Shown here: positions 1 to 64,000 of the stretch, piece by piece
Layout: the number at the start of each line of letters is the position of its first letter
How positions within the stretch are numbered: the stretch's first letter is position 1
Source: Azonexus sp.
GTDB taxonomy: Bacteria > Pseudomonadota > Gammaproteobacteria > Burkholderiales > Rhodocyclaceae
Reading direction: 5' to 3'
Assembly: GCA_017983755.1 (NCBI GenBank)
Contig: JAGOAU010000006.1
Span: 91,233 to 155,232 of the forward strand
DNA: 64,000 bases
The notes under the pieces: model-generated
Told to the model about the DNA's origin: nothing
The model's input: the letters and a program-made list of their open reading frames with translations, nothing else
The model's database searches: none
Position numbers and translations under genes: made by a program

Positions 1-45
1 AAATGGACTGAAGGGCGTTACGGTCAACGGGGCGCGACCGGCGGT

Positions 46-1515
46 TTATGCATCCGCGCAGGCCAGCCCCGCCTCGACGGCTTCGGGGTCGACCAGCCTG
101 TCCCACGGCTCCATCAACACCAGCATCAGCAGCTTGTCGAATTCGCTGGCGAAGCGCTCGACAATATGCTCCGGGTCAGGTACCAGCCCCTTGTCGGTAA
201 TCAGGCCAAACTGCACCTTGCCATCGTATGAGAGGATCGAGACGCCCATGCCGATGTCGCCGGATTGCGGCACCCAGAACAACGGCTGGCACAGGCGCGC
301 GCCTGCCAGGTAAAGCGCGGTCTGCGGTCCCGGCACGTTGGTCATCACCGCGGTGGCCTTGCTGGCCAGCAGGTCGAGCACCTGTTGCTGCGCGAACCTG
401 GGCGCCATTCCGACCACGCCGAGAATCGATAGCGTCAGCGCCGCCTGGTAGGAACCCTTGAGCTTTTCCATCCGCTCGCGCGTGGCGTAGAGCCGGGCCA
501 GCGGATTTTCGATGCCGACCGGCAGTTCGAGCGCGACGAGGCCGAAGCGGTTGCCGAGCGTTCCCGCATCCTGCGGGCGTCGCATGTTGACCGGCACCAG
601 GGCGCGGATTTCCACATCGTCGACCGCATCGCCACGCTCGACCAGGTAGGCGCGCAAGGCACCGGCAGCGGCCGAGAGCAGCATGTCGTTGACCGAACAG
701 CCAAGCACCTTGCCAACGGCCTTGACCTCGGGCAGCGACATCGGTTCCGACCATGCCACCCGCTTGGCAACGCCCGGCTTGCCCTTGAAGCAGGTCGGGC
801 TGTCATCCGGCATGGTGGCGAGCTTGGCGATCTCGCCGGCAATGCTGGTGGCGATACGGGTGTAGTCAAGCACCTTGGCCGGGTTGCTCAGCAGATCGAC
901 ATACCTGGCCCACAGGTTGGTCGACACGCGAACCGAGGTCAGCATGGCATCGGTCATCGGGCGCCAGATTGCATCCCAGAACAGGTCATCCTCCTCGACC
1001 CCGTCGTCCTCATCCTGCACCGCAACACGTTTCGGCGGATGCGCCCCCGCTACACCTGGCGAGGTTTCGGTCATCGAGAGAATGACGCCGACCAGCGCGA
1101 TCCCGTCGGCGATGCTGTGATGAATCCGCATGATGAGCGCCTGGCCGCCGAGCGCGGTATCGACCAGATGCATTTCCCACAGCGGACGACTGGGGTTGAG
1201 CGGGGTCGCCGCGAGATCTGCGACGAAATGCTGCAGTTCTACCTTGCCCGCCGGAACCGGCAGCACTTCGCGATGCAGGTGGTGGTCGAGGTCGAAGTCG
1301 GGGTCGTCCTGCCAGACGTAGCCCGCTCCCTCGGCCACGGCAACTTGGCGGAAGCGGCGAAAACCGAGCATGCGGCGCTCGATGCTGGCGCGCAGACGCT
1401 CGTAATCCAGTTGCCCCTCGAACAGGAGAACACCGACAATCTGCATCAGGTTGGACGGCCGGTCCATGCGCAGCCAGGCAGTATCCACGTTGGAAATGCG
1501 CTCGCGAGACGGCAT
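46..1515 (-). CDS. Wax ester synthase / diacylglycerol O-acyltransferase (WS/DGAT family)
   Basis: This 489-residue protein belongs to the bacterial WS/DGAT family, which transfers an acyl group from acyl-CoA to a fatty alcohol or diacylglycerol to make neutral storage lipid at the inner face of the membrane. The acyltransferase motif HHxxxDG is present as HHSIADG at residues 132-138, and the length matches the family (about 450-500). The C-terminal half has the usual WS/DGAT region with an NVPGP segment. The ATG is preceded by GGAG at suitable spacing. It is transcribed away from an acyl-CoA-binding protein gene, which suggests a shared role in acyl-CoA handling. Which acceptor (alcohol or diacylglycerol) is used cannot be told from sequence. 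Confidence 0.93.
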   Translation of the reverse strand: MPSRERISNVDTAWLRMDRPSNLMQIVGVLLFEGQLDYERLRASIERRMLGFRRFRQVAVAEGAGYVWQDDPDFDLDHHLHREVLPVPAGKVELQHFVADLAATPLNPSRPLWEMHLVDTALGGQALIMRIHHSIADGIALVGVILSMTETSPGVAGAHPPKRVAVQDEDDGVEEDDLFWDAIWRPMTDAMLTSVRVSTNLWARYVDLLSNPAKVLDYTRIATSIAGEIAKLATMPDDSPTCFKGKPGVAKRVAWSEPMSLPEVKAVGKVLGCSVNDMLLSAAAGALRAYLVERGDAVDDVEIRALVPVNMRRPQDAGTLGNRFGLVALELPVGIENPLARLYATRERMEKLKGSYQAALTLSILGVVGMAPRFAQQQVLDLLASKATAVMTNVPGPQTALYLAGARLCQPLFWVPQSGDIGMGVSILSYDGKVQFGLITDKGLVPDPEHIVERFASEFDKLLMLVLMEPWDRLVDPEAVEAGLACADA

Positions 1516-1544
1516 TACGAACTCCGTTGAATGGATTGAATATC

Positions 1545-1550
1545 TATAAT
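1545..1550 (+). promoter_or_regulatory. -10 element upstream of acyl-CoA-binding protein gene
   Basis: A perfect TATAAT lies 35 bases before the ATG of the acyl-CoA-binding protein gene, in the 69-base divergent spacer. No good -35 hexamer is seen at 16-18 bases, so the promoter may rely on an activator. Confidence 0.45.
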
Positions 1551-1584
1551 ACCGACAATTTACAGGCCATTCGAGGAGATACCG

Positions 1585-1839
1585 ATGAGCAATCTCAAAA
1601 CTACATTCGACGCCGCCGTCGCCGCCTCAAAGACACTGAACGAGCGCCCCGACAACCAGACGCTTCTGCGCATCTATTCCCTCTTCAAGCAGGCTACCGA
1701 GGGCGACGTCAGCGGCAAGCGCCCCGGCTTCACCGACCTCGTCGGTCGCGCCAAATACGACGCCTGGGCCAGCCTCCAGGGAACATCCGCCGATACCGCC
1801 ATGCAGGCCTACATCGACCTGATCGGCAAGCTAAAGTGA
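1585..1839 (+). CDS. Acyl-CoA-binding protein
   Basis: This 84-residue protein has the full length and sequence pattern of the ACBP family, a four-helix protein that binds medium and long-chain acyl-CoA esters in the cytoplasm. The family signature around YSLFKQAT (residues 31-38) and the later KYDAW segment are clear. GAGGAG ten bases before the ATG is a strong ribosome binding site. It is divergent from the wax ester synthase gene, so it may buffer or deliver acyl-CoA to that enzyme; this last point is inference. Confidence 0.95.
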   Translation: MSNLKTTFDAAVAASKTLNERPDNQTLLRIYSLFKQATEGDVSGKRPGFTDLVGRAKYDAWASLQGTSADTAMQAYIDLIGKLK

Positions 1840-1967
1840 CCTGCTACCCGGGATTAGCACGGTAGCGACATAGAGCGTGCCGCATAGGGATCTAGAGGGG
1901 CGTATCGGGCGAACCCATGGAGTTGATCGGCAGCGAGATACGACGGTATCCCCCTAAGCCATAGGCA

Positions 1968-1993
1968 CAAAAACAAAACGCCCCGAAGGGCGC
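1968..1993 (-). terminator. Intrinsic terminator after tRNA-Ser
   Basis: On the minus strand a GCGCCC/GGGCG(T) stem with a TTCG tetraloop is followed by TTTGTTTTTG. It lies 16 bases past the 3' end of the tRNA-Ser gene. Confidence 0.75.
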
Positions 1994-2009
1994 ATGTTTT
2001 TGATATTAC

Positions 2010-2102
2010 TGGCGGAGACGGAGGGATTCGAACCCTCGATGCAGGTTTTGCCCGCATGCTCCCTTAGCAGGGGAGTGCCTTCGACCTCTCGGCCACGTCT
2101 CC
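2010..2102 (-). tRNA. tRNA-Ser (GCT)
   Basis: The minus strand folds as a 93-base type II tRNA with a long variable arm. The acceptor stem GGAGACG pairs with CGTCTCC, the discriminator is G, and CCA is encoded. The anticodon loop reads CTGCTAA with anticodon GCT, and the T-arm carries GGTTCGAAT-like sequence. Confidence 0.95.
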
Positions 2103-2128
2103 GGATCCAGACTTCAACGAAGGCGCGG

Positions 2129-2157
2129 ATGATATAGCCTCCGCGCCCTGTGGTCAA
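2129..2157 (-). promoter_or_regulatory. Promoter of tRNA-Ser
   Basis: On the minus strand TTGACC (2152-2157) and TATCAT (2129-2134) are separated by 17 bases, placing a start site close to the tRNA 5' end. It lies between the lysC stop codon and the tRNA. Confidence 0.6.
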
Positions 2158-2159
2158 AC

Positions 2160-3380
2160 TTACTGGTCGAGACCGAAGGTGCGGTGCAGGACGCGGACGG
2201 CCAGTTCCAGGTATTTTTCGTCGAGAACGACGGAAATCTTGATCTCGGAAGTGGAGATCATCTGGATATTGATCCCCTCGTCAGCCAGCGCCTTGAACAT
2301 CTGGCTGGCGACGCCCGGGTGCGAACGCATGCCGACGCCGACGGCGGAAACCTTGCAGATCTTGTTGTCGCCGGTCACTTCGCGGGCGCCCAATTCCGCC
2401 TTTACCTTCTCGAGAATACCCATCGCCTTGGCGTATTCGCCGCGGTTGACGGTGAAGGAGAAGTCGGTGGTGCCGTCGTGGCCGACGTTCTGGATGATCA
2501 TGTCGACGTCGATGTTGGCGTCGGCGATGGCGCCCAGGATCTGGTAGGCGATGCCCGGCTTGTCCGGTACGCCGAGCATGGTCAGCTTGGCTTCGTCGCG
2601 ATTGAAGGCGATACCGGAGATGATCGGTTGTTCCATGTTCTTGTCTTCCTCAACAGTGATCAGCGTGCCTTCCCCTTCGTCCTGGAAGCTGGAAAGAACG
2701 CGCAGTTTGACCTTGTACTTGCCGGCGAATTCAACCGAGCGGATCTGCAGCACCTTGGAGCCGAGGCTGGCCATTTCCAGCATTTCCTCGAAGGTGATGG
2801 TGTCGAGCTTCTTCGCTTCCGGCACGACGCGCGGGTCGGTGGTGTAAACGCCATCGACGTCGGTGTAGATCTGGCACTCGTCCGCCTTCAGCGCGGCGGC
2901 CAGCGCCACACCCGAGGTATCGGAGCCGCCGCGGCCGAGCGTGGTGATGTTGCCGTCGGCATCGACGCCCTGGAAGCCGGCGACGACCACGACGTTGCCG
3001 GCATCGAGATCACGGCGCATGTTGGCTTCATCGATCGACAGGATGCGCGCCTTGGTGTGCGTGCTGTCGGTCAGTACCTTGACCTGGCCGCCGGTGTAGC
3101 TCTTGGCCGAGCAGCCAATGTCCTTCAGCGCCATGGCCAGCAGGCCGATGGTGACCTGTTCGCCGGTGGACATGATCATGTCTAGCTCGCGCGGATCGGG
3201 GTTGGCCTGCACTTCCTTGGCCAGAGCAATCAGCTTGTTGGTTTCGCCGCTCATCGCGGAAACCACGACCACGACCTGGTGGCCCTGCGCCTGGAACCTG
3301 GCAACCCGCTTGGCGACATTCTTGATGCGCTCGGGGTTGCCGACCGAGGTGCCGCCGTATTTTTGAACAATCAACGCCAT
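2160..3380 (-). CDS. lysC: Aspartate kinase
   Basis: Aspartokinase catalyses the ATP-dependent phosphorylation of aspartate, the first step toward lysine, threonine and methionine. The protein has 406 residues, normal for the class whose alpha and beta subunits come from one gene. The N-terminal KYGGTSV motif (residues 7-13) begins the amino acid kinase domain. Two ACT domains for allosteric amino acid binding occupy about residues 265-406. An internal Met near residue 249 (MEQPIISG) matches the usual beta-subunit start in this family. The gene appears monocistronic, with a tRNA-Ser downstream under its own promoter. Confidence 0.97.
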   Translation of the reverse strand: MALIVQKYGGTSVGNPERIKNVAKRVARFQAQGHQVVVVVSAMSGETNKLIALAKEVQANPDPRELDMIMSTGEQVTIGLLAMALKDIGCSAKSYTGGQVKVLTDSTHTKARILSIDEANMRRDLDAGNVVVVAGFQGVDADGNITTLGRGGSDTSGVALAAALKADECQIYTDVDGVYTTDPRVVPEAKKLDTITFEEMLEMASLGSKVLQIRSVEFAGKYKVKLRVLSSFQDEGEGTLITVEEDKNMEQPIISGIAFNRDEAKLTMLGVPDKPGIAYQILGAIADANIDVDMIIQNVGHDGTTDFSFTVNRGEYAKAMGILEKVKAELGAREVTGDNKICKVSAVGVGMRSHPGVASQMFKALADEGINIQMISTSEIKISVVLDEKYLELAVRVLHRTFGLDQ

Positions 3381-3454
3381 GGAATCATCCGGTTGAACGT
3401 TAGGAAAGGGCGAGATTTTACCTCACCCAGGCAATTTTCCGAAGAAACGGGGAC

Positions 3455-4381
3455 TCAGAGATCGGCCAGCGAACGCAGGTGCGCACCGACGCTGCGCGCC
3501 AGCGAGGTCATCACGTAGCCGCCTTCGAGCATCGAAACGATGCGTTTTTCCGAGAATTGCGCGGCGACCTTCTTCAACTCTTCGGTGCACCAGGCGTAAT
3601 CCTTCTCCAGCAGCTTGAGGCCACCCATGTCGTCCTCGTAATGACCGTCGAAACCGGCCGAGATGAAGATCATCTGCGGCTTGAATTCCTTCAGGCGCGG
3701 CATCCAGACCTGCATCACCGCGTCGCGGAATTCCTCACCGCCACAACCCGCCGCCAGCGGCACGTTGCACATATTGGCCGCCGGCTTGTCGGCGCCGCTG
3801 TAGGGGTAGAACGGATGCTGGAAGATACTGCACATCAGCACCTGCTCGTCGCCGGCGAAACAGTCTTCGGTGCCGTTGCCGTGATGCACGTCGAAGTCGA
3901 TGATGGCGACCCGTTCCAGACCGTGCGCCTTCAGGGCATGGCGGGCGGCGACACCGATATTGTTGAAGAAGCAGAAGCCCATCGGATTGGCCTTCTCGGC
4001 GTGGTGGCCGGGCGGGCGGACAGCGCAAAAGGCGTTCTCGATTTCGCCTTTCATGACCAGGTCGACCGCATGGCAACCGGCACCAGCGGCGCGCAGGGCC
4101 GCCTGCCAGGTATGCGGATTCATCGCCGTATCCGGGTCGAGGTGGACGACACCGTGTTCCGGCGAGGCACGCTTGATGCGCTCCAGATGCGATGCCGGAT
4201 GCACGCGCAGCAGTTGCTCGAAGGTGGCAAGCGGCGCGTCGTAATAGACGAAATAGGCATCGATCCCCTGGGCAATCAGGTGATCGTTGATGGCGGTAAG
4301 GCGTTGCGGGCATTCCGGGTGATGCGAACCCATATCGTGCAACTGGCAGTCACGATGGGTGATGATGGCAGTGGTCGTCAC
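3455..4381 (-). CDS. Histone deacetylase family (acetoin utilisation-like) deacetylase
   Basis: The protein is a class II-type HDAC-family zinc amidohydrolase. It shows RPPGHHA with the paired active-site histidines, FDVHHGNGT with zinc ligands, and SAGFDGH near the C-terminus. Bacterial members deacetylate polyamines or acylated lysine; the substrate here is not known. I chose the GTG at 4381 because AGAGAGAG sits five bases upstream. An in-frame ATG at 4435 would add 18 basic residues unlike the family. It is divergent from the moxR operon. Confidence 0.9.
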   Translation of the reverse strand: MTTTAIITHRDCQLHDMGSHHPECPQRLTAINDHLIAQGIDAYFVYYDAPLATFEQLLRVHPASHLERIKRASPEHGVVHLDPDTAMNPHTWQAALRAAGAGCHAVDLVMKGEIENAFCAVRPPGHHAEKANPMGFCFFNNIGVAARHALKAHGLERVAIIDFDVHHGNGTEDCFAGDEQVLMCSIFQHPFYPYSGADKPAANMCNVPLAAGCGGEEFRDAVMQVWMPRLKEFKPQMIFISAGFDGHYEDDMGGLKLLEKDYAWCTEELKKVAAQFSEKRIVSMLEGGYVMTSLARSVGAHLRSLADL

Positions 4382-4503
4382 TTGTTCTCTCTCTCCGAAC
4401 CGGCGCACTCTATGCGGCGCACGTCGAAATGTCATTATCGACCCAATCGGCGCGCCGCTTCAAGCATTAGAATGGATTCCGCCAACATTTTCGGGAATGC
4501 CAC

Positions 4504-5451
<948 letters not shown>

Positions 5452-5455
5452 CGCC

Positions 5456-6412
5456 GTGCCGCTGCTCGCCAATCTTAAGCGCCGCCTGTTTCGCTGGCAG
5501 AGCGACGGCACTGCACCGCTGCGCCTTGGCCAGCGCCGCATCTTCATCCTGCCGACCCGCGCCGGCCTGCTCTTCGCCGCCGCCCTGCTCGCCATGCTCA
5601 CCGGCGCCATCAACTACAACCTGGCGCTCGGCCACGCCCTGGTCTTCCTGCTCGCCGGCCTCGCGCTGGTCGGCATGGTGCACGCCTTCCGCAACCTTTA
5701 CGGCCTGACCATCGCACCCGGGCGCTGCCTGCCGGTGTTCGCCGGCGACCTCGCGCTCTTTCCGCTCCAGCTTTCCAGCGACCGGGCGTCGCCGCGACTG
5801 GCGCTGGAATTGCGCGCCGGCGACGGCCAACCGACCGTAACTTGCGCCGTCGCCGCACACGGCCTGTCCGACACCAGCGTGCCGGTCATTTCGAGCCGGC
5901 GCGGCTGGCTGGAACTGCCACGCACGAGGCTCTCGACCACCTATCCGCTTGGCCTGTTCGTCGCCTGGAGCTACCTGCAGCCAGCCATGCGTTGCCTGGT
6001 CTACCCGCAGCCCCTGCCGACACCGCTGCCGCCGCTGCAGGCGGCAACGCGGGCCGGCGATCAGCGCGGCGCTAATGGTCAGGAGGACTTTTCCGGCTTC
6101 CGCGAACGCCAGCCGGCCGACTCGCCGCGTCACGTCGCCTGGAAGGCCAGCGCTCGCGATGGCGGGCAGCGGCCGTTGCTGGTCAAGCAGTTCGCCGGCG
6201 GCGCCCAGCATGAGTTGCGGCTCGACTGGGAGCTGACGCCGGAAACCGCCGCGCCGGAAACCCGCATCGCGATCCTCGCCGGCTGGGTATTGGCAGCCGA
6301 GGAAGAAGGCGCCTGTTACGGTCTACGCCTGCCGGGGCACGAAATTGCGCCGGGTAGCGGCGACCTGCACCGCCACCGCTGCCTCGAAGCGCTGGCGCTC
6401 CTGCCGGCATGA
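5456..6412 (+). CDS. DUF58 domain-containing protein
   Basis: This 318-residue protein starts with GTG four bases after the moxR stop. Two hydrophobic segments lie within about residues 27-70. The DUF58 signature with a DxxxHVAWKASAR-type motif is near residue 220. DUF58 proteins are the usual partners of MoxR ATPases and of membrane transglutaminases; no enzyme activity is established. The stop codon overlaps the next start as ATGA. Confidence 0.88.
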   Translation: MPLLANLKRRLFRWQSDGTAPLRLGQRRIFILPTRAGLLFAAALLAMLTGAINYNLALGHALVFLLAGLALVGMVHAFRNLYGLTIAPGRCLPVFAGDLALFPLQLSSDRASPRLALELRAGDGQPTVTCAVAAHGLSDTSVPVISSRRGWLELPRTRLSTTYPLGLFVAWSYLQPAMRCLVYPQPLPTPLPPLQAATRAGDQRGANGQEDFSGFRERQPADSPRHVAWKASARDGGQRPLLVKQFAGGAQHELRLDWELTPETAAPETRIAILAGWVLAAEEEGACYGLRLPGHEIAPGSGDLHRHRCLEALALLPA

Positions 6413-8349
6413 GCACGCGCCCCGCCGAAGCCCTCGACCGCGGCGCCGCGCCGTGGCTTTTTGCCGCCGCGCTGGCGACGACGCTGCCGCATGCCGAACA
6501 TCAGCCGCTGTGGCTTAGCGCCCTGACCGCCGCGATCCTTGCCTGGGCAGGCTGGCTGTGGTGGCGCAACGAGCGGCTACCCGGCCGCTGGCCGCTGATA
6601 CTGCTGGTGGCGGTGGCCTGCGGCGGTGTGCTGTTCGAGTTCCGCACCCTGTTCGGGCGCGATGCCGGCGTCGCCATGCTGGTCGTCTTCATGGCCATGA
6701 AACTGCTCGAACTGCGCAGCCGCCGGGACGCCACCGTCGTCGTCACACTCGGTTATTTCCTGCTGCTGACCCATTATTTTTATTCGCAGAGCATTCCGAC
6801 CGGGGTCTGGCTGCTGGCCACGATGACGCTGGTCACCGCCACCCTGATCCGCCTGCACGGCGGCACGGCCAGCACACCGATGGCAACGTTGCGCTACGCC
6901 GCCCTGCTGACGCTGCAGGCGATCCCCTTCATGCTGGTGCTTTACCTCCTGTTCCCGCGCGTCGCCGGGCCGCTCTGGGGCCTGCCGCAGGATGCCCACG
7001 CCGGGCGCAGCGGTTTGTCGGAGCAGATGGCGCCGGGCAACATCGCAAATCTCGCGCTCAGTGGCGAAATCGCCTTTCGCGTGCGCTTCGCCGAGCCGCT
7101 ACCGCCGCGCGGCCGGCTCTACTGGCGCGGCCCGGTCCTCGAATACTACGACGGCAGGACTTGGCGGCCGCAACCAAGCCGCCTGCGGCCGCCGCAGGTC
7201 GAGGCGCTGTCGCCGCCGCTGGCCTACGAAACGACGCTCGAAGCGCATCAGCAACGCTGGTTGCTGGCTCTCGATGCGCCGGGTACGCTGCCTGCAGATT
7301 TGGTCCTTGAAAGCACGTTGACCGCAACCAGCCGCGTACCGCTCACCCAGCGCCAACGTTTTTCCCTGACGGCCTTCCTCGATTTCCGTTTCAACCGGGA
7401 CGAGGATCAGGCAGTGCTGCGCCGCAACCTCGCCTTCCCCGCCAATGCCAACCCGCGCTCGCGCGCGCTGGCCGAGTCCTGGCGACAGTCCGACCCCGAT
7501 CCGGAACGACTGGTGCAGAAGGCACTGACGCTGTTTTCCGGCGCCAGCTTCACCTACACATTGCAACCGCCGCTGCTCGGCGAGCACCCGGTCGATGATT
7601 TCCTGTTCGTCACCCAGCGCGGCTTCTGCGAACACTACGCCTCTGCCTTCGTCGTCCTGATGCGCGCCGCCGGCGTGCCGGCGCGGGTCGTCACGGGCTA
7701 TCAGGGCGGCGAGGCGAACCCGGTCGACGGCTTCGTCATCGTCCGCCAATCCGATGCCCATGCCTGGGCCGAAGTCTGGCTTGCCGGCCGCGGCTGGACG
7801 CGCATCGACCCGACTGCCGCCGTGTCGCCGACCCGCGTCGAAAGCGGCATCGTCGCCGCCATGCCGGCCGGCGAACCCCTGCCGGCGCTGATCCAGTTGC
7901 GCAGTGACTGGCTGCGCACCCTGCAGTTCCGCTGGGAAGCGATCAACAATGCCTGGAACCAGTACGTCCTCGGCTACAACCCGCAGCGCCAGCGCGAAGT
8001 TCTCAGCCGCCTCGGCCTGCCCAACCCCGACTGGCGCAATCTGGCGGCCACCCTGGCAATCATCTGCGGCACGCTGCTACTGGCCATTACCGCCTGGGCC
8101 CTGTACCAGCGGCCACACCTCGACCCGGCCGCGCGCCTGTGGCAAAAAGCCTTGCGCCGGCTGGCGCGAAGACAAGTAAACTGCGCCCCTTGGGAAACGC
8201 CGCTGGCGCTCGCCCGGCGCCTCGAACATGAGCGCCCGGCCATGGCGTCGGCCGTCAGGGAAGTGGTCGACGCTTATCTGCAGGCGCGCTACAGCCGCTT
8301 CCCGGACGACCTGACTAAATTGCGCGCCGCCATCGCGCGGCTGCCCTGA
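6409..8349 (+). CDS. TgpA-like membrane transglutaminase (DUF3488/transglutaminase-like)
   Basis: A 646-residue membrane protein. About six hydrophobic segments fill residues 10-190, followed by a periplasmic transglutaminase-like domain. The catalytic region shows QRGFCEHYA with the Cys, SDAHAWAEVW with the His, and RIDPTA with the Asp. One more membrane segment is near residue 550, with a cytoplasmic tail. TgpA of Pseudomonas aeruginosa is the named relative and is essential there; the substrate is unknown. It ends the moxR-DUF58-tgpA operon by a four-base overlap. Confidence 0.92.
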   Translation: MSTRPAEALDRGAAPWLFAAALATTLPHAEHQPLWLSALTAAILAWAGWLWWRNERLPGRWPLILLVAVACGGVLFEFRTLFGRDAGVAMLVVFMAMKLLELRSRRDATVVVTLGYFLLLTHYFYSQSIPTGVWLLATMTLVTATLIRLHGGTASTPMATLRYAALLTLQAIPFMLVLYLLFPRVAGPLWGLPQDAHAGRSGLSEQMAPGNIANLALSGEIAFRVRFAEPLPPRGRLYWRGPVLEYYDGRTWRPQPSRLRPPQVEALSPPLAYETTLEAHQQRWLLALDAPGTLPADLVLESTLTATSRVPLTQRQRFSLTAFLDFRFNRDEDQAVLRRNLAFPANANPRSRALAESWRQSDPDPERLVQKALTLFSGASFTYTLQPPLLGEHPVDDFLFVTQRGFCEHYASAFVVLMRAAGVPARVVTGYQGGEANPVDGFVIVRQSDAHAWAEVWLAGRGWTRIDPTAAVSPTRVESGIVAAMPAGEPLPALIQLRSDWLRTLQFRWEAINNAWNQYVLGYNPQRQREVLSRLGLPNPDWRNLAATLAIICGTLLLAITAWALYQRPHLDPAARLWQKALRRLARRQVNCAPWETPLALARRLEHERPAMASAVREVVDAYLQARYSRFPDDLTKLRAAIARLP

Positions 8350-8360
8350 CGGAGAATGAT

Positions 8361-9353
8361 TTGAAACATGCCCTTGCCGCCCTGCTGCTTGCAGCATCGA
8401 CCTGTCTTTGCCAGGCAGCAACCGCCCTGCCCGGCTTTGCCGGCAATCCGGAGGTCGTCGAATTTGCCCGCGACCTTGAGCAGCGCCACGGCTTCAGCGC
8501 CGACCTGTTGCTGGAACAGTTCACGCAGGTCCGCCCCAACACCAAGGTTCTCGAACTCATCAAGCCACCGGCTTCGCCGGTGCAGCGCTCGTGGGAACGC
8601 TACCGGCCGCGTTTTCTGAACGAGCGGCGGATCAACTGGGGCGTGCAGTTCTGGCAGGAAAACCAGGTCAGCCTGGCGCGCGCCCGCGCCACCTATGGCG
8701 TCCCCGAAGAAATCATCGTCGCCATCATCGGCGTCGAAACCGAATACGGGCGCAACATGGGCAGTTTCCGCGTGCTCGAAGCACTTGCCACACTGGCTTT
8801 TTACTACCCGCGCCGCGCCGACTTCTTCCGTACCGAACTCGAACAATTCCTGCTGCTGGCGCGCGAGAATGACATGGACGCGGTCAATGTCCGCGGCTCC
8901 TTCGCCGGCGCGATCGGCATTCCGCAATTCATGCCTGGTAGCCAGCGGCGTTACGCGGTCGACTTCGACGGCGACCGGAAAGTCGATCTCTATGGCAGCG
9001 TCGATGACGCCATCGGCAGCGTTGCCCGCTTTCTCGAACAACACGGCTGGCAGGCCGGGCAGGCGGTTGCCGTCCCCGCACGCACGCGCGGCGAACCTGA
9101 GCGCAGCCTGATCGAGGCCGGTATTCAACCAACACTGAAGGTGGCCGACCTGGCACAACAGGGAATCACCGCGAGCGCCGACCCGCAGGCCGTGGTGACG
9201 CTGGTCGATCTCGTCTCTCCCGGCCGGGCGACGGAATACTGGCTCGGCTTTGACAATTTTTATGTCATCACCCGCTACAACCGCTCCAGTTTCTACGCCA
9301 TGTCGGTGTTCCAGCTAGCCGAGGAAATCCGGGCGCGCATGCCGCGCCAATGA
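8361..9353 (+). CDS. mltB: Lytic murein transglycosylase B
   Basis: MltB cleaves the glycan strand of peptidoglycan with formation of 1,6-anhydromuramic acid. The 330-residue protein has the catalytic Glu within GVETEYGRN, and GIPQFMPGS and DFDGDRKVDL are family motifs. The start is TTG, with GGAGAA five to ten bases upstream; the nearby ATG at 8356 runs into a stop at once. The N-terminus is a signal peptide of about 20 residues. Its Cys at residue 17 is not in an ideal lipobox, so it may be soluble periplasmic rather than a lipoprotein. It converges on rpoS with a five-base gap. Confidence 0.92.
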   Translation: MKHALAALLLAASTCLCQAATALPGFAGNPEVVEFARDLEQRHGFSADLLLEQFTQVRPNTKVLELIKPPASPVQRSWERYRPRFLNERRINWGVQFWQENQVSLARARATYGVPEEIIVAIIGVETEYGRNMGSFRVLEALATLAFYYPRRADFFRTELEQFLLLARENDMDAVNVRGSFAGAIGIPQFMPGSQRRYAVDFDGDRKVDLYGSVDDAIGSVARFLEQHGWQAGQAVAVPARTRGEPERSLIEAGIQPTLKVADLAQQGITASADPQAVVTLVDLVSPGRATEYWLGFDNFYVITRYNRSSFYAMSVFQLAEEIRARMPRQ

Positions 9354-9358
9354 GGCGG

Positions 9359-10294
9359 CTACAGTAGCGAGTCGCGGGCGATGCCGCCGCGCTTGACGAT
9401 CTTGCGCAGGCGGTCGAGCGCCTCGACCTGGATCTGCCGCACGCGTTCCCGGGTCAGGCCCAGCTCGCCGGCAAGCACGTCGAGAGTGGAAATATCGGCG
9501 CCGTTCAGCCCGTAACGCCGCTCTATGACCTGGCGTTGCCGTTGCGTGAGCTGGCCCAGCCAGTCGTTCAGCAGCGAGTCGGTCTCGCTGCATTGCAGCA
9601 GTGCTTCCGGATTGACCGCTGATTCATCGGCAATCGCCTCGCCGATGGTATGACTGGGATCGATCTCCAGCGGCGCATCGAGCGAGGCGATATGTTCGTT
9701 GAGCTGCAATATGCGCCGGACGTCGGCGACCGGGCGGTCGATCAGCGCGGCGATGCGCTCGACCGACGTCTCGCGATTGGCCGCCGAGTCGAGGTGGCGG
9801 ATGGCGCGCAGCACCAGGTTGATTTCCTTGACCACATGCACCGGCAGGCGGATCGTGCGCGACTGGTTCATGATGCCGCGCTCGATGCTCTGGCGCACCC
9901 ACCAGGTGGCATAGGTCGAGAAGCGGAAGCCGCGCTCCGGGTCGAATTTCTCCAGCGCATGGATCAGGCCGAGGTTGCCCTCCTCGATCAGGTCGAGCAG
10001 CGGAATGCCCCGGTTGAGGTAGTGCTTGGCGATATTCACGACCAGGCGCAGGTTGTGCTCGATCATCTTCTGGCGCGCCTGAAAATCCCCGGCGCGCACC
10101 CGGCGGGCCGTCGCCACCTCGTCATCCGGCGTCAGCAGCGGCTTGGCGCCGATTTCATTCAGGTAGAGCTGGGTGACGTCCTCAAGCAGTTCCAGTTCCG
10201 GGGCAATCGGCTCGGGATCGGGTAGCGGCGCCAGGTCGGCCTCAGCCGACGTCAGTTCGTCGTCTTCCGAATCCTCCGCCACCCCGGACATCAT
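9359..10294 (-). CDS. rpoS: RNA polymerase sigma factor RpoS
   Basis: The protein is a group 2 sigma factor of 311 residues for stationary-phase and general stress transcription. Region 1.2-2 is plain with DLIEEGNLGLIHA and RFSTYATWWVRQSIER. Region 3 and the region 4.2 helix-turn-helix (LTRERVRQIQVEALDRLR) follow. The acidic N-terminal 50 residues are typical of RpoS. I set the start at the ATG that overlaps the nlpD stop (ATGA at 10291-10294); the frame stays open further upstream but that is nlpD in another frame. The nlpD-rpoS order is the classical one. Confidence 0.95.
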   Translation of the reverse strand: MMSGVAEDSEDDELTSAEADLAPLPDPEPIAPELELLEDVTQLYLNEIGAKPLLTPDDEVATARRVRAGDFQARQKMIEHNLRLVVNIAKHYLNRGIPLLDLIEEGNLGLIHALEKFDPERGFRFSTYATWWVRQSIERGIMNQSRTIRLPVHVVKEINLVLRAIRHLDSAANRETSVERIAALIDRPVADVRRILQLNEHIASLDAPLEIDPSHTIGEAIADESAVNPEALLQCSETDSLLNDWLGQLTQRQRQVIERRYGLNGADISTLDVLAGELGLTRERVRQIQVEALDRLRKIVKRGGIARDSLL

Positions 10295-11262
10295 CTTTTC
10301 GGCAGGTAGAGCGAAGGATCGATCGGCTTGCCCTGCTTGCGAATCTCGAAATGCAGCTTCACCGATTCGCTGTCGGTATTCCCCATTTCGGCGATCTTCT
10401 GGCCGCGCGTCACCTGCTGGCCTTCCTTGACCAGTATCTTGCGGTTGTGTGCGTAAGCCGAGAGGAAGGTCGCGTTGTGCTTGACGATCACCAGTTCGCC
10501 GTAGCCGCGCAAGCCGGCGCCGGCATAGACGACCTTGCCGTCGGCCGCCGCCTGCACGGGGTCGCCGGACTTGCCACCAAAATCGAGCCCCTTGTTGCCG
10601 GCATCGCTGTAGCCGTTGGTCACCTTGCCGGATGACGGCCACTGCCATGCCACATCGTCGGAGCCGACCGCCGCCGGTTCCGCCCTGGGTTCCGGCTTCG
10701 CCTCGGGCGGCGGCTCGGTTTTTGGCTCTGGCTTGGGGTCGACCGCAGCAAGCGTCGTTTTCGGTGCCGCCTCGCCGCTCCGGTTCAGGCGCGCATATGC
10801 CTCATCGGAATACGGCTCCTTGCCACCGCGCGGCTCGCGCTTGAGCCCTTCAGTGGACGTCGAAGTCGTCGGGGCAGGAGCGCTGACGACCTTGCCCGGC
10901 GCATCCAGCGATTGCGTCTCGACGACCGGCGCCGTCACCACCGGCTGGGCGACGACCGGGCCGCCGGCCGCAGCAGGAGCCGCACCCGGCGGTGCCACGC
11001 GCAACACCTGACCTTCGCGGATCGATCCCGGATTGGTAATGTTGTTCCACGCCGCCACGTCCTTGTAATCCTGGCCGTGCTCGAGGGCGATGCGGTACAG
11101 GGTGTCGCCGCGCTTGACCGTGTAATACCCGGGGCCCGAGGGCGTTGCCACGGCACTCTGGCGCGCCTGCCCCGAACTGCGATCGACGGTCGGTGCCGGC
11201 GGCTGGGACATGCAACCCGCCAACAGCATGGCGGCAACCAATGGGACAAATGCGCGAATCAT
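10291..11262 (-). CDS. nlpD: NlpD-like LysM/M23 lipoprotein, amidase activator
   Basis: An outer-membrane lipoprotein of 323 residues. The signal peptide ends in a LAGC lipobox with Cys17. A LysM peptidoglycan-binding domain is at about 47-90, then a long Pro/Ala/Glu-rich linker, and a C-terminal M23 (LytM) domain at about 210-320. The first zinc ligand expected as HxxxD is Asn (NKGLDF), while YAHN and LHFEIR remain. This is the pattern of non-catalytic NlpD/EnvC proteins that activate AmiC-type amidases in cell division. A copy of the dispersed bipartite motif lies in the linker at 10716-10747. Confidence 0.92.
   Translation of the reverse strand: MIRAFVPLVAAMLLAGCMSQPPAPTVDRSSGQARQSAVATPSGPGYYTVKRGDTLYRIALEHGQDYKDVAAWNNITNPGSIREGQVLRVAPPGAAPAAAGGPVVAQPVVTAPVVETQSLDAPGKVVSAPAPTTSTSTEGLKREPRGGKEPYSDEAYARLNRSGEAAPKTTLAAVDPKPEPKTEPPPEAKPEPRAEPAAVGSDDVAWQWPSSGKVTNGYSDAGNKGLDFGGKSGDPVQAAADGKVVYAGAGLRGYGELVIVKHNATFLSAYAHNRKILVKEGQQVTRGQKIAEMGNTDSESVKLHFEIRKQGKPIDPSLYLPKR
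10716..10747 (-). repeat. Dispersed bipartite motif, exact copy in nlpD
   Basis: On the minus strand TGCGGTCGACC is followed by 12 bases and CAAAAACCG. The last two spacer bases are GC, giving GCCAAAAACCG. Both halves match the consensus exactly. The copy codes for part of the Pro/Glu-rich NlpD linker. Confidence 0.8.
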
Positions 11263-11921
11263 TGTGTTCCTGCGAGAAGAGGGACAAAGCGAACGGGATC
11301 GAGCCGGGTTTCGACAAAAGCCTGCGGCTTCCGTTCGATGAACGAAAGATACTGCTCAGTCGTGCCAACTGGCAAGACCAGCCGGCCGCCGAGCGCCAGT
11401 TGTTCAAGCAGTGCCGGCGGCACTTTCAGACCAGCCGCGGCGACGATGATGCTGTCAAACGGCCCTGCCTCGGGCAAACCGAACTGCCCATCGGCATGCT
11501 TGAGCCGCACATTGAACTGCTTCAGCTGGCGCATGTTGGCCTTGGCCTTTTCCAGCAGCGGCCCGAGCCGTTCAAGGGAATAAACCTCGGTGGTCAGTTG
11601 CGCCAGCACCGCCGCCTGGTAGCCGCACCCGGCACCGACTTCCAGCGTCCTGCCCAGCGAAGACCGGCCGTTGAGCAGCAACTCGATCATGCGTGCAACC
11701 ACGAAGGGTTGTGAAATCGTCTGGCCCATGCCCAGTGGCAGGGCCGTGTCTTCATAGGCACGCGATGCCAGCGCTTCCTCGACGAAAACGTGGCGCGGCA
11801 CCGCCGCCATGGCCCGCAGCACCGCCTCGTTGCGGATGCCCTTCTCGCGCAGGCGCTCGATCATGCGCGCCCGCGTCCGCTGCGACGTCATCCCGATGCC
11901 GTGCAGGCCGTTGGTCGTCAT
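11259..11921 (-). CDS. pcm: Protein-L-isoaspartate O-methyltransferase
   Basis: Pcm methylates isoaspartyl residues in damaged proteins using S-adenosylmethionine. The 220-residue protein contains [11 protein letters not shown], the family motif for substrate binding, and the SAM-binding [13 protein letters not shown]. It overlaps both surE upstream and nlpD downstream by four bases. This makes surE-pcm-nlpD-rpoS one probable transcription unit, the common stress and repair cluster. Confidence 0.96.
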
Positions 11922-12658
11922 TGCATCCAGTGCTTGATCGCCGCAAGCTGCGCGGTGTGGGTCAGATCGATCTGCAGGGGCGCGATGGAGACACAGCCAC
12001 GCTCAACGGCGTTGAAATCGGTCCCCGGCCCGGAGTCAGCCGCAGCACCCGCAGCACCGACCCAATAGACGGTCTCATTGCGCGGCGAACGCATCGCCAC
12101 CACCGGTTCCGCCTTGTGCCGCCGGCCGAGCCGGGTAACCTCGGTGCCCTGCAGGTCGGCATGGGGAATATCCGGTACATTGACGTTCAAAAGCACCGGC
12201 TCGCGAATCGGATTGGCAATAAAGCGTTCGACAATTTCACGCGCCACCCGGCCGGCGGTATCGAAATGCTTGCCATCATGGCTGGTCAGTGAAATCGCGA
12301 TCGACGGAATACCCAGTAAAAATCCTTCGGTCGCTGCCGCCACCGTACCTGAATAAATGGTGTCGTCGCCCATATTGGCACCGTTATTTATTCCGGAAAC
12401 AATAATGTCCGGCAGATAATCGAGCATGCCGGTGACCGCGAGATGAACGCAATCGGTAGGGGTGCCATTAACAAAATAAAATCCGTTGACCGCCTGTTTC
12501 AAAAAAAGCGGCCGGTCCAGCGTCAGCGAATTACTCGCACCGCTTCTATTCTGTTCCGGCGCAACGACAACAATCTCGCCCAGCCCGGCAAGTGCATCCG
12601 CCAGCGCCTGAATGCCTGGGGCAAAATAGCCGTCGTCGTTGCTCAGGAGGATGCGCAT
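11918..12658 (-). CDS. surE: 5'/3'-nucleotidase SurE
   Basis: SurE removes phosphate from nucleoside monophosphates and short polyphosphate, helping survival in stationary phase. The protein is 246 residues with the metal-binding N-terminus [16 protein letters not shown] and [12 protein letters not shown] motifs. I chose the ATG giving [10 protein letters not shown]; longer in-frame starts only add sequence that belongs to the upstream gene. It begins three bases after the stop of the H-NS-like gene and overlaps pcm by four bases. Confidence 0.96.
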
Positions 12659-12660
12659 CG

Positions 12661-12975
12661 TCAGACGGTCAGCGAATCCAGCGTGCCGCCCTTGGCCAGC
12701 CATTCGGCAACCCATTTCGGTTGACGGCCGCGCCCGGTCCATTCAAGCGTCGCATTTTCCGGGTGGCGATACTTGACCTTGACCTTTCCCGTCGGCGCCT
12801 TGATTTTCACTTCCTTGCCGACCAGTTCTTCAAGCGCAAAGCCACGGGCTTTGGCGAAGGCACGCACTTCATTCAGGATATTGGCCTTATCCTGGGCTTC
12901 GCGGCGCTTTAATTCGACGGGAATCTGTTGTTGCAGATCACGCAACTGGGCTGCGTTCAGGGAAGACAAATCCAT
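12661..12975 (-). CDS. H-NS family nucleoid-associated DNA-binding protein
   Basis: A 104-residue protein of the H-NS family as found in betaproteobacteria. An N-terminal coiled-coil oligomerisation region covers about residues 1-50. The C-terminal DNA-binding domain carries the signature TGRGRQPKW (about 80-88), preceded by KYRHPENA. Such proteins silence AT-rich DNA. The AGGAGG-type site before the ATG is strong (minus strand TTAAAGGAGGTAATC). It is directly upstream of surE, so it may share a transcript with the stress cluster. Confidence 0.93.
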
Positions 12976-13040
12976 GATTACCTCCTTTAATAAAATGGTG
13001 GAAACAATCTAATTTGTCTTAATATATTTTTCAACAGATA

Positions 13041-13066
13041 AAATTAAAAAACCGGCATAAGCCGGT
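13041..13066 (-). terminator. Intrinsic terminator after tRNA-Pro
   Basis: ACCGGC and GCCGGT pair around an ATAA-type loop (13051-13066). On the minus strand TTTTTAATTT follows, eight bases past the tRNA 3' end. Confidence 0.75.
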
Positions 13067-13074
13067 TAATTAAT

Positions 13075-13152
<78 letters not shown>

Positions 13153-13162
13153 CAAGCCGCGC

Positions 13163-13191
13163 ATTATACCCGAAATGCCCGGGAATCAAAG
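13163..13191 (-). promoter_or_regulatory. Promoter of tRNA-Pro
   Basis: Minus strand: TATAAT at 13163-13168 with CTTTGA 17 bases upstream (13186-13191). The -35 region overlaps the last codons of the MerR-family gene. Confidence 0.55.
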
Positions 13192-13563
13192 GCGCAACAT
13201 CTCGATAACGTATTGCAATTCGGCGCGCAGGCCGCCAACGGTTTTTGGCATTTCCTGATGGTCGACCGCAACAGCCCCAGCCACATCACCTTCGTCCAGC
13301 TTGTTGCGCGCGCCGCTGATCGTAAAGCCCTGATTATAAAGAAGCTCACGGATGCGTCGAACGAGCAGGACTTCATGATGCTGGTAATAACGACGATTGC
13401 CGCGCCGTTTGACCGGCTTGAGCTGATTGAATTCCTGTTCCCAGTAGCGCAGGACGTGCGGCTTGACGCCGCACAATTCGCTGACTTCACCGATGGTGAA
13501 ATAGCGCTTGGCCGGAATCGGTGGCAACTCCTCGCCACCGTGAGGCTTATGCCGCTGTTCCAT
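13186..13563 (-). CDS. MerR family transcriptional regulator (ihfA-linked)
   Basis: A 125-residue MerR-type regulator. The winged helix-turn-helix is at about residues 20-90, with [22 protein letters not shown] as its first helices and RRGNRRYY in the wing. The C-terminal part is short and lacks the Cys pattern of metal sensors. It overlaps the 3' end of ihfA by 17 bases. This merR-after-ihfA order is common in proteobacteria, but the role of the protein is not established. An exact copy of the dispersed motif lies in its C-terminal coding region (13239-13270). Confidence 0.9.
13239..13270 (-). repeat. Dispersed bipartite motif, exact copy in merR-like gene
   Basis: Minus strand TGCGGTCGACC, 12 bases, CAAAAACCG, with GC just before the second half and CTGT before the first. 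It is in the sense direction of the gene. Confidence 0.8.
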
Positions 13564-13849
13564 CGCAGGCGAGTTCGACGTCGGACTTCAGTTTCTGGCT
13601 GGCATGAAAAGTCACCACACGGCGCGCCGTGATGGGGATTTCCTGGCCGGTCTTCGGATTACGGCCGGGACGTTGCGGCTTGTCGCGCAACTGAAAATTG
13701 CCGAAGCCGGAGAGCTTTACGCCATCGCCGGTTTCCAGGGAATTGCGGATTTCCTCGAAGAAAGCCTCGACCATGTCTTTGGCCTCACGCTTGTTGAGGC
13801 CAACCTTTTCAAACAACAGGTCGGCAAGTTCGGCTTTGGTCAGTGTCAT
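13547..13849 (-). CDS. ihfA: Integration host factor subunit alpha
   Basis: IHF-alpha pairs with IHF-beta to bend DNA in replication, recombination and transcription. The 100-residue protein has the HU/IHF fold throughout, with [10 protein letters not shown] and the arm segment RPGRNPKTG. It lies 14 bases after pheT, as in most gamma- and betaproteobacteria, and overlaps the merR-like gene. Confidence 0.97.
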
Positions 13850-13863
13850 CGTGATTTTTTCCG

Positions 13864-17350
<3,487 letters not shown>

Positions 17351-17364
17351 AATTACGCTTTCGC

Positions 17365-17724
17365 TCAGGCGCCGAGCTGTGCCTTGGCCTGATTGGCCAG
17401 AGCGGCAAAAGCCGGCTGATCGAAGACGGCCAGATCAGCCAGGACCTTGCGGTCGACTTCGATATTGGCCTTCTTCAGGCCGTTCATCAGGGTGCTGTAC
17501 TTCATGCCCAGCTCGCGAGCCGCGGCATTGATACGGGCAATCCACAGCGAACGGAACTGGCGTTTGCGTTGACGACGGTCACGATACTGGTATTGACCGG
17601 CCTTCATCACCGCCTGTTTGGCGATGCGATATACGTTCTTGCGACGACCGCGGTAACCCTTGGCCTGGGCAAGAACCTTCTTGTGACGCGCGCGCGCCGT
17701 TACACCACGTTTGACTCTAGGCAT
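17365..17724 (-). CDS. rplT: 50S ribosomal protein L20
   Basis: A basic 119-residue protein matching L20 along its length ([16 protein letters not shown] start). L20 binds 23S rRNA early in large-subunit assembly and in many bacteria represses its own operon by binding the rpmI leader. It follows rpmI by 11 bases. Confidence 0.99.
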
Positions 17725-17735
17725 CTTCTATCTCC

Positions 17736-17933
17736 TTATGCGTAGGGCATCATGGCGCGGACAGATGCTGCGTCGCGCTCGTGAACTGCAACGGCACCGC
17801 GGAGGTGACGCTTAACCTTGGTGGTCTTCTTGGTCAGGATGTGACGCTTGAAGGCTTGGCCGCGCTTGATGGAACCACCGGCGCGAACCGAGAAGCGCTT
17901 CTTGGCGCTGCTCTTGGTCTTCATTTTGGGCAT
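17736..17933 (-). CDS. rpmI: 50S ribosomal protein L35
   Basis: A 65-residue basic protein starting [14 protein letters not shown], the standard L35 sequence. An in-frame start seven codons upstream exists, but the family start is the ATG used here, with GGAG before it. It sits between infC and rplT in the usual order. Confidence 0.98.
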
Positions 17934-18030
17934 TTGGATGCTCCTTAATGACATGCTGCCAGGTGGCTCCCGACGGGAACGCTTTTACTACCCGAAAGCA
18001 CTTATATAAACAACTGTTTACAGCTACTTC

Positions 18031-18555
18031 TTAAACCTTTTTCTTGGCCGGGGCGATGATCATGATCATCTGGCGACCTTCCATCTTCGGCATCTGCTCG
18101 ACTTGCCCGACGGCTTCGAGGTCTGCCTTGATCCGTTCCAACTGGCGCATTCCGAATTCCTGATGCGCCATTTCGCGGCCCCGGAAGCGCAAAGTCACCT
18201 TGACCTTGTCTTCTTCTTCCAGGAATCGCGTCATGTTCCTGAGCTTGATCTGGTAATCGTTTTCGTCGGTGCCGGGGCGCAGCTTGACTTCCTTGACCTG
18301 CACCTGCTTCTGCTTCAGCTTGGCCTCGTGCGCACGCTTCTGTTCCTGGTACTTGAACTTGCCGTAGTCCATGATGCGGCAGACTGGCGGCTTGGCTACC
18401 GGCGCGATCTCGACCAGATCGACGCCCGCCTCTTCGGCCAACTGCAGTGCAGCTCGGGTACTCATGATCCCCAACTGCTCGCCTTCCAAACCCTGGAGAC
18501 GAATCTCCGGTACCGTGATTTCTTCGTTGAGGCGGTGCGCCTTGTTCTGAGCTAT
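18031..18555 (-). CDS. infC: Translation initiation factor IF-3 (probable AUA start)
   Basis: IF-3 binds the 30S subunit and checks start codon choice. The IF-3 N domain sequence ([15 protein letters not shown]) extends upstream of every ATG, GTG or TTG in this frame except TTG at 18489, which would remove 22 conserved residues. The reading frame reaches ATA at 18553-18555, followed by GCT CAG AAC AAG, and GGGGG lies seven bases upstream. A non-standard start is the rule for infC because IF-3 represses its own translation; E. coli uses AUU. The product would be 174 residues, normal length. Start choice is inference. Confidence 0.9.
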
Positions 18556-18581
18556 GGTGAAACCCCCGAAAACATCAATAA

Positions 18582-20498
18582 TTAGGCCGTGCCACTACGC
18601 GCTGCGACTTCCCCTCGGAGTCGCTCGATCAGGGCCTCGACGGACATCTGTCCGAGATCCTGACCACCGCGTGTTCGCACGGCCACCAGTCCGGCTTCCT
18701 TTTCCTTGTCGCCCACGACGAACTGGTAAGGCAGCCGGTTCAAGCTATGTTCGCGGATTTTATAGGTTATTTTCTCGTTGCGCAAATCCGACTCGGCCCG
18801 GAAGCCCGCCTGATGCAGCTTTTGCGCAACATCGGCAGCATAATCGGCCTGCTTTTCGGAGATGTTCAGCACGATGGCCTGAACGGGTGCTAGCCACAGC
18901 GGCAGGGCACCGGCGAAGTTCTCGATCAGGATACCGATGAAGCGTTCGAGCGAACCGAGGATGGCACGGTGCAGCATGACCGGCACCTTGCGCGTGTCGT
19001 CGGCCGCCACGTATTCGGCGCCGAGGCGGCCCGGCATCGAGAAGTCGACCTGCATCGTGCCGCACTGCCAGGAGCGGCCGATGGCGTCCTTGATGTGGAA
19101 TTCGATCTTCGGCCCGTAGAAGGCGCCCTCGCCCGGCAGTTCCATCCATTCCAGGCCAGAAGCGCGCAAGCCCTGGCGCAGCGCATCCTCGGCCTTGTCC
19201 CAGACCTCGTCGGAACCGACGCGGCTATCCGGGCGCAGCGCCAGCTTGACGGCGACGTCGCTGAAACCGAAATCGGCATAGACCTTCTTGACCAGCGCGT
19301 TGAAGGCGGTCACTTCGGATTCGATCTGGTCTTCGGTACAGAAGATGTGGCCGTCGTCCTGGACGAAGCCGCGCACGCGCATCAAGCCGTGCAGCGCGCC
19401 GGTCGGCTCGTTGCGGTGGCAGGAACCGAATTCGCCATAGCGTAGCGGCAATTCGCGGTAGGAACGCAGGTCGGCATTGAAGACCTGGACGTGCCCCGGG
19501 CAGTTCATCGGCTTGACCGCGTAGTCACGGTTTTCCGATGCCGTGGTGAACATGTTGTCCTTGTAATGCTCCCAGTGGCCCGATTTCTCCCACAGCGTCT
19601 TGTCGAGAATCTGCGGACAGCGCACTTCCTGGTAACCGTTGTTGCGATAGACGGCGCGCATGTATTGTTCGATTTCCTGCCAGATCGCCCAACCCTTCGG
19701 GTGCCAGAAAACCAGGCCCGGCGCCTCGTCCTGCATGTGGAACAGGTCGTATTGCTTACCGAGGCGACGGTGGTCGCGCTTCTCGGCTTCTTCCAGCATG
19801 TGCAGGTAGGCGTCGAGATCTTCCTTCTTGGCCCAGGCCGTGCCGTAGATGCGCTGCAGCTGTTCGTTGCGATGGTCGCCGCGCCAGTAGGCGCCGGCCA
19901 CCTTCATCAGCTTGAAGACCTTGAGCTTGGCCGTGGTCGGCACATGCGGGCCGCGGCAGAGGTCGATGAAATCGCCTTCGCGGTACAGGGAAACTTGCTG
20001 ATCCGCCGGAATCGCGGCGATCAGTTCGGCCTTGTATTTCTCGCCCTGGTCGAGGAAAAACTTGACCGCGTCGTCGCGGTTCCAGACTTCACGGCTGACC
20101 GGAATGTCCTTCTTCGCCAGTTCGGCCATGCGCTTTTCGATGGTGACCAGATCTTCCGGGGTGAACGGGCGCTTGTAGGCGAAGTCGTAGTAGAAGCCGT
20201 TCTCGATGACCGGGCCGATGGTTACCTGCGCTTCCGGAAACAGTTCCTTGACCGCGTAGGCCAGCAGGTGCGCCGTCGAGTGGCGGATCAATTCCAGGCC
20301 TTCGGCATCCCGCTCGGTAATGATGGCCAGATCGGCATTCTGCTCGATCAGGTACGAGGTATCGACCAGGTTGCCGTCAACCCTGCCGGCCAGCGCGGCA
20401 CGGGCCAGCCCGGCGCCGATGCTGGCGGCAACCTCGGCAATGGTGACTGCTTGCTCGTAAGAGCGGATGGAACCATCGGGCAGTTTGATATCTGGCAT
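18582..20498 (-). CDS. thrS: Threonyl-tRNA synthetase
   Basis: ThrRS charges tRNA-Thr and edits Ser-tRNA-Thr. The 638-residue protein has the TGS domain (about 1-60), the editing domain with [10 protein letters not shown] (about 75-80), the class II catalytic core with CNPEPTGA-like [10 protein letters not shown], and the C-terminal anticodon-binding domain. It is the first gene of the thrS-infC-rpmI-rplT group, 26 bases before infC. A terminator-like hairpin sits 17 bases before its start codon. Confidence 0.98.
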
Positions 20499-20514
20499 GG
20501 CAAATCTCTAGGCG

Positions 20515-20547
20515 AAAAAAAAGTGCGGGGCGAGCCGCACTTTTTTG
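20515..20547 (-). terminator. Hairpin in thrS leader: tRNA-Val terminator and/or thrS attenuator
   Basis: AAGTGCGG and CCGCACTT pair around GGCGAG, flanked by eight A on one side and six T on the other. On the minus strand it ends with a T-run only 17 bases before the thrS ATG. Any thrS transcript starting upstream must pass through it. Confidence 0.75.
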
Positions 20548-20629
20548 GTCGAACGAAGGCTGACTCGATTACGGTTTCTGAACTGCAATGCAAGTTCGGA
20601 AAATCACCAATTCAGCTCCGTCAGGTATT

Positions 20630-20705
20630 TGGTAGGCGGTATTGGAATCGAACCAACGACCTCCACGATGTCAACGTGGCGCTCTAACCAACTGAGCTAA
20701 CCGCC
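20630..20705 (-). tRNA. tRNA-Val (GAC)
   Basis: A 76-base minus-strand tRNA starting GGCGGTT and ending in encoded CCA. The anticodon stem CCACG/CGTGG holds loop TTGACAT, anticodon GAC. D arm and GGTTCGATT T arm are normal. Confidence 0.95.
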
Positions 20706-20718
20706 TGAAGAAGCGCGC

Positions 20719-20746
20719 ATTATAAGGATGTCCGGAGGCAAGTCAA
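20719..20746 (-). promoter_or_regulatory. Promoter of tRNA-Val
   Basis: Minus strand TTGACT (20741-20746), 16-base spacer, TATAAT (20719-20724). This is close to the sigma-70 consensus and lies 14 bases before the tRNA. Confidence 0.7.
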
Positions 20747-20777
20747 CAGGTATTGCCGCAAATTCCGCTGTAATGAC

Positions 20778-22082
20778 CTACGCCGCGAAGGCTGCGGTCA
20801 ACGCGGCCACCATGTAGCCATGGTCGAGGACACCGGCGCTTTCGCGGATGCTGTGCATGGCCCACATCGGCGAGCCGACATCAACGCTCGCCACGCCGAG
20901 GCTGGCGGCGACGATGGGGCCGATGGTGCTGCCGCAGCCAAGATCAGTGCGATGCGCATAGTGCTGGTACGGCACGCCTGCCTTCTCGCACAGCATGATG
21001 AAACGCGCCGCGCTGTCGGCGCCAGTGCTGTAGCGCTGGTTGGCGTTGATTTTGATCACCGGACCGCCGTTGACCACAACACGATGGCAGGGCTCGTAGG
21101 CCCCGGGGAAATTCGGGTTAAAGGCGTGCGCCATGTCGGCGCTGATGAAGAAACTGCGGGCCAGTGCACAGCGATAGGCCTCGTCGTCGAGTCCGGCACA
21201 CCCGGCAATCCGCCGCAGCACATCGGCGATGAAGCTGCCGCCGGCACCGGTGGCGCTTTCGCTGCCCACCTCCTCGTGGTCGAAAAAGGCACAGACGTTG
21301 GTCGTCGCGGGATGTTCCGCAGCCAGCAGGGCAGCCAGCCCGGCATGGCAGGAAGCGAGGTTGTCCAGCTGGCTGTCGGCGATGAATTCCCGGCTCGCCC
21401 CCCAGAAGGCGCCCGGCTGCGCATCGCAGGCATTGAGTTCCCAACTCAGGATATCGTCGGCAGCGACGTCCAGTTGCGCCGCCAGCAGGGCATGGAAACG
21501 CCCGTCGGCAGCATCGCCCTCACCCGCCAGCCCTAGCACCAGGGGCAGTTCGGTCTGCTTGTTGAATTTGAGCCCGCTCTCGTTGACCTCGCGGTTCATG
21601 TGGATCGCCAGGTTCGGCAAGCGCAACAGCGGTTGCTGGAAATGCACCAGGCGTAGCGCCGGGCCGGTCGCGGTTCGCACGGCGACGCGCCCGGCCAGGC
21701 CCAGGTCGCGGTCGGCGAAGGTCGCCAGGATCGGCCCGCCGTACACCTCGACGCCAAGGCGCAGCAAGCCGTCGCCAGCCTGCAAGGCCCTGGGCTTCAA
21801 GCGCAGGCCGGGGGAATCCGTATGGGCGCCGACCAGCCTGAAGCCGCTTTCCGACAGCGCTGCGCTACCGGCGACGAAAGCGATGATCGACGAGCCGCCA
21901 CGAATCACGTAATAGCGCCCGCCGGCCGCCAGTTGCCAGCGCTCGTCCTCATTCAGGGCGACAAAGCCGCTGCCCCGCAGGCGCTCGGCAAGCGTCTGCA
22001 CCGCATGCCACGGGCTGGGGCTGGCATCGATGAAAGCAAGGAGTTCCTGCGCCAGCGTGCGCGAATCGGCGGATATTTCCAT
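20778..22082 (-). CDS. apeB: M18 family aminopeptidase
   Basis: A 434-residue zinc aminopeptidase of the M18 (aspartyl aminopeptidase) family, which trims N-terminal residues from peptides in the cytoplasm. Metal ligands are visible in GAHTDSPGLRLK, in the DHEEVGS segment, and in the late HSIRE region. I use the ATG giving MEISADS; the frame continues upstream for 162 codons, but that part resembles a low-complexity shadow of the slyX region on the other strand. It ends near the tRNA-Val promoter. Confidence 0.93.
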   Translation of the reverse strand: MEISADSRTLAQELLAFIDASPSPWHAVQTLAERLRGSGFVALNEDERWQLAAGGRYYVIRGGSSIIAFVAGSAALSESGFRLVGAHTDSPGLRLKPRALQAGDGLLRLGVEVYGGPILATFADRDLGLAGRVAVRTATGPALRLVHFQQPLLRLPNLAIHMNREVNESGLKFNKQTELPLVLGLAGEGDAADGRFHALLAAQLDVAADDILSWELNACDAQPGAFWGASREFIADSQLDNLASCHAGLAALLAAEHPATTNVCAFFDHEEVGSESATGAGGSFIADVLRRIAGCAGLDDEAYRCALARSFFISADMAHAFNPNFPGAYEPCHRVVVNGGPVIKINANQRYSTGADSAARFIMLCEKAGVPYQHYAHRTDLGCGSTIGPIVAASLGVASVDVGSPMWAMHSIRESAGVLDHGYMVAALTAAFAA

Positions 22083-22182
22083 GACGGGTCGTGTCTCAAA
22101 GGCAATGGCCGAAAGATACCAAAGCTGGCGCGACGGCGTGTGCGAATCGCAGTAAGATGCCGCGTTTTCCGGGAGAGGCTCA

Positions 22183-22326
22183 ATGAACGAGGGATGGATC
22201 GTACTGGCGATATGCCTGCTGTTTGTCTTGGGCGCCGCGCTTCCCCTGATCCGGGATCGTGGTTCGGACAAGTCACACCTGCCGCCGCCGAAGGAAACCC
22301 TGCGCGACTGGCGCAACGAAAAATGA
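22183..22326 (+). CDS. Small single-span membrane peptide (47 residues)
   Basis: This small gene starts with ATG eight bases after GGGAGAGG and ends by overlapping the slyX start as ATGA. The peptide begins MNEGWIVLAICLLFVLG, giving one membrane segment at about residues 4-23, then a charged tail ending in RDWRNEK. I do not recognise the family. The good ribosome binding site and translational coupling to slyX argue that it is real. Confidence 0.7.
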   Translation: MNEGWIVLAICLLFVLGAALPLIRDRGSDKSHLPPPKETLRDWRNEK

Positions 22327-22541
22327 GCGAGGAAAGCCGCATGGACTCGCGAATCACCGACCTGGAAATCAAGATCAGCTACGCCGAAGACCTGGTCGAC
22401 GAACTGAACCGGATCGTCTTCCGCCAGCAGCAACAGATCGACCTGCTCGCCACCCAGATCAAGGAACTGCGCGAACAGATCAAGGCCGACGCCCCGGGCG
22501 AAAAACGCAGCCTGCGCGACGAGCTCCCGCCGCATTACTGA
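22323..22541 (+). CDS. slyX: SlyX family protein
   Basis: A 72-residue coiled-coil protein. The core from SRITDLEIKI through the QQQQIDLLATQI heptads matches SlyX, and it ends in PPHY as most family members do. The function is unknown. I chose the ATG of MSEESR that overlaps the preceding stop; an internal ATG (MDSRIT) is six codons further in. Confidence 0.9.
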   Translation: MSEESRMDSRITDLEIKISYAEDLVDELNRIVFRQQQQIDLLATQIKELREQIKADAPGEKRSLRDELPPHY

Positions 22542-22545
22542 TCCC

Positions 22546-23547
22546 GTGTCCGCCGCTCCGACCACCATTCTCTACCATGCCGACTGCCCGGACGGTTTCG
22601 GCGCGGCCTACGCGGCGTGGCGTCGCTTTGGCGACACTGCCGCCTACCGCCCGATGCATCACGGTCAACCGTGGGAAATGGCCGAAATTGCCGGACACAC
22701 GGTATACATCCTCGATTTCTCGTTTCCGCCGGAAGTGCTGGAAGCGATGGCCGCCCGCGCCAGCGCGGTCATCCAGATCGATCACCACGCCTCGGCGCGC
22801 CGGCCATGGGCCGATCGCCTGACCAAAACGACGGACGGCGGCGAAAGCTGCCGGCATCAAGCGCTGCCGCTCACCGTGATCTTCGACCTCGGCAAATCGG
22901 GCGCCCGGCTGGCCTGGGAATACTTCCATCCGGCGGCGCCCTTGCCGCTCATCCTGCGCCATGTCGAAGACATGGATATGTGGCGTTTCGCACTGCCGGA
23001 AACGCGCGCCGTCGGACGTGCATTGCGCCTGCTTGCCTTCGATTTCACGGCCTGGCATGAACTGATCCAGAACACGCCAGATCCCGAAGCCCCGCGCTAC
23101 AAGGCGCTCGTCGCCGAGGGGGAAGCCATCGAGCGCTTCTTCCGGATCGAGGTCGAGCGGCTGGCGCACAGCCGTCTCGTCATGGCGGCGCAGCTGCGCG
23201 GCGAACCGGTCGATTCCTTGCAGGTTCGGCGCCACGGCCTGCCGACGATCATCGACGAAGAGCATGCCTGGCGCGCAGTCGAGGGTCTGGCGATCAACGC
23301 CAGCGTGCTGTTCGCATCCGAATTGGGCAACCAGCTTGCCGAACGCAGCGGCACCTTCGGCCTGGTCTGGCAACTCGACGCGGACGGCGAAGCGAAGTGT
23401 TCCTTGCGCTCGAAGGGAAACGTCGATGTAGCGGAAATCGCTACCCGCTACGGTGGCGGCGGACACCCGAACGCCGCCGGTTTCCGCCTGCTGTTCGCCC
23501 GTTTTGCGAGCGAAATTCTCGGCAAATTATGTTATAAATCAGATTAA
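22546..23547 (+). CDS. DHH/DHHA1 family phosphoesterase
   Basis: A 333-residue protein of the DHH superfamily. The N-terminal metal centre shows HADCPDGFGA (about residues 11-20) and QIDHHAS (about 77-83). The C-terminal DHHA1 domain ends with the GGGGHPNAAGF motif. Relatives degrade oligonucleotides or cyclic dinucleotides; this shorter, exopolyphosphatase-related type has no firmly known substrate. The start is GTG, four bases after slyX. Confidence 0.9.
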   Translation: MSAAPTTILYHADCPDGFGAAYAAWRRFGDTAAYRPMHHGQPWEMAEIAGHTVYILDFSFPPEVLEAMAARASAVIQIDHHASARRPWADRLTKTTDGGESCRHQALPLTVIFDLGKSGARLAWEYFHPAAPLPLILRHVEDMDMWRFALPETRAVGRALRLLAFDFTAWHELIQNTPDPEAPRYKALVAEGEAIERFFRIEVERLAHSRLVMAAQLRGEPVDSLQVRRHGLPTIIDEEHAWRAVEGLAINASVLFASELGNQLAERSGTFGLVWQLDADGEAKCSLRSKGNVDVAEIATRYGGGGHPNAAGFRLLFARFASEILGKLCYKSD

Positions 23548-23584
23548 CTAAAAATTATAAACCAATGATTTACAATCATATCAT

Positions 23585-23669
23585 TGGTGCCCAGGAAGGG
23601 ACTCGAACCCCCACACCTTGCGGCGCCAGAACCTAAATCTGGTGCGTCTACCAATTTCGCCACCTGGGC
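23585..23669 (-). tRNA. tRNA-Leu (TAG)
   Basis: An 85-base type II tRNA on the minus strand. The acceptor stem GCCCAGG pairs with CCTGGGC, the discriminator is A, and CCA is encoded. The anticodon stem CCAGA/TCTGG holds loop TTTAGGT, anticodon TAG. The variable arm is long as expected for Leu. Confidence 0.95.
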
Positions 23670-23721
23670 AAGCGGGCGGATTCTACCACCCCGACTGCCT
23701 TAACCCTATACTCCGCGGCCG

Positions 23722-24531
23722 ATGTCCGTCGATCACTACGAAAACTTCCCCGTAGCTTCCTTCCTCGTCCCGGCGCCGCTGCGTCGGCCGATCGAGGTGA
23801 TCTACCGTTTCGCCCGCAGCGCGGACGATATCGCCGACGAAGGCGACGCCTCGCCCGAGGAACGCCTGGCCGGGCTGGCGGCATACCAGGCGGAACTCGA
23901 CCGCATTGCCGCCGGCGCCGCGCCGCAGACGCCGCTGTTTCTTGCGCTGGCCGATGTCATCCACCGGCATGGGTTGCCGCTTCAGCTATTCCGCGACCTG
24001 CTCGACGCCTTCGCCCAGGATGTCGTCAAGAAACGCTACGCCGACTATCCGGAACTGCTCGACTACTGCCGCCGTTCGGCTAACCCGGTCGGCCGCCTGG
24101 TGCTGCATCTGTTCGACCGCACCGAGCCGGAACATCTGGAGCAATCCGACTGCATCTGCACGGCGCTGCAACTGATCAACTTCTGGCAGGATGTTGCGGT
24201 CGACTGGCAAAAGGACCGTGTTTACATCCCGCAGACCGATTTTCCGCACTTCAGGGTGGGTGAAGCCGACATCGCCGCCGGCCGCTGGTCGGCCAACTGG
24301 GCAGCGCTGATGGATTTCGAGATCGACCGGGCGCAGGCCCTGATGCGGCGAGGCGCCCCGCTGGTCCACGCCCTGCCCGGCCGCCTCGGCTGGGAAATCC
24401 GCCTGACCGTCCAGGGCGGCCTGCGCATCCTCGAACGCATCCGCCAGGTACGCGGCGACGTCTTCCAGCGCCGCCCGCAGCTTGGCAAAAGGGACTGGCT
24501 GGTGCTCGCCGGCCGTTCCCTTACAATGTGA
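23722..24531 (+). CDS. hpnC: Squalene synthase HpnC (hydroxysqualene synthase)
   Basis: HpnC converts presqualene diphosphate to hydroxysqualene in the three-enzyme HpnDCE route from farnesyl diphosphate to squalene. The 269-residue protein has both aspartate-rich motifs of trans-isoprenyl synthases: RSADDIADEGD (about 33-43) and the second around QDVAVDWQKDRVYIP (about 156-170). It is first in a run of seven genes with very short gaps. The second motif coincides with a gapless copy of the dispersed DNA motif (24195-24216). Confidence 0.93.
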   Translation: MSVDHYENFPVASFLVPAPLRRPIEVIYRFARSADDIADEGDASPEERLAGLAAYQAELDRIAAGAAPQTPLFLALADVIHRHGLPLQLFRDLLDAFAQDVVKKRYADYPELLDYCRRSANPVGRLVLHLFDRTEPEHLEQSDCICTALQLINFWQDVAVDWQKDRVYIPQTDFPHFRVGEADIAAGRWSANWAALMDFEIDRAQALMRRGAPLVHALPGRLGWEIRLTVQGGLRILERIRQVRGDVFQRRPQLGKRDWLVLAGRSLTM

Positions 24532-24535
24532 ACCC

Positions 24536-25369
24536 ATGAATCCCCATCAATACTGCCAGGAGAAATGCGCCGCCAGCGGCTCCTCCTTCTATTACAGCTT
24601 CCTTTTCCTGCCCCCCGAGCGCCGGCAAGCCATCATGGCGCTCTACGCCTTCTGCCGCGAAGTCGATGACGTCGTCGACGAATGCAACGATATTTCGATC
24701 GCGTCGACCAAGCTGACTTGGTGGCGCCAGGAAGTCGAGCGCGTCACCGGCGGCCAGCCGACGCATCCGGTGGGATTGGCGCTGCAGGCGGTGAGCGGCC
24801 AGTTCAACCTGCCGAAGGAGCAATTGCTGGAAATCATCGACGGCATGGAGATGGACCTGCAGCAGTCGCGCTATCTCGACTTCAAGAACCTGTCGCTCTA
24901 CTGCTATCGCGTTGCCAGCGTCGTCGGCCTGCTCGCCGCCGAGATCTTCGGCTACCAGGACCGGCAAACGCAGAAATACGCCCACGACCTCGGCATGGCC
25001 TTCCAGCTCACCAACATCATCCGCGACATTGGCGAGGATGCCCGGCGCGGCCGCATCTACCTCCCGATGGATGAGCTCAAGCAGTTCAACGTGCCGGCCG
25101 CCGACATCCTGAACGCCAAATACTCGGACAATTTCACCGCCCTGATGCAGTTCCAGGCCGAGCGCGCCGAGAAATACTACGCCCAGGCTTTTGCCCAGTT
25201 GCCGGCCGTCGACCGCAAGCGCCAGCGCCCCGGCCTGATCATGGCGGCTATCTACCGCACCCTGCTCGACGAGATCAAGCGCGAAAACTTCCAGGTTCTG
25301 CACCAGCGCATCGCCCTGACGCCGGTGCGCAAGCTCTGGATCGCCTGGAAAACCTGGGCCTTCGCGTGA
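24536..25369 (+). CDS. hpnD: Presqualene diphosphate synthase HpnD
   Basis: HpnD condenses two farnesyl diphosphates to presqualene diphosphate. The protein is 277 residues. The first Asp-rich motif is REVDDVVDE (about 41-49) and the second is IRDIGEDARRGRIYLP (about 162-177). I chose the ATG of MNPHQYC, four bases after hpnC; an upstream in-frame start only reads back into hpnC. It overlaps hpnE by four bases. Confidence 0.95.
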   Translation: MNPHQYCQEKCAASGSSFYYSFLFLPPERRQAIMALYAFCREVDDVVDECNDISIASTKLTWWRQEVERVTGGQPTHPVGLALQAVSGQFNLPKEQLLEIIDGMEMDLQQSRYLDFKNLSLYCYRVASVVGLLAAEIFGYQDRQTQKYAHDLGMAFQLTNIIRDIGEDARRGRIYLPMDELKQFNVPAADILNAKYSDNFTALMQFQAERAEKYYAQAFAQLPAVDRKRQRPGLIMAAIYRTLLDEIKRENFQVLHQRIALTPVRKLWIAWKTWAFA

Positions 25370-26604
25370 AAGTCGCCGTCATCGGCGGCGGCTGGGCGGG
25401 CATCGCCGCCGCTGTCGAACTGACGGCAAGCGGCGCCACCACCACCCTGTACGAAGCCGGCCGTGCCCTCGGCGGACGGGCGCGCTCGATTGCCATCGAC
25501 GGCCGCACACTGGATAACGGCCAGCACATTCTGCTCGGCGCCTACCGCGACACGCTGGCCCTGATGCGCCAGGTCGGCGCCGACCCCGAACTGCTGCTGG
25601 AACGACGCCCGCTGCAGGTCGTCGATCACACCGGCTTCCGTCTGGCGCTGCCGAAATGGCCGGCGCCGCTCAACGTCGCCTGGGGCCTGCTGTCGGCCCG
25701 CGGCGTCGGCTGGCGCGAAAAGCTGGCGACCGCCTGGTGGATGCAGGGCATCAAGGCTCGCCGTTTCCGCCTGGACGAGGATTGCAGTGTCGCCGAATGG
25801 CTGGACGCCGCCGGCCAGACCGGCGCCTTGCGCCACCACCTGTGGGAACCGCTCTGCCTCGCCGCGCTCAACATCCCCGCCGGGCGCGCCTCGGCCCAGG
25901 TCTTCGCCAACGTGCTGCGCGACAGCCTGGGCAGCGCCCGGCGCGAAGATACCAATCTGCTGCTGCCGCGCGTCGCCCTGGGGCAACTGCTGCCGGAACC
26001 GGCGACACGCTGGTTCGCGGCCAGCGGTGCGACGCTGCGCCTCGGCCACCGTGTCGCCAACTTCGCCCCGCTACCGCATGGCATCGCGGTCGATGGCGAA
26101 ATCCACGATGCTGCGGTCGTCGCCACCGCCCCGCAGCACGCCGGCAAACTATGGCCGGCGCTCGCCGCCGATTTCGATCACGAGCCAATCGTTACGGTCT
26201 ACCTACAATTCGCGGCAAAAACCAGTCTCGCCTTTCCCCTGCAAAAGCAGTCCGGAAACTACGGTCAATGGGTCGTCGACCGCGGCAATGGCCTGCTCGC
26301 CTGCGTGCTCAGCGGCCATGGCGACTGGGAAGCCCTCGCCGAAGCCGAACTGGTCGCCGCGCTCGTCGCGGAACTCGCCCTGCCGACGCTGCCCACCTGG
26401 ACCAGGGTCATCTGCGAGAAGCGCGCCACCTTCGCCTGTCGCCCGAACCTCGCGCGCCCCGATCACCGCACGCCCGACCCGCGCATCCTGCGCGCCGGCG
26501 ACTACAGCTGGGCCGATTACCCGGCGACGCTGGAAGGCGCCGTGCGCAGCGGCCGCCGCGCTGCCCACGCCCTGCTTCGAAATGGCTATAATCCGGCGTC
26601 ATGA
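25366..26604 (+). CDS. hpnE: Hydroxysqualene dehydroxylase HpnE
   Basis: HpnE is an FAD-dependent amine-oxidase-fold enzyme that reduces hydroxysqualene to squalene. The 412-residue protein begins MKVAVIGGGWAGIAAA, a dinucleotide-binding Rossmann motif, and ends with the second FAD contact GDYSWADYPATLEGAVRSG. The start is GTG overlapping the hpnD stop. Its own stop overlaps the pgaA start as ATGA. No squalene-hopene cyclase gene is in this window. A degenerate copy of the dispersed motif is at 26193-26224. Confidence 0.94.
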   Translation: MKVAVIGGGWAGIAAAVELTASGATTTLYEAGRALGGRARSIAIDGRTLDNGQHILLGAYRDTLALMRQVGADPELLLERRPLQVVDHTGFRLALPKWPAPLNVAWGLLSARGVGWREKLATAWWMQGIKARRFRLDEDCSVAEWLDAAGQTGALRHHLWEPLCLAALNIPAGRASAQVFANVLRDSLGSARREDTNLLLPRVALGQLLPEPATRWFAASGATLRLGHRVANFAPLPHGIAVDGEIHDAAVVATAPQHAGKLWPALAADFDHEPIVTVYLQFAAKTSLAFPLQKQSGNYGQWVVDRGNGLLACVLSGHGDWEALAEAELVAALVAELALPTLPTWTRVICEKRATFACRPNLARPDHRTPDPRILRAGDYSWADYPATLEGAVRSGRRAAHALLRNGYNPAS

Positions 26605-28613
26605 ACCGTCTGCGCCCCGTCCTGCTGCTCTCCATCGGCCTCGCTGCCACGGCCGTCGACGCCGGCGAGGAGTGGGTAATGCCGCCCCGGGCGAAGTACG
26701 CCGTTCCGTCCCCTGCCCCGGTTGTCGTCGGCGAGGACTGGGCCGTAAAACTCGGCCAGCAACTCACCCTCCTGAAACAGCAGCCGGATAACCGCGGCGC
26801 GCGCAAGGCCGCCTGGGTCGCCGCCATGCGCCTCGGCCTCTTCGCCCAGGCTGCCGCGCTGGAAGCACCGCTGTCGGCCGACGAGCGCCGGGCGATGGAG
26901 GGCGACCGCATCGCCCTCGACATCCGCTACGGCATCGTCGACCGCAACACCCTGCGCGGACCGGAACGCTTTTTGCACCTCGACCAGGCGTTGACCGCAA
27001 CCGACCCGCTCGCCGCCGAATTTTTCGCCGGCAAGGCGCCGGATGCCGAAGACCAGCGCCGCCTGACCGACCGCCTCAGCGCGCTGGCCGCCCGCCGCCG
27101 CGCCGCCGATGCGGTCGAGCTCTACGAAACCCTGCGCCGGCGCGACATCCCCGTGCCGTTGTGGGCCGAGCGCGACATCGCCGGCAGCTACCTCGAATTG
27201 CGCCGCCCGCAGGAAGCGCTGGCCCTCTACCAACGGGTGGTCGACGCCAACCCGGACGATTTCGACGCCAACCTCGGCCTTTTCTACGCGCTCGTCGAAA
27301 CCGAGCAACTCGACGCCGCCACCGAACACATCGACCGCTTCGCCGCCCAACTGCCGGAACGCCGCCACCTCGACGGCCGCTACAACGGCGAGCGTCTGAG
27401 CGCCGACATCACGGCGGACCGCGTGCGCCTCTTCGCCGACCGCCTCGCCGAAGCGCAGGCCCGCATCGACGCCCGCCAAGACACCATCCCCTACAACAGC
27501 GAGGCGCGCCAGTCCTCAGCCAGCCTCGCCCTGGCCCGCGGCTGGCCGCGGCAGGGCGACGAGATGCTGCGCCGCACGCTTGGCTCCGATCCGATCAACC
27601 CGGCGCTGCACGCCGACCTTTCCGAAAACCGCCTGACCCTCCAGGACTGGCCGGCTGCCCGCGCCGCGCTCGACTACGCCACCGGCCTCGACCCGGACAA
27701 CGGCGCCGTGCGCCGCGCCCGCCGTAGTTACGAGCTGTACGACAGCTACGAACTCTATATCGAAGCCGGCTACGGCGAAGGCCAGGACGTCAATTACTTC
27801 GGCAGCCGCGACTGGTCGATCGACAGCTTTCTCTACAGCCGCCCGCTTGACGACAACTGGCGAGTCTTCGCCCACAACTATTCCGCCAGCGCGGATTTCT
27901 ATGGCGAAAAACAGACCTGGATCCGCAGCGGCGCCGGTGCCGAATGGCGCCACCTCGGCTGGCGGCTGACCGGCGAGATGAATGGCGGCAGCGGCGTCAA
28001 GGCCGGCGCCACCGGCACCGCGCGCTGGAAGCCCGACGACTACTGGACCTTTTACGGCGGTGCCGAAAGCGTGACCAACCAGATCCCGCTGCGCGCCGTT
28101 GCCGACGGTATTTACGCCAGCCGGGTCAGCCTCGGCACCGACTGGCAGCAGAACGAATCGCGCAAGCTGGCACTCGGCGTGTTTTCCAGCGACTTCTCCG
28201 ACGGCAACCTGCGCACCGGCGTCAACACCGCGTGGTTCGAGCGCTGGGCCAGCGGGCCGAAATGGATGTTCGAGACCACCCTTGGCGCCGACGCCTCGCG
28301 CAATTCGCTGGATACCAGCGTTAATTACTTCAACCCGAAAAGCGACCGTTCCCTGTGGTTGACCGCAGCCGTCGAAAACCTCACCTGGCGCAGCTACGAC
28401 CACGCCTTCCGCCAGCGCCTGGCGCTGACCGGCGGCACCTACTGGCAGGAAGGCTACGACGCCGGCGCCATCGAGGCCATCGAATACAGCCACCGCTGGG
28501 AACTCGACCGCGATCTCTCGCTGCGCTACGGCATCGGCCGTATGCTGCGCCCCTACGATGGCGAACGCGAAGGACGCACCTTCGCCAACCTGGTCCTGCT
28601 ATGGCGCTTCTGA
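26601..28613 (+). CDS. pgaA: Poly-N-acetylglucosamine export porin PgaA
   Basis: PgaA is the outer-membrane secretin-like barrel that exports poly-beta-1,6-N-acetylglucosamine. The 670-residue protein has a signal peptide (about 1-21), periplasmic TPR repeats (about 50-370), and a C-terminal beta-barrel ending LLWRF, with a final aromatic residue as barrel proteins require. The length is somewhat below the E. coli protein (about 800). The start overlaps the hpnE stop and its own end overlaps pgaB by 13 bases. Confidence 0.92.
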   Translation: MNRLRPVLLLSIGLAATAVDAGEEWVMPPRAKYAVPSPAPVVVGEDWAVKLGQQLTLLKQQPDNRGARKAAWVAAMRLGLFAQAAALEAPLSADERRAMEGDRIALDIRYGIVDRNTLRGPERFLHLDQALTATDPLAAEFFAGKAPDAEDQRRLTDRLSALAARRRAADAVELYETLRRRDIPVPLWAERDIAGSYLELRRPQEALALYQRVVDANPDDFDANLGLFYALVETEQLDAATEHIDRFAAQLPERRHLDGRYNGERLSADITADRVRLFADRLAEAQARIDARQDTIPYNSEARQSSASLALARGWPRQGDEMLRRTLGSDPINPALHADLSENRLTLQDWPAARAALDYATGLDPDNGAVRRARRSYELYDSYELYIEAGYGEGQDVNYFGSRDWSIDSFLYSRPLDDNWRVFAHNYSASADFYGEKQTWIRSGAGAEWRHLGWRLTGEMNGGSGVKAGATGTARWKPDDYWTFYGGAESVTNQIPLRAVADGIYASRVSLGTDWQQNESRKLALGVFSSDFSDGNLRTGVNTAWFERWASGPKWMFETTLGADASRNSLDTSVNYFNPKSDRSLWLTAAVENLTWRSYDHAFRQRLALTGGTYWQEGYDAGAIEAIEYSHRWELDRDLSLRYGIGRMLRPYDGEREGRTFANLVLLWRF

Positions 28614-30142
28614 TCCGCACCCTCCTCGCCGCCCTGCTGGCGCTCGCCGCCGCGCTGGCAACGGCCGCCGACGCCCGCTTCATGGCGCTGAGCTACCACG
28701 AGGTCCTCGCCGACGACGAACCGGCGACGCCGACCGCCGTCCGCGCCAGCGACCTCGCCCGCCAGTTCGCCTGGCTCCAGGCCAACGGCTACCACCCGGT
28801 CAGCGTCGAGCAGATCCTCGCCGCCCGCGCCGGCGGCCCGCCACTGCCGCCCAACGCCATCCTGCTGAGTTTCGACGACGGGTTTCTCGATGTTTACACC
28901 CGCGCCTTCCCGCTGCTCAAGCTGTTCAACTACCCGGCAGTAATCGCCCTGGTCGGCAAATGGATGGACGTTCCCGCCGGCCAGATGGTCGACTACGACG
29001 GCAAGCCCGTGCCGCGCAGCAAATTCCTGAACTGGGAGCAGGTGCGCGAGATGCAGGCTTCCGGGCTGATCGAAGTCGCCTCGCATTCCTACGACCTGCA
29101 CCACGGCATCCCCGCCAACCCGCAGGGCAACACCCAGCCGGCGGCGACCACGCGCCTGTATGCGAACGGCCGCTACGAGGACGACACCGCCTACCTCGCC
29201 CGCCTGCGCCACGATCTCCGCGACAGCATCAGCCAGCACACCGGCAAGGCGCCGCGCATCATCGTCTGGCCCTACGGGCGCAGCAACCTGGCCGCCCAGC
29301 AAGTCGCTGCGGAACTCGGCATGCCCATCGGCCTGACCTTGATCGACGGCTTCAACGACGCCGCCACGCCGACGGCCGTCTGGAAACGCCAGCTGATCGA
29401 GAACAGCCCGTCGCTGCAGGCCTTCGCCGAAATGCTGCGCGTCACCTGGGATCCCAGCCCGGCGCGCAGCGTGCGGGTCGATCCCGGCACATGGCCGCCC
29501 GGCGAGGACGGCCTTTCGCCGACCCTCGACCGCCTGCTGACGCTTAGTCCCAACATCGCCTTCGTGCGGCCGGCCGTCGTCCGCGACGGCCGTGAAATGG
29601 CCCTGTTTCCGACGAAACTGCGCCCGGTCGCGGCCGACCAGCTGAACCACATCGCCTGGCAGACCGAACGCCGGGCCGGAGTCCCGGTCTTCATCGACCT
29701 GCCGGATGCCTGGCTGGACGAACCGGAACTGGTCGCCGACCTCGCCCGCCAGGTCAATTTCGCCGGCCTGCGCGTGCGCGCCGCGCCGGACAGCGCCGCC
29801 GCCGAGCGCATCCGCCAGGCGGCCGGACGCTGGGTCTGGCCGTTGCAGATGGCCTACGCCGTCGACCAGCCGCCGACACCGGCGCAATGGGCGCGCCTGC
29901 GCGCTGGCGATCTGGTCGTGCTCGCCGCTAGCGAGGAGAACATTGCCGCCGTGCCCCGGGAAATGGCCGGGCGCGTCGTCTTCGAATTCGACCCGTCGCT
30001 GCCGCCGGCGAACATCGCCCGCCGCATGAACCGTCTCGAAGCCGATGGCTTCCGCCAGTTCGGCGTCGCCGGCTTTCCGGAGAGCCTGTTGGGCCCGATC
30101 TTTCCTTCACTCTCGCTGCGCTGGCAGCCGCAACTGCGATGA
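28601..30142 (+). CDS. pgaB: Poly-N-acetylglucosamine N-deacetylase PgaB (short form)
   Basis: PgaB partly deacetylates the polymer in the periplasm so that it can be exported. The N-terminus is a cleavable-looking signal peptide without a lipobox Cys. The CE4 deacetylase domain (about 25-275) shows ALSYHEV, LSFDDG, ASHSYDLHHG and WPYG. The C-terminal part is about 235 residues, whereas E. coli PgaB (672 residues, lipoprotein) has about 360. The hydrolase/binding domain is thus shortened. The ATG lies within the last codons of pgaA. Confidence 0.92.
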   Translation: MALLIRTLLAALLALAAALATAADARFMALSYHEVLADDEPATPTAVRASDLARQFAWLQANGYHPVSVEQILAARAGGPPLPPNAILLSFDDGFLDVYTRAFPLLKLFNYPAVIALVGKWMDVPAGQMVDYDGKPVPRSKFLNWEQVREMQASGLIEVASHSYDLHHGIPANPQGNTQPAATTRLYANGRYEDDTAYLARLRHDLRDSISQHTGKAPRIIVWPYGRSNLAAQQVAAELGMPIGLTLIDGFNDAATPTAVWKRQLIENSPSLQAFAEMLRVTWDPSPARSVRVDPGTWPPGEDGLSPTLDRLLTLSPNIAFVRPAVVRDGREMALFPTKLRPVAADQLNHIAWQTERRAGVPVFIDLPDAWLDEPELVADLARQVNFAGLRVRAAPDSAAAERIRQAAGRWVWPLQMAYAVDQPPTPAQWARLRAGDLVVLAASEENIAAVPREMAGRVVFEFDPSLPPANIARRMNRLEADGFRQFGVAGFPESLLGPIFPSLSLRWQPQLR

Positions 30143-31422
30143 CGCCGCTACCCGTCCTGCTCGGCGACGTCTGGGGCGCCATCCTCGCCTACGTCTTCTT
30201 TTACCCGGTGCTGATGTCGGTGGTCTGGATGATCGGCGGCATTGCGTTTTACCTGCGTTTCGAGCGTTTACCGCACCGCATCGTCAACCAGCCGCCGCCG
30301 CGCGACGACTATCCGCTGATTGCCGTCCTCGTGCCCTGCTACAACGAGGAGGCGCACGTCGACGAAACCGTCGAAGCGCTGATGGAGCTGGAATATCCGA
30401 ATTTCGAGGTAGTCGCCATCAACGACGGCAGCCGCGACCGCACCGGCGAACTGCTCAACGCGCTGGCCACCCGCTTCCCGAAACTGCGAGTCGTGCATCA
30501 GCTGGAAAACCAGGGCAAGGCGGTCGGCCTCAACACCGCCGCGCTGCTGACCAAGGCGGAGATCCTCGTCGGCATCGACGGCGACGCCCGCCTCGATCCG
30601 CATTCGCTGCACTGGCTGGTGCGCCATTTCGATGACCACGAGGTCGGCGCCGTGACCGGCAACCCGCGCGTGCGCAACCGGTCTACGCTGCTCGGGCGCA
30701 TCCAGGTCGGCGAATTCTCGTCGATCGTCGGCCTGATCAAGCGTGCCCAGCGTTCGGTCGGCCTGATCTTTACCGTCTCCGGCGTCATCACCGCCTTCCG
30801 CCGCAGCGCGCTGCACGAAGTCGGTTACTGGAGCCCGGAGAAGCTGACCGAAGACGTTGACATCTCGTGGAAACTGCAACTTGCCGGCTGGGAAGTCCGC
30901 TTCGAACCGCGCGCGCTGTGCTGGATCCTCATGCCGGAAACCCTGGGCGGCCTGTGGAAGCAACGCCTGCGCTGGTCGATGGGCGGCACCCAGGTACTGC
31001 TCGACTACTGGCCGCAGCTGTTTTCGCTGAAAAACCTGCGCCTGTGGCCGCTCTGCATCGAGTATTCGATGAGCATTCTCTGGGCTTGCCTGTTCTCGTT
31101 GCTGGCGGTTTACCGGGGGATCGACCTGATATTTTTCAAGGTGGACCTGCAGAGCGTCCCAATCCTGATGCTCGGCTGGGCCGGCCTGCTGATCGGCACC
31201 ACCTGCATGGTGCAGATCATGCTCAGCCTGGTGCTCGACCGCCCCTACGATCGCGGGCTGCTGAAAAACTACTTCTGGATGATCTGGTATCCGATCATCT
31301 ACTGGGTCATCACCGCTGCGACTTCTGTCATGGCATTACCGAAAATCCTTCTCCGAGACACTGAAAAGCGCGCACGATGGACGAGTCCCGACCGCGGCAT
31401 CAAACCCGACGCCTCCCGCTGA
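30139..31422 (+). CDS. pgaC: Poly-N-acetylglucosamine synthase PgaC
   Basis: PgaC is the inner-membrane processive GT2 glycosyltransferase that polymerises UDP-GlcNAc. The 427-residue protein has an N-terminal membrane segment (about 15-40), the catalytic motifs INDGS, IDGDARLD, LTEDVDIS and KQRLRW (the QxxRW site), and C-terminal membrane segments (about 310-410). It overlaps pgaB by four bases and pgaD by 46 bases. Confidence 0.96.
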   Translation: MTPLPVLLGDVWGAILAYVFFYPVLMSVVWMIGGIAFYLRFERLPHRIVNQPPPRDDYPLIAVLVPCYNEEAHVDETVEALMELEYPNFEVVAINDGSRDRTGELLNALATRFPKLRVVHQLENQGKAVGLNTAALLTKAEILVGIDGDARLDPHSLHWLVRHFDDHEVGAVTGNPRVRNRSTLLGRIQVGEFSSIVGLIKRAQRSVGLIFTVSGVITAFRRSALHEVGYWSPEKLTEDVDISWKLQLAGWEVRFEPRALCWILMPETLGGLWKQRLRWSMGGTQVLLDYWPQLFSLKNLRLWPLCIEYSMSILWACLFSLLAVYRGIDLIFFKVDLQSVPILMLGWAGLLIGTTCMVQIMLSLVLDRPYDRGLLKNYFWMIWYPIIYWVITAATSVMALPKILLRDTEKRARWTSPDRGIKPDASR

Positions 31423-31868
31423 TCATCGAGCGGCCCGACCTCGCGCACCCGCTGCGGCGGGCAATCGGGCTGTTTGTGACGGTACTCGCCTGGCTGCTCT
31501 GGCTGGCGATGTGGATCCCGTTTCTCGCGGCGCTCGGCCGCTATCTCGGCTACGACCTGCCGGAAATCTATTTCCCGAGCCAGATCAGCCTCCACTCGTT
31601 TCTCTCGCTGGTCAATATCCTGCCGACGGTAGTCGGCATTGCCGTTGCATTGGTGATGGCCAGCTATCTCAGGGAAAAAATGAAATCCCGCGCCGACCAG
31701 CGCGACGAGCGCTGGCGCCCGGTCGGCGTCGAGCGCCTGGCAACCGGCCTGGCACTCGATCCCGAACGTCTCGCCGCCTGGCAGGCAGCCCAGGTGCTCT
31801 ACGTGGCGCACGGCCCGCTCGGCCGCGTCACCGACGCCAGCACGACTCAGCCCAGCCGCCCCGACTGA
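31377..31868 (+). CDS. pgaD: Poly-N-acetylglucosamine biosynthesis protein PgaD
   Basis: PgaD is the small membrane partner that PgaC needs for activity; in E. coli the pair is controlled by cyclic-di-GMP. The 163-residue protein has two membrane segments (about 28-55 and 74-100) and a charged cytoplasmic tail. Family similarity is mostly in size, topology and position after pgaC. The 46-base overlap implies translational coupling. Its end overlaps the convergent ABC ATPase gene by 22 bases. Confidence 0.88.
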   Translation: MDESRPRHQTRRLPLIIERPDLAHPLRRAIGLFVTVLAWLLWLAMWIPFLAALGRYLGYDLPEIYFPSQISLHSFLSLVNILPTVVGIAVALVMASYLREKMKSRADQRDERWRPVGVERLATGLALDPERLAAWQAAQVLYVAHGPLGRVTDASTTQPSRPD

Positions 31869-32518
31869 ATCCGCAGTACCCGCCCGCAGCGCGCGGCGAT
31901 CGCTTCGTCGTGGGTGACGAGCACCAGCGTCGTGCCCTGCTTCGTGTTGAGGTCGAACATCATATCGATGATCTGCTGCCCAGTCGCCGCATCGAGGTTG
32001 CCGGTCGGCTCGTCGGCCAGTACCAGCCGCGGGTTCGGCGCGAAGGCGCGGGCCAGCGCGACGCGCTGCTGCTCGCCGCCCGACAGATGTTTCGGATAGT
32101 GCTTCAGGCGGTGCTCCAGCCCGACACGCACCAGCCAGTCGCGGGCAGTTGCGGTCGACGTCCGCGAACCGGCCAATTCCAGCGGCAGCATGACGTTCTC
32201 CAGCGCCGTCAGCGACGGCAGCAGTTGGAAGGACTGGAAAACGAAGCCGAGCAGCTTGCCGCGCTGGCGCGCCCGCTCGTCTTCGTCGAGCGCCGCCAGC
32301 GAGACGCCGTCGAGACGGATTTCGCCGGCCGTGGGAACATCCAGCCCGGCCAGCAGACCAAGCAGGGTCGACTTGCCCGAGCCCGAGGCGCCGACGATGG
32401 CAACCGTTTCTCCCGGCATGACCGAAAAGGAAATATCCTGCAGAATCGTCAGCGGCTCGCCGCCGTTATCCACCGTCTTGCCCAACGCCAATACTTCAAC
32501 CACCGGTTTTTCCATCAT
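31847..32518 (-). CDS. ABC transporter ATP-binding protein (YbbA/LolD type)
   Basis: A 223-residue MacB/LolD-family ATPase with Walker A GASGSGKST, signature LSGGEQQRVALARAF, Walker B LVLADEPTGNLD and H-loop VTHDEA. It is divergent from tesA with overlapping start codons (CATG at 32515-32518), the ybbA-tesA pairing common in proteobacteria. The usual large permease (YbbP) gene is absent here. I start at the first of two adjacent Met codons (MMEKPVVEV). Confidence 0.9.
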   Translation of the reverse strand: MMEKPVVEVLALGKTVDNGGEPLTILQDISFSVMPGETVAIVGASGSGKSTLLGLLAGLDVPTAGEIRLDGVSLAALDEDERARQRGKLLGFVFQSFQLLPSLTALENVMLPLELAGSRTSTATARDWLVRVGLEHRLKHYPKHLSGGEQQRVALARAFAPNPRLVLADEPTGNLDAATGQQIIDMMFDLNTKQGTTLVLVTHDEAIAARCGRVLRIQSGRLG

Positions 32519-33119
32519 GCGGATCGTCCTGCTCCTGTTTGTCCTGCTCTTCTCTGCCGCCCCGGCGCTCGCCGCCCGCACCATCCTGGTCATGGGCGAT
32601 TCGCTTTCCGCCGGCTACGGCATCCGCCCCGAACAGGCCTGGCCTTCGCTGCTCGGCAAGCGGCTGGCGGAAAAGCGCCTCGATTATAGCGTCGCCAATC
32701 TCTCCATCTCCGGCGAAACCACGGCCGGCGGCCGCGCCCGCCTGCCCGAGGCACTACGCCAGCACAAGCCGGCGGTCGTCGTCATCGCCCTCGGTGCCAA
32801 CGACGGCCTGCGCGGCCTGCCGCTCGCCCAGATGCGCGACAACCTGTCTGCCATGCTCGATGCCGCCCATGCCGCCGGCGCCCGCACGCTGCTGGTCGGT
32901 GTCCGCCTGCCGCCCAATTACGGCCCTTACGCCACCGAATTCGACCGGACCTTCGCCGAGGTCGCCAGACAGAAGAAAAGCGCTCGCCTCGACTTCCTGC
33001 TGGCGCCGATCGCCGCCGAACGCGGCTATTTCCAGGCCGACAACCTGCACCCGACCGCCGAAGCGCAACCGCTGCTCCTCGACACCGTCTGGCCCAGCCT
33101 GCAGCCCCTGCTAAAATAG
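32517..33119 (+). CDS. tesA: Arylesterase / acyl-CoA thioesterase I (SGNH hydrolase)
   Basis: TesA is a periplasmic SGNH hydrolase with thioesterase, esterase and lysophospholipase activity. The 200-residue protein has a signal peptide (about 1-19), block I GDSLSAGYG, block III GANDGLRG, and block V DNLHPTAEAQ with the catalytic Asp and His. The start overlaps the divergent ABC ATPase start. It lies four bases before mnmH. Confidence 0.94.
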   Translation: MRIVLLLFVLLFSAAPALAARTILVMGDSLSAGYGIRPEQAWPSLLGKRLAEKRLDYSVANLSISGETTAGGRARLPEALRQHKPAVVVIALGANDGLRGLPLAQMRDNLSAMLDAAHAAGARTLLVGVRLPPNYGPYATEFDRTFAEVARQKKSARLDFLLAPIAAERGYFQADNLHPTAEAQPLLLDTVWPSLQPLLK

Positions 33120-33123
33120 GCCG

Positions 33124-34185
33124 ATGACGCCTGACCGCCCGCCTTTTCCCGATCTCGGCGAATTCGACGAGATCATCGATGTCCGCTCCCCCGCCGAATT
33201 CGCCGAAGACCACATCCCCGGCGCCATCAACTGCCCGGTACTCGACGACGCCCAGCGCAGCGAGGTCGGCACCCTGTACAAGCAGGTTTCACCCTTCGAG
33301 GCCAAGAAGATCGGCGCGGCGATGGTTTCCGAGAACATCGGCCGCCACTTGCGGGCGAATTTCCTCGACCGCCCCAAGACCTGGAAGCCCCTGATCTACT
33401 GCTGGCGCGGCGGCGAGCGCAGTGGCGCGATGACCACCGTTTTCCGTTCCATCGGCTGGCGCACGATGAAACTCGACGGCGGCTACAAGGCCTGGCGCAG
33501 CCATGTCGTCGAACAACTGGCAACGCTGCCCGGCAATTTCCGCATGCGCGTCATCTGCGGCGCCACCGGCAGCGCCAAGACGCGCATCCTGCAGGAAATC
33601 GCCAGGCTGGGCGAACAGACGCTCGACCTCGAAACGCTGGCCTGCCACAAGGGCTCCGTGCTCGGCATCCTGCCCGGCCAGCCGCAACCCGGCCAGAAAT
33701 GGTTCGAGACTACGCTGCTGCAGGCACTGGCCGGTTTCGATCCGGCGCGGCCGGTGTACGTCGAGGCGGAAAGCCGCAAAATCGGCAACCTGCACGTGCC
33801 GGAAGCGCTGATCGAACGCATCCGGCAAGGCGAATGCCTGCAGGTCGACGCGACGCTCGACGCGCGTGTCGCGTTTCTTCTGGGCGATTACGACTATTTC
33901 CTGACGATGCCGGCGCTGCTGGACGAGCGCCTGGATGCACTCAAACACCTGCAGAGCCGCGAAACGCTTGCCCGTTGGCATGACCTGGTACATGCCGGCA
34001 ACTGGCCGACCCTGGTCCGCGAACTGCTCGAACAGCATTACGATCCGCTCTACCGCCGTTCGCAGAACCAGAATTTCACCGGCTACCAGCACCCGCAGGT
34101 GTTTCCCAGCGCAGACCTGTCGGCCGCCGGCATCGCCCGCCTGGCCGGCGCCATCGCTCAGTCGCGGACGGCGCAGATCGCCTGA
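33124..34185 (+). CDS. mnmH: tRNA 2-selenouridine/geranyl-2-thiouridine synthase
   Basis: MnmH (SelU, YbbB) replaces sulfur with selenium at the wobble 2-thiouridine of some tRNAs, using selenophosphate; geranylation is an intermediate step. The 353-residue protein has an N-terminal rhodanese domain with catalytic Cys in YCWRGGERSG, then a P-loop domain with GATGSAKT. The selenophosphate synthase gene (selD) usually found with it is not adjacent. Its 3' end overlaps the convergent methyltransferase gene by 28 bases. Confidence 0.95.
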   Translation: MTPDRPPFPDLGEFDEIIDVRSPAEFAEDHIPGAINCPVLDDAQRSEVGTLYKQVSPFEAKKIGAAMVSENIGRHLRANFLDRPKTWKPLIYCWRGGERSGAMTTVFRSIGWRTMKLDGGYKAWRSHVVEQLATLPGNFRMRVICGATGSAKTRILQEIARLGEQTLDLETLACHKGSVLGILPGQPQPGQKWFETTLLQALAGFDPARPVYVEAESRKIGNLHVPEALIERIRQGECLQVDATLDARVAFLLGDYDYFLTMPALLDERLDALKHLQSRETLARWHDLVHAGNWPTLVRELLEQHYDPLYRRSQNQNFTGYQHPQVFPSADLSAAGIARLAGAIAQSRTAQIA

Positions 34186-34667
34186 CGCATGGCGGGTTTC
34201 GGCAGGTCGGTATAGCCTTCCTCAAAGGCCAGTTCACGCAGGCCGGCGGCAGCGGCGACCGTGCGCAACTCACCGGGGCGCAGCAGGAAATCGGGATTCG
34301 ACGGTTTTCCATATGCTTCGTTGCCAACCATGAAAGTCTCGTAGATCAGCACCCCGCCCGGCGCCAGCAGCGCGCAGACGTCGGCCATCCGCGGCCGCCA
34401 CAGATAGTTGGTTACCACCACCCCGGCAAATTGCCGGCCGGCCAGCGGCCACTCGTCCGTTTCGAGGTCGGCAACCAGTACCGCAACACCGGACAAACCC
34501 TGCAGCCCGGCCAGCGCCGACCGGTCGCGGTCGACCGCCAGCACGTCACGCCCCCGGGCCGCCAGCCAGCGCGCATGGCGCCCGCTGCCGCAGGCGAGAT
34601 CGAGCATCTGCCCGCCGGCCGGCACCTGCGGCAAATGGCGCAGCACCCACGGCGAAGGGGGTATCAT
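34158..34667 (-). CDS. Class I SAM-dependent methyltransferase
   Basis: A 169-residue Rossmann methyltransferase with SAM motif I MLDLACGSGRHARWLA and the motif II acidic residue in VLAVDRD. The substrate is not known; relatives are labelled TehB-like or UbiE-like only from the SAM fold. I start at the ATG of MIPPSPW. An in-frame ATG at 34697 would overlap the divergent OsmC start codon and the OsmC ribosome binding site, so it is less likely. Confidence 0.85.
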   Translation of the reverse strand: MIPPSPWVLRHLPQVPAGGQMLDLACGSGRHARWLAARGRDVLAVDRDRSALAGLQGLSGVAVLVADLETDEWPLAGRQFAGVVVTNYLWRPRMADVCALLAPGGVLIYETFMVGNEAYGKPSNPDFLLRPGELRTVAAAAGLRELAFEEGYTDLPKPAMRQAICAVRD

Positions 34668-34695
34668 CGCAGCGATTTCATTCGAGGAGCCAGTC

Positions 34696-35103
34696 ATGTC
34701 GGGTAGCGTCGTCGTTCGGGAAAATGGACAGGGAAGATACCAGCAGGAGGTCATCGTCGGCCAGCACCGCCTGATCGCCGACGAGCCGGTCAGCGTCGGC
34801 GGCGCCGATGCCGGCCCCGCCCCGCTCGAGCTCGTGATGGCCGGCCTCGGCGCCTGCACCGCGATGACGGTGCGCATGTACGCCGAGCGCAAGGAGTACC
34901 CGCTGACGCACATCCAGGTCGACGTGACCCACGAAAAACTGGCGGTGGACGGCGTCAACCGCGACCGCATCATGCGCAGCCTGACACTGGAAGGCGACCT
35001 GACCGCCGAACAGCGCGCCCGGCTGCTGGAAATCGCCAGCCGCTGCCCGACCGCACGCATCATTTCGCAACCGGTCATGCTCGAATGCCGGCTCGCGGAT
35101 TAG
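34696..35103 (+). CDS. OsmC family protein
   Basis: OsmC/Ohr proteins are thiol peroxidases that reduce organic hydroperoxides. The 135-residue protein has the two conserved cysteines, in GLGACTAMT and ASRCPTA. The shorter length and MYAERK after the first Cys place it in the YhfA-like OsmC branch, for which the substrate is unclear. GAGGAG lies seven bases before the ATG. Confidence 0.9.
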   Translation: MSGSVVVRENGQGRYQQEVIVGQHRLIADEPVSVGGADAGPAPLELVMAGLGACTAMTVRMYAERKEYPLTHIQVDVTHEKLAVDGVNRDRIMRSLTLEGDLTAEQRARLLEIASRCPTARIISQPVMLECRLAD

Positions 35104-35125
35104 GGGTATTCCCCTATCCCGCGCA

Positions 35126-35142
35126 TGGAAATCATTTTGCAT
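35126..35142 (+). promoter_or_regulatory. Candidate sigma-54 promoter of pat-like gene
   Basis: TGG at 35126-35128 and TTGCAT at 35137-35142 place GG and GC ten bases apart, the -24/-12 spacing of sigma-54 promoters. The middle CACG bases of the consensus are not kept. A sigma-70 -10 like TAGAAT at 35149-35154 is an alternative. Confidence 0.4.
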
Positions 35143-35153
35143 TTGTGCTAGAA

Positions 35154-35168
35154 TTGTGCACTGCACAA
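35154..35168. promoter_or_regulatory. Inverted repeat, possible operator
   Basis: TTGTGC and GCACAA form a perfect inverted repeat around ACT. It lies just after the candidate promoter and 27 bases before the ATG of the acetyltransferase gene, so it could be a regulator site. Confidence 0.5.
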
Positions 35169-35194
35169 TAACGTCCTAAACCAAGGGGCTGAAC

Positions 35195-37888
35195 ATGTTG
35201 GAACAGCATTACCTGACCACGCTCTTCGAGCCGAAATCGGTCGCCGTCATCGGCGCCTCCGACCGCGAAAACGCCGTCGGCAACGTCATCTTCAAGAACA
35301 TCCTCGGCTCCGGCTACAAGGGCCGGCTCTACGCCATCAATCCCAAGCACGAAACCGTGCAGGGCCAGCAGGCCTACAAGTCGATCGAGGAAATCGGCGC
35401 CCGTGTCGAGATGGCCGTGATCGCCACCCGCCCGCAGACGGTGCCGCAGATCATCGAGCAGTGCGGCCGCAGCGGCGTACGCAACGTCATCATCATCACC
35501 GCCGGCTTCTCGGAATCCGGCCACATCGGCGCCGCCCTCGAGCGCAAGACGCTGGAAATCGCCCGTTCGTACAACGTCCGCATCCTCGGCCCCAATTGCC
35601 TCGGCATCATCCGCCCCGACATCGGGCTGAATGCCACCTTCGCCAAAATGACCGCCAACGGCGGCAACCTGGCCCTGGTTTCGCAGTCCGGCGCCATGTG
35701 CTCCGCCGTGCTCGACTGGGCCAAGAGCAACCAGGTCGGCTTCTCGTCGGTCATTTCGCTGGGCATGACGGCCGACGTCGATTTCGGCGAAATCCTCGAT
35801 TACCTGATCTACGACAACCGCACGCACTACATCCTGATGTACGTCGAGGGCATCCGCAACGCCCGCCGCTTCATGAGCGCGCTGCGCTCCGCCGCCCGCA
35901 TCAAGCCGATCATCCTGCTCAAGGCCGGCCGCCATGAAGCCGGCTCGATGGCCGCCGCCACGCACTCCGGGATGGCAGCGGTATCCGACACCGTCTTCGA
36001 CGCCGCCGTGCGCCGGGCCGGCGTCGTCCGGGTGCAGAACGTCGGCCAGTTGTTCTATGCCGCCAAGGCGCTGGCCTCCAAGTTCCGTCCGCTCGGCAAC
36101 CGCCTCGCCATCATCACCAACGGCGGCGGGCCGGGCGCCATGGCCGCCGACCGCGCCGGCGACCTCGGCATTCCGCTGGCGCAACTGTCCAACGAGACGA
36201 TGGCGGCGCTCAACAAGACGCTGCCGACCAACTGGTCGCACAGCAACCCGATCGACATCGCCGGCGACGCAACGCCCGAGCGCTACCGCGACGCCATCCT
36301 CACCGTCACCCATGATCCTGGTGTCGACAGCACGCTGGTCATGCTTTCGCCGCAGGCGATGACCGATCCGATGGAAGTCGCCAAGGCGGTCGTCGAGGTT
36401 TCCGAAAAGGCCAACCGCTCGATCATCTGCTGCTGGATGGGCGAGGAGCAGGTTTCCGCCGCCCGCCGGTTCCTCGAGGATTCCGGCATTCCGGCATTCC
36501 GCATGCCGGAAACGGCGATCGAACTGTTCCACCACATCTCGAAGTACTACCGCAACCAGAAGCTGCTGCTGCAGACGCCGGAACCGACCCGCCAGCACGG
36601 CCGGCCGGAGGCCGAAGGTGCCAAGATGCTGATCGAGGCGCTGCTCGCCGAACGGCGCAAGGTGCTCTCGGAGATGGAATCGAAGGCCATCCTGCGCGCC
36701 TTCAAGGTGCCGGTGGCGCAGACCATGGTCGCCCGCACGGCTACCGAGGCGCTGCTGCTCGCCGAGCAGATTGGCTTCCCGATCGCCATGAAGGTCGATT
36801 CGCCCGACCTGCCGCACAAGTCCGATGCCGGCGGCGTACGCCTCAACATCATGAACGCGCCGGCGGTGCGCAACGCCTATCACGACATCATCGACACTGT
36901 GCAGAAGCGCCACCCGCACGCCAAGATCAACGGCGTCTCGATCGAGCCCTTCCTGTCGCGCCCGAACGGCCGCGAAGTGATGATCGGCGTCTTCCGCGAC
37001 CCGATCTTCGGGCCGGTCATCACCTTCGGCGCCGGCGGCTTCGACGTCGAGATCTTCAGCGACCGCTCGGTCGCCCTGCCGCCGCTGAACGAATTCCTGG
37101 CCAAGGATCTGATCGATTCGACGCGTGCCTCGGTGATCCTCGACCAGTTCCACAACATGCCGCCGGTCGACCGCGCCGCCCTCAAGGAAGTGCTGCTCTG
37201 CATCTCCGAAATGGTCTGCGAGCTGCCGTGGATCATGGAACTCGACCTCAATCCGCTGATCGTCGATGAAAACGGCGCCATCGCCGCCGATGCGCGCATC
37301 GTCATCGACCACGCCGGCGGTGCCAGCGGCGATCGCTACGCCCACATGTCGATCTACCCCTACCCGGTGCACCTGATCCAGGAATGGCAGATGAACGACG
37401 GCAAGGTCGTCACCATTCGCCCGATCCGCCCGGAAGACGCCGAGATGGAGCAGGAGTTCGTCAAGGCCATGTCCGACGAGTCACGCTACTACCGCTTCAT
37501 GGACACCCTGCGCGAACTGACCCAGACCATGCTGGTCCGCTTCACGCAGATCGACTACGACCGCGAAATGGCGCTCGTCGCCACCATGACGGACGACGAA
37601 GGCAAGGAGACGCAAATCGGCGTCGCCCGCTATGTCGGCAATCCGGACGGCGAATCGGTCGAATTCGCGCTCGCCGTCGGCGACAACTGCCAGAAGGCCG
37701 GCGTCGGCCGCAAGCTGATGACGGCGCTGATCGACTGCGCCCGCCAGAAAGGCTACCGCGCCGTGGTCGGCGACGTGCTATCGACCAACGCCAAGATGTT
37801 CCGCCTGATGACCAGTCTCGGCTTCAGCATCCACCCGCACCCCGACGACACCGCCGTCAAGCGCGTCGTCAAGCCGCTGACGGGCTGA
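35195..37888 (+). CDS. Bifunctional acyl-CoA synthetase (NDP-forming)-like / GNAT protein lysine acetyltransferase
   Basis: An 897-residue Pat/YfiQ-like protein. The CoA-binding domain (about 9-135, with SVAVIGAS), a succinyl-CoA-ligase-like domain (about 150-465), and an ATP-grasp domain (about 490-700) are followed by a GNAT acetyltransferase domain (about 735-890, with VGRKLMTALI). Proteins of this type acetylate and so inactivate acetyl-CoA synthetase and other enzymes. The synthetase part often lacks activity in the family; whether it does here is unknown. A terminator follows directly. Confidence 0.93.
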   Translation: MLEQHYLTTLFEPKSVAVIGASDRENAVGNVIFKNILGSGYKGRLYAINPKHETVQGQQAYKSIEEIGARVEMAVIATRPQTVPQIIEQCGRSGVRNVIIITAGFSESGHIGAALERKTLEIARSYNVRILGPNCLGIIRPDIGLNATFAKMTANGGNLALVSQSGAMCSAVLDWAKSNQVGFSSVISLGMTADVDFGEILDYLIYDNRTHYILMYVEGIRNARRFMSALRSAARIKPIILLKAGRHEAGSMAAATHSGMAAVSDTVFDAAVRRAGVVRVQNVGQLFYAAKALASKFRPLGNRLAIITNGGGPGAMAADRAGDLGIPLAQLSNETMAALNKTLPTNWSHSNPIDIAGDATPERYRDAILTVTHDPGVDSTLVMLSPQAMTDPMEVAKAVVEVSEKANRSIICCWMGEEQVSAARRFLEDSGIPAFRMPETAIELFHHISKYYRNQKLLLQTPEPTRQHGRPEAEGAKMLIEALLAERRKVLSEMESKAILRAFKVPVAQTMVARTATEALLLAEQIGFPIAMKVDSPDLPHKSDAGGVRLNIMNAPAVRNAYHDIIDTVQKRHPHAKINGVSIEPFLSRPNGREVMIGVFRDPIFGPVITFGAGGFDVEIFSDRSVALPPLNEFLAKDLIDSTRASVILDQFHNMPPVDRAALKEVLLCISEMVCELPWIMELDLNPLIVDENGAIAADARIVIDHAGGASGDRYAHMSIYPYPVHLIQEWQMNDGKVVTIRPIRPEDAEMEQEFVKAMSDESRYYRFMDTLRELTQTMLVRFTQIDYDREMALVATMTDDEGKETQIGVARYVGNPDGESVEFALAVGDNCQKAGVGRKLMTALIDCARQKGYRAVVGDVLSTNAKMFRLMTSLGFSIHPHPDDTAVKRVVKPLTG

Positions 37889-37910
37889 ACGGGCGCGCCC
37901 CGGCTACCGG

Positions 37911-37936
37911 AAGCCGACCTGCGGGTCGGCTTTTTT
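37911..37936 (+). terminator. Intrinsic terminator after pat-like gene
   Basis: AAGCCGACC and GGTCGGCTT pair around TGCG, followed by a T-run. It lies 22 bases after the stop codon. Confidence 0.85.
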
Positions 37937-38056
37937 GTGGCCCCGGCCACCAAGTGGCGGATGACGCCCGAGCCCGTTCGTAGCGATGCCGATGCGGTTG
38001 TTTTTTCCGCCCGGATTGCGCATCATTCACCCCCCTTTTGCTGCACTGCCACACCC

Positions 38057-40378
38057 ATGCTCGCACCCATCGAACACCGCATCGCCGTCGAACTCGGCGT
38101 CCGCCCGACCCAGGTCGTCGCCGCCATCGCCCTGCTCGACGAAGGCGCCACCGTGCCCTTCATCGCCCGTTACCGCAAGGAAGCAACCGACGGCCTCGAC
38201 GACACCCAGTTGCGCAACCTCGAAGAGCGCCTGACCTATCTGCGCGATCTCGAAGACCGGCGTGCCGCCATCCTTGCCAGCATCGAGGAACAGGGCAAGC
38301 TGACGCCGGAACTCAAGGCCGAGATCGGCGACGCCGAAACCAAGCAGCGCCTCGAAGACCTCTACCTGCCCTACAAGCAGAAGCGCCGCACCAAGGCGCA
38401 GATCGCCCGCGAAGCGGGCATCGAGCCACTCGCGCTGGCGCTGCTGGAAAACCCCGAGCTGGCGCCAGACGAAGAAGCCGAAAAATTTCTCAACGCCGAC
38501 GCCGGCTTCGCCGACACCAAGGCCGTGCTCGATGGCGCCCGGCAAATCCTCATGGAAAAATTCGCCGAAGACGCCGAATTGCTCGGCCAGTTGCGCGTAT
38601 ACCTCAAGGAACACGGCCTGTTGCGGTCGACCGTCGTGGAAGGCAAGGAATCGGAAGGCGCCAAATTCCGCGACTGGTTCGATTTCGCTGAGCCGATTGA
38701 AACCATGCCCTCGCACCGTGCGCTGGCCCTGCTGCGCGGGCGCAACGAAGGGTTCCTGTCGGTCAGTCTGGCGCTCGATTCCGAACTCGACGCCGACAAC
38801 CTCAAGCCCGGCCCCAACCCCTGCGAGCAGCGCATCGCCGCCCGCTTCGGCATCAGGAACCAGAACCGCCCGGCCGACAAATGGCTGCAAGACACCGTGC
38901 GCTGGACCTGGAAGGTCAAGGTCTACACCCACCTCGAACTCGAATTGGTCAATGAACTGCGCGAGCGCGCCGAAGAAGAAGCCATCCGCATCTTCGGCAA
39001 GAACCTGAAAGACCTGCTGCTCGCCGCCCCGGCCGGCCAGCATGTCACGATGGGCATCGACCCCGGCATCCGTACCGGCTGCAAGCTCGCCGTCGTCGAC
39101 GCCACCGGCAAGCTGCTCGACACCGCCACTATCTACCCGCACGAACCGCGCTGCGACTGGGATGGCTCGCTATCCGCCATCGCCCGTATGGCCGCGAAAC
39201 ATGGCGTAACACTGGTCGCCATCGGCAACGGCACCGCCAGCCGCGAAACCGACAAGCTGGTGCAGGACGTGATGAAGCGCTACCCGGAAGCGCGCCTGAC
39301 CAAGATCGTCGTTTCCGAGGCCGGCGCCTCGGTCTATTCCGCCTCAGAACTCGCCGCCAAGGAATTCCCCGATCTCGACGTCTCGATCCGCGGCGCCGTG
39401 TCGATCGCCCGCCGCCTGCAGGACCCGCTCGCCGAATTGGTCAAGATCGAGCCGAAATCGATCGGCGTCGGCCAATACCAGCACGACGTCTCGCAGACCA
39501 AGCTGGCGCGCAATCTCGATGCCGTAGTCGAGGACTGTGTGAACGCCGTCGGCGTCGATGTGAATACCGCCTCGGTGCCGCTGCTCACGCGCATTTCCGG
39601 CCTCAACGGCAGCCTGGCCAGCAACATCGTCGCCTACCGCGACACCCACGGCGCTTTCCGCTCGCGCGACGACCTCAAAAAAGTGCCGCGCCTCGGCGAC
39701 AAGACCTTCGAGCAGGCCGCCGGCTTCCTGCGCGTACCGAACGGCGACAACCCGCTCGATGCTTCGTCGGTGCACCCGGAAGCCTACCCGGTGGTCGAGA
39801 AGATCATTGTCGACCTGAAGAAGCCGATCAAGGAAATCCTCGGCGACAGCCGCGTGCTCAAAGGCCTCAACGCCAGCAAATACACTGACGAACGCTTCGG
39901 CCTGCCGACCGTGCAGGACATCTTCAAGGAACTGGAAAAGCCCGGCCGCGACCCGCGCCCCGAATTCAAGACCGCCACCTTCGCCGACGGCGTCGAGAAA
40001 GTCAGCGACCTGCGCCCCGGCATGATCCTTGAAGGCGTCGTCACCAACGTCGCCGCCTTCGGCGCCTTCGTCGACATCGGCGTCCATCAGGACGGCCTGG
40101 TGCACGTCTCGGCGCTCTCCAACACCTTCGTCAAGGACCCGCACACCGTCGTCAAGGCCGGCCAGGTGGTCAAGGTCAAGGTGCTGGAAGTCGATCTGCA
40201 ACGCCAGCGCATCGCGCTGACCATGCGCATGGGCGACGAGCCGACGCAGGGCAAGCGCCACGACAATGCGCCAGCCGGGCGCAGCAATGCCAACCCGGGC
40301 CGCAATCAACCGCGCAGCACCGGCCCTGCTCCGGCCGGCAATGCAATGGCCTCCGCCTTCGCCAAGTTGAAACGCTGA
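38057..40378 (+). CDS. tex: Tex family RNA-binding transcription accessory protein
   Basis: Tex is a cytoplasmic nucleic-acid-binding protein that affects transcription and toxin expression. The 773-residue protein has the Tex N-terminal domain, a YqgF/RNase H-like domain near 325-430 ([13 protein letters not shown]), helix-hairpin-helix motifs (about 500-560) and a C-terminal S1 domain (about 640-715). The ATG of MLAPIEHR matches the family start; earlier in-frame codons read only intergenic DNA and the terminator. Confidence 0.97.
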
Positions 40379-40379
40379 T

Positions 40380-41894
40380 ATGGCCGGGCTCTTTCACCTC
40401 ACCACCGCCGCCGGGCGCCGCGTCTGGCGCCTGAGCGTGCGCCTCGCCTGGATCACCGGGCTGGTCGGCCTGGCCATCGTTTCCGGTTTCACGCTCTACG
40501 CGGTCACCATGCTGCCGACGCTGCACCCCTGGCACCTCGAACGCCTGAGCGAGGAATTCACCGCACTGCGCCACGGCGATCTGGATTTCACCGGCTACCT
40601 GAAACAGGAGGAAAAACTCTTCGCCGAGTACCACGAAAAGGTTGCCGGCTGGAACAGCCGCGACGAGGCCTATCTCGCCAGCCGCTTCAACCCGGAAAGC
40701 CCTTTCAACCAACTGGTCGACGGCGCCCCGTTCAACCGTTCCTTCCGCCTGGAGCAGAAGCAGCCCAAGGGCCAGGCCCTGCTCATCCACGGCCTCACCG
40801 ACTCACCCTACTCGGCCAAGGCGCTGGCCGATTCGCTGCACGCGCGCGGCTTCGACGTGACCGTGCTGCGCCTGCCCGGGCACGGCACCCTGCCCTCGAT
40901 GATGGTCGAAATGACCCACCGCGACTGGACCGCCGCCGTGCGCATCGCCGCCCGCGATGTCGCTGCCCGCGTCGCGCCCGGCCAGCCCTTCTACATCGGC
41001 GGCTACTCCACCGGCGGCACGCTGGCCATGCAATATGCGCTCGACGCCCTCGACGACGCCGCGCTGCGCCGCCCGGATCGCGTCCTGCTGATCTCCCCCG
41101 CCATCGAAATCACCCGCGTCGCCGCCCTAGCCTCGATCATCGACTTCTTCAGCGTTATCCCCATCCCGCTGCTCGAAAAAGTCCGCTGGCAGAACGTCAA
41201 CTCCGAGTTCGACCCCTACAAATTCAACTCCTTCCCGGTCAACGCCTCGCGCCAGGTCAACCGCTCGACGCGCGCCCTGCAAGCCTCGCTGCTGCGCGCC
41301 CGGGAAAGCGGCCGCATCAAGCAACTGCCGCCCATCGTCACCTGGCAATCCATTGTCGATTCCACGGTCGGATCAACTGGCGCCGCCGAAACGCTCTACG
41401 GGCAACTGGACGGCGCCGACCACCATCTGGTGCTGTTCGACGTCAATCGAAAGCGCGTCTTCGCCAGCGTGCAACGCCAGCAAACCGGCGAACTGATCGA
41501 ACGCCTGACGCAACAAAAACGCCGCTACCAGCTCGACATCGTCGGCAACACCAACCCGGACACCGCCGCCATCAACATCCGCCAGCTGGCACCCGACGGC
41601 GTTGAAAGCACTCGCGACCCCGGCCTCGCCTGGCCCAGCACCCTCGTCTCGCTTGGCCACGTCGCCCTGCCCTTCCCGCCGGACGACCCGGTCTACGGCT
41701 TCATCCCCGGAAGCGGCCACAACGGCGTCCCGAGCATCGGCTCCTGGCTGTTGCGTGGCGAAAACGGCGCGGTGACAATAACCCTCGGCTCGCTAACCCG
41801 CCTGCGCAGCAATCCATTCTGGGCGCTGATCGATAGCGAAATTCACGCATTGGTCGCAAACGACCTCAAGCAAGCCGCCGCCACACGCCCCTGA
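40380..41894 (+). CDS. Membrane-anchored alpha/beta hydrolase
   Basis: A 504-residue protein with one N-terminal membrane segment (about 21-45) and an alpha/beta-hydrolase domain of serine aminopeptidase S33 type. The oxyanion region is LLIHGLTDSPYS and the nucleophile elbow is GGYSTGG. The late His is probably in the GHNGVPS segment. The long region after residue 330 is not well recognised. The substrate is unknown. It begins one base after the tex stop. Confidence 0.82.
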   Translation: MAGLFHLTTAAGRRVWRLSVRLAWITGLVGLAIVSGFTLYAVTMLPTLHPWHLERLSEEFTALRHGDLDFTGYLKQEEKLFAEYHEKVAGWNSRDEAYLASRFNPESPFNQLVDGAPFNRSFRLEQKQPKGQALLIHGLTDSPYSAKALADSLHARGFDVTVLRLPGHGTLPSMMVEMTHRDWTAAVRIAARDVAARVAPGQPFYIGGYSTGGTLAMQYALDALDDAALRRPDRVLLISPAIEITRVAALASIIDFFSVIPIPLLEKVRWQNVNSEFDPYKFNSFPVNASRQVNRSTRALQASLLRARESGRIKQLPPIVTWQSIVDSTVGSTGAAETLYGQLDGADHHLVLFDVNRKRVFASVQRQQTGELIERLTQQKRRYQLDIVGNTNPDTAAINIRQLAPDGVESTRDPGLAWPSTLVSLGHVALPFPPDDPVYGFIPGSGHNGVPSIGSWLLRGENGAVTITLGSLTRLRSNPFWALIDSEIHALVANDLKQAAATRP

Positions 41895-42058
41895 AACCAC
41901 CTGCCGGAGGCGTTTGCTTAACCGGCAACGCCCCGGCCGCTCGTAGGCAAACATCGGGAACGCCGCCCGCGCTTACATTTCGCAACATCCGGCCAACGGC
42001 GTTTTACATCGCCAAGGCGCAAAATACGTGCATCCAGAAACAGCAGCACACATTCGTC

Positions 42059-43387
42059 ATGAAGCGCACGTCCATCACCCTCGCCCTCCTGCCACTCGGC
42101 CTGTGGGGTCTCTTCGTTCTCCCCGACCTGCTCGCCAGCAACCCCGGTTTCTGGAACTGGCGGCGCGCCATCGTCATCCTCTCCGGCATCCTCGCCCTGT
42201 GGTGGATGAGCGCCGGCATCATCCTCGCCGCCCGTCCGCGCTGGCTCGAACAGCGCCTCGGCGGGCTGGACAAGCTCTACCTGTGGCACAAGTACCTCGG
42301 CATCGGCGGCGGCATTCTGGTTTTCACCCACTGGATGAGCGAATGGCTGCCCAAGAACCTAGCCCGCGCCGGCTTCATCGCGCCCCGCCCGCGCGGTGCC
42401 GGTCCCAAGGGCCCGCCGGATTTCTGGGTGGAACTGGCCAAGGACGTCGGCGAATGGGCCGGCTACATCCTGCTCGCGCTGGTCGTCATCGCCCTCGTCA
42501 AACGCATTCCTTACCGCTGGTTCCGCTTGGTGCACAAAGCCTTCGGCGCCGTCTTCCTAGCCGGGGTCTTCCACGGCCTGATGATGCTGCCCGGCAGCTT
42601 CTGGCAACAGCCGCTCGGCTGGCTGACCGCCCTGCTCGCCACTGCCGGTGTCGTCCCGGCCGTGCTTTCGCTGAGCGGACGCATCGGCCGTCCGCACCAA
42701 TACCCGGCGCAAATCGAAGCCCTGCACCAGCACGGCGACGGCATCCTCGAAGTCATCTGCCGCCCGCACAACGACTGGCCCGGCCACCGTGCCGGCCAGT
42801 TCCTGCTGGCCAACTTCGGCACCACCGCCGAAGGCGCCCACCCCTTCACCATCGCCTCCGCCTGGCAGCGCCAGACCGGCACCCTCACCCTCGCCATCAA
42901 GGCGCTCGGCGACTTCACCCGCCAGCTCCCGCAAACCCTGCACGTTGGCCAAACCATCCAGCTTGAAGGCCCCTACGGGAATTTTGATTTTTGCCCTTCC
43001 GGAGCAGTCGACCGCAACAGGGGCCCGGCGCCACAAATCTGGGTCGCCGGTGGCATCGGCATCACGCCCTTCCTCGCCCGCCTCAAGGACCGCATCGCCC
43101 GCAACTCAACCGTCACCGAAACCGACCTCTTCTACTGCACTCCGCACGCCACCGCCTACCCGGAAAACCTCGAAAGCCTCTGCCAGCAAGCCGGCGTCCG
43201 CCTGCACCGCCGCCTGACCAACGAACAAGGCCCACTCGACCCCGCCGACATCGAAGCCCGACTAAAACTCGGCACCAGCATCTGGTTCTGCGGCCCGAGC
43301 GGTTGGGGTGAAGCGCTGGCAAAAACGCTGACCGGCAACGGCCTGCCGCGCGGCGCGTTTCACCGGGAGGCATTCGAGTTTCGTTAA
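42059..43387 (+). CDS. Ferric reductase-like transmembrane flavoprotein (ferredoxin reductase-type)
   Basis: A 442-residue membrane oxidoreductase. The N-terminal ferric-reductase-like region has about six membrane segments (10-215), with haem-ligand-type His in WHKYLG and THWMSEW. The C-terminal part (about 220-442) has FAD-binding HPFTIAS and NAD-binding VAGGIGITPFLARL motifs, as in NADPH oxidase-like ferredoxin reductases. Its electron acceptor cannot be told. A copy of the dispersed motif (42985-43016) lies antisense in the loop between the FAD and NAD parts, where the protein reads CPSGAVDRNRG. Confidence 0.88.
   Translation: MKRTSITLALLPLGLWGLFVLPDLLASNPGFWNWRRAIVILSGILALWWMSAGIILAARPRWLEQRLGGLDKLYLWHKYLGIGGGILVFTHWMSEWLPKNLARAGFIAPRPRGAGPKGPPDFWVELAKDVGEWAGYILLALVVIALVKRIPYRWFRLVHKAFGAVFLAGVFHGLMMLPGSFWQQPLGWLTALLATAGVVPAVLSLSGRIGRPHQYPAQIEALHQHGDGILEVICRPHNDWPGHRAGQFLLANFGTTAEGAHPFTIASAWQRQTGTLTLAIKALGDFTRQLPQTLHVGQTIQLEGPYGNFDFCPSGAVDRNRGPAPQIWVAGGIGITPFLARLKDRIARNSTVTETDLFYCTPHATAYPENLESLCQQAGVRLHRRLTNEQGPLDPADIEARLKLGTSIWFCGPSGWGEALAKTLTGNGLPRGAFHREAFEFR
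42985..43016 (-). repeat. Dispersed bipartite motif, near-exact copy
   Basis: Minus strand TGCGGTCGACT, 12 bases ending GG, CAAAAATCA, with CTGT before the first half. It lies antisense in a ferric-reductase-like gene. Confidence 0.65.
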
Positions 43388-43508
43388 TCCTGTTAGACCA
43401 CGCTGACATCCGCCTCTGAGCCGAGCCACCCATCCTTCGTTCCCGGACGTTCGCAGCCATCGCGCCATCGCCGGGCGCAATGACTCTCTGCTGGTGTAAA
43501 GTTAGCGC

Positions 43509-43748
43509 ATGGCACCAACCGTACTTCGTGAAGGTCAATTTCGCCTTTTCTTTTTCTCCCGCGAGGAGCCGCGTATTCATGTGCACGTGTCTCATCCTGA
43601 TGGCGAGGCGAAGTTCTGGCTGGCGCCCGATGTCCAATTGGCAACCTCAACCGGCTTGAACCAGCGGCAGCTTCGCGAGGCTCAATCGCTTATCGAAACC
43701 CATCTCGGAGAGATCAAGAATGCCTGGCACAGTCATTTCGGCGCCTGA
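43509..43748 (+). CDS. DUF4160 domain protein
   Basis: A 79-residue protein with the DUF4160 core: FRLFFFSREE, then HVHVSHPDGEAKFWL. DUF4160 proteins are found as partners of DUF2442 proteins in toxin-antitoxin-like pairs, but no activity is established. It overlaps the next gene by 29 bases. The DNA here is visibly less GC-rich than its neighbours, which suggests transfer. The spacer before it (43388-43508) holds no gene I can support. Confidence 0.85.
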   Translation: MAPTVLREGQFRLFFFSREEPRIHVHVSHPDGEAKFWLAPDVQLATSTGLNQRQLREAQSLIETHLGEIKNAWHSHFGA

Positions 43749-43977
43749 GGTCACTCATGTTTCAAAACACGGCCTATGGCTGTTGCTCGCCGATGAGGAA
43801 ATCCTTTTGCCCTTCGAGCAATTTCCGTGGTTTCGTCACGCAACCATCGACCAAATCTCCCGCGTCGAAGCCGTCACAGCCGGACATCTGTATTGGCCTG
43901 AACTCGACATTGATCTGTCTGTCGAGTCCATTCGCCACCCCGAATCATTTCCACTAGTCTCGCGTCCGGTTGGCTGA
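43720..43977 (+). CDS. DUF2442 domain protein
   Basis: An 85-residue protein with the DUF2442 pattern: a short beta-rich fold with LLLADEEILLPFEQFPWF and a C-terminal WPELDIDLSVESI segment. It overlaps the DUF4160 gene, the standard pair. A toxin-antitoxin role is suggested by context only. Confidence 0.85.
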   Translation: MPGTVISAPEVTHVSKHGLWLLLADEEILLPFEQFPWFRHATIDQISRVEAVTAGHLYWPELDIDLSVESIRHPESFPLVSRPVG

Positions 43978-44033
43978 AACTTGAGACCAAACCGCGTCGC
44001 AAATCCCCCTCTGCTCCACACGACCCCACCAAA

Positions 44034-44378
44034 ATGACCAAGCTCTACGGCATCAAGAATTGCGACACGATGAAGAAGGCCATGACCTGGCTTGCCGAAA
44101 ACGGCGTCGCCTATGAATTCATCGATTACAAGAAGGCCGGCGTTGCCGAGGCGAATCTGCCGGACTGGGCTGCCAGGGCCGGTTGGGAGAAACTGCTTAA
44201 TACGCGCGGCCTGATGTGGAAGAAGCTTTCCGACGACGAGCGTGCTGCGGTCGACGCGCAAAAAGCCCTCAAATTGATGGCGCAGTACCCGGCGCTCATC
44301 AAGCGCCCGGTGCTCGACACCGGCAGCAAGCTGCTGGTCGGCTTCGCCCCCGAAACCTACGCCGCGGAACTGAAATGA
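44034..44378 (+). CDS. ArsC/Spx/YffB family reductase-like protein
   Basis: A 114-residue thioredoxin-fold protein of the ArsC family, YffB branch. The active-site region is GIKNCDTMKKA with a single Cys at residue 10, and the C-terminal RPVLDTGSKLLVGF matches the family. These proteins are probably glutathione-dependent thiol reductases; arsenate reduction is not implied. It overlaps hslO by four bases. Codons 72-78 coincide with a gapless variant of the dispersed DNA motif (44246-44267). Confidence 0.9.
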   Translation: MTKLYGIKNCDTMKKAMTWLAENGVAYEFIDYKKAGVAEANLPDWAARAGWEKLLNTRGLMWKKLSDDERAAVDAQKALKLMAQYPALIKRPVLDTGSKLLVGFAPETYAAELK

Positions 44379-45253
44379 GCGACAGCAGCGTTCGCCGCTT
44401 CCTGTTCGAACACCTAGACATTCGCGGCGCCATCGTCCATCTCGGCGATTCCTGGCAGCAAATGCAGGTCGACCGCAACTATCAGCCGACCGTCGCCCAG
44501 TTGCTCGGCGAAACGGCTGCCGTCACCGCGCTGATCGCCGCCCAGCTCAAGCAGCCCGGGCGCCTGACCCTGCAACTGCGTGGCAACGGCCCGATCCAGC
44601 TGCTGGTCATGGACTGCAACGAGCAGCTGCAGCTGCGCGGCATGGCGCGCAGCAACCCGGTCGTCCTGCCGGCGCCGGTGCCTGCCCTGCTCGGCGCCGA
44701 CCAGGGCGGCCAGCTGATGCTCAGCCTCGACCAGCCGAACGCCCGCCACCCCTACCAGAGCTTCGTGCCGCTGGTCGGCGACAGCATCGCCGCGATCTTC
44801 GAGCATTACCTCGAACAGTCGGAGCAACAGCCATCGCGCCTTTTCGTCAGCGCCGGCCCCAGGGCCGCCGCCTGCCTGTTCCTGCAGAAGATGCCGGATG
44901 CCGATGCCCGCGATGCCGACGGCTGGCACCGCATTACCCAGCTCGCCGCCACCGTCAAACCGGCCGAACTGCTGGAACTCGACGCCGAAGCGCTGCTCGG
45001 CCGCCTCTTCCATGAAGACATGGAAACGCACGGCGTGCGCGTCTACGACCCGGCGCCGGTGGTCTACCACTGCCCGCAGGACTGGACCAAGGTGCGCGAC
45101 ATGATCCGCAGCCTGGGCCGGGACGATGCCGAGACGATCCTGCGCGAACATGGCGAAATCCTGATCCGCGATGACATCTGCAACCACGAATACCGCTTCA
45201 GCGCCGAGGACGTCGCCGAGCTGTTTTCCGACGCCAGCCGGACGCTGCACTGA
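44375..45253 (+). CDS. hslO: Hsp33 family chaperonin with incomplete redox-zinc centre
   Basis: Hsp33 is a cytoplasmic holdase switched on by oxidation of a zinc centre made of CxC and CxxC. The 292-residue protein matches Hsp33 along its length, and the ATG overlaps the ArsC-like stop. The C-terminal switch region aligns with E. coli as C233-P-Q235 in place of CxC and D266-D-I-C269 in place of CxxC. One Cys of each pair is therefore missing. It may be constitutively active or use another switch. The N-terminal substrate-binding domain looks intact. Confidence 0.92.
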   Translation: MSDSSVRRFLFEHLDIRGAIVHLGDSWQQMQVDRNYQPTVAQLLGETAAVTALIAAQLKQPGRLTLQLRGNGPIQLLVMDCNEQLQLRGMARSNPVVLPAPVPALLGADQGGQLMLSLDQPNARHPYQSFVPLVGDSIAAIFEHYLEQSEQQPSRLFVSAGPRAAACLFLQKMPDADARDADGWHRITQLAATVKPAELLELDAEALLGRLFHEDMETHGVRVYDPAPVVYHCPQDWTKVRDMIRSLGRDDAETILREHGEILIRDDICNHEYRFSAEDVAELFSDASRTLH

Positions 45254-45359
45254 AACCGCAGCTGAACGCGCAGGCCGAGCGGCCGACGACAATGCTGCGT
45301 TTCGTGCAGTGCCTGCGCCGCCTTGCCGAACGCCCCCTGTATCTTGCCGGACCGCCCCA

Positions 45360-45557
45360 ATGACCTACGAAGAGCATCTCGACGAAGTGACCACGCTGAT
45401 CACCGAAAAATACGAGGCGACCGACCAGGCGGCGATCGCGATGGTGATGCGCGCCCAGGCCGACGATTTCTTCAGCGGGCACGATGACGATCCGTCGATC
45501 TGCACGCTGGACCGCGCCCACCAGGATGCGCGGGCGGTGTTCCGGAAATACCGCTAG
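45360..45557 (+). CDS. Small hypothetical protein (65 residues)
   Basis: An acidic, mostly helical 65-residue protein with no recognised domain, one Cys, and a cluster of Asp at 42-46. The ATG is 106 bases after hslO with no clear ribosome binding site. Its codon use resembles its neighbours, and it lies 19 bases before another small gene. Confidence 0.6.
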   Translation: MTYEEHLDEVTTLITEKYEATDQAAIAMVMRAQADDFFSGHDDDPSICTLDRAHQDARAVFRKYR

Positions 45558-45576
45558 CCACCCGGAGGAAGGGACC

Positions 45577-45831
45577 ATGCGTTCGACTCGAGCAAGCGCG
45601 GCGGTCGCCCGGCTCAACAAGCGCAGCGAGGGCGGGCACTACCTGATGGTGATGACCGGCAGCGGCCTGTTCCTGCTGCGCGAACGGATCGACGGCGGCG
45701 ACCGGGATGTTTCGGAAGCGTTGCCGCTCGACGACTTCGTGCGCTTCGTCGATGCCCAGGGGCCGCAGCAGGTGCCGCGCATTACGAAAAACGACGCCGC
45801 CTTTGCCCGGCAGCTTGTCCGCAAGCCCTGA
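45577..45831 (+). CDS. Small hypothetical protein (84 residues)
   Basis: A basic 84-residue protein with no domain I recognise. GGAGGAAGG six bases before the ATG is a strong ribosome binding site, which supports it as real. It may share a transcript with the preceding 65-residue gene. Confidence 0.65.
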   Translation: MRSTRASAAVARLNKRSEGGHYLMVMTGSGLFLLRERIDGGDRDVSEALPLDDFVRFVDAQGPQQVPRITKNDAAFARQLVRKP

Positions 45832-45918
45832 GCCACGAGGCGCCGGGCTGCGGCATCGACATATTTGCTATGCTGCCGTTTTCAATGGTCAGCGAACCCA
45901 ATTCACGGAGTGGCACAG

Positions 45919-46455
45919 ATGGCTTCCCTGCAGGAACAGTTTTTGAAAGCCGGCCTGATCGACAAGAAGAAGGTCAACAAGGCCAACCAGGAAAAGAGCC
46001 AGCAAAAGAAGGTCGAGCGTCGCACCGGCACGCAGACCGTCGATGAAGTGCGCCTCGCCGCCCTCGAAACGCAACGCAGGAACGCCGAGCGGGCACGCGA
46101 ACTCAATGCCCAGCGCGATGCGGCCGCCATGCAGAAGGCGATCATGGCGCAGATCGTCCAGATGGTTCAGCAGAGCCGCCAGAGCAAGGGCAAAGGCGAC
46201 ATCGCCTACAACTTCACCCACGACAACAGGATCAAGCGGCTCTATGTCTCGGCCGCCGTTCAGGCGGACCTGATCGCCGGGCGACTGGTCATCGTCTGCC
46301 AGGGGGAAAGTGTCGAACTGGTTCCCCGGGTCATCGCCGACAAGATCGCCGAACGCGACCCCTCGCTCGTCGTGCGGGTGAACAAGAGCAGCAGCGAAAT
46401 CGACGCCGACGACCCGTATGCGGACTACAAGATTCCGGATGACCTGATGTGGTAA
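45919..46455 (+). CDS. DUF2058 family protein (YaiL-like)
   Basis: A 178-residue highly charged protein of the DUF2058 (YaiL) family. The N-terminal half is a Lys/Gln-rich helix (MASLQEQFLKAGLIDKKK) and the C-terminal domain carries NFTHDNRIKRLYV. E. coli YaiL is a nucleoprotein-associated protein of unknown role. The start has CACGGAG upstream. Confidence 0.88.
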   Translation: MASLQEQFLKAGLIDKKKVNKANQEKSQQKKVERRTGTQTVDEVRLAALETQRRNAERARELNAQRDAAAMQKAIMAQIVQMVQQSRQSKGKGDIAYNFTHDNRIKRLYVSAAVQADLIAGRLVIVCQGESVELVPRVIADKIAERDPSLVVRVNKSSSEIDADDPYADYKIPDDLMW

Positions 46456-46503
46456 CCCGCCAGGCCGGGGATGTTGGCGGCGGGGAAACAGCAATGCGTC
46501 TGT

Positions 46504-46535
46504 TGCGGTCGACCGGCAAATAACGGCCAAAATGA
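46504..46535 (+). repeat. Dispersed bipartite motif, intergenic copy
   Basis: TGCGGTCGACC, 12 bases ending GG, CCAAAATGA, with CTGT before the first half. The bases straight after the first half (GGCAAATAACG) also resemble the second half, so it fits the gapless class as well. It lies between the DUF2058 and DUF3616 genes, outside coding sequence. Confidence 0.65.
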
Positions 46536-46593
46536 TCGAGGGTTTTGGGCGATCAAGCATCCGACGCCAAACCCGGAGCACAGGAGAAACGAC

Positions 46594-47574
46594 TTGCCAA
46601 CAGCCATCCAGTCAGCCATCGCGGCCCTGCTCGCCATCGGCGTGTCGCCGCAGGCCGGCGCGCAGCAGATCGCCAGCTTCAACGGCCCGTGCGACGCCTC
46701 GGCGGCCGTGGCACTCGATGCCGGCCATTTCGTTGTCGGCAACGACGAACACAACACGCTCCAGATTTATCGGCAGGGGCAGGCAGCGCCGGTCGCTTCG
46801 CTGAACCTGTCGAACTTCCTCGCCACCGCTGCCGACGAGGAATCGGACATCGAAGGCGCGGCGGCCATCGGCACACGCATTTACTGGATCACCTCGCACG
46901 GCCGCAACAGCAAGGGCAAGGCGCGGCCGAGCCGGCAGCGCTTTTTCGCCACCGAGGTGGTGCCCGGCCAGCCGCCGACCGTCAGGCCGGTTGGCCGGGC
47001 CTACGCCGATCTGCTGCGCGACATGCTGGCCGCAGACCCGCTCAAACCCTACCGGCTCGACGCGGCGGCCCGTCTCGCGCCCGAGGCCGACGGCGGCCTG
47101 AACATCGAAGGACTTGCCGCGACGGCCGACGGCAAGTTGCTGATCGGGCTGCGCAGCCCGTTGCAACAGCAGCGGGCGCTGCTGATCCCGCTCGACAATC
47201 CCGACGCAGTGATCGCCGGCGAGCGCGCCCGCTTTGGCGCCCCGCTCGAACTCGACCTGGGCGGACGCGGAATCCGCAGCATCGAACGCTTTGCCTCAAG
47301 CTATCTGATCGTCGGCGGGCCCAACGCCGATCGCGGCAGTTTTGCGCTGTTCCGCTGGTCTGGCCAAAGCGGCGACCAGCCAACGCCGGTTGCGCAAAGC
47401 GACTTGCAGGATCTCCGACCCGAGGCACTGTTCGCGCTCCCCGGCAGCAATCGCGCGCAATTGCTGAGCGACGATGGCGGCCTTGTCATCGGCGGCGTCG
47501 AATGCAAGAAATTGCCCGCCGCCGATCAGAAGTTCCGCAGTCTGACCATCACCCCGCGCGAGCAAGGCGGCTAA
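46594..47574 (+). CDS. DUF3616 domain protein, exported
   Basis: A 326-residue protein with a beta-propeller-like DUF3616 domain. Recurrent features include GNDEHNTLQIY, EGAAAIGTRIYWITSHGRN and NIEGLAATADGKLLIGLR. The start is TTG with AGGAGA seven bases upstream. The first 24 residues form a signal peptide (AIAALLAIGVSPQAGAQ), so it is probably periplasmic. Function unknown. It converges on the FAD dehydrogenase gene with a four-base overlap. Confidence 0.85.
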   Translation: MPTAIQSAIAALLAIGVSPQAGAQQIASFNGPCDASAAVALDAGHFVVGNDEHNTLQIYRQGQAAPVASLNLSNFLATAADEESDIEGAAAIGTRIYWITSHGRNSKGKARPSRQRFFATEVVPGQPPTVRPVGRAYADLLRDMLAADPLKPYRLDAAARLAPEADGGLNIEGLAATADGKLLIGLRSPLQQQRALLIPLDNPDAVIAGERARFGAPLELDLGGRGIRSIERFASSYLIVGGPNADRGSFALFRWSGQSGDQPTPVAQSDLQDLRPEALFALPGSNRAQLLSDDGGLVIGGVECKKLPAADQKFRSLTITPREQGG

Positions 47575-48965
47575 ACGATCTTGCCCGGATTCATCAGCCC
47601 GCGCGGGTCAAGCGCCTGCTTGAGCGTGCGCATCAGGGCGATCTCGACCGGGCTCTTGTAGCGCAGCAATTCCTCGCGCTTGAGCTGGCCGATGCCGTGC
47701 TCGGCGGAAATCGACCCGCCCAGGGCGTCGACCGCGTCATGCACGAGGCGATTGACCGTGGGCTGGGCGGCGATGAAGGCGGCGTTGTCCTGGGCGTCCG
47801 GCTTCGACAGGTTGTAGTGCAGATTGCCGTCGCCGACATGCCCGAAGGCGACGACGCGAATGCCGTGGAAGGCGGCCGCCAGCGCAGCATCGGCGCGCGC
47901 CAGGAAATCGGGGATGCGCGACACCGGAACCGCGATGTCGTGCTTGATGCTGATGCCCTTGATCTTCTGCGCTTCCGAAATGTGCTCGCGCAGCGACCAC
48001 AGCTTCGCGGCCTGCGCCTGCGACCGGGCGACGACGCCGTCGCCAGCCTCGCCCGCTTCCAGACGGTCGGCCAGCCAGCCCTCGACGGCGTCCGGATCGG
48101 CATCGGAGAACTCGGCCAGCACGTACCACGGACTCGCCGCGGTCGGCCGCGCGGCGCCGGGGATGTGCTGCAGCACCAGGCCGAGCGCCGTTTCGGAAAC
48201 CAGCTCGAAGGCAGTCAGCCGGGCATCGAACGCGGTTTTTGCCCGATTCAGCAGGTCGACCGCAGCCGCCGGCGTCGCTACGTTGAGCCAGCAGGTGGTC
48301 TGCACCTGCGGCAGCGGAAACAGCTTGAGCACCGCCGCCGTGATGATGCCGAGCGTGCCCTCGGCGCCGATGAACAGGTGCTTCAGGTCGTAGCCGGTGT
48401 TGTCCTTGCGCAGGCCGCGCAGACCGTTCCAGATTTCGCCGCTCGGCAGCACGACTTCGAGGCCGAGCGTCAGGTCGCGGGTGTTGCCGTAGCGCAGCAC
48501 CTGCACGCCGCCGGCGTTGGTCGAGAGATTGCCGCCAATCTGGCACGTGCCTTCCGAGGCGAGCGCCAGCGGGAACAGGCGGCCAGCGGCGCGCGCGGCG
48601 TCCTGCACCGCCGCCAGCGTGCAGCCGGCCTCGACGGAAATGGTGTCGTTTTTCGCGTCGACCGCAAGGATGCGGTTGAGGCGGCCGAGGCCGACGACCA
48701 CCGCCCGGCCCTCGCCATCCGGTGTCGCCGCGCCGCACAGGCTGGTATTGCCGCCCTGCGGGACGATCGGCGCGCCCGCCGCGACGCAGGCCCTGACGAC
48801 CGCCGCCACGTCGGCGGCGGTGCCCGGACGCACGACGCAGCGCGCGGCACCGCGGTAGCGGCCGCGCCAGTCGGTCAGATACGGCGCAAGGTCGGCGGCA
48901 GCGGTCAGCACGTGGGCCGGACCGACGATGGCGACGAGTTCGGCGAGCAGCGCGTCGGTCGTCAT
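47571..48965 (-). CDS. FAD-binding oxidoreductase (GlcD / D-2-hydroxyacid dehydrogenase type)
   Basis: A 464-residue flavoprotein of the vanillyl-alcohol-oxidase superfamily. The FAD-binding part (about 35-215) has PQGGNTSLCG, GGNLSTNAGG and GAEGTLGIIT. The C-terminal FAD-oxidase domain has the HVGDGNLHYN metal-site motif and ends SISAEHGIGQLKR-type. D-lactate, glycolate and D-2-hydroxyglutarate dehydrogenases share this layout, and the substrate cannot be chosen here. It overlaps or abuts the patatin gene. It contains one exact copy (48233-48264) and one gapless copy of the dispersed motif. Confidence 0.92.
   Translation of the reverse strand: MTTDALLAELVAIVGPAHVLTAAADLAPYLTDWRGRYRGAARCVVRPGTAADVAAVVRACVAAGAPIVPQGGNTSLCGAATPDGEGRAVVVGLGRLNRILAVDAKNDTISVEAGCTLAAVQDAARAAGRLFPLALASEGTCQIGGNLSTNAGGVQVLRYGNTRDLTLGLEVVLPSGEIWNGLRGLRKDNTGYDLKHLFIGAEGTLGIITAAVLKLFPLPQVQTTCWLNVATPAAAVDLLNRAKTAFDARLTAFELVSETALGLVLQHIPGAARPTAASPWYVLAEFSDADPDAVEGWLADRLEAGEAGDGVVARSQAQAAKLWSLREHISEAQKIKGISIKHDIAVPVSRIPDFLARADAALAAAFHGIRVVAFGHVGDGNLHYNLSKPDAQDNAAFIAAQPTVNRLVHDAVDALGGSISAEHGIGQLKREELLRYKSPVEIALMRTLKQALDPRGLMNPGKIV
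48233..48264 (-). repeat. Dispersed bipartite motif, exact copy in FAD dehydrogenase gene
   Basis: Minus strand TGCGGTCGACC, 12 bases ending GG, CAAAAACCG. It is in the sense direction of the gene and codes for AVDLLNRAKT. Confidence 0.8.
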
Positions 48966-48972
48966 CGGCGGC

Positions 48973-49839
48973 TCATTCGAGCATGGCATGGAGCAGCGGC
49001 AGCATGTGCTCGGTCGCCTTGCGCCCGGCGGTCAGGGCTTCGACGCCGCGCTGGTAGTCGAGCAGGCCCATCTGCCCGAGGCGTGGGGCGACCAGTACGT
49101 CTGCCGGCTCGCCGGCCATGCGCGAACGCGAGATGCGCCCCTGCATGATGGCGACGCTGTTGGTCAGGACGTCGGTCAGCGACGGCCGCGGTCCGTCGCC
49201 GTTCTTGCCGTTGCGCGTCAGCCAGCGCCCGACCCGGCGCCGCCAGCCAGGCTCGCTGTGCTCGGTCGGCTGGCGCAGGCGCAGGTTGATGGTATCCATG
49301 CCGAGATCGACGGCGATCACCACGTCGGCGTCGAGCGCCCGGCACAGCGACACCGGCACCGGATTGACCAGCCCGCCATCGACCAGGAAGCGCCCGCCGA
49401 CCGCATGCGGCGCGAACAGCCCGGGCACGGCGATCGAGGCACGCACGGCGTCGATCAGTCCGCCCTCCTTGAGCCAGATTTCGCGGCCGTTGGCGAGATC
49501 GGTGGCGACGCAGGCGAAGGGCCGGTCGAGGTCGGAAAAGTTTGCGGCGAGAAAGCGCTCGGCAACGAAATTGAGCAGCCGCTCGCCCTTGATCAGCCCG
49601 CCACCGAGACCGACGTCGAAGAAGCCCAGCACGTCGCGCCGCGTCAGGCTGGCGACCCAGTCTTCCAGATCGTCGAGTTTTTTTGATGCGTAGGCGGCGC
49701 CGACGAAGGCGCCGACCGAGGTGCCGCAAACCAGATCGGGCTCGATGCCGGCGTGTTGCAGGGCGCGCAGCACGCCGATGTGCGCCCAGCCGCGCGCCGA
49801 GCCGGAACCGAGGGCGATGCCGAGACGCGGACGGCCCAT
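48973..49839 (-). CDS. Patatin-like phospholipase, RssA family
   Basis: A 288-residue Ser/Asp-dyad lipid hydrolase. The oxyanion motif is GSGSARGWAHIG, the nucleophile is in GTSVG (about residue 41), and the Asp is in the DGGLVNPVP segment. The RssA branch has no proven substrate. It lies seven bases after rimO and next to the FAD dehydrogenase gene, so the three are probably one transcript. Confidence 0.93.
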   Translation of the reverse strand: MGRPRLGIALGSGSARGWAHIGVLRALQHAGIEPDLVCGTSVGAFVGAAYASKKLDDLEDWVASLTRRDVLGFFDVGLGGGLIKGERLLNFVAERFLAANFSDLDRPFACVATDLANGREIWLKEGGLIDAVRASIAVPGLFAPHAVGGRFLVDGGLVNPVPVSLCRALDADVVIAVDLGMDTINLRLRQPTEHSEPGWRRRVGRWLTRNGKNGDGPRPSLTDVLTNSVAIMQGRISRSRMAGEPADVLVAPRLGQMGLLDYQRGVEALTAGRKATEHMLPLLHAMLE

Positions 49840-49846
49840 GCTGGCC

Positions 49847-51181
49847 TCAGCCCTGCCGCACGAACTCGGCGTAGAGATCGTGATGATCGGCGTCGATCAC
49901 CCGGACCTTCAGGAAATCGCCCGGTTCGGCGTCGAAATGGCCATCGATGTAGACCAGGCCGTCGATTTCCGGCGCGTCGGCCTTGGAGCGGGCGATGGTG
50001 CCTTCCTCGTCGACCGCATCGACCAGCACCTCGATCTCGTTGTCGATCTTGGCGGCCAGCTTCTCGGCGCTGATGTCTTCCTGCACCTGCATCAGCCAGC
50101 GGCGACGATCCTCGCGCACGTCTTCCGGCGGCAGGCCGGCGAGTTCGTTGGCCTTGGCGCCGTCGACCGGCGAGTAGGCGAAGGCGCCGACACGATCCAG
50201 TTTCGCGTCTTCCAGGAACTGGATCAGCTGGTCGAAATCCTCGTCGGTCTCGCCGGGGAAGCCGGTGATGAAGGTCGAGCGGATGACAATTTCCGGGCAG
50301 ATTTCGCGCCACTTGGCGATGCGTTCCAGCGTGTTCTCGGCCGAGGCCGGGCGCTTCATCGCCTTGAGAATCTTCGGGCTGGCGTGCTGGAAGGGCACAT
50401 CGAGGTAGGGCAGGAGCTTGCCGTCGGCCATCAGCGGAATGACATCGTCGACCGAAGGATACGGGTAGACGTAGTGCAGGCGGACCCAGATGCCGAAGCT
50501 GGCCAGCGCCTCGCACAATTCTTTCAGGCGCGACTTGACCGGCTTGCCGCCCCAGAAGCCGGTGCGGTACTTGAGATCGACGCCGTAGGCGCTGGTGTCC
50601 TGCGAGATGACGAGAATCTCCTTGACGCCGGCACGCGCCAGATTCTCGGCCTCGGCCAGCACGTCGCCGACCGGCCGCGAGACGAGCGGTCCGCGCAGCG
50701 ACGGGATGATGCAGAAGGTGCAGCTGTGGTTGCAGCCTTCGGAAATCTTCAGGTAGGCGAAGTGGTCCGGCGTCAGGCGCACGCCCTGCGGCGGCACGAG
50801 GTCGGTGTAGGGATCATGCGGCTTGGGCAGGTGCTGATGAACGTAGCCCATCACCTCGTCGGCGGCATGCGGACCGGTGACGGCGAGCACCGCGGGATGC
50901 GTCGTCTGCACGATGTCACCCTTGGCGCCGAGGCAGCCGGTGACGATGACCTTGCCGTTTTCGTTGAGCGCCTCGCCGATGGCGTCGAGCGATTCCTCGA
51001 CGGCAGCGTCGATGAAGCCGCAGGTATTGACGATGACGAGATCGGAGTCGTCGTAGCTCGGCGAGATCTCATAGCCTTCGGCGCGCAGCTTGGTCAGGAT
51101 GCGCTCGGCGTCGCTGCCGGCTTTCGGGCAACCCAGGGAAACAAAGCCGACGGTCGGCACTTTCGTAGTCAAATTCTTCAC
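49847..51181 (-). CDS. rimO: Ribosomal protein S12 methylthiotransferase RimO
   Basis: RimO is a radical-SAM enzyme that adds a methylthio group to Asp of ribosomal protein S12. The protein has the N-terminal UPF0004 domain with three cluster cysteines (SLGCPK, VNTCGF, VTGCLG), the radical-SAM CNHSCTFC motif, and a C-terminal TRAM domain. The start is uncertain: I use GTG at 51181 (444 residues, the family length). An ATG at 51259 is also in frame but would read through a terminator hairpin and add 26 unrelated residues. Confidence 0.94.
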
Positions 51182-51192
51182 CTCTGGCACGA

Positions 51193-51227
51193 CAAAACAA
51201 AAAAGCCCCGATTCGGGATCAGGGCTT
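51193..51227 (-). terminator. Terminator hairpin immediately before rimO
   Basis: Minus strand: AAGCCC-A-GAT / ATC-GGGCTT type stem (nine pairs, one mismatch) with TTTTTTGTTTTG after it, 12 bases before the rimO GTG. No gene upstream on this strand needs it. Confidence 0.6.
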
Positions 51228-51271
51228 GGCGAATCATGCCGACGCGTCGCATAACGCATTCAGCGGCAAGG

Positions 51272-51300
51272 ATTTTCCGGCCAGCGGGGCTTTTAGTCAA
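51272..51300 (-). promoter_or_regulatory. Candidate promoter of rimO leader or small RNA
   Basis: Minus strand TTGACT (51295-51300), 17-base spacer, GAAAAT (51272-51277). A transcript from here would reach the hairpin after about 70 bases. Confidence 0.35.
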
Positions 51301-51356
51301 ACCCTTCCGTCCGCCGCAAGCTGCGGTAGCATTGCAAAAAACGAAGGAAACTGACA

Positions 51357-51704
51357 ATGGCATTGCCGGTCCTGACCCTGCACCTCGCCCGTACCAAGCT
51401 CGACGCCTATTGCGCGCGGAAAATCCCGGCCGACATCCGCGATCGGGTGCGCCTCGAAGTCGAATTCGCCGACGACCATGCCACGCTGGTCGAATCGCGC
51501 CCCCATTTCCGCGATGCCAGCCGCTGGACCCGTCTGCCCGTCGCCCGCTTCCGCTTCAACACGGGCTCCGGCACATGGACGCTCCTCAGCCCCGGCTTCG
51601 GTACCCGGGACGCCTGGCGCCCCTACCCCGCCCAACCCAGCCGCGACCTCGACAAGCTGATCGCGGCGCTGGACGCCGATGTCGGCGGGGTGTTCTGGGG
51701 GTAG
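51357..51704 (+). CDS. DUF3024 domain protein
   Basis: A 115-residue protein matching the DUF3024 layout, with RPHFRDASRW and PVARFRFNTGSGTWTL. Function is unknown. AAGGAAACTGACA precedes the ATG. It converges on dnaE2 with a 14-base gap. Confidence 0.8.
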   Translation: MALPVLTLHLARTKLDAYCARKIPADIRDRVRLEVEFADDHATLVESRPHFRDASRWTRLPVARFRFNTGSGTWTLLSPGFGTRDAWRPYPAQPSRDLDKLIAALDADVGGVFWG

Positions 51705-51718
51705 TCGCCACCGGGCAC

Positions 51719-54700
51719 TCAGTGGAAATCCCGGCTGCGCGTCTCCAGCCGCCCCAGCCAGGCGGAAAGATCGACCAGTCGCTTGGCGACCAGGTGCACC
51801 ACCTCGCCCGCCACCTGCAGTTGCCCGTAGACGCCGAGCAGCGTCGCGCCGAGCAGTTCGCGGCGCTGCTTCTCGACCAGCCAGGGCTGGACGACAACGT
51901 TGGTCAGGCCGCTTTCGTCTTCCAGCGTGACGAAGACGATGCCGGTCGCCGTACCCGGCCGCTGGCGGCCGACGACGATGCCGGCGGCACGGACCAGGGC
52001 GCGGTCGCCGCTGGCGCGCAGGGCGTCGGCAGACAGGAAGCGGCGTTCGGCGAGATGCTGGCGTAGCAGGGCCAGCGGGTGGCGGCGCAGGGTCAGGCCG
52101 AGGCTGCGGTAATCGGCGACGAGATTTTCGCCTTCCTCCGGGGCCGCCAGATTCACCGCCGCCTCGCGTGCCGGCTGGCCGGCGAACAGGTCACCCTGCA
52201 CCGCCATATTTTCTGCGCTTGCCGACCATGCTGCCTGGCGGCGATGGCCGGCCAGGCTCTGCAAGGCATCGGCGGCGGCCAGCAGGTCGAGATCGCGGCG
52301 CGTCAGCCCGGCCCGCGCGGCAAGATCGGCCACACTGGAAAACGGCCGTTTTTGCCGGTCGACCGCAACCCGCTCAGCCACTGCCCTTGCCAGCCCGTTG
52401 ATCTCGCGCAAGCCCAGGCGCACGGCACCGCTCGCGTCGACCCGGCCGTCCCAATCGCTGGCCGTGACATCCGGCGGCAGTACGGCGACGCCGTGCCGGC
52501 GCGCGTCCTGGACCAGCATCGAAGGCGAATAGAAGCCCATCGGCTGGCTGTTGAGCAGGCCGCACAGGAAGGCGGCGGGATGATGGCGCTTGATCCAGGC
52601 CGAGGCGTAAACCAGCAGTGCGAAGCTGGCGGCGTGCGACTCGGGAAAGCCGTATTCGCCGAAGCCCTGGATCTGCGCGATGATGCGCCGGGCGAAGCTT
52701 TCCGGCAGGCCGTTCCTGGCCATGCCGGCCAGCAGCTTCTGCTCGAAATGTTCGAGCCCGCCCTTGCGCTTCCAGGCGGCCATCGAACGGCGCAACTGGT
52801 CGGCCTCGCCCGGCGTGAAATCGGCAGCGACGACCGCCAGTTGCATGACCTGTTCCTGGAAAATGGGCACGCCGCAGGTGCGCGCCAGCACGGCATCGAC
52901 TTTTGGCGAAATCTTCTCGATCAGGTTCCGGTCCTTCCGGTTCCGCAAATACGGATGCACCATGTCGCCCTGGATCGGCCCCGGGCGCACCAGCGCCACC
53001 TCGACGACCAGATCGTAATACTTGCGTGGCCGCAGGTGCGGCAGCATCGCCATCTGCGCCCGCGATTCGACCTGGAAGACGCCCATGCTGTCGGCACGGC
53101 AGAGCATGTCGTAGGTCGCCTTGTCGCCTTCGGGAATTTCGTGCATTTCCAGGCGTCGACCGCTGGCCTCCTCGATGAGGTCGAGCATGCGGCGGATCGC
53201 CGACAGCATGCCCAGCGCCAGGATGTCGACCTTCATCAGGCCGACGGCGTCGAGATCATCCTTGTCCCACTGGATCACCGTGCGTTCCGCCATCGCCGTG
53301 TTCTCGACCGGCACCAGCCGCGCCAGCGGCCCGCGCGCGATGACGAAGCCGCCGACATGCTGCGTCAGGTGGCGCGGAAAGCCGCGCAACTGTTCGGCGA
53401 TCCACAGCCATTTCCCGACGCGCGGCGCGTGCGGGTCGAGGCCGAGCTCGGCGAAGCGTTCGGGCAGTTGTTCGCGCTTGTCCCACCAGGCCAGCGAGGC
53501 GGTCAGCGCATCGATCCGGGCGCCGTCAAAACCGAGCGCACGGCCGGCATCGCGCAGCGCCCCCCTGGTCCGGTAGGTGATCAGCGCCGCCGCCAGCGCC
53601 GCCCGTTCGCGGCCGTATTTGCCGTAGATGTAGGCGATGACTTCGGCGCGCCGCTCGTGCTCGAAATCGACGTCGATGTCCGGCGGCTCGCCGCGCTCCT
53701 TCGAGATGAAGCGCTCGAACAGCATTTCCGAGCGCGCCGGATCGACCTCGGTGATGCCGAGCGCGAAACACACCGCCGAATTGGCCGCCGAGCCGCGCCC
53801 CTGGCAGAGGATTTTCTGGCGGCGGGCGAAGCGGACGATGTCGTACACGGTCAGGAAATAGGCTTCGTAGGCCATGCCGGCGATCAGCGCCAGTTCGTGC
53901 TCGATGCGCCCCCGCACCTTGGCCGGCACCTCATCCGGGTAACGCCAGCGCAGGCCGCGCTCGGTCTCCCGGCGCAGCCAGGAGGCGGGCGTCTCGCCGG
54001 CCGGCACGACTTCCTCCGGGTATTCGTAGCGCAGTTCGGCCAGCGAAAAAGTGCATTGCGCGGCGATGTCCAGCGTTGCGGCCAGCAATTCCGGCGGGTA
54101 GAGGCACGCCAGGCGCAGGCGGGTGCGCAGATGCCGTTCGCCGTTCGGGAACAGCGCGTAGCCGGCATCGAAGACCGTGCTCCTGAGGCGCAGCGCGGTC
54201 AGCACGTCCTGCAGCGGACGCCGCGACCGGGCATGCATATGCACGTCGCCGGCGGCGACCAGCGGCAGGCCGCAGGCCGCGCCCAGGGCCTGCAGGGATT
54301 CCAGCCGGGCGCCGTCGTCCGGCCCGGCGTGGAGTTCGACAGCGACCCAGGCGCGGCCGGGAAAGCGTTCGGCCAGCCAGCGTCCGTCGTCGACCGCAGG
54401 TGTCCCGTCCGGCACCCACAGTACCAGGCAATCGGGCACCGCGCCGTTCGGCGAGACGACATTGAGGTCGTGGCGCTGCAAGGTGTAGGCACCCTTCTCG
54501 GCACGCCGCCGGGCCAGCGTGATCAGGGCCGAGAGATTGCCGTAACCCTCGCGGTTCTTCGCCAGAAAGACCAGTTTCAGGCCGTCGACCGTCGTCATCT
54601 CGCTGCCGACGATCAGTTTCAGTCCGGCCTGCTGCGCCGCCTGGTGGGCACGTACGACACCGGCCAGCGAACACTCGTCGCTCAGCGCCAGCGCTGCATA

Positions 54701-54808
54701 GCCCTGCTGTGCCGCCTGCGCCACCAGTTCGCCCGGGTGCGATGCGCCGCGCAGGAAACTGAAGTTGGACAGGCAGTGCAGTTCGGCGTAGTCAGGCAAA
54801 GAGGCCAT
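51719..54808 (-). CDS. dnaE2: Error-prone DNA polymerase DnaE2 (ImuC)
   Basis: DnaE2 is the SOS-induced C-family polymerase that works with ImuA and ImuB in damage-induced mutagenesis. The 1029-residue protein has an N-terminal PHP domain (about 5-210), the DnaE palm with PDIDVDFEHERR, a helix-hairpin-helix region near 780-850, and a C-terminal OB fold. The length is typical of DnaE2 rather than the replicative DnaE1. I use the ATG of MASLPDYAELH, which overlaps imuB by 17 bases. It carries a gapless copy of the dispersed motif at 52346-52367. Confidence 0.96.
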   Translation of the reverse strand: MASLPDYAELHCLSNFSFLRGASHPGELVAQAAQQGYAALALSDECSLAGVVRAHQAAQQAGLKLIVGSEMTTVDGLKLVFLAKNREGYGNLSALITLARRRAEKGAYTLQRHDLNVVSPNGAVPDCLVLWVPDGTPAVDDGRWLAERFPGRAWVAVELHAGPDDGARLESLQALGAACGLPLVAAGDVHMHARSRRPLQDVLTALRLRSTVFDAGYALFPNGERHLRTRLRLACLYPPELLAATLDIAAQCTFSLAELRYEYPEEVVPAGETPASWLRRETERGLRWRYPDEVPAKVRGRIEHELALIAGMAYEAYFLTVYDIVRFARRQKILCQGRGSAANSAVCFALGITEVDPARSEMLFERFISKERGEPPDIDVDFEHERRAEVIAYIYGKYGRERAALAAALITYRTRGALRDAGRALGFDGARIDALTASLAWWDKREQLPERFAELGLDPHAPRVGKWLWIAEQLRGFPRHLTQHVGGFVIARGPLARLVPVENTAMAERTVIQWDKDDLDAVGLMKVDILALGMLSAIRRMLDLIEEASGRRLEMHEIPEGDKATYDMLCRADSMGVFQVESRAQMAMLPHLRPRKYYDLVVEVALVRPGPIQGDMVHPYLRNRKDRNLIEKISPKVDAVLARTCGVPIFQEQVMQLAVVAADFTPGEADQLRRSMAAWKRKGGLEHFEQKLLAGMARNGLPESFARRIIAQIQGFGEYGFPESHAASFALLVYASAWIKRHHPAAFLCGLLNSQPMGFYSPSMLVQDARRHGVAVLPPDVTASDWDGRVDASGAVRLGLREINGLARAVAERVAVDRQKRPFSSVADLAARAGLTRRDLDLLAAADALQSLAGHRRQAAWSASAENMAVQGDLFAGQPAREAAVNLAAPEEGENLVADYRSLGLTLRRHPLALLRQHLAERRFLSADALRASGDRALVRAAGIVVGRQRPGTATGIVFVTLEDESGLTNVVVQPWLVEKQRRELLGATLLGVYGQLQVAGEVVHLVAKRLVDLSAWLGRLETRSRDFH
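52346..52367 (-). repeat. Dispersed motif, gapless variant in dnaE2
   Basis: Minus strand TGCGGTCGACC followed directly by GGCAAAAACGG. Both halves match the consensus but the ten-base gap is missing. It is in the coding region of dnaE2. Confidence 0.6.
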
Positions 54809-56231
54809 GCAGGAACCACCCCCGTGCGTCGCGGAACACCCACACCCGTTGCCGCTGCGGGTTGCTGGCGACGAAATAGTCGCGCTGCAGGTCGCCCGCC
54901 GCGCCCGCCTCGCCGGCATCCCACCAGCCGCTCTCGAGACGCTCGCCGCGCGTCAGCAGTTGCAGCGGGCCGTGCCAGTGCGGGCCGTCGGGCCGCTCGG
55001 CCAGGGCCTGCGGTTCGGGCAGCAGCCACAAGGGCCGCGGCGCCGCGAATGCTGCGGTCGACGTCCCGGCCGAGGCAGAATCCGCGGCGACCTCGTATTC
55101 GCGGGTCGCACACTCCGGCCGATGGTCGGCCTGCCGGGCGAGCGCGCGGACCGCACCTTCGCCGAGCCGGGCGCGCAGGCGTTCGAGGCAGGCCGGCGCA
55201 CCCTCGCCGACTGGCGGCTGCTCGAAGAGATGGGCGCTGGCGCCGGGCCTGGCGATCACCTCGTCGGCGGCCAGACGCAAGGCCTCGACCGGCGCCGCCA
55301 GTTGCAGGCGCCCCAGATGCTCGCGCAACAGGCGCAGGAAACGCCCGTCGTCGGCACTCGCCTCGGCTAGGCGCAGGGGCAGCGCGCTGTGCGTGCCATC
55401 GTCGTGCCTCAGGTGCAGCGTGCAGGCACGCGCCAGCAACTGGCGGGCGTGCAGCCAGCCGCTCAGTGCCGCCAGCAGGCGCTGCCCGGCGAAGGCGAGC
55501 GCCTCGGCATGTTCGACGCGGGCCGGCAGGTCGAGATCGCCGGCAAAGCGCTGGGGAAAGACGAAGGGTCTTTGCGGATCGGGCAACTCGCCGCGGGCGC
55601 GCAGCAGGTCGTCGACCGGGCCGTTGCCGAGGCGCCGGCGCAGGCCGGCGGCAGGCACCCCGGCCAGGTCGCCGAGGCGCTGCAGGCCGAAGGCACCCAG
55701 GCGCTCGGGAATCCCGGCCGGCCAGCCGGGCACGGTGCACGGCAGTCCGCCCAGCGCCGCCTGCATGGCCGGCAGCGTCGCATGAATCTCCCGGTTGCCG
55801 GCCTGCGCCAGCCAGCACGCGCCGAGCGGCGTCGGCGCCGCCGCCCAGGCGACCGAATAAGCCTGTTGGGCACAGCCGGCCAGCGCGGCCTCGACGATGG
55901 CCGGCGCCCCGCCGAAGAGGCGCAGGCAGCCGCCGATTTCCAGCAGCAGGCCGGCCGGCGGCGCCAGGCTGACGGTCGGCGTGAAACGCCCGGCCCAGCA
56001 GGCGAGGCTTTCCAGCACCTTCCGTTCGAGCGCCGGGTCGCGCTCGCCGACCGCGAGACCCGGCTGCAGGCCGAGCGCCGTGGACAGTTTCTGGCCGCCG
56101 GCGACCCCGGCTGCGGCCGCCGCCAGGTCGCAGGCCAGCACGCGGCCACGCGCGACGACAACGCTAGGCGAGCGCCGCCAGGGCAGCGCTTCGAGCGGCA
56201 ACAGGGGAAAGTGCAGGGCCAGCCACAACAC
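54792..56231 (-). CDS. imuB: ImuB, inactive Y-family polymerase-like protein
   Basis: ImuB is the adaptor of the ImuA-ImuB-DnaE2 mutasome, binding the beta clamp and DnaE2. The 479-residue protein has the Y-family fold, starting [16 protein letters not shown]. Catalytic acidic residues of true Y-polymerases are absent, as in the family (the start lacks the DxD motif). A DUF6504-like C-terminal region ends ARGWFLHGLFA. It overlaps imuA by 68 bases and dnaE2 by 17 bases. A near copy of the dispersed motif is at 55053-55084. Confidence 0.93.
   Translation of the reverse strand: MLWLALHFPLLPLEALPWRRSPSVVVARGRVLACDLAAAAAGVAGGQKLSTALGLQPGLAVGERDPALERKVLESLACWAGRFTPTVSLAPPAGLLLEIGGCLRLFGGAPAIVEAALAGCAQQAYSVAWAAAPTPLGACWLAQAGNREIHATLPAMQAALGGLPCTVPGWPAGIPERLGAFGLQRLGDLAGVPAAGLRRRLGNGPVDDLLRARGELPDPQRPFVFPQRFAGDLDLPARVEHAEALAFAGQRLLAALSGWLHARQLLARACTLHLRHDDGTHSALPLRLAEASADDGRFLRLLREHLGRLQLAAPVEALRLAADEVIARPGASAHLFEQPPVGEGAPACLERLRARLGEGAVRALARQADHRPECATREYEVAADSASAGTSTAAFAAPRPLWLLPEPQALAERPDGPHWHGPLQLLTRGERLESGWWDAGEAGAAGDLQRDYFVASNPQRQRVWVFRDARGWFLHGLFA
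55053..55084 (+). repeat. Dispersed bipartite motif, near copy in imuB
   Basis: TGCGGTCGACG, 12 bases ending GG, CAGAATCCG (seven of nine in the second half), with ATGC before the first half. It lies antisense to imuB. Confidence 0.5.
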
Positions 56232-56877
56232 GGTTCGTTCTCCTGGGACGGGGAATGGACAGGATCAGCGGCCGTGGCGCCGGCCGGCCGCGGCGCTTGA
56301 CTATGCGCAAGCTCAAACCGCCCTCGCCGGCAGCCAGTGCGATACGCAGCGGCGCCGGCGACGGGCTGCCGGCTGCTGCGGTCGACCGCCATAAACAGGC
56401 AAAAACCGGCCGCCCGGCGGCAGCCAGTTGCAGCCGGCGCAGGGTCCGCGCGTCGAGGCCGGCCGGCGGCCAGGCCAGAACGGCGGCAAAGCCACCGCTG
56501 GCCAGCAACTGCTCCACGCACCATGCCGCCTGCCGGCCGGCGCGGACGACGACCAGCCGCTCCGGCGCCACCCCGGCCGCCGCCCAGGCCGGCGCATGCG
56601 GCAGCCAGGGCGGTGCCACCAGCGCCAGCCAGCCGCCGGCGGCCGACAGCTGCGCCAGAGCCGGCAACAGCAGGCTCAGTTCGCCGAGGCCGCTGCGGTC
56701 GACCAGGATTTCGGTCAGGTTTCCGCGCGGCCAGCCGCCGCCCGGCAGTTCGGCATCCAGTTCGGCATGGCCGCTGGGAATGCCCGCTTCGGTCAGGCCG
56801 GGCAGCGTGTCGCCGCACCAGACGTCGCCTCTGGCCAGCACCTCCGCCAGGGCGACCGGCAACGGCGCGGTAGTCAT
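56164..56877 (-). CDS. imuA: ImuA, RecA-like SOS mutagenesis protein
   Basis: ImuA (SulA/RecA-related) is the first partner of the ImuA-ImuB-DnaE2 mutasome. The 237-residue protein has the RecA-like fold with [27 protein letters not shown] at the N-terminus and no intact Walker A motif, as usual for the family. It overlaps lexA by four bases and imuB by 68 bases. Two copies of the TGCGGTCGAC core lie here, one an exact bipartite motif (56377-56408). Confidence 0.93.
56377..56408 (+). repeat. Dispersed bipartite motif, exact copy in imuA
   Basis: TGCGGTCGACC, 12 bases ending GG, CAAAAACCG, preceded by CTGC. It is antisense to imuA, in a different reading frame from the sense copies. Confidence 0.8.
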
Positions 56878-57482
56878 GAGAGGCTGCTGATCGCCCCGCG
56901 AATCAGGCCGACGGCGATGCCTTCAATGGCGAAATCGACTTCGCCCGGATTGACGATGATCGGCTCGAAATCCGGATTTTCGGCGATCAGTTCGATAAAG
57001 CCGCCACGGTGCTGCAGGCGCTTGACGGTCACTTCCTCGTCGAGCCGGGCGACGACGATCTGGCCGTCGCGCGCCTGGTTGGTCTTGTGCACGGCGAGCA
57101 GGTCGCCGTCGAAGATGCCGGCGTCGATCATCGACAGGCCGCGCACCTTGAGCAGGTAATCGGCGCGCGGGCTGAACAGCTGGGCATCGAGCGCATAGCG
57201 GCCCTGCACGTTCTCGACGGCGAGCAGCGGCGAACCGGCGGCGACGCTGCCGATCAGCGGCAGGCCAAGCTGCTCGACCAGCCGGATGCCGCGCGCCGAG
57301 CCTGGTTCGAGGACGATGGCGCCCTTCTTGGCGAGCGCCTTGAGATGGTCCTCGGCGGCATTCGGCGAGGCGAAGCCGAAGGCGTGGGAAATCTCCGCCC
57401 GCGTCGGCGGCGCGCCAAGCACCTCAAGGGTGTTCCTGATGAAATCAAGGATTTCCTGCTGGCGGGGGGTGAGCTTGAACAT
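56874..57482 (-). CDS. lexA: LexA repressor
   Basis: LexA represses SOS genes and cuts itself when RecA is active. The 202-residue protein has the winged helix-turn-helix N-terminus (about 1-70), cleavage site A82-G83 in SVAAGSP, and catalytic Ser117 and Lys154. A LexA box lies 25 bases upstream of its ATG. It overlaps imuA by four bases, so the LexA box controls lexA-imuA-imuB-dnaE2 together. Confidence 0.98.
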
Positions 57483-57506
57483 GATTTTCTCCGGGCGGAT
57501 CGATGA

Positions 57507-57522
57507 CTGTATTTATATACAG
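57507..57522. promoter_or_regulatory. SOS (LexA) box
   Basis: CTGTATTTATATACAG matches the CTG-N10-CAG LexA operator and is nearly the E. coli consensus. It lies 25 bases before lexA and must control the whole SOS cassette. Confidence 0.95.
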
Positions 57523-57811
57523 TTAATGCGCTGTATGCAAGCCCCACGCATCTTTCCTCCGTCCGGTGGGGGGGGTATTGTTTATTTCTGCAAAGCCCGC
57601 ACGAATTAAGGTTGCCAAACGGCCCTGTTTTTCCGGGATTCGCGGGGATTCGTTGGGATAGAGCACAAGCCGGAGAAATGGCCAGGAGCAGTCTACGGAT
57701 GCTCAAAAATGGCCGTGGTTCAAGCGTTTACGGGCGGTTCGTGGTTTGGAATGAACAGCAGGCCGGGGGCGGAGGGAAAAACGGCCAGCGCTTAGAAAAT
57801 AGGCAGAACAA
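57523..57811. other. Non-coding host DNA between SOS box and prophage
   Basis: I see no supported gene here. Half an SOS box (CTGTAT) recurs at 57531-57536. A GGGGGGG run lies near 57567. The right part runs into the prophage end repeats. Confidence 0.5.
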
Positions 57812-57878
57812 TGATTGCGGCCCCTACTTTTGGCGGATTTTTTGATATTGCGGCCCCTCTGCTGATATTGCGGCCCCT
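57812..57878. repeat. Three direct repeats at prophage left end
   Basis: ATTGCGGCCCCT occurs at 57814-57825, 57847-57858 and 57867-57878. The second and third are preceded by TGAT and the first by TG. Repeats of this kind are the transposase-binding sites of transposable phages and Tn552/Tn7-like elements. The first begins 5'-TG, as expected for the element terminus. Confidence 0.75.
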
Positions 57879-57917
57879 GCGATTCGTGCCAAATATCGCG
57901 CAAATCCACTCCGCCAA

Positions 57918-58364
57918 TTAAAGCAGTTGCTTGCCAGCCGCGAGCATCACTATTTCTTCGTAAATTTTCTGATCGTCAACCGGGTGGAAGCGTCCCATTC
58001 GGTATAAGTGAACGATGCAATTGGCTTTCTGAGTCGGATCGAGAGCAACTCCCGCCCTTTCTATTTCACTATCAAGATCGGCAAGAACTTTGCGAAGCAC
58101 CAAGCATTCATCCTGAATGCTCTTGGCTAAACGTTTTGTCGGAGAGTTTTCTCCAAACAAGATGAAATCACTATCAGCCCCCAACGTACCCGCATTGAAG
58201 AGATATTCGGCGTCTGGCAAACGCTCTCCAGATTCGTAGTTGCGCTGAGACCTATCAGATACACCAGCCCCATTCGCAAAATCAGCCACGCTAAGTTTTA
58301 GACGCTCTCGCTCCTGTCGAATCCTAGCGCCAATATCAGAAAGCGCCACATGCGTTCCGGGCAT
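57918..58364 (-). CDS. Phage repressor, XRE-family helix-turn-helix
   Basis: A 148-residue protein with an N-terminal XRE helix-turn-helix (IGARIRQERERLKLSVADFANGAGVSDRSQRNYESGER, about 10-47) and a C-terminal part without LexA-type peptidase motifs. It is divergent from the early genes, the place of a lysogeny repressor. I chose the ATG of MPGTHVALSD, with GGAG seven bases before it; a longer in-frame start runs through the operator region. The low GC of this gene marks it as transferred. Confidence 0.85.
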   Translation of the reverse strand: MPGTHVALSDIGARIRQERERLKLSVADFANGAGVSDRSQRNYESGERLPDAEYLFNAGTLGADSDFILFGENSPTKRLAKSIQDECLVLRKVLADLDSEIERAGVALDPTQKANCIVHLYRMGRFHPVDDQKIYEEIVMLAAGKQLL

Positions 58365-58384
58365 AGAAAAACTCCGTTGACTTA

Positions 58385-58417
58385 GGAACATTTGTTCCAT
58401 ATTGTGCACGTACGTGC
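58385..58417. promoter_or_regulatory. Phage early control region with two palindromes
   Basis: GGAACA-TT-TGTTCC (58385-58398) and GCACGTACGTGC (58406-58417) lie between the divergent repressor and early genes. Candidate promoters on both strands overlap the second palindrome (plus: TTGTGC 58402-58407 with TAACGT 58424-58429). Confidence 0.6.
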
Positions 58418-58442
58418 GATTTGTAACGTATAGGGGTTCATT

Positions 58443-58664
58443 ATGGAACAAAGAAGAGTATTGACGCGAGAAGAGGTGCTAGCTGACTTCGCCCGTAAAG
58501 GTATCAGCATCCGTAGTTGGGCAAAAAAAAATGGAGTTAATCATGCTGTTGTAACTGGCGTATTGAATGGCCGGTTTTCAGGGCGTATCGGTGAAAGCCA
58601 TAAAGCAGCAGTTTTGCTTGGTCTCAAGGATGGCGAGATCGTGGAGACCGGCAATCATGAGTGA
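58443..58664 (+). CDS. BcepMu gp16-family phage regulator
   Basis: A 73-residue helix-turn-helix protein. The segment SIRSWAKKNGVNHAVVTGVLNGR is the pattern of the BcepMu gp16 family, a set of small DNA-binding regulators next to the repressor in transposable phages. It is the first rightward gene and probably has a Ner/Cro-like role. It overlaps the next gene by eight bases. Confidence 0.82.
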   Translation: MEQRRVLTREEVLADFARKGISIRSWAKKNGVNHAVVTGVLNGRFSGRIGESHKAAVLLGLKDGEIVETGNHE

Positions 58665-58869
58665 ATGCTACCTCGTGCGCTGCACCGCCGCTGGCGGGCG
58701 AGCTATGGCGGGCATTTACGCCGCTCGCCTGACCACAACCGGCATGGTTGCCACCTGGAAACAGGAACGCGCCGCCCGCTATAGCTCGGACATGGATGCT
58801 GCCAACATGGCACACCGCCTGGCCCGCAAGTTCTCCGGCACCACTTGGGAGATTTGCAATGTCGCATGA
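58657..58869 (+). CDS. Phage hypothetical protein (70 residues)
   Basis: A basic 70-residue protein with no recognised domain. The ATG overlaps the end of the gp16-like gene, and its end overlaps the transposase start by 11 bases. The tight packing supports it as a coding gene. Confidence 0.65.
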   Translation: MSECYLVRCTAAGGRAMAGIYAARLTTTGMVATWKQERAARYSSDMDAANMAHRLARKFSGTTWEICNVA

Positions 58870-61189
58870 CGACAAAACCCTGCCGCTGGCCTTGCCTGAT
58901 CCGAACGCCGAAGGTATCGAGGATTCCAGATTTTGGATTGATGTTGGCGATTTCTCAGCATTGGCTGGAATCAACCTGAGAAATGTTCGGGACGCCCTAA
59001 AACGCTGCTACACCGGCGGCACCTGGCGTAAAACCTCCCTGGTTGTCCGTATCGTGGACAGCGTCGGCGGCAATCGCGGCAAGGCGTATCAGGTCTTCGT
59101 TCCTTCCCTGCCCGTCGAACTCGCCAGCACCTGGCAGGATCAGCATCCGGCGCTGTTCAAGACCGTCGAAGCGCCCAAGGTACTCAAGAATGTTCCGATG
59201 GCGAAGCGGATCAGCGAAACCACCCCCAGCCGGCATGCCGCGATTGAAAAAGCGGTGTTCCTGGAAACCCTCATCAAGCCGGCCTTGCAGCACCCCAAGC
59301 ACACGCCTGGCCGGGGCGAGATGGTGCGCAAGATCGTTTCCGCCATGCCGATCACCTTCCCGAATGGCAAGCAGTGGACTTACAACGAACGCGGCATTTC
59401 CGATCTGATCAGGAAATACGAAGACGGTGGCCTGAACGCCTTGATTCGCAAGCATCGCGACGATCTGACCGATGCGCGGGTGATTGTCAGCCGGACGTTC
59501 GACCAGACGGCACCGTTTGACGAGGCCGAATTGCAGTCAATCTGGAGCGACCTGAGCCAGCACATCAAAAACCTGTTCCTGGGCACCCATGGAACGATGC
59601 CGCAGATCAGGAACTTTGCGAATGTGCGCCTGGTTGAACTATCACGGGCCAAAGGCTGGGCTGATGCGTCCCTGAAAAATTGCGATGTCGGCATTGCACA
59701 GGTTCGCAAGTTCAAGGATTTTCGCAAGGCCGCTGCCAAATCGCTGGACGCCGGCAAGTTTGCCGATCATTTCAAGCCCCGCATCATGCGCGGCCGTGCC
59801 GGCCTGCTGCCCATGGAAATCGTCATGGGTGACGTTCACCCGGTCGACATTCTGAACAAGCGGGAAGACGGCAGCGAGGCGACCGCCCGCATGGTGAGCT
59901 GGCTTGACCTGGCAACGAACCGGGTTTTCTACACCCTGTTCCTGTTCGAGAAGGGGCGCAGCATCACGCAGGCTCATATCGCCTATTCGTTCGTGCAGAT
60001 GGTTCGCGCCTGGGGCTTGCCGTCAATCCTCTACCTGGACAACGGCAGCGAATACGTCTGGAAGGAAATGATGGACGGATTTGAGCAGCTATCGCTGATG
60101 GTCGATGATTTCCGGGCCTTTTGCATGAACTCGGCAGACCTTGAGCAGCGTATCGAGCAGGCCGATAGCGAAGATGCAGAGCTGGTAGCGAGCCTCCGTG
60201 CCGTCGTTCGGGCAACCCCACACAACCCCCAAGGCAAGGCACCCAAGGAAGGGGTTTTCGGGGTTCTGGAACGCACTGTGTTTTGCTTCATCCCCGGCTG
60301 GATCGGCGGCGACCGGATGAAGAAGAAGACCCACAAGGTGGGCAAGGCGCCGCGTGCATTCGATGGCAATTTCGAGCAATTCCAGACGGCATTCAAGAAA
60401 GGCATGAACTTCTATCATGCCCGCCCACAAGGCGATGGCAGCAGCCCCAACGAGAAATTTTCCCGGCACGTCGCCGCCGGTTGGAGTGCGGTCGACGTCG
60501 ATTACAGCGTGTTGCTGATGGCCTTGGCCGAACGCAAGCCGTACAAGGTGCTGAATACCGGCGTCGAGATCGCCGGGGTGACGTACTGGCACGATGTCAT
60601 GGCTTCGCCGTACGTGATGGGCAATCAGGTCTTGGTCTATTACGCCAAATGGGATAGCGACCAGATCGTTATCTTGCCGCGCGATGCTACGGGGAAAGCG
60701 ACTGACCCCGTGGTTGCCTATCGCAACCGCGAGTTCGGCATTGTCGACAAATCCGGCGCGATTGAGTCGGGCCGCCGCATTTCCCTGATGAGCAAGGGTA
60801 TCCGCGAGATGAAGCAAGGCAGCAGCGCGGTCGACACGGTTGGCGAAATGGAGAAGTTTGCCCAGCTCAGTCCGCCCGCTGCCGTGGTGCCCTTCGGCCC
60901 AAAAATCACGCTCCCCGAGGAATTCAAGGGAATTCGGGAGGCCGTCGAACAGGCTGGCGAGCCGCCCGCCATCACGCAAATCGACTTGCTGCCAGGGCAA
61001 TGGTTCGACCACGAAACCGGCACGGTGCGCAGCATGTATGACCGTCAGGCCAAGGCCGAAATATCAGAAGAAGACGACTGGGAAGCCATCGAACGCGCCC
61101 GGCTGATTCGCAAGGCCGAGGAGGCGAATGCGTTGGGCACCGAGGAAGAAACAGACCCGTCAGGTTGCCGCCTGACGGGCCTTAAGTAA
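58859..61189 (+). CDS. Phage DDE transposase (MuA / BcepMu TnpA type)
   Basis: This 776-residue protein cuts and joins the phage ends for replicative transposition. The integrase core has the DDE triad as D325 (MGDVHP), D394 (LYLDNGSEY) and E464 (KEGVFG). An N-terminal DNA-binding region (1-250) should bind the end repeats at 57812-57878. A C-terminal region would contact the MuB-like ATPase. I use the ATG of MSHDDKT with GGGAGA seven bases before it. It is longer than MuA (663). Confidence 0.92.
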   Translation: MSHDDKTLPLALPDPNAEGIEDSRFWIDVGDFSALAGINLRNVRDALKRCYTGGTWRKTSLVVRIVDSVGGNRGKAYQVFVPSLPVELASTWQDQHPALFKTVEAPKVLKNVPMAKRISETTPSRHAAIEKAVFLETLIKPALQHPKHTPGRGEMVRKIVSAMPITFPNGKQWTYNERGISDLIRKYEDGGLNALIRKHRDDLTDARVIVSRTFDQTAPFDEAELQSIWSDLSQHIKNLFLGTHGTMPQIRNFANVRLVELSRAKGWADASLKNCDVGIAQVRKFKDFRKAAAKSLDAGKFADHFKPRIMRGRAGLLPMEIVMGDVHPVDILNKREDGSEATARMVSWLDLATNRVFYTLFLFEKGRSITQAHIAYSFVQMVRAWGLPSILYLDNGSEYVWKEMMDGFEQLSLMVDDFRAFCMNSADLEQRIEQADSEDAELVASLRAVVRATPHNPQGKAPKEGVFGVLERTVFCFIPGWIGGDRMKKKTHKVGKAPRAFDGNFEQFQTAFKKGMNFYHARPQGDGSSPNEKFSRHVAAGWSAVDVDYSVLLMALAERKPYKVLNTGVEIAGVTYWHDVMASPYVMGNQVLVYYAKWDSDQIVILPRDATGKATDPVVAYRNREFGIVDKSGAIESGRRISLMSKGIREMKQGSSAVDTVGEMEKFAQLSPPAAVVPFGPKITLPEEFKGIREAVEQAGEPPAITQIDLLPGQWFDHETGTVRSMYDRQAKAEISEEDDWEAIERARLIRKAEEANALGTEEETDPSGCRLTGLK

Positions 61190-61212
61190 CCACAACCGCG
61201 AGGAAATTTTAT

Positions 61213-62247
61213 ATGAAAATGGCAACAAGAGCGGAATTGCTGGCCAAGATGCCGGAAAACTGGGTTCCTGACCCGGTGGCCATCCTTGGCCATCTGGAAT
61301 CGCTGCTGGCCGGCGGCGTGCACATCGGATTTGTCGAGCGGCGGAGCGGAATCCTGGAAAACAAACTCCACGCCCTGCTGGACGCCAAGAAGCGCGCCAT
61401 ATTGGGTATTACGGAAGACTCGGGGCATTTCTATCGAGACCGTTTCGACGAAGCCAAGACGCTGTTTCAGCTCCAGCACTGGCTTGATGAATACGCTGCC
61501 GAGCGTCACCAAAAGGCGCGGGACTACACTGAAATCCCGACCGGCTTCTACATCTCCGGCATCGCCATGGAAGCCCTTGAGACCAAGCGATTGTTCCACC
61601 TGATCGGTGGCTATGGGATTTCCAAGACCAAGACGCTGGAACGCTTTGCACAAGCGCACCCGATGACCCACGAAACACCGGGGGCGGCATATTTCCCACT
61701 GACCGACGAAGACCGAACGACGACACAAATCTATCAGCGCATCTCGGATGCCATGCGCGTTAACGAGAAATTCGCCGTGCATGGTCGATCGCTTGGGCAA
61801 CGCATCAGGAACGCCCTGCGAGTGGGCGACCTGCTGATTATCGATGAAGCCAATTATGCGTTTGAGCGGGGTTCCTGGACTACGCTGCGAGACATCTTCG
61901 ACGGCGGCCCGGCATCCATGATGCTGGTCTCCAATACCACTTCAAACGGGTTCGTAAAGAGTCACCAGAACGAGCTTGGCGCATTCCTGAGCCGAGCCAG
62001 GACACGCATCGTCAACAAAAATCAGCCTGACGACGGCGAGAAGTACGCCATCGCTTTGGGGTACACCAGCCCGTCAATCATCGAAGAAGCTAAAAAAATG
62101 GTTTCCAGACCCGGCCCGACCGGCGGCATGCGCTTCATTGCAAAAGCTTTTGAAGATGCCGAGCGGATGGCCAGTGAGAGAGGCCAGCCCGTCGACCTGA
62201 AAATCCTTCGCGACGCCGCGAAGATGAACACCGTATTTTTCCGGTGA
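61213..62247 (+). CDS. MuB/TniB-like AAA ATPase
   Basis: A 344-residue AAA ATPase that would deliver target DNA to the transposase. Walker A reads GGYGISKTKT and Walker B LLIIDEANYA. It follows the transposase by 23 bases with GAGGAAA before the ATG. Tn7/Tn552-type elements pair a transposase with an ATPase in the same way. Confidence 0.88.
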   Translation: MKMATRAELLAKMPENWVPDPVAILGHLESLLAGGVHIGFVERRSGILENKLHALLDAKKRAILGITEDSGHFYRDRFDEAKTLFQLQHWLDEYAAERHQKARDYTEIPTGFYISGIAMEALETKRLFHLIGGYGISKTKTLERFAQAHPMTHETPGAAYFPLTDEDRTTTQIYQRISDAMRVNEKFAVHGRSLGQRIRNALRVGDLLIIDEANYAFERGSWTTLRDIFDGGPASMMLVSNTTSNGFVKSHQNELGAFLSRARTRIVNKNQPDDGEKYAIALGYTSPSIIEEAKKMVSRPGPTGGMRFIAKAFEDAERMASERGQPVDLKILRDAAKMNTVFFR

Positions 62248-62254
62248 GGTAGCC

Positions 62255-62677
62255 ATGATCGATCAGAAAAAACTCGCCCTGGTTCATCTGGCCAAGAAAA
62301 ACCTTGCCATGCATGACGACGATTACCGCGCTCTGCTTCGCCGGGCCGGTGGCGTGGATTCGGCAAAAGACCTTGACCCCCAAGGGTTCGCCGCTGTGAT
62401 GGTCGAGTTCGGCAAGCTGGGTTTCGAATCCACAGCCGCTAGCGAAAAGCGCAAGGAACCACAACGTGCCAGCGGCCATGCCACCTACGCACAGTGCTCC
62501 TATATCCGGCGCCTGTGGCAGGACTACAAGGGCGAAGACGATGAACCCGGCCTGAGGCGCTGGCTGCAACACAAGTTCAAGGTATCGCACCCGCGTTTTC
62601 TGGACGCCGATACCGTGCGCAAGGTGATTTTCGCCCTGCAAAATTTCAAACCGAAAGGGAGTCAGACCAATGCTTGA
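62255..62677 (+). CDS. gemA: GemA-like phage regulator (Mu gp16, DUF1018)
   Basis: A 140-residue protein of the GemA (DUF1018) family, starting MIDQKKLALVHLAKKNLAMHDDDYRALL, with YAQCSYIRRLW later. GemA of Mu alters host gene expression and DNA relaxation. It starts seven bases after the ATPase gene and overlaps the next small gene by eight bases. Confidence 0.9.
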   Translation: MIDQKKLALVHLAKKNLAMHDDDYRALLRRAGGVDSAKDLDPQGFAAVMVEFGKLGFESTAASEKRKEPQRASGHATYAQCSYIRRLWQDYKGEDDEPGLRRWLQHKFKVSHPRFLDADTVRKVIFALQNFKPKGSQTNA

Positions 62678-62894
62678 CCGCCAAAACTGGGAAACATGGC
62701 AAGAAATCACCGTCGCGGTCGACCAGGCCTATGGTCTGGTGTTGCTGGCAGATTACGACGGTGCCAGCTCGATTGCCGACAAGGCAGCTCGTGAAAATGC
62801 GCGCAGCGCGCTTATCAGCGTTTCAAGCGAACTTCTGGAAAAGGTCGCTGCGCTGCTCCCTAGTATCGAACCGAAAGAGAAGGAAAAAGCATGA
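62670..62894 (+). CDS. Phage hypothetical protein (74 residues)
   Basis: A helical 74-residue protein ending in a Lys/Glu-rich tail. No domain is recognised. It overlaps gemA and the next gene, in a run of packed early phage genes. It contains a partial copy of the dispersed core (CGCGGTCGACC). Confidence 0.65.
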   Translation: MLDRQNWETWQEITVAVDQAYGLVLLADYDGASSIADKAARENARSALISVSSELLEKVAALLPSIEPKEKEKA

Positions 62895-63145
62895 AAACCA
62901 CCGTTTTTCCGCCAGACGACGGATACGACTATTTCAACGCCAGCCCGGCGCAAGTCGCAGCCAGAGCATCGTCACTGATCGTTGCCGCGAGACTCATCAC
63001 AAACGGCGATTCGCTGTGTGACAAGCGATTTGCCGAAAGCATTTGTGATGATCTGCTTGATGTTGCCGCCTGGCTTGCCCGTCAGTTGGAAAATTACCAC
63101 GATGATTTAGAGCAGGCTTCATGGAAGCCGAAAACCACGGAGTAA
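62891..63145 (+). CDS. Phage hypothetical protein (84 residues)
   Basis: An 84-residue acidic protein, unrecognised. The ATG overlaps the preceding stop as ATGA. Two Cys residues lie in the central helical part. Confidence 0.65.
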   Translation: MKTTVFPPDDGYDYFNASPAQVAARASSLIVAARLITNGDSLCDKRFAESICDDLLDVAAWLARQLENYHDDLEQASWKPKTTE

Positions 63146-63148
63146 GGC

Positions 63149-63193
63149 ATGTCCGACACCAGCCCGAAAACCACTCCAGCCCGCATCAATTAA
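63149..63193 (+). CDS. Possible 14-residue phage peptide
   Basis: ATG to TAA encodes MSDTSPKTTPARIN. GGAG nine bases upstream is a usable ribosome binding site, three bases after the previous stop. It may be a leader peptide or chance. Confidence 0.25.
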   Translation: MSDTSPKTTPARIN

Positions 63194-63208
63194 CCAAGGA
63201 GCAAGCCA

Positions 63209-63430
63209 ATGAAAACCGCCAAGATAGCCCGCAACATCGATGAAGCGCTCTTCCAGTTGCAGACCGCGCATTCGATCCTGGAAACCCATGTGAAATCCGC
63301 CGATGCCGCCCGCGCGGTGGCGGCGATGATGCAACCGGCCCTCGACGATCTGCTTTGCAGCATGGAACGCTTGATGGGCAGGGGTACGGCAAAAAAGAAC
63401 AGAGGGGATACGTCGTCATGTGCAAACTGA
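63209..63430 (+). CDS. Phage hypothetical protein (73 residues)
   Basis: A helical 73-residue protein with AAGGAGC before the ATG. No known domain. Its 3' end overlaps the next gene by 13 bases. Confidence 0.65.
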   Translation: MKTAKIARNIDEALFQLQTAHSILETHVKSADAARAVAAMMQPALDDLLCSMERLMGRGTAKKNRGDTSSCAN

Positions 63431-63657
63431 CCATTCCCCCCTCATTCTACGAGGCGTCGACCGACATCGGCCGGGCGCTTTCGCTGGCCATCGCTACCAG
63501 CGAAATGGTGCCGGCCATCAGCACAGACAGCCAGCTAGGCAAGGAACTTGAGGTGACGAGCTATCTGATCGACCTCCAGAGGAGTCTGTTGGAGAAGCTG
63601 CGGGACGAAATCTCCCGCCTAGAAGGAGAACTGATGAAACTCGGGATGGCACCGTAA
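63418..63657 (+). CDS. Phage hypothetical protein (79 residues)
   Basis: A 79-residue protein with a likely C-terminal coiled coil (LLEKLRDEISRLEGELMKL). GAGGGG lies upstream of the ATG. An intrinsic terminator follows 26 bases later, so it closes the early operon. Confidence 0.65.
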   Translation: MCKLTIPPSFYEASTDIGRALSLAIATSEMVPAISTDSQLGKELEVTSYLIDLQRSLLEKLRDEISRLEGELMKLGMAP

Positions 63658-63682
63658 ATAGCCTCAAGCAGCCTGCCCCTTG

Positions 63683-63714
63683 AACCGCCAGAATCGCCCT
63701 CTGGCGGTTTTTTC
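63683..63714 (+). terminator. Intrinsic terminator of phage early operon
   Basis: ACCGCCAG (63684-63691) pairs with CTGGCGGT (63701-63708), followed by TTTTTT. It follows the last early gene by 26 bases. Confidence 0.85.
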
Positions 63715-63938
63715 TTGTGGGTCGCTACGCAGACATTCCCGCCGATTCCTTAACGCGATGGCGCGCGAAATAACGCAGGTTCCGGGGGTGCCGACAGGGT
63801 GCAGCAAAGCGCATTCCGCTTCCAGCCCGCCAAACCCATACCCCCGGCCGACGATATACCGATCCTGTCGAAGCCCGTCCCCCTGCGGGGTGATAACCCG
63901 TTCCCCGATACTTGCGGCAAGCCATCAGGGAAGCCGCC
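63715..63938. other. Phage spacer after early terminator
   Basis: No gene with a convincing start is seen between the early terminator and the last partial gene. A middle promoter is plausible here but no clear hexamers stand out. Confidence 0.35.
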
Positions 63939-64000
63939 ATGCTGCTGAAATTTGCCGATCTCGACGAACAGAAAATTGCCCTGGTCGTGCCATTGCTGCC
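63939..64000 (+). CDS. Partial phage gene at window end
   Basis: An ATG with GGGA upstream opens a frame (MLLKFADLDEQKIALVVPLL) that runs off the window. The product is not recognised from 20 residues. An earlier TTG at 63912 is also in frame. Confidence 0.4.
   Translation, partial: MLLKFADLDEQKIALVVPLL

Follow-up and report, generated by a model that had tools for sequence, protein, structure and literature searches.

The window in the Azonexus genome

The window analyzed here is a 64-kb stretch of the genome of Azonexus sp. (G000; 2.5 Mb, assembly 74% complete). Apart from four tRNAs, an Rfam scan of the window detected nothing. Dispersed over it, within and outside called genes, are copies of a bipartite motif, TGCGGTCGACC-N12-CAAAAACCG, with eight matches at up to three mismatches, for which 100 dinucleotide shuffles of the window gave a mean of 0.01. 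Four exact copies reported in an earlier note on this DNA were recovered at the positions given there, with spacers ending in GG or GC as described, and so was a degenerate copy that keeps the spacing. Two of the three near copies named in the same note (starting at 42985 and 55053) belong to the eight matches; the third (starting at 46504) does not, because its second A-tract begins one base later, and is part of a wider motif. An additional near copy, starting at 44446, was absent from the earlier list. Taken alone, the 10-mer TGCGGTCGAC has 24 occurrences in the window compared with 0.9 expected from a third-order model, and the copies reported earlier are the best-matching top of the distribution of this commoner site. 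The sites in the window are as follows (coordinates, strand, description).

10716–10747, minus: exact bipartite copy (core and second A-tract), inside a called gene
13239–13270, minus: exact bipartite copy, within a small gene call (13186–13563)
48233–48264, minus: exact bipartite copy
56377–56408, plus: exact bipartite copy; the palindromic centre also carries GCGGTCGAC on the opposite strand
42985–43016, minus: near copy, three mismatches
44446–44477, minus: near copy, three mismatches
55053–55084, plus: near copy, three mismatches, outside called genes
26193–26224, plus: degenerate copy, three mismatches, TACGGTCTAC core
46504–46535, plus: core and two A/T tracts, the second one base later (read from sequence)
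52336–52367, minus: TGCGGTCGAC core, tracts AAAAA and TTTT (read from sequence)
48635–48666, minus: TGCGGTCGAC core, tracts AAAAA and ATTT (read from sequence)
24195–24226, plus: TGCGGTCGAC core, tracts AAAA and TTT (read from sequence)
25186–25217, minus: TGCGGTCGAC core, second tract AAAA (read from sequence)
44246–44277, plus: TGCGGTCGAC core, tracts AAAAA and AAATT (read from sequence)
38622–38653, plus: TGCGGTCGAC core, weak tracts (read from sequence)
619–628, minus: TGCGGTCGAC core
4061–4070, minus: TGCGGTCGAC core
14606–14615, minus: TGCGGTCGAC core
17448–17457, plus: TGCGGTCGAC core
26937–26946, minus: TGCGGTCGAC core
32150–32159, plus: TGCGGTCGAC core, outside called genes
50009–50018, minus: TGCGGTCGAC core
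54389–54398, minus: TGCGGTCGAC core
56694–56703, plus: TGCGGTCGAC core
60487–60496, plus: TGCGGTCGAC core
7317–7326, minus: variant core TGCGGTCAAC
20793–20802, plus: variant core TGCGGTCAAC
26990–26999, minus: variant core TGCGGTCAAC
28358–28367, minus: variant core TGCGGTCAAC

Anatomy, abundance, and distribution of the motif

The core and the second tract had been seen before, but the motif is larger: a 10-base core, TGCGGTC(G/A)AC, is followed by two A/T tracts, and the whole tag covers 32 bases. In a 464-kb sample of G000, the tract centres lie at about +16.5 and +27 from the first base of the core, which places one helical turn between them. The spacing preference, whose absence would have refuted the motif according to the earlier note, is sharp. 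Of the 151 core sites of the sample, 50 have AAAA beginning at +25 and 37 have it beginning at +15 (0.39 expected per offset); none has it beginning at +18 to +23. The leftward extension CTGY proposed earlier is a tendency rather than a rule in this sample: position −4 is C in 55% of the sites, −3 is T (42%) or G (38%), −2 is G in 80%, and −1 is T or C in 88%.

The genome-wide scan suggested in the earlier note revealed a clear excess, with 586 exact cores in G000 (295 and 291 on the two strands) and 13 for the pattern read backwards. In the 464-kb sample, 118 exact cores were found compared with 7.6 under a fourth-order Markov model, and TGCGGTCGA and TGCGGTCGAC stood at the top of the 9-mer and 10-mer excess lists. 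Perfect cores are not in the majority there (118 vs. 210 with a single mismatch; backwards control 2 vs. 68). The density of exact cores is 0.23 per kb in G000, 0.34 per kb in G198, and 0.375 per kb in the window (exact 10-mer); the density of about one per kb of uptake sequences is thus not reached in the genomes (0.23–0.34 per kb).

The strand balance is even across 21 stretches of G000 (chi-square 18.3, 20 d.f., p = 0.56). Site counts per 20 kb have a mean of 6.5 and a variance of 6.3; the ratio of variance to mean of 0.96 therefore indicates a random-looking spacing, with no over-regularity at the 20-kb scale. Of the 151 sites of the 464-kb sample, 61 are in sense and 52 in antisense orientation, and the other 38 fall outside the called genes, which supports the earlier view that the constraint acts on DNA and not on protein. 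The proportion outside genes is a marginal excess over 19% (p = 0.06) as judged with a home-made gene caller. Fifty of the 61 sense sites are read in the frame GCG GTC GAC (Ala-Val-Asp). Uptake sequences in general are spaced more evenly than chance, favor non-coding DNA, and include some inverted pairs at short range. Close pairs in the sample are limited to one pair on opposite strands, 4 bases apart, and one on the same strand, 53 bases apart.

Spread, dialects, and conservation

The exact core reaches up to 1256 copies in relatives of G000. Across 76 Azonexus/Dechloromonas genomes, the motif density (both dialects summed) ranges from background to 388 per Mb, with 33 of the genomes below 30 per Mb. 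The hosts are bacteria of freshwater and wastewater, and those rich in the motif carry hundreds of copies per genome. A second dialect, CACGGTCGAC, prevails in G147 (886 copies) and G201 (943 copies); at 34 sites in G147, it is accompanied by a pair of tracts at an interval of ten bases. In the 18 genomes that contain 300 cores or more, the strands carry 5255 and 5343 copies in total (p = 0.40); one of these 18 genomes, G211, departs from parity (322/398, p = 0.005, uncorrected). The rich or poor state has changed at least 11 times on the tree of this one genus (45 rows counted), and these changes may represent gains or losses.

The combination of GTCRAC with phased tracts was present in 86–675 copies in all eight genus members drawn (controls 2–17). 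Across 67 other genera (241 genomes), it did not exceed 25, a background level that the controls also reached. The bare core was often more frequent than its backwards control in other genera (up to 70 vs. 2, in G106), and part of the core count is therefore background. No other core with phased A-tracts was detected in small samples of the motif-poor genomes G150 (100 kb), G165 and G170 (40 kb each), and G112 (20 kb), samples too small to exclude another dialect. G112, although sampled as motif-poor, still contains 86 phased matches genome-wide compared with 8 in the controls. The exact 31-base bipartite pattern was found in at least 114 stretches of genome contigs, titled Azonexus, Dechloromonas, Azonexaceae, Rhodocyclaceae, or "Betaproteobacteria bacterium" among the matches listed. 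A viral collection contained no match to the same pattern, which fits an absence of the motif from phages, with little power.

Sites are retained between orthologues. In G062 and G158, 20 of 23 alignable sites are kept compared with 340 of 580 permuted-class 10-mers (p = 0.004), and the identity is 97.8% in the core and 97.1% in the second tract as against 92.5% in the flanks; the first tract, with 92.2%, is no better conserved than the flanks. The pair G155/G189 (95 of 101 alignable loose-class sites kept; core 97.4%, flanks 94.5%) points in the same direction but more weakly, and without a matched control for the loose class.

Competence genes

Genes for the machinery of natural transformation are nearly universal in the genus, pilin genes included: ComEC was found in 71, DprA in 75, and a ComEA-like protein in 75 (67 over the cut-off) of the 76 genomes. 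G000 encodes DprA, a ComEA-like protein, and several minor-pilin genes in a row, with matches to ComP_DUS, GspH, PilW, and PilY1; no ComEC was detected in its assembly (74% complete). The gene names pheT, ihfA, ispH, pilV, and pilX were read off translations, some of them backed by Pfam matches. Inspection by eye yielded no receptor tracking the motif; ComP_DUS and GspH matches occur alike in motif-rich and motif-poor genomes and therefore single out no receptor. Many motif-poor genomes retain an intact-looking ComEC. Motif density showed no association with broken comEC genes (3 of 23 rich and 8 of 30 poor genomes, p = 0.31), the label "broken" having been assigned by eye to 12 genomes, debatably in some. 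In raw counts, the 33-kb element in the comEC gene of G182 has no loose-class core, one being present in the adjoining comEC; at the comEC of G202, the initial 20 kb likewise showed none.

Comparison with known uptake sequences

According to excerpts of PMC1626085 and PMC7811141, sequence-specific uptake preferences are credited to two families, Pasteurellaceae and Neisseriaceae, and mucosal habitats rich in host DNA have been suggested to favor them (PMC7811141). The Pasteurellaceae USS is described there as a core with two AT-rich segments downstream, spaced by roughly helical turns (PMC1626085), and with crucial GCGG bases (PMC7811141). For USS and DUS, the excerpts of PMC1626085 give a density of roughly one per kb, with low-copy members such as H. 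ducreyi, and an excess of perfect over single-mismatch copies as a general feature, notably of Hin-type genomes.

The known kind nearest to the Azonexus/Dechloromonas motif is the Pasteurellaceae USS, of which there are a Hin type (AAGTGCGGT) and an Apl type (ACAAGCGGT). The motif has TGCGGT in common with the Hin core and GCGGTC with the commonest Apl 10-mer, ACAAGCGGTC. As far as the excerpts of PMC1626085 and PMC12616744 describe it, the USS also shares the pair of A/T-rich tracts 3′ of the core, with about one helical turn between them, the hundreds of copies without orientation bias, the genic and intergenic locations, and dialects of subclades. The motif differs from the USS in its betaproteobacterial, G+C-rich host, in a longer core ending in the palindrome GTCGAC, and in a copy density of about a third. 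The tract centres follow the G of GCGG by about 15.5 and 26 bases here and by about 8.5 and 20.5 bases in the USS, as computed from the literature excerpts. Neither 9-base USS core, AAGTGCGGT or ACAAGCGGT, is matched by the cores of the genus, TGCGGTC(G/A)AC and CACGGTCGAC; GCGG is present in the first alone, the second dialect having ACGG. With the ComP-read DUS of the Neisseriaceae, the motif shares the occurrence in Betaproteobacteria, type IV pili, species dialects, and a high copy number (excerpts of PMC3630211). The DUS, as described in excerpts of PMC12616744, PMC1626085, and PMC3630211, differs in being continuous, at most about 13 bases long, built on a CTG core, and free of flanking tracts. 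Its sequence is unrelated to the motif, and a GCCGTCTGAA-like core was absent from the top enriched oligomers listed for G000. Literature searches with partial coverage returned no earlier report of the Azonexus/Dechloromonas motif.

Interpretation

Among the roles considered in the earlier note, a target for DNA uptake is the best supported, and replication or segregation sites are disfavored by strand parity, density, and the changes in copy number and dialect. We consider it quite probable from the sequence evidence that the motif is a DNA uptake sequence of the USS type, by which members of the genus Azonexus/Dechloromonas (Rhodocyclales) would recognize their own DNA during natural transformation. 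In favor of this reading are the anatomy, abundance, strand parity, dialects, genus restriction, and conservation of the motif and the presence of the machinery genes. Against it stand the low density, the excess of single-mismatch over perfect cores, the random-looking spacing, the first tract being no better conserved than the flanks, the lack of a ComEC match in G000, and the occurrence of intact-looking ComEC and of ComP_DUS and GspH matches in motif-poor genomes. A DNA-binding minor pilin of a type IV pilus would bind the core, which takes the form TGCGGTC(G/A)AC for the majority of motif-rich species and CACGGTCGAC for the remainder. Lying roughly one and two helical turns downstream of it, the A/T tracts could make the stiff duplex easier to bend or melt, and a DNA loop would then be drawn across the outer membrane as the pilus retracts; ComEA, ComEC, and DprA would then move the DNA inward and pass it to recombination. 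Because tagged fragments would be preferentially taken up and recombined, tags would build up chromosome-wide, in both orientations, within and between genes. The accepted sequence may drift into dialects, or fade once specificity or uptake is lost.

As the main alternative, the motif could be bound by a protein of the nucleoid, of chromosome segregation, or of replication, either comparable to matS, KOPS, or SlmA/Noc sites or of a new kind, with the phased A-tracts aiding bending. The motif is indeed dispersed, long, partly palindromic in its core, helix-phased in its tracts, and conserved between orthologues. This alternative is nevertheless unlikely, since the 21 stretches show no strand difference, the counts per 20 kb show no clustering, and the at least 11 rich/poor changes, the large change in copy number, and the dialect switch within one genus are unexpected for essential sites. 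Chi, KOPS, and matS are short motifs dispersed genome-wide that are strand-polar or regionally restricted, Chi sites having 5–8 bases and being strand-polar. The Azonexus motif is likewise short and dispersed genome-wide, but neither strand-polar nor regional in the 21 G000 stretches sampled. A Chi-like recombination hot spot, read by RecBCD or AddAB in one orientation, would account for the high copy number and for the variation between species; strand parity (heterogeneity p = 0.56 across the 21 stretches) and the long, bipartite site with A-tracts make it highly improbable.

Still less can be said for small mobile or copied repeats (REP or MITE-like), which the many similar short sequences could suggest: little is conserved beyond core and tracts, the spacers vary, 113 of 151 sites lie within called genes, and 20 of 23 alignable sites occupy orthologous places in G062 and G158. 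The least probable explanation is a codon or peptide preference artefact, with GCG GTC GAC maintained for Ala-Val-Asp. It agrees with the frame of 50 of the 61 sense sites; the 52 antisense and 38 intergenic sites, the fixed distances of the tracts from the core, and a density below 30 motifs per Mb in 33 of the 76 genus members all weigh against it.

If the motif is an uptake signal, it would offer an independent view of the role of the AT-tracts, a second chance at the USS receptor, and a practical handle for the genetics of these wastewater bacteria. The ideas of two families and of mucosal habitats would be put to the test by a further lineage that is environmental, unrelated to those two, and marked by the bipartite anatomy of the USS. 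We favor, with some reserve, the view that free-living Rhodocyclales, apart from Pasteurellaceae and Neisseriaceae, evolved a self-recognizing transformation of their own and arrived by convergence at a GCGG-containing core with two helix-phased A/T tracts. If this is true, the tracts would serve a requirement of pilus-driven uptake in general (to kink or melt the DNA) and not the quirk of one receptor, and the dialects together with at least 11 rich/poor changes in one genus would be a natural experiment on the rise and fall of such a signal.

Abundance and anatomy of the motif

The four exact bipartite copies reported in the earlier note are present in the window, and eight matches are found when up to three mismatches are allowed, with a chance expectation of 0.01 for all eight. 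The core TGCGGTCGAC occurs 24 times in the window (0.9 expected, third-order model) and GCGGTCGAC 34 times (1.8 expected from shuffles). The bipartite copies represent only the most conspicuous members of a denser set of sites. Overlapping cores on opposite strands were observed at window positions 34527-34538 and 56378-56389; because GCGGTCGACCGC is a palindrome, a single place can serve both orientations.

The anatomy of the site was derived from a 464-kb sample of the window's own genome (eight contigs), comprising the window and 20 hand-picked 20-kb stretches. The alignment of its 118 exact cores showed, from 5' to 3', a shoulder with G at −6 and −2 amid pyrimidine-rich positions, the core, and a spacer. 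A first A-rich tract covers +14 to +18, positions +21 to +23 are G or C, and a second A/T tract covers +25 to +29 and is followed by C. The variant core TGCGGTCAAC was present in 33 copies (2.4 expected), giving 151 sites when added to the exact cores. AAAA starts at +14, +15, and +16 in 30, 37, and 20 of these sites; for starts at +24 and +25, the numbers are 25 and 50 (0.39 expected per offset). None of the 151 has AAAA starting at +18 to +23. Any four A/T bases starting at +25 were found in 101 sites (2.8 expected). By these offsets, the tracts lie about 10.5 bases, or one helix turn, apart.

Distribution within the genome

In the whole 2.5-Mb assembly, counts of the exact core on the two strands were 295 and 291, versus 13 for the pattern read backwards. 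In the 464-kb sample, cores with a single mismatch outnumbered perfect ones. Across 21 stretches, the number of sites per 20 kb had a mean of 6.5 and a variance of 6.3, with no strand difference between stretches (p = 0.56), and the spacing of sites in the 464-kb sample was not over-regular. Relative to genes called with a home-made codon-usage caller, which left 19% of the DNA uncalled, 61 of the 151 sites lie in sense and 52 in antisense orientation, and 38 lie outside called genes. The reading frame Ala-Val-Asp is used in 50 of the 61 sense sites.

Conservation between relatives

Two genomes of the genus, G062 and G158, are 93.3% identical across 130,672 aligned bases. Among alignable sites, 20 of 23 were kept, compared with 340 of 580 10-mers of the permuted class (p = 0.004). 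Identity reached 97.8% in the core and 97.1% in the second tract, versus 92.5% in the flanks; with 92.2%, the first tract is not visibly constrained in this small set. A second pair (G155/G189) pointed in the same direction, but more weakly.

Distribution among species and dialects

Among the matches listed, the titles of contigs with the exact bipartite motif place it in Azonexus/Dechloromonas; the viral collection yielded zero matches. The phased pattern combines GTCRAC with two runs of AAA in phase; since its gaps are variable, one site may be counted repeatedly. All eight members drawn from the genus had 86 to 675 counts of it (2 to 17 for the controls). Across 241 genomes from 67 other genera, the pattern never exceeded 25 counts, a level that the controls reached as well. 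The bare core was found in up to 70 copies in other genera (150 family genomes drawn), often above the backwards control, and therefore has some background on its own.

Within the genus, the exact core count ranges from 18 to 1256 per genome (76 genomes). G147 carries 886 copies of a second dialect, CACGGTCGAC, and 90 of the first; in G201, the numbers are 943 and 67. The mixed genomes G156 and G205 carry 471 and 300 copies of the second. Both tracts, ten bases apart, accompany 34 second-dialect sites of G147. With both dialects summed, 24 of the 76 genomes are rich (at least 80 per Mb), 33 are poor (below 30), and 19 are intermediate. A PheT tree of 60 genus genomes, in which 20 of 57 inner branches are weakly supported and whose 15 middle-density genomes were left out of the count, requires 11 or more switches between the rich and poor states.

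Two further observations concern single genomes. In G175, the phased pattern was counted 675 times versus 394 for the two known dialects together, a ratio above those of G147 and the window's genome, which hints that there is a further dialect, possibly CGCGGTC(G/A)AC. In a 100-kb sample of G147, GTAGCGGGTAG and its shifts occurred about 21 times (0.1 to 0.6 expected), perhaps as a single tandem array.

Competence genes and receptor candidates

ComEC was found in 71, DprA in 75, and ComEA-like genes in 75 of the 76 genus genomes, 67 of the latter scoring above the curated cut-off. In the window's genome, DprA is present together with a ComEA-like gene; the search for ComEC gave no match in this assembly, which is 74% complete. 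The genome also contains a run of minor-pilin genes, encoding in order a Pfam ComP_DUS match (2.8e-10), GspH, a protein with a pilin N-terminal motif only, PilW, a product without match, and PilY1. By analogy with ComP, the DUS receptor of Neisseriaceae, and with ComN, proposed as a receptor in PMC12616744, these genes are receptor candidates. ComP_DUS-type pilins are present in 70 and GspH-type pilins in 69 of the 76 genomes, and neither family, judged by eye, tracks the presence of the motif across these species.

Damage to comEC was not linked to motif density. Two genomes have a comEC interrupted at nearly the same residue, with approximately 33 kb between the parts:

G182:C33:109525-144033, comEC parts and inserted DNA
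G202:C1:2218607-2251879, comEC parts and inserted DNA

At the start of the G182 insert lies a large serine recombinase, which has Resolvase, Recombinase, and zinc-ribbon matches; this insert has a G+C content of about 0.51, compared with 0.62 in the final 2 kb beyond it; that of G202 starts with a similar-looking protein. The comEC frame of G157 starts at the same residue, and those of G158, G219, G220, and G197 start at another common residue. Because of these recurrent breaks, integration may repeatedly target comEC. In the motif-poor G169 (G169:C1:1959178-1959913), comEC matches lie in two overlapping frames, as if frameshifted.

Interpretation and comparison with known uptake sequences

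Judged from sequence, the motif fits DNA-uptake sequences better than the other classes known to us. This reading draws on high copy number, strand parity, genic and intergenic presence, and the combination of a strong core and two A/T tracts in phase, as well as on species dialects, repeated change within the genus, and site conservation. A site for chromosome architecture was considered as an alternative. It is disfavoured because the sampled stretches of the window's genome showed neither polarity nor clustering and because the motif turns over fast within the genus.

Among the papers listed in searches of an open-access library, which leaves preprints and most subscription journals out of scope, none described uptake sequences for Dechloromonas, Azonexus, or Rhodocyclales, and none treated uptake sequences jointly with Dechloromonas. 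The available parts of PMC3630211, PMC13020248, and PMC5217627 name no owner of such sequences beyond Pasteurellaceae and Neisseriaceae.

The closest known system is the uptake signal sequence (USS) of Pasteurellaceae. As described in PMC1626085 and PMC7811141, it has a 9-base core with GCGG bases on which uptake depends crucially; two AT-rich segments, separated by about one turn of the helix, may help kinking. The motif has TGCGGT in common with the Hin USS core, and its GCGGTC also occurs in the commonest Apl 10-mer; these overlaps may reflect chance, shared mechanics, or a related receptor. Its density is about one third of the USS figure. Since its core is different and longer, its tracts lie farther out, and its host lineage is unrelated, it is not filed as a Pasteurellaceae USS. 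By analogy, the system in Azonexus/Dechloromonas nevertheless probably works like the USS of Pasteurellaceae.
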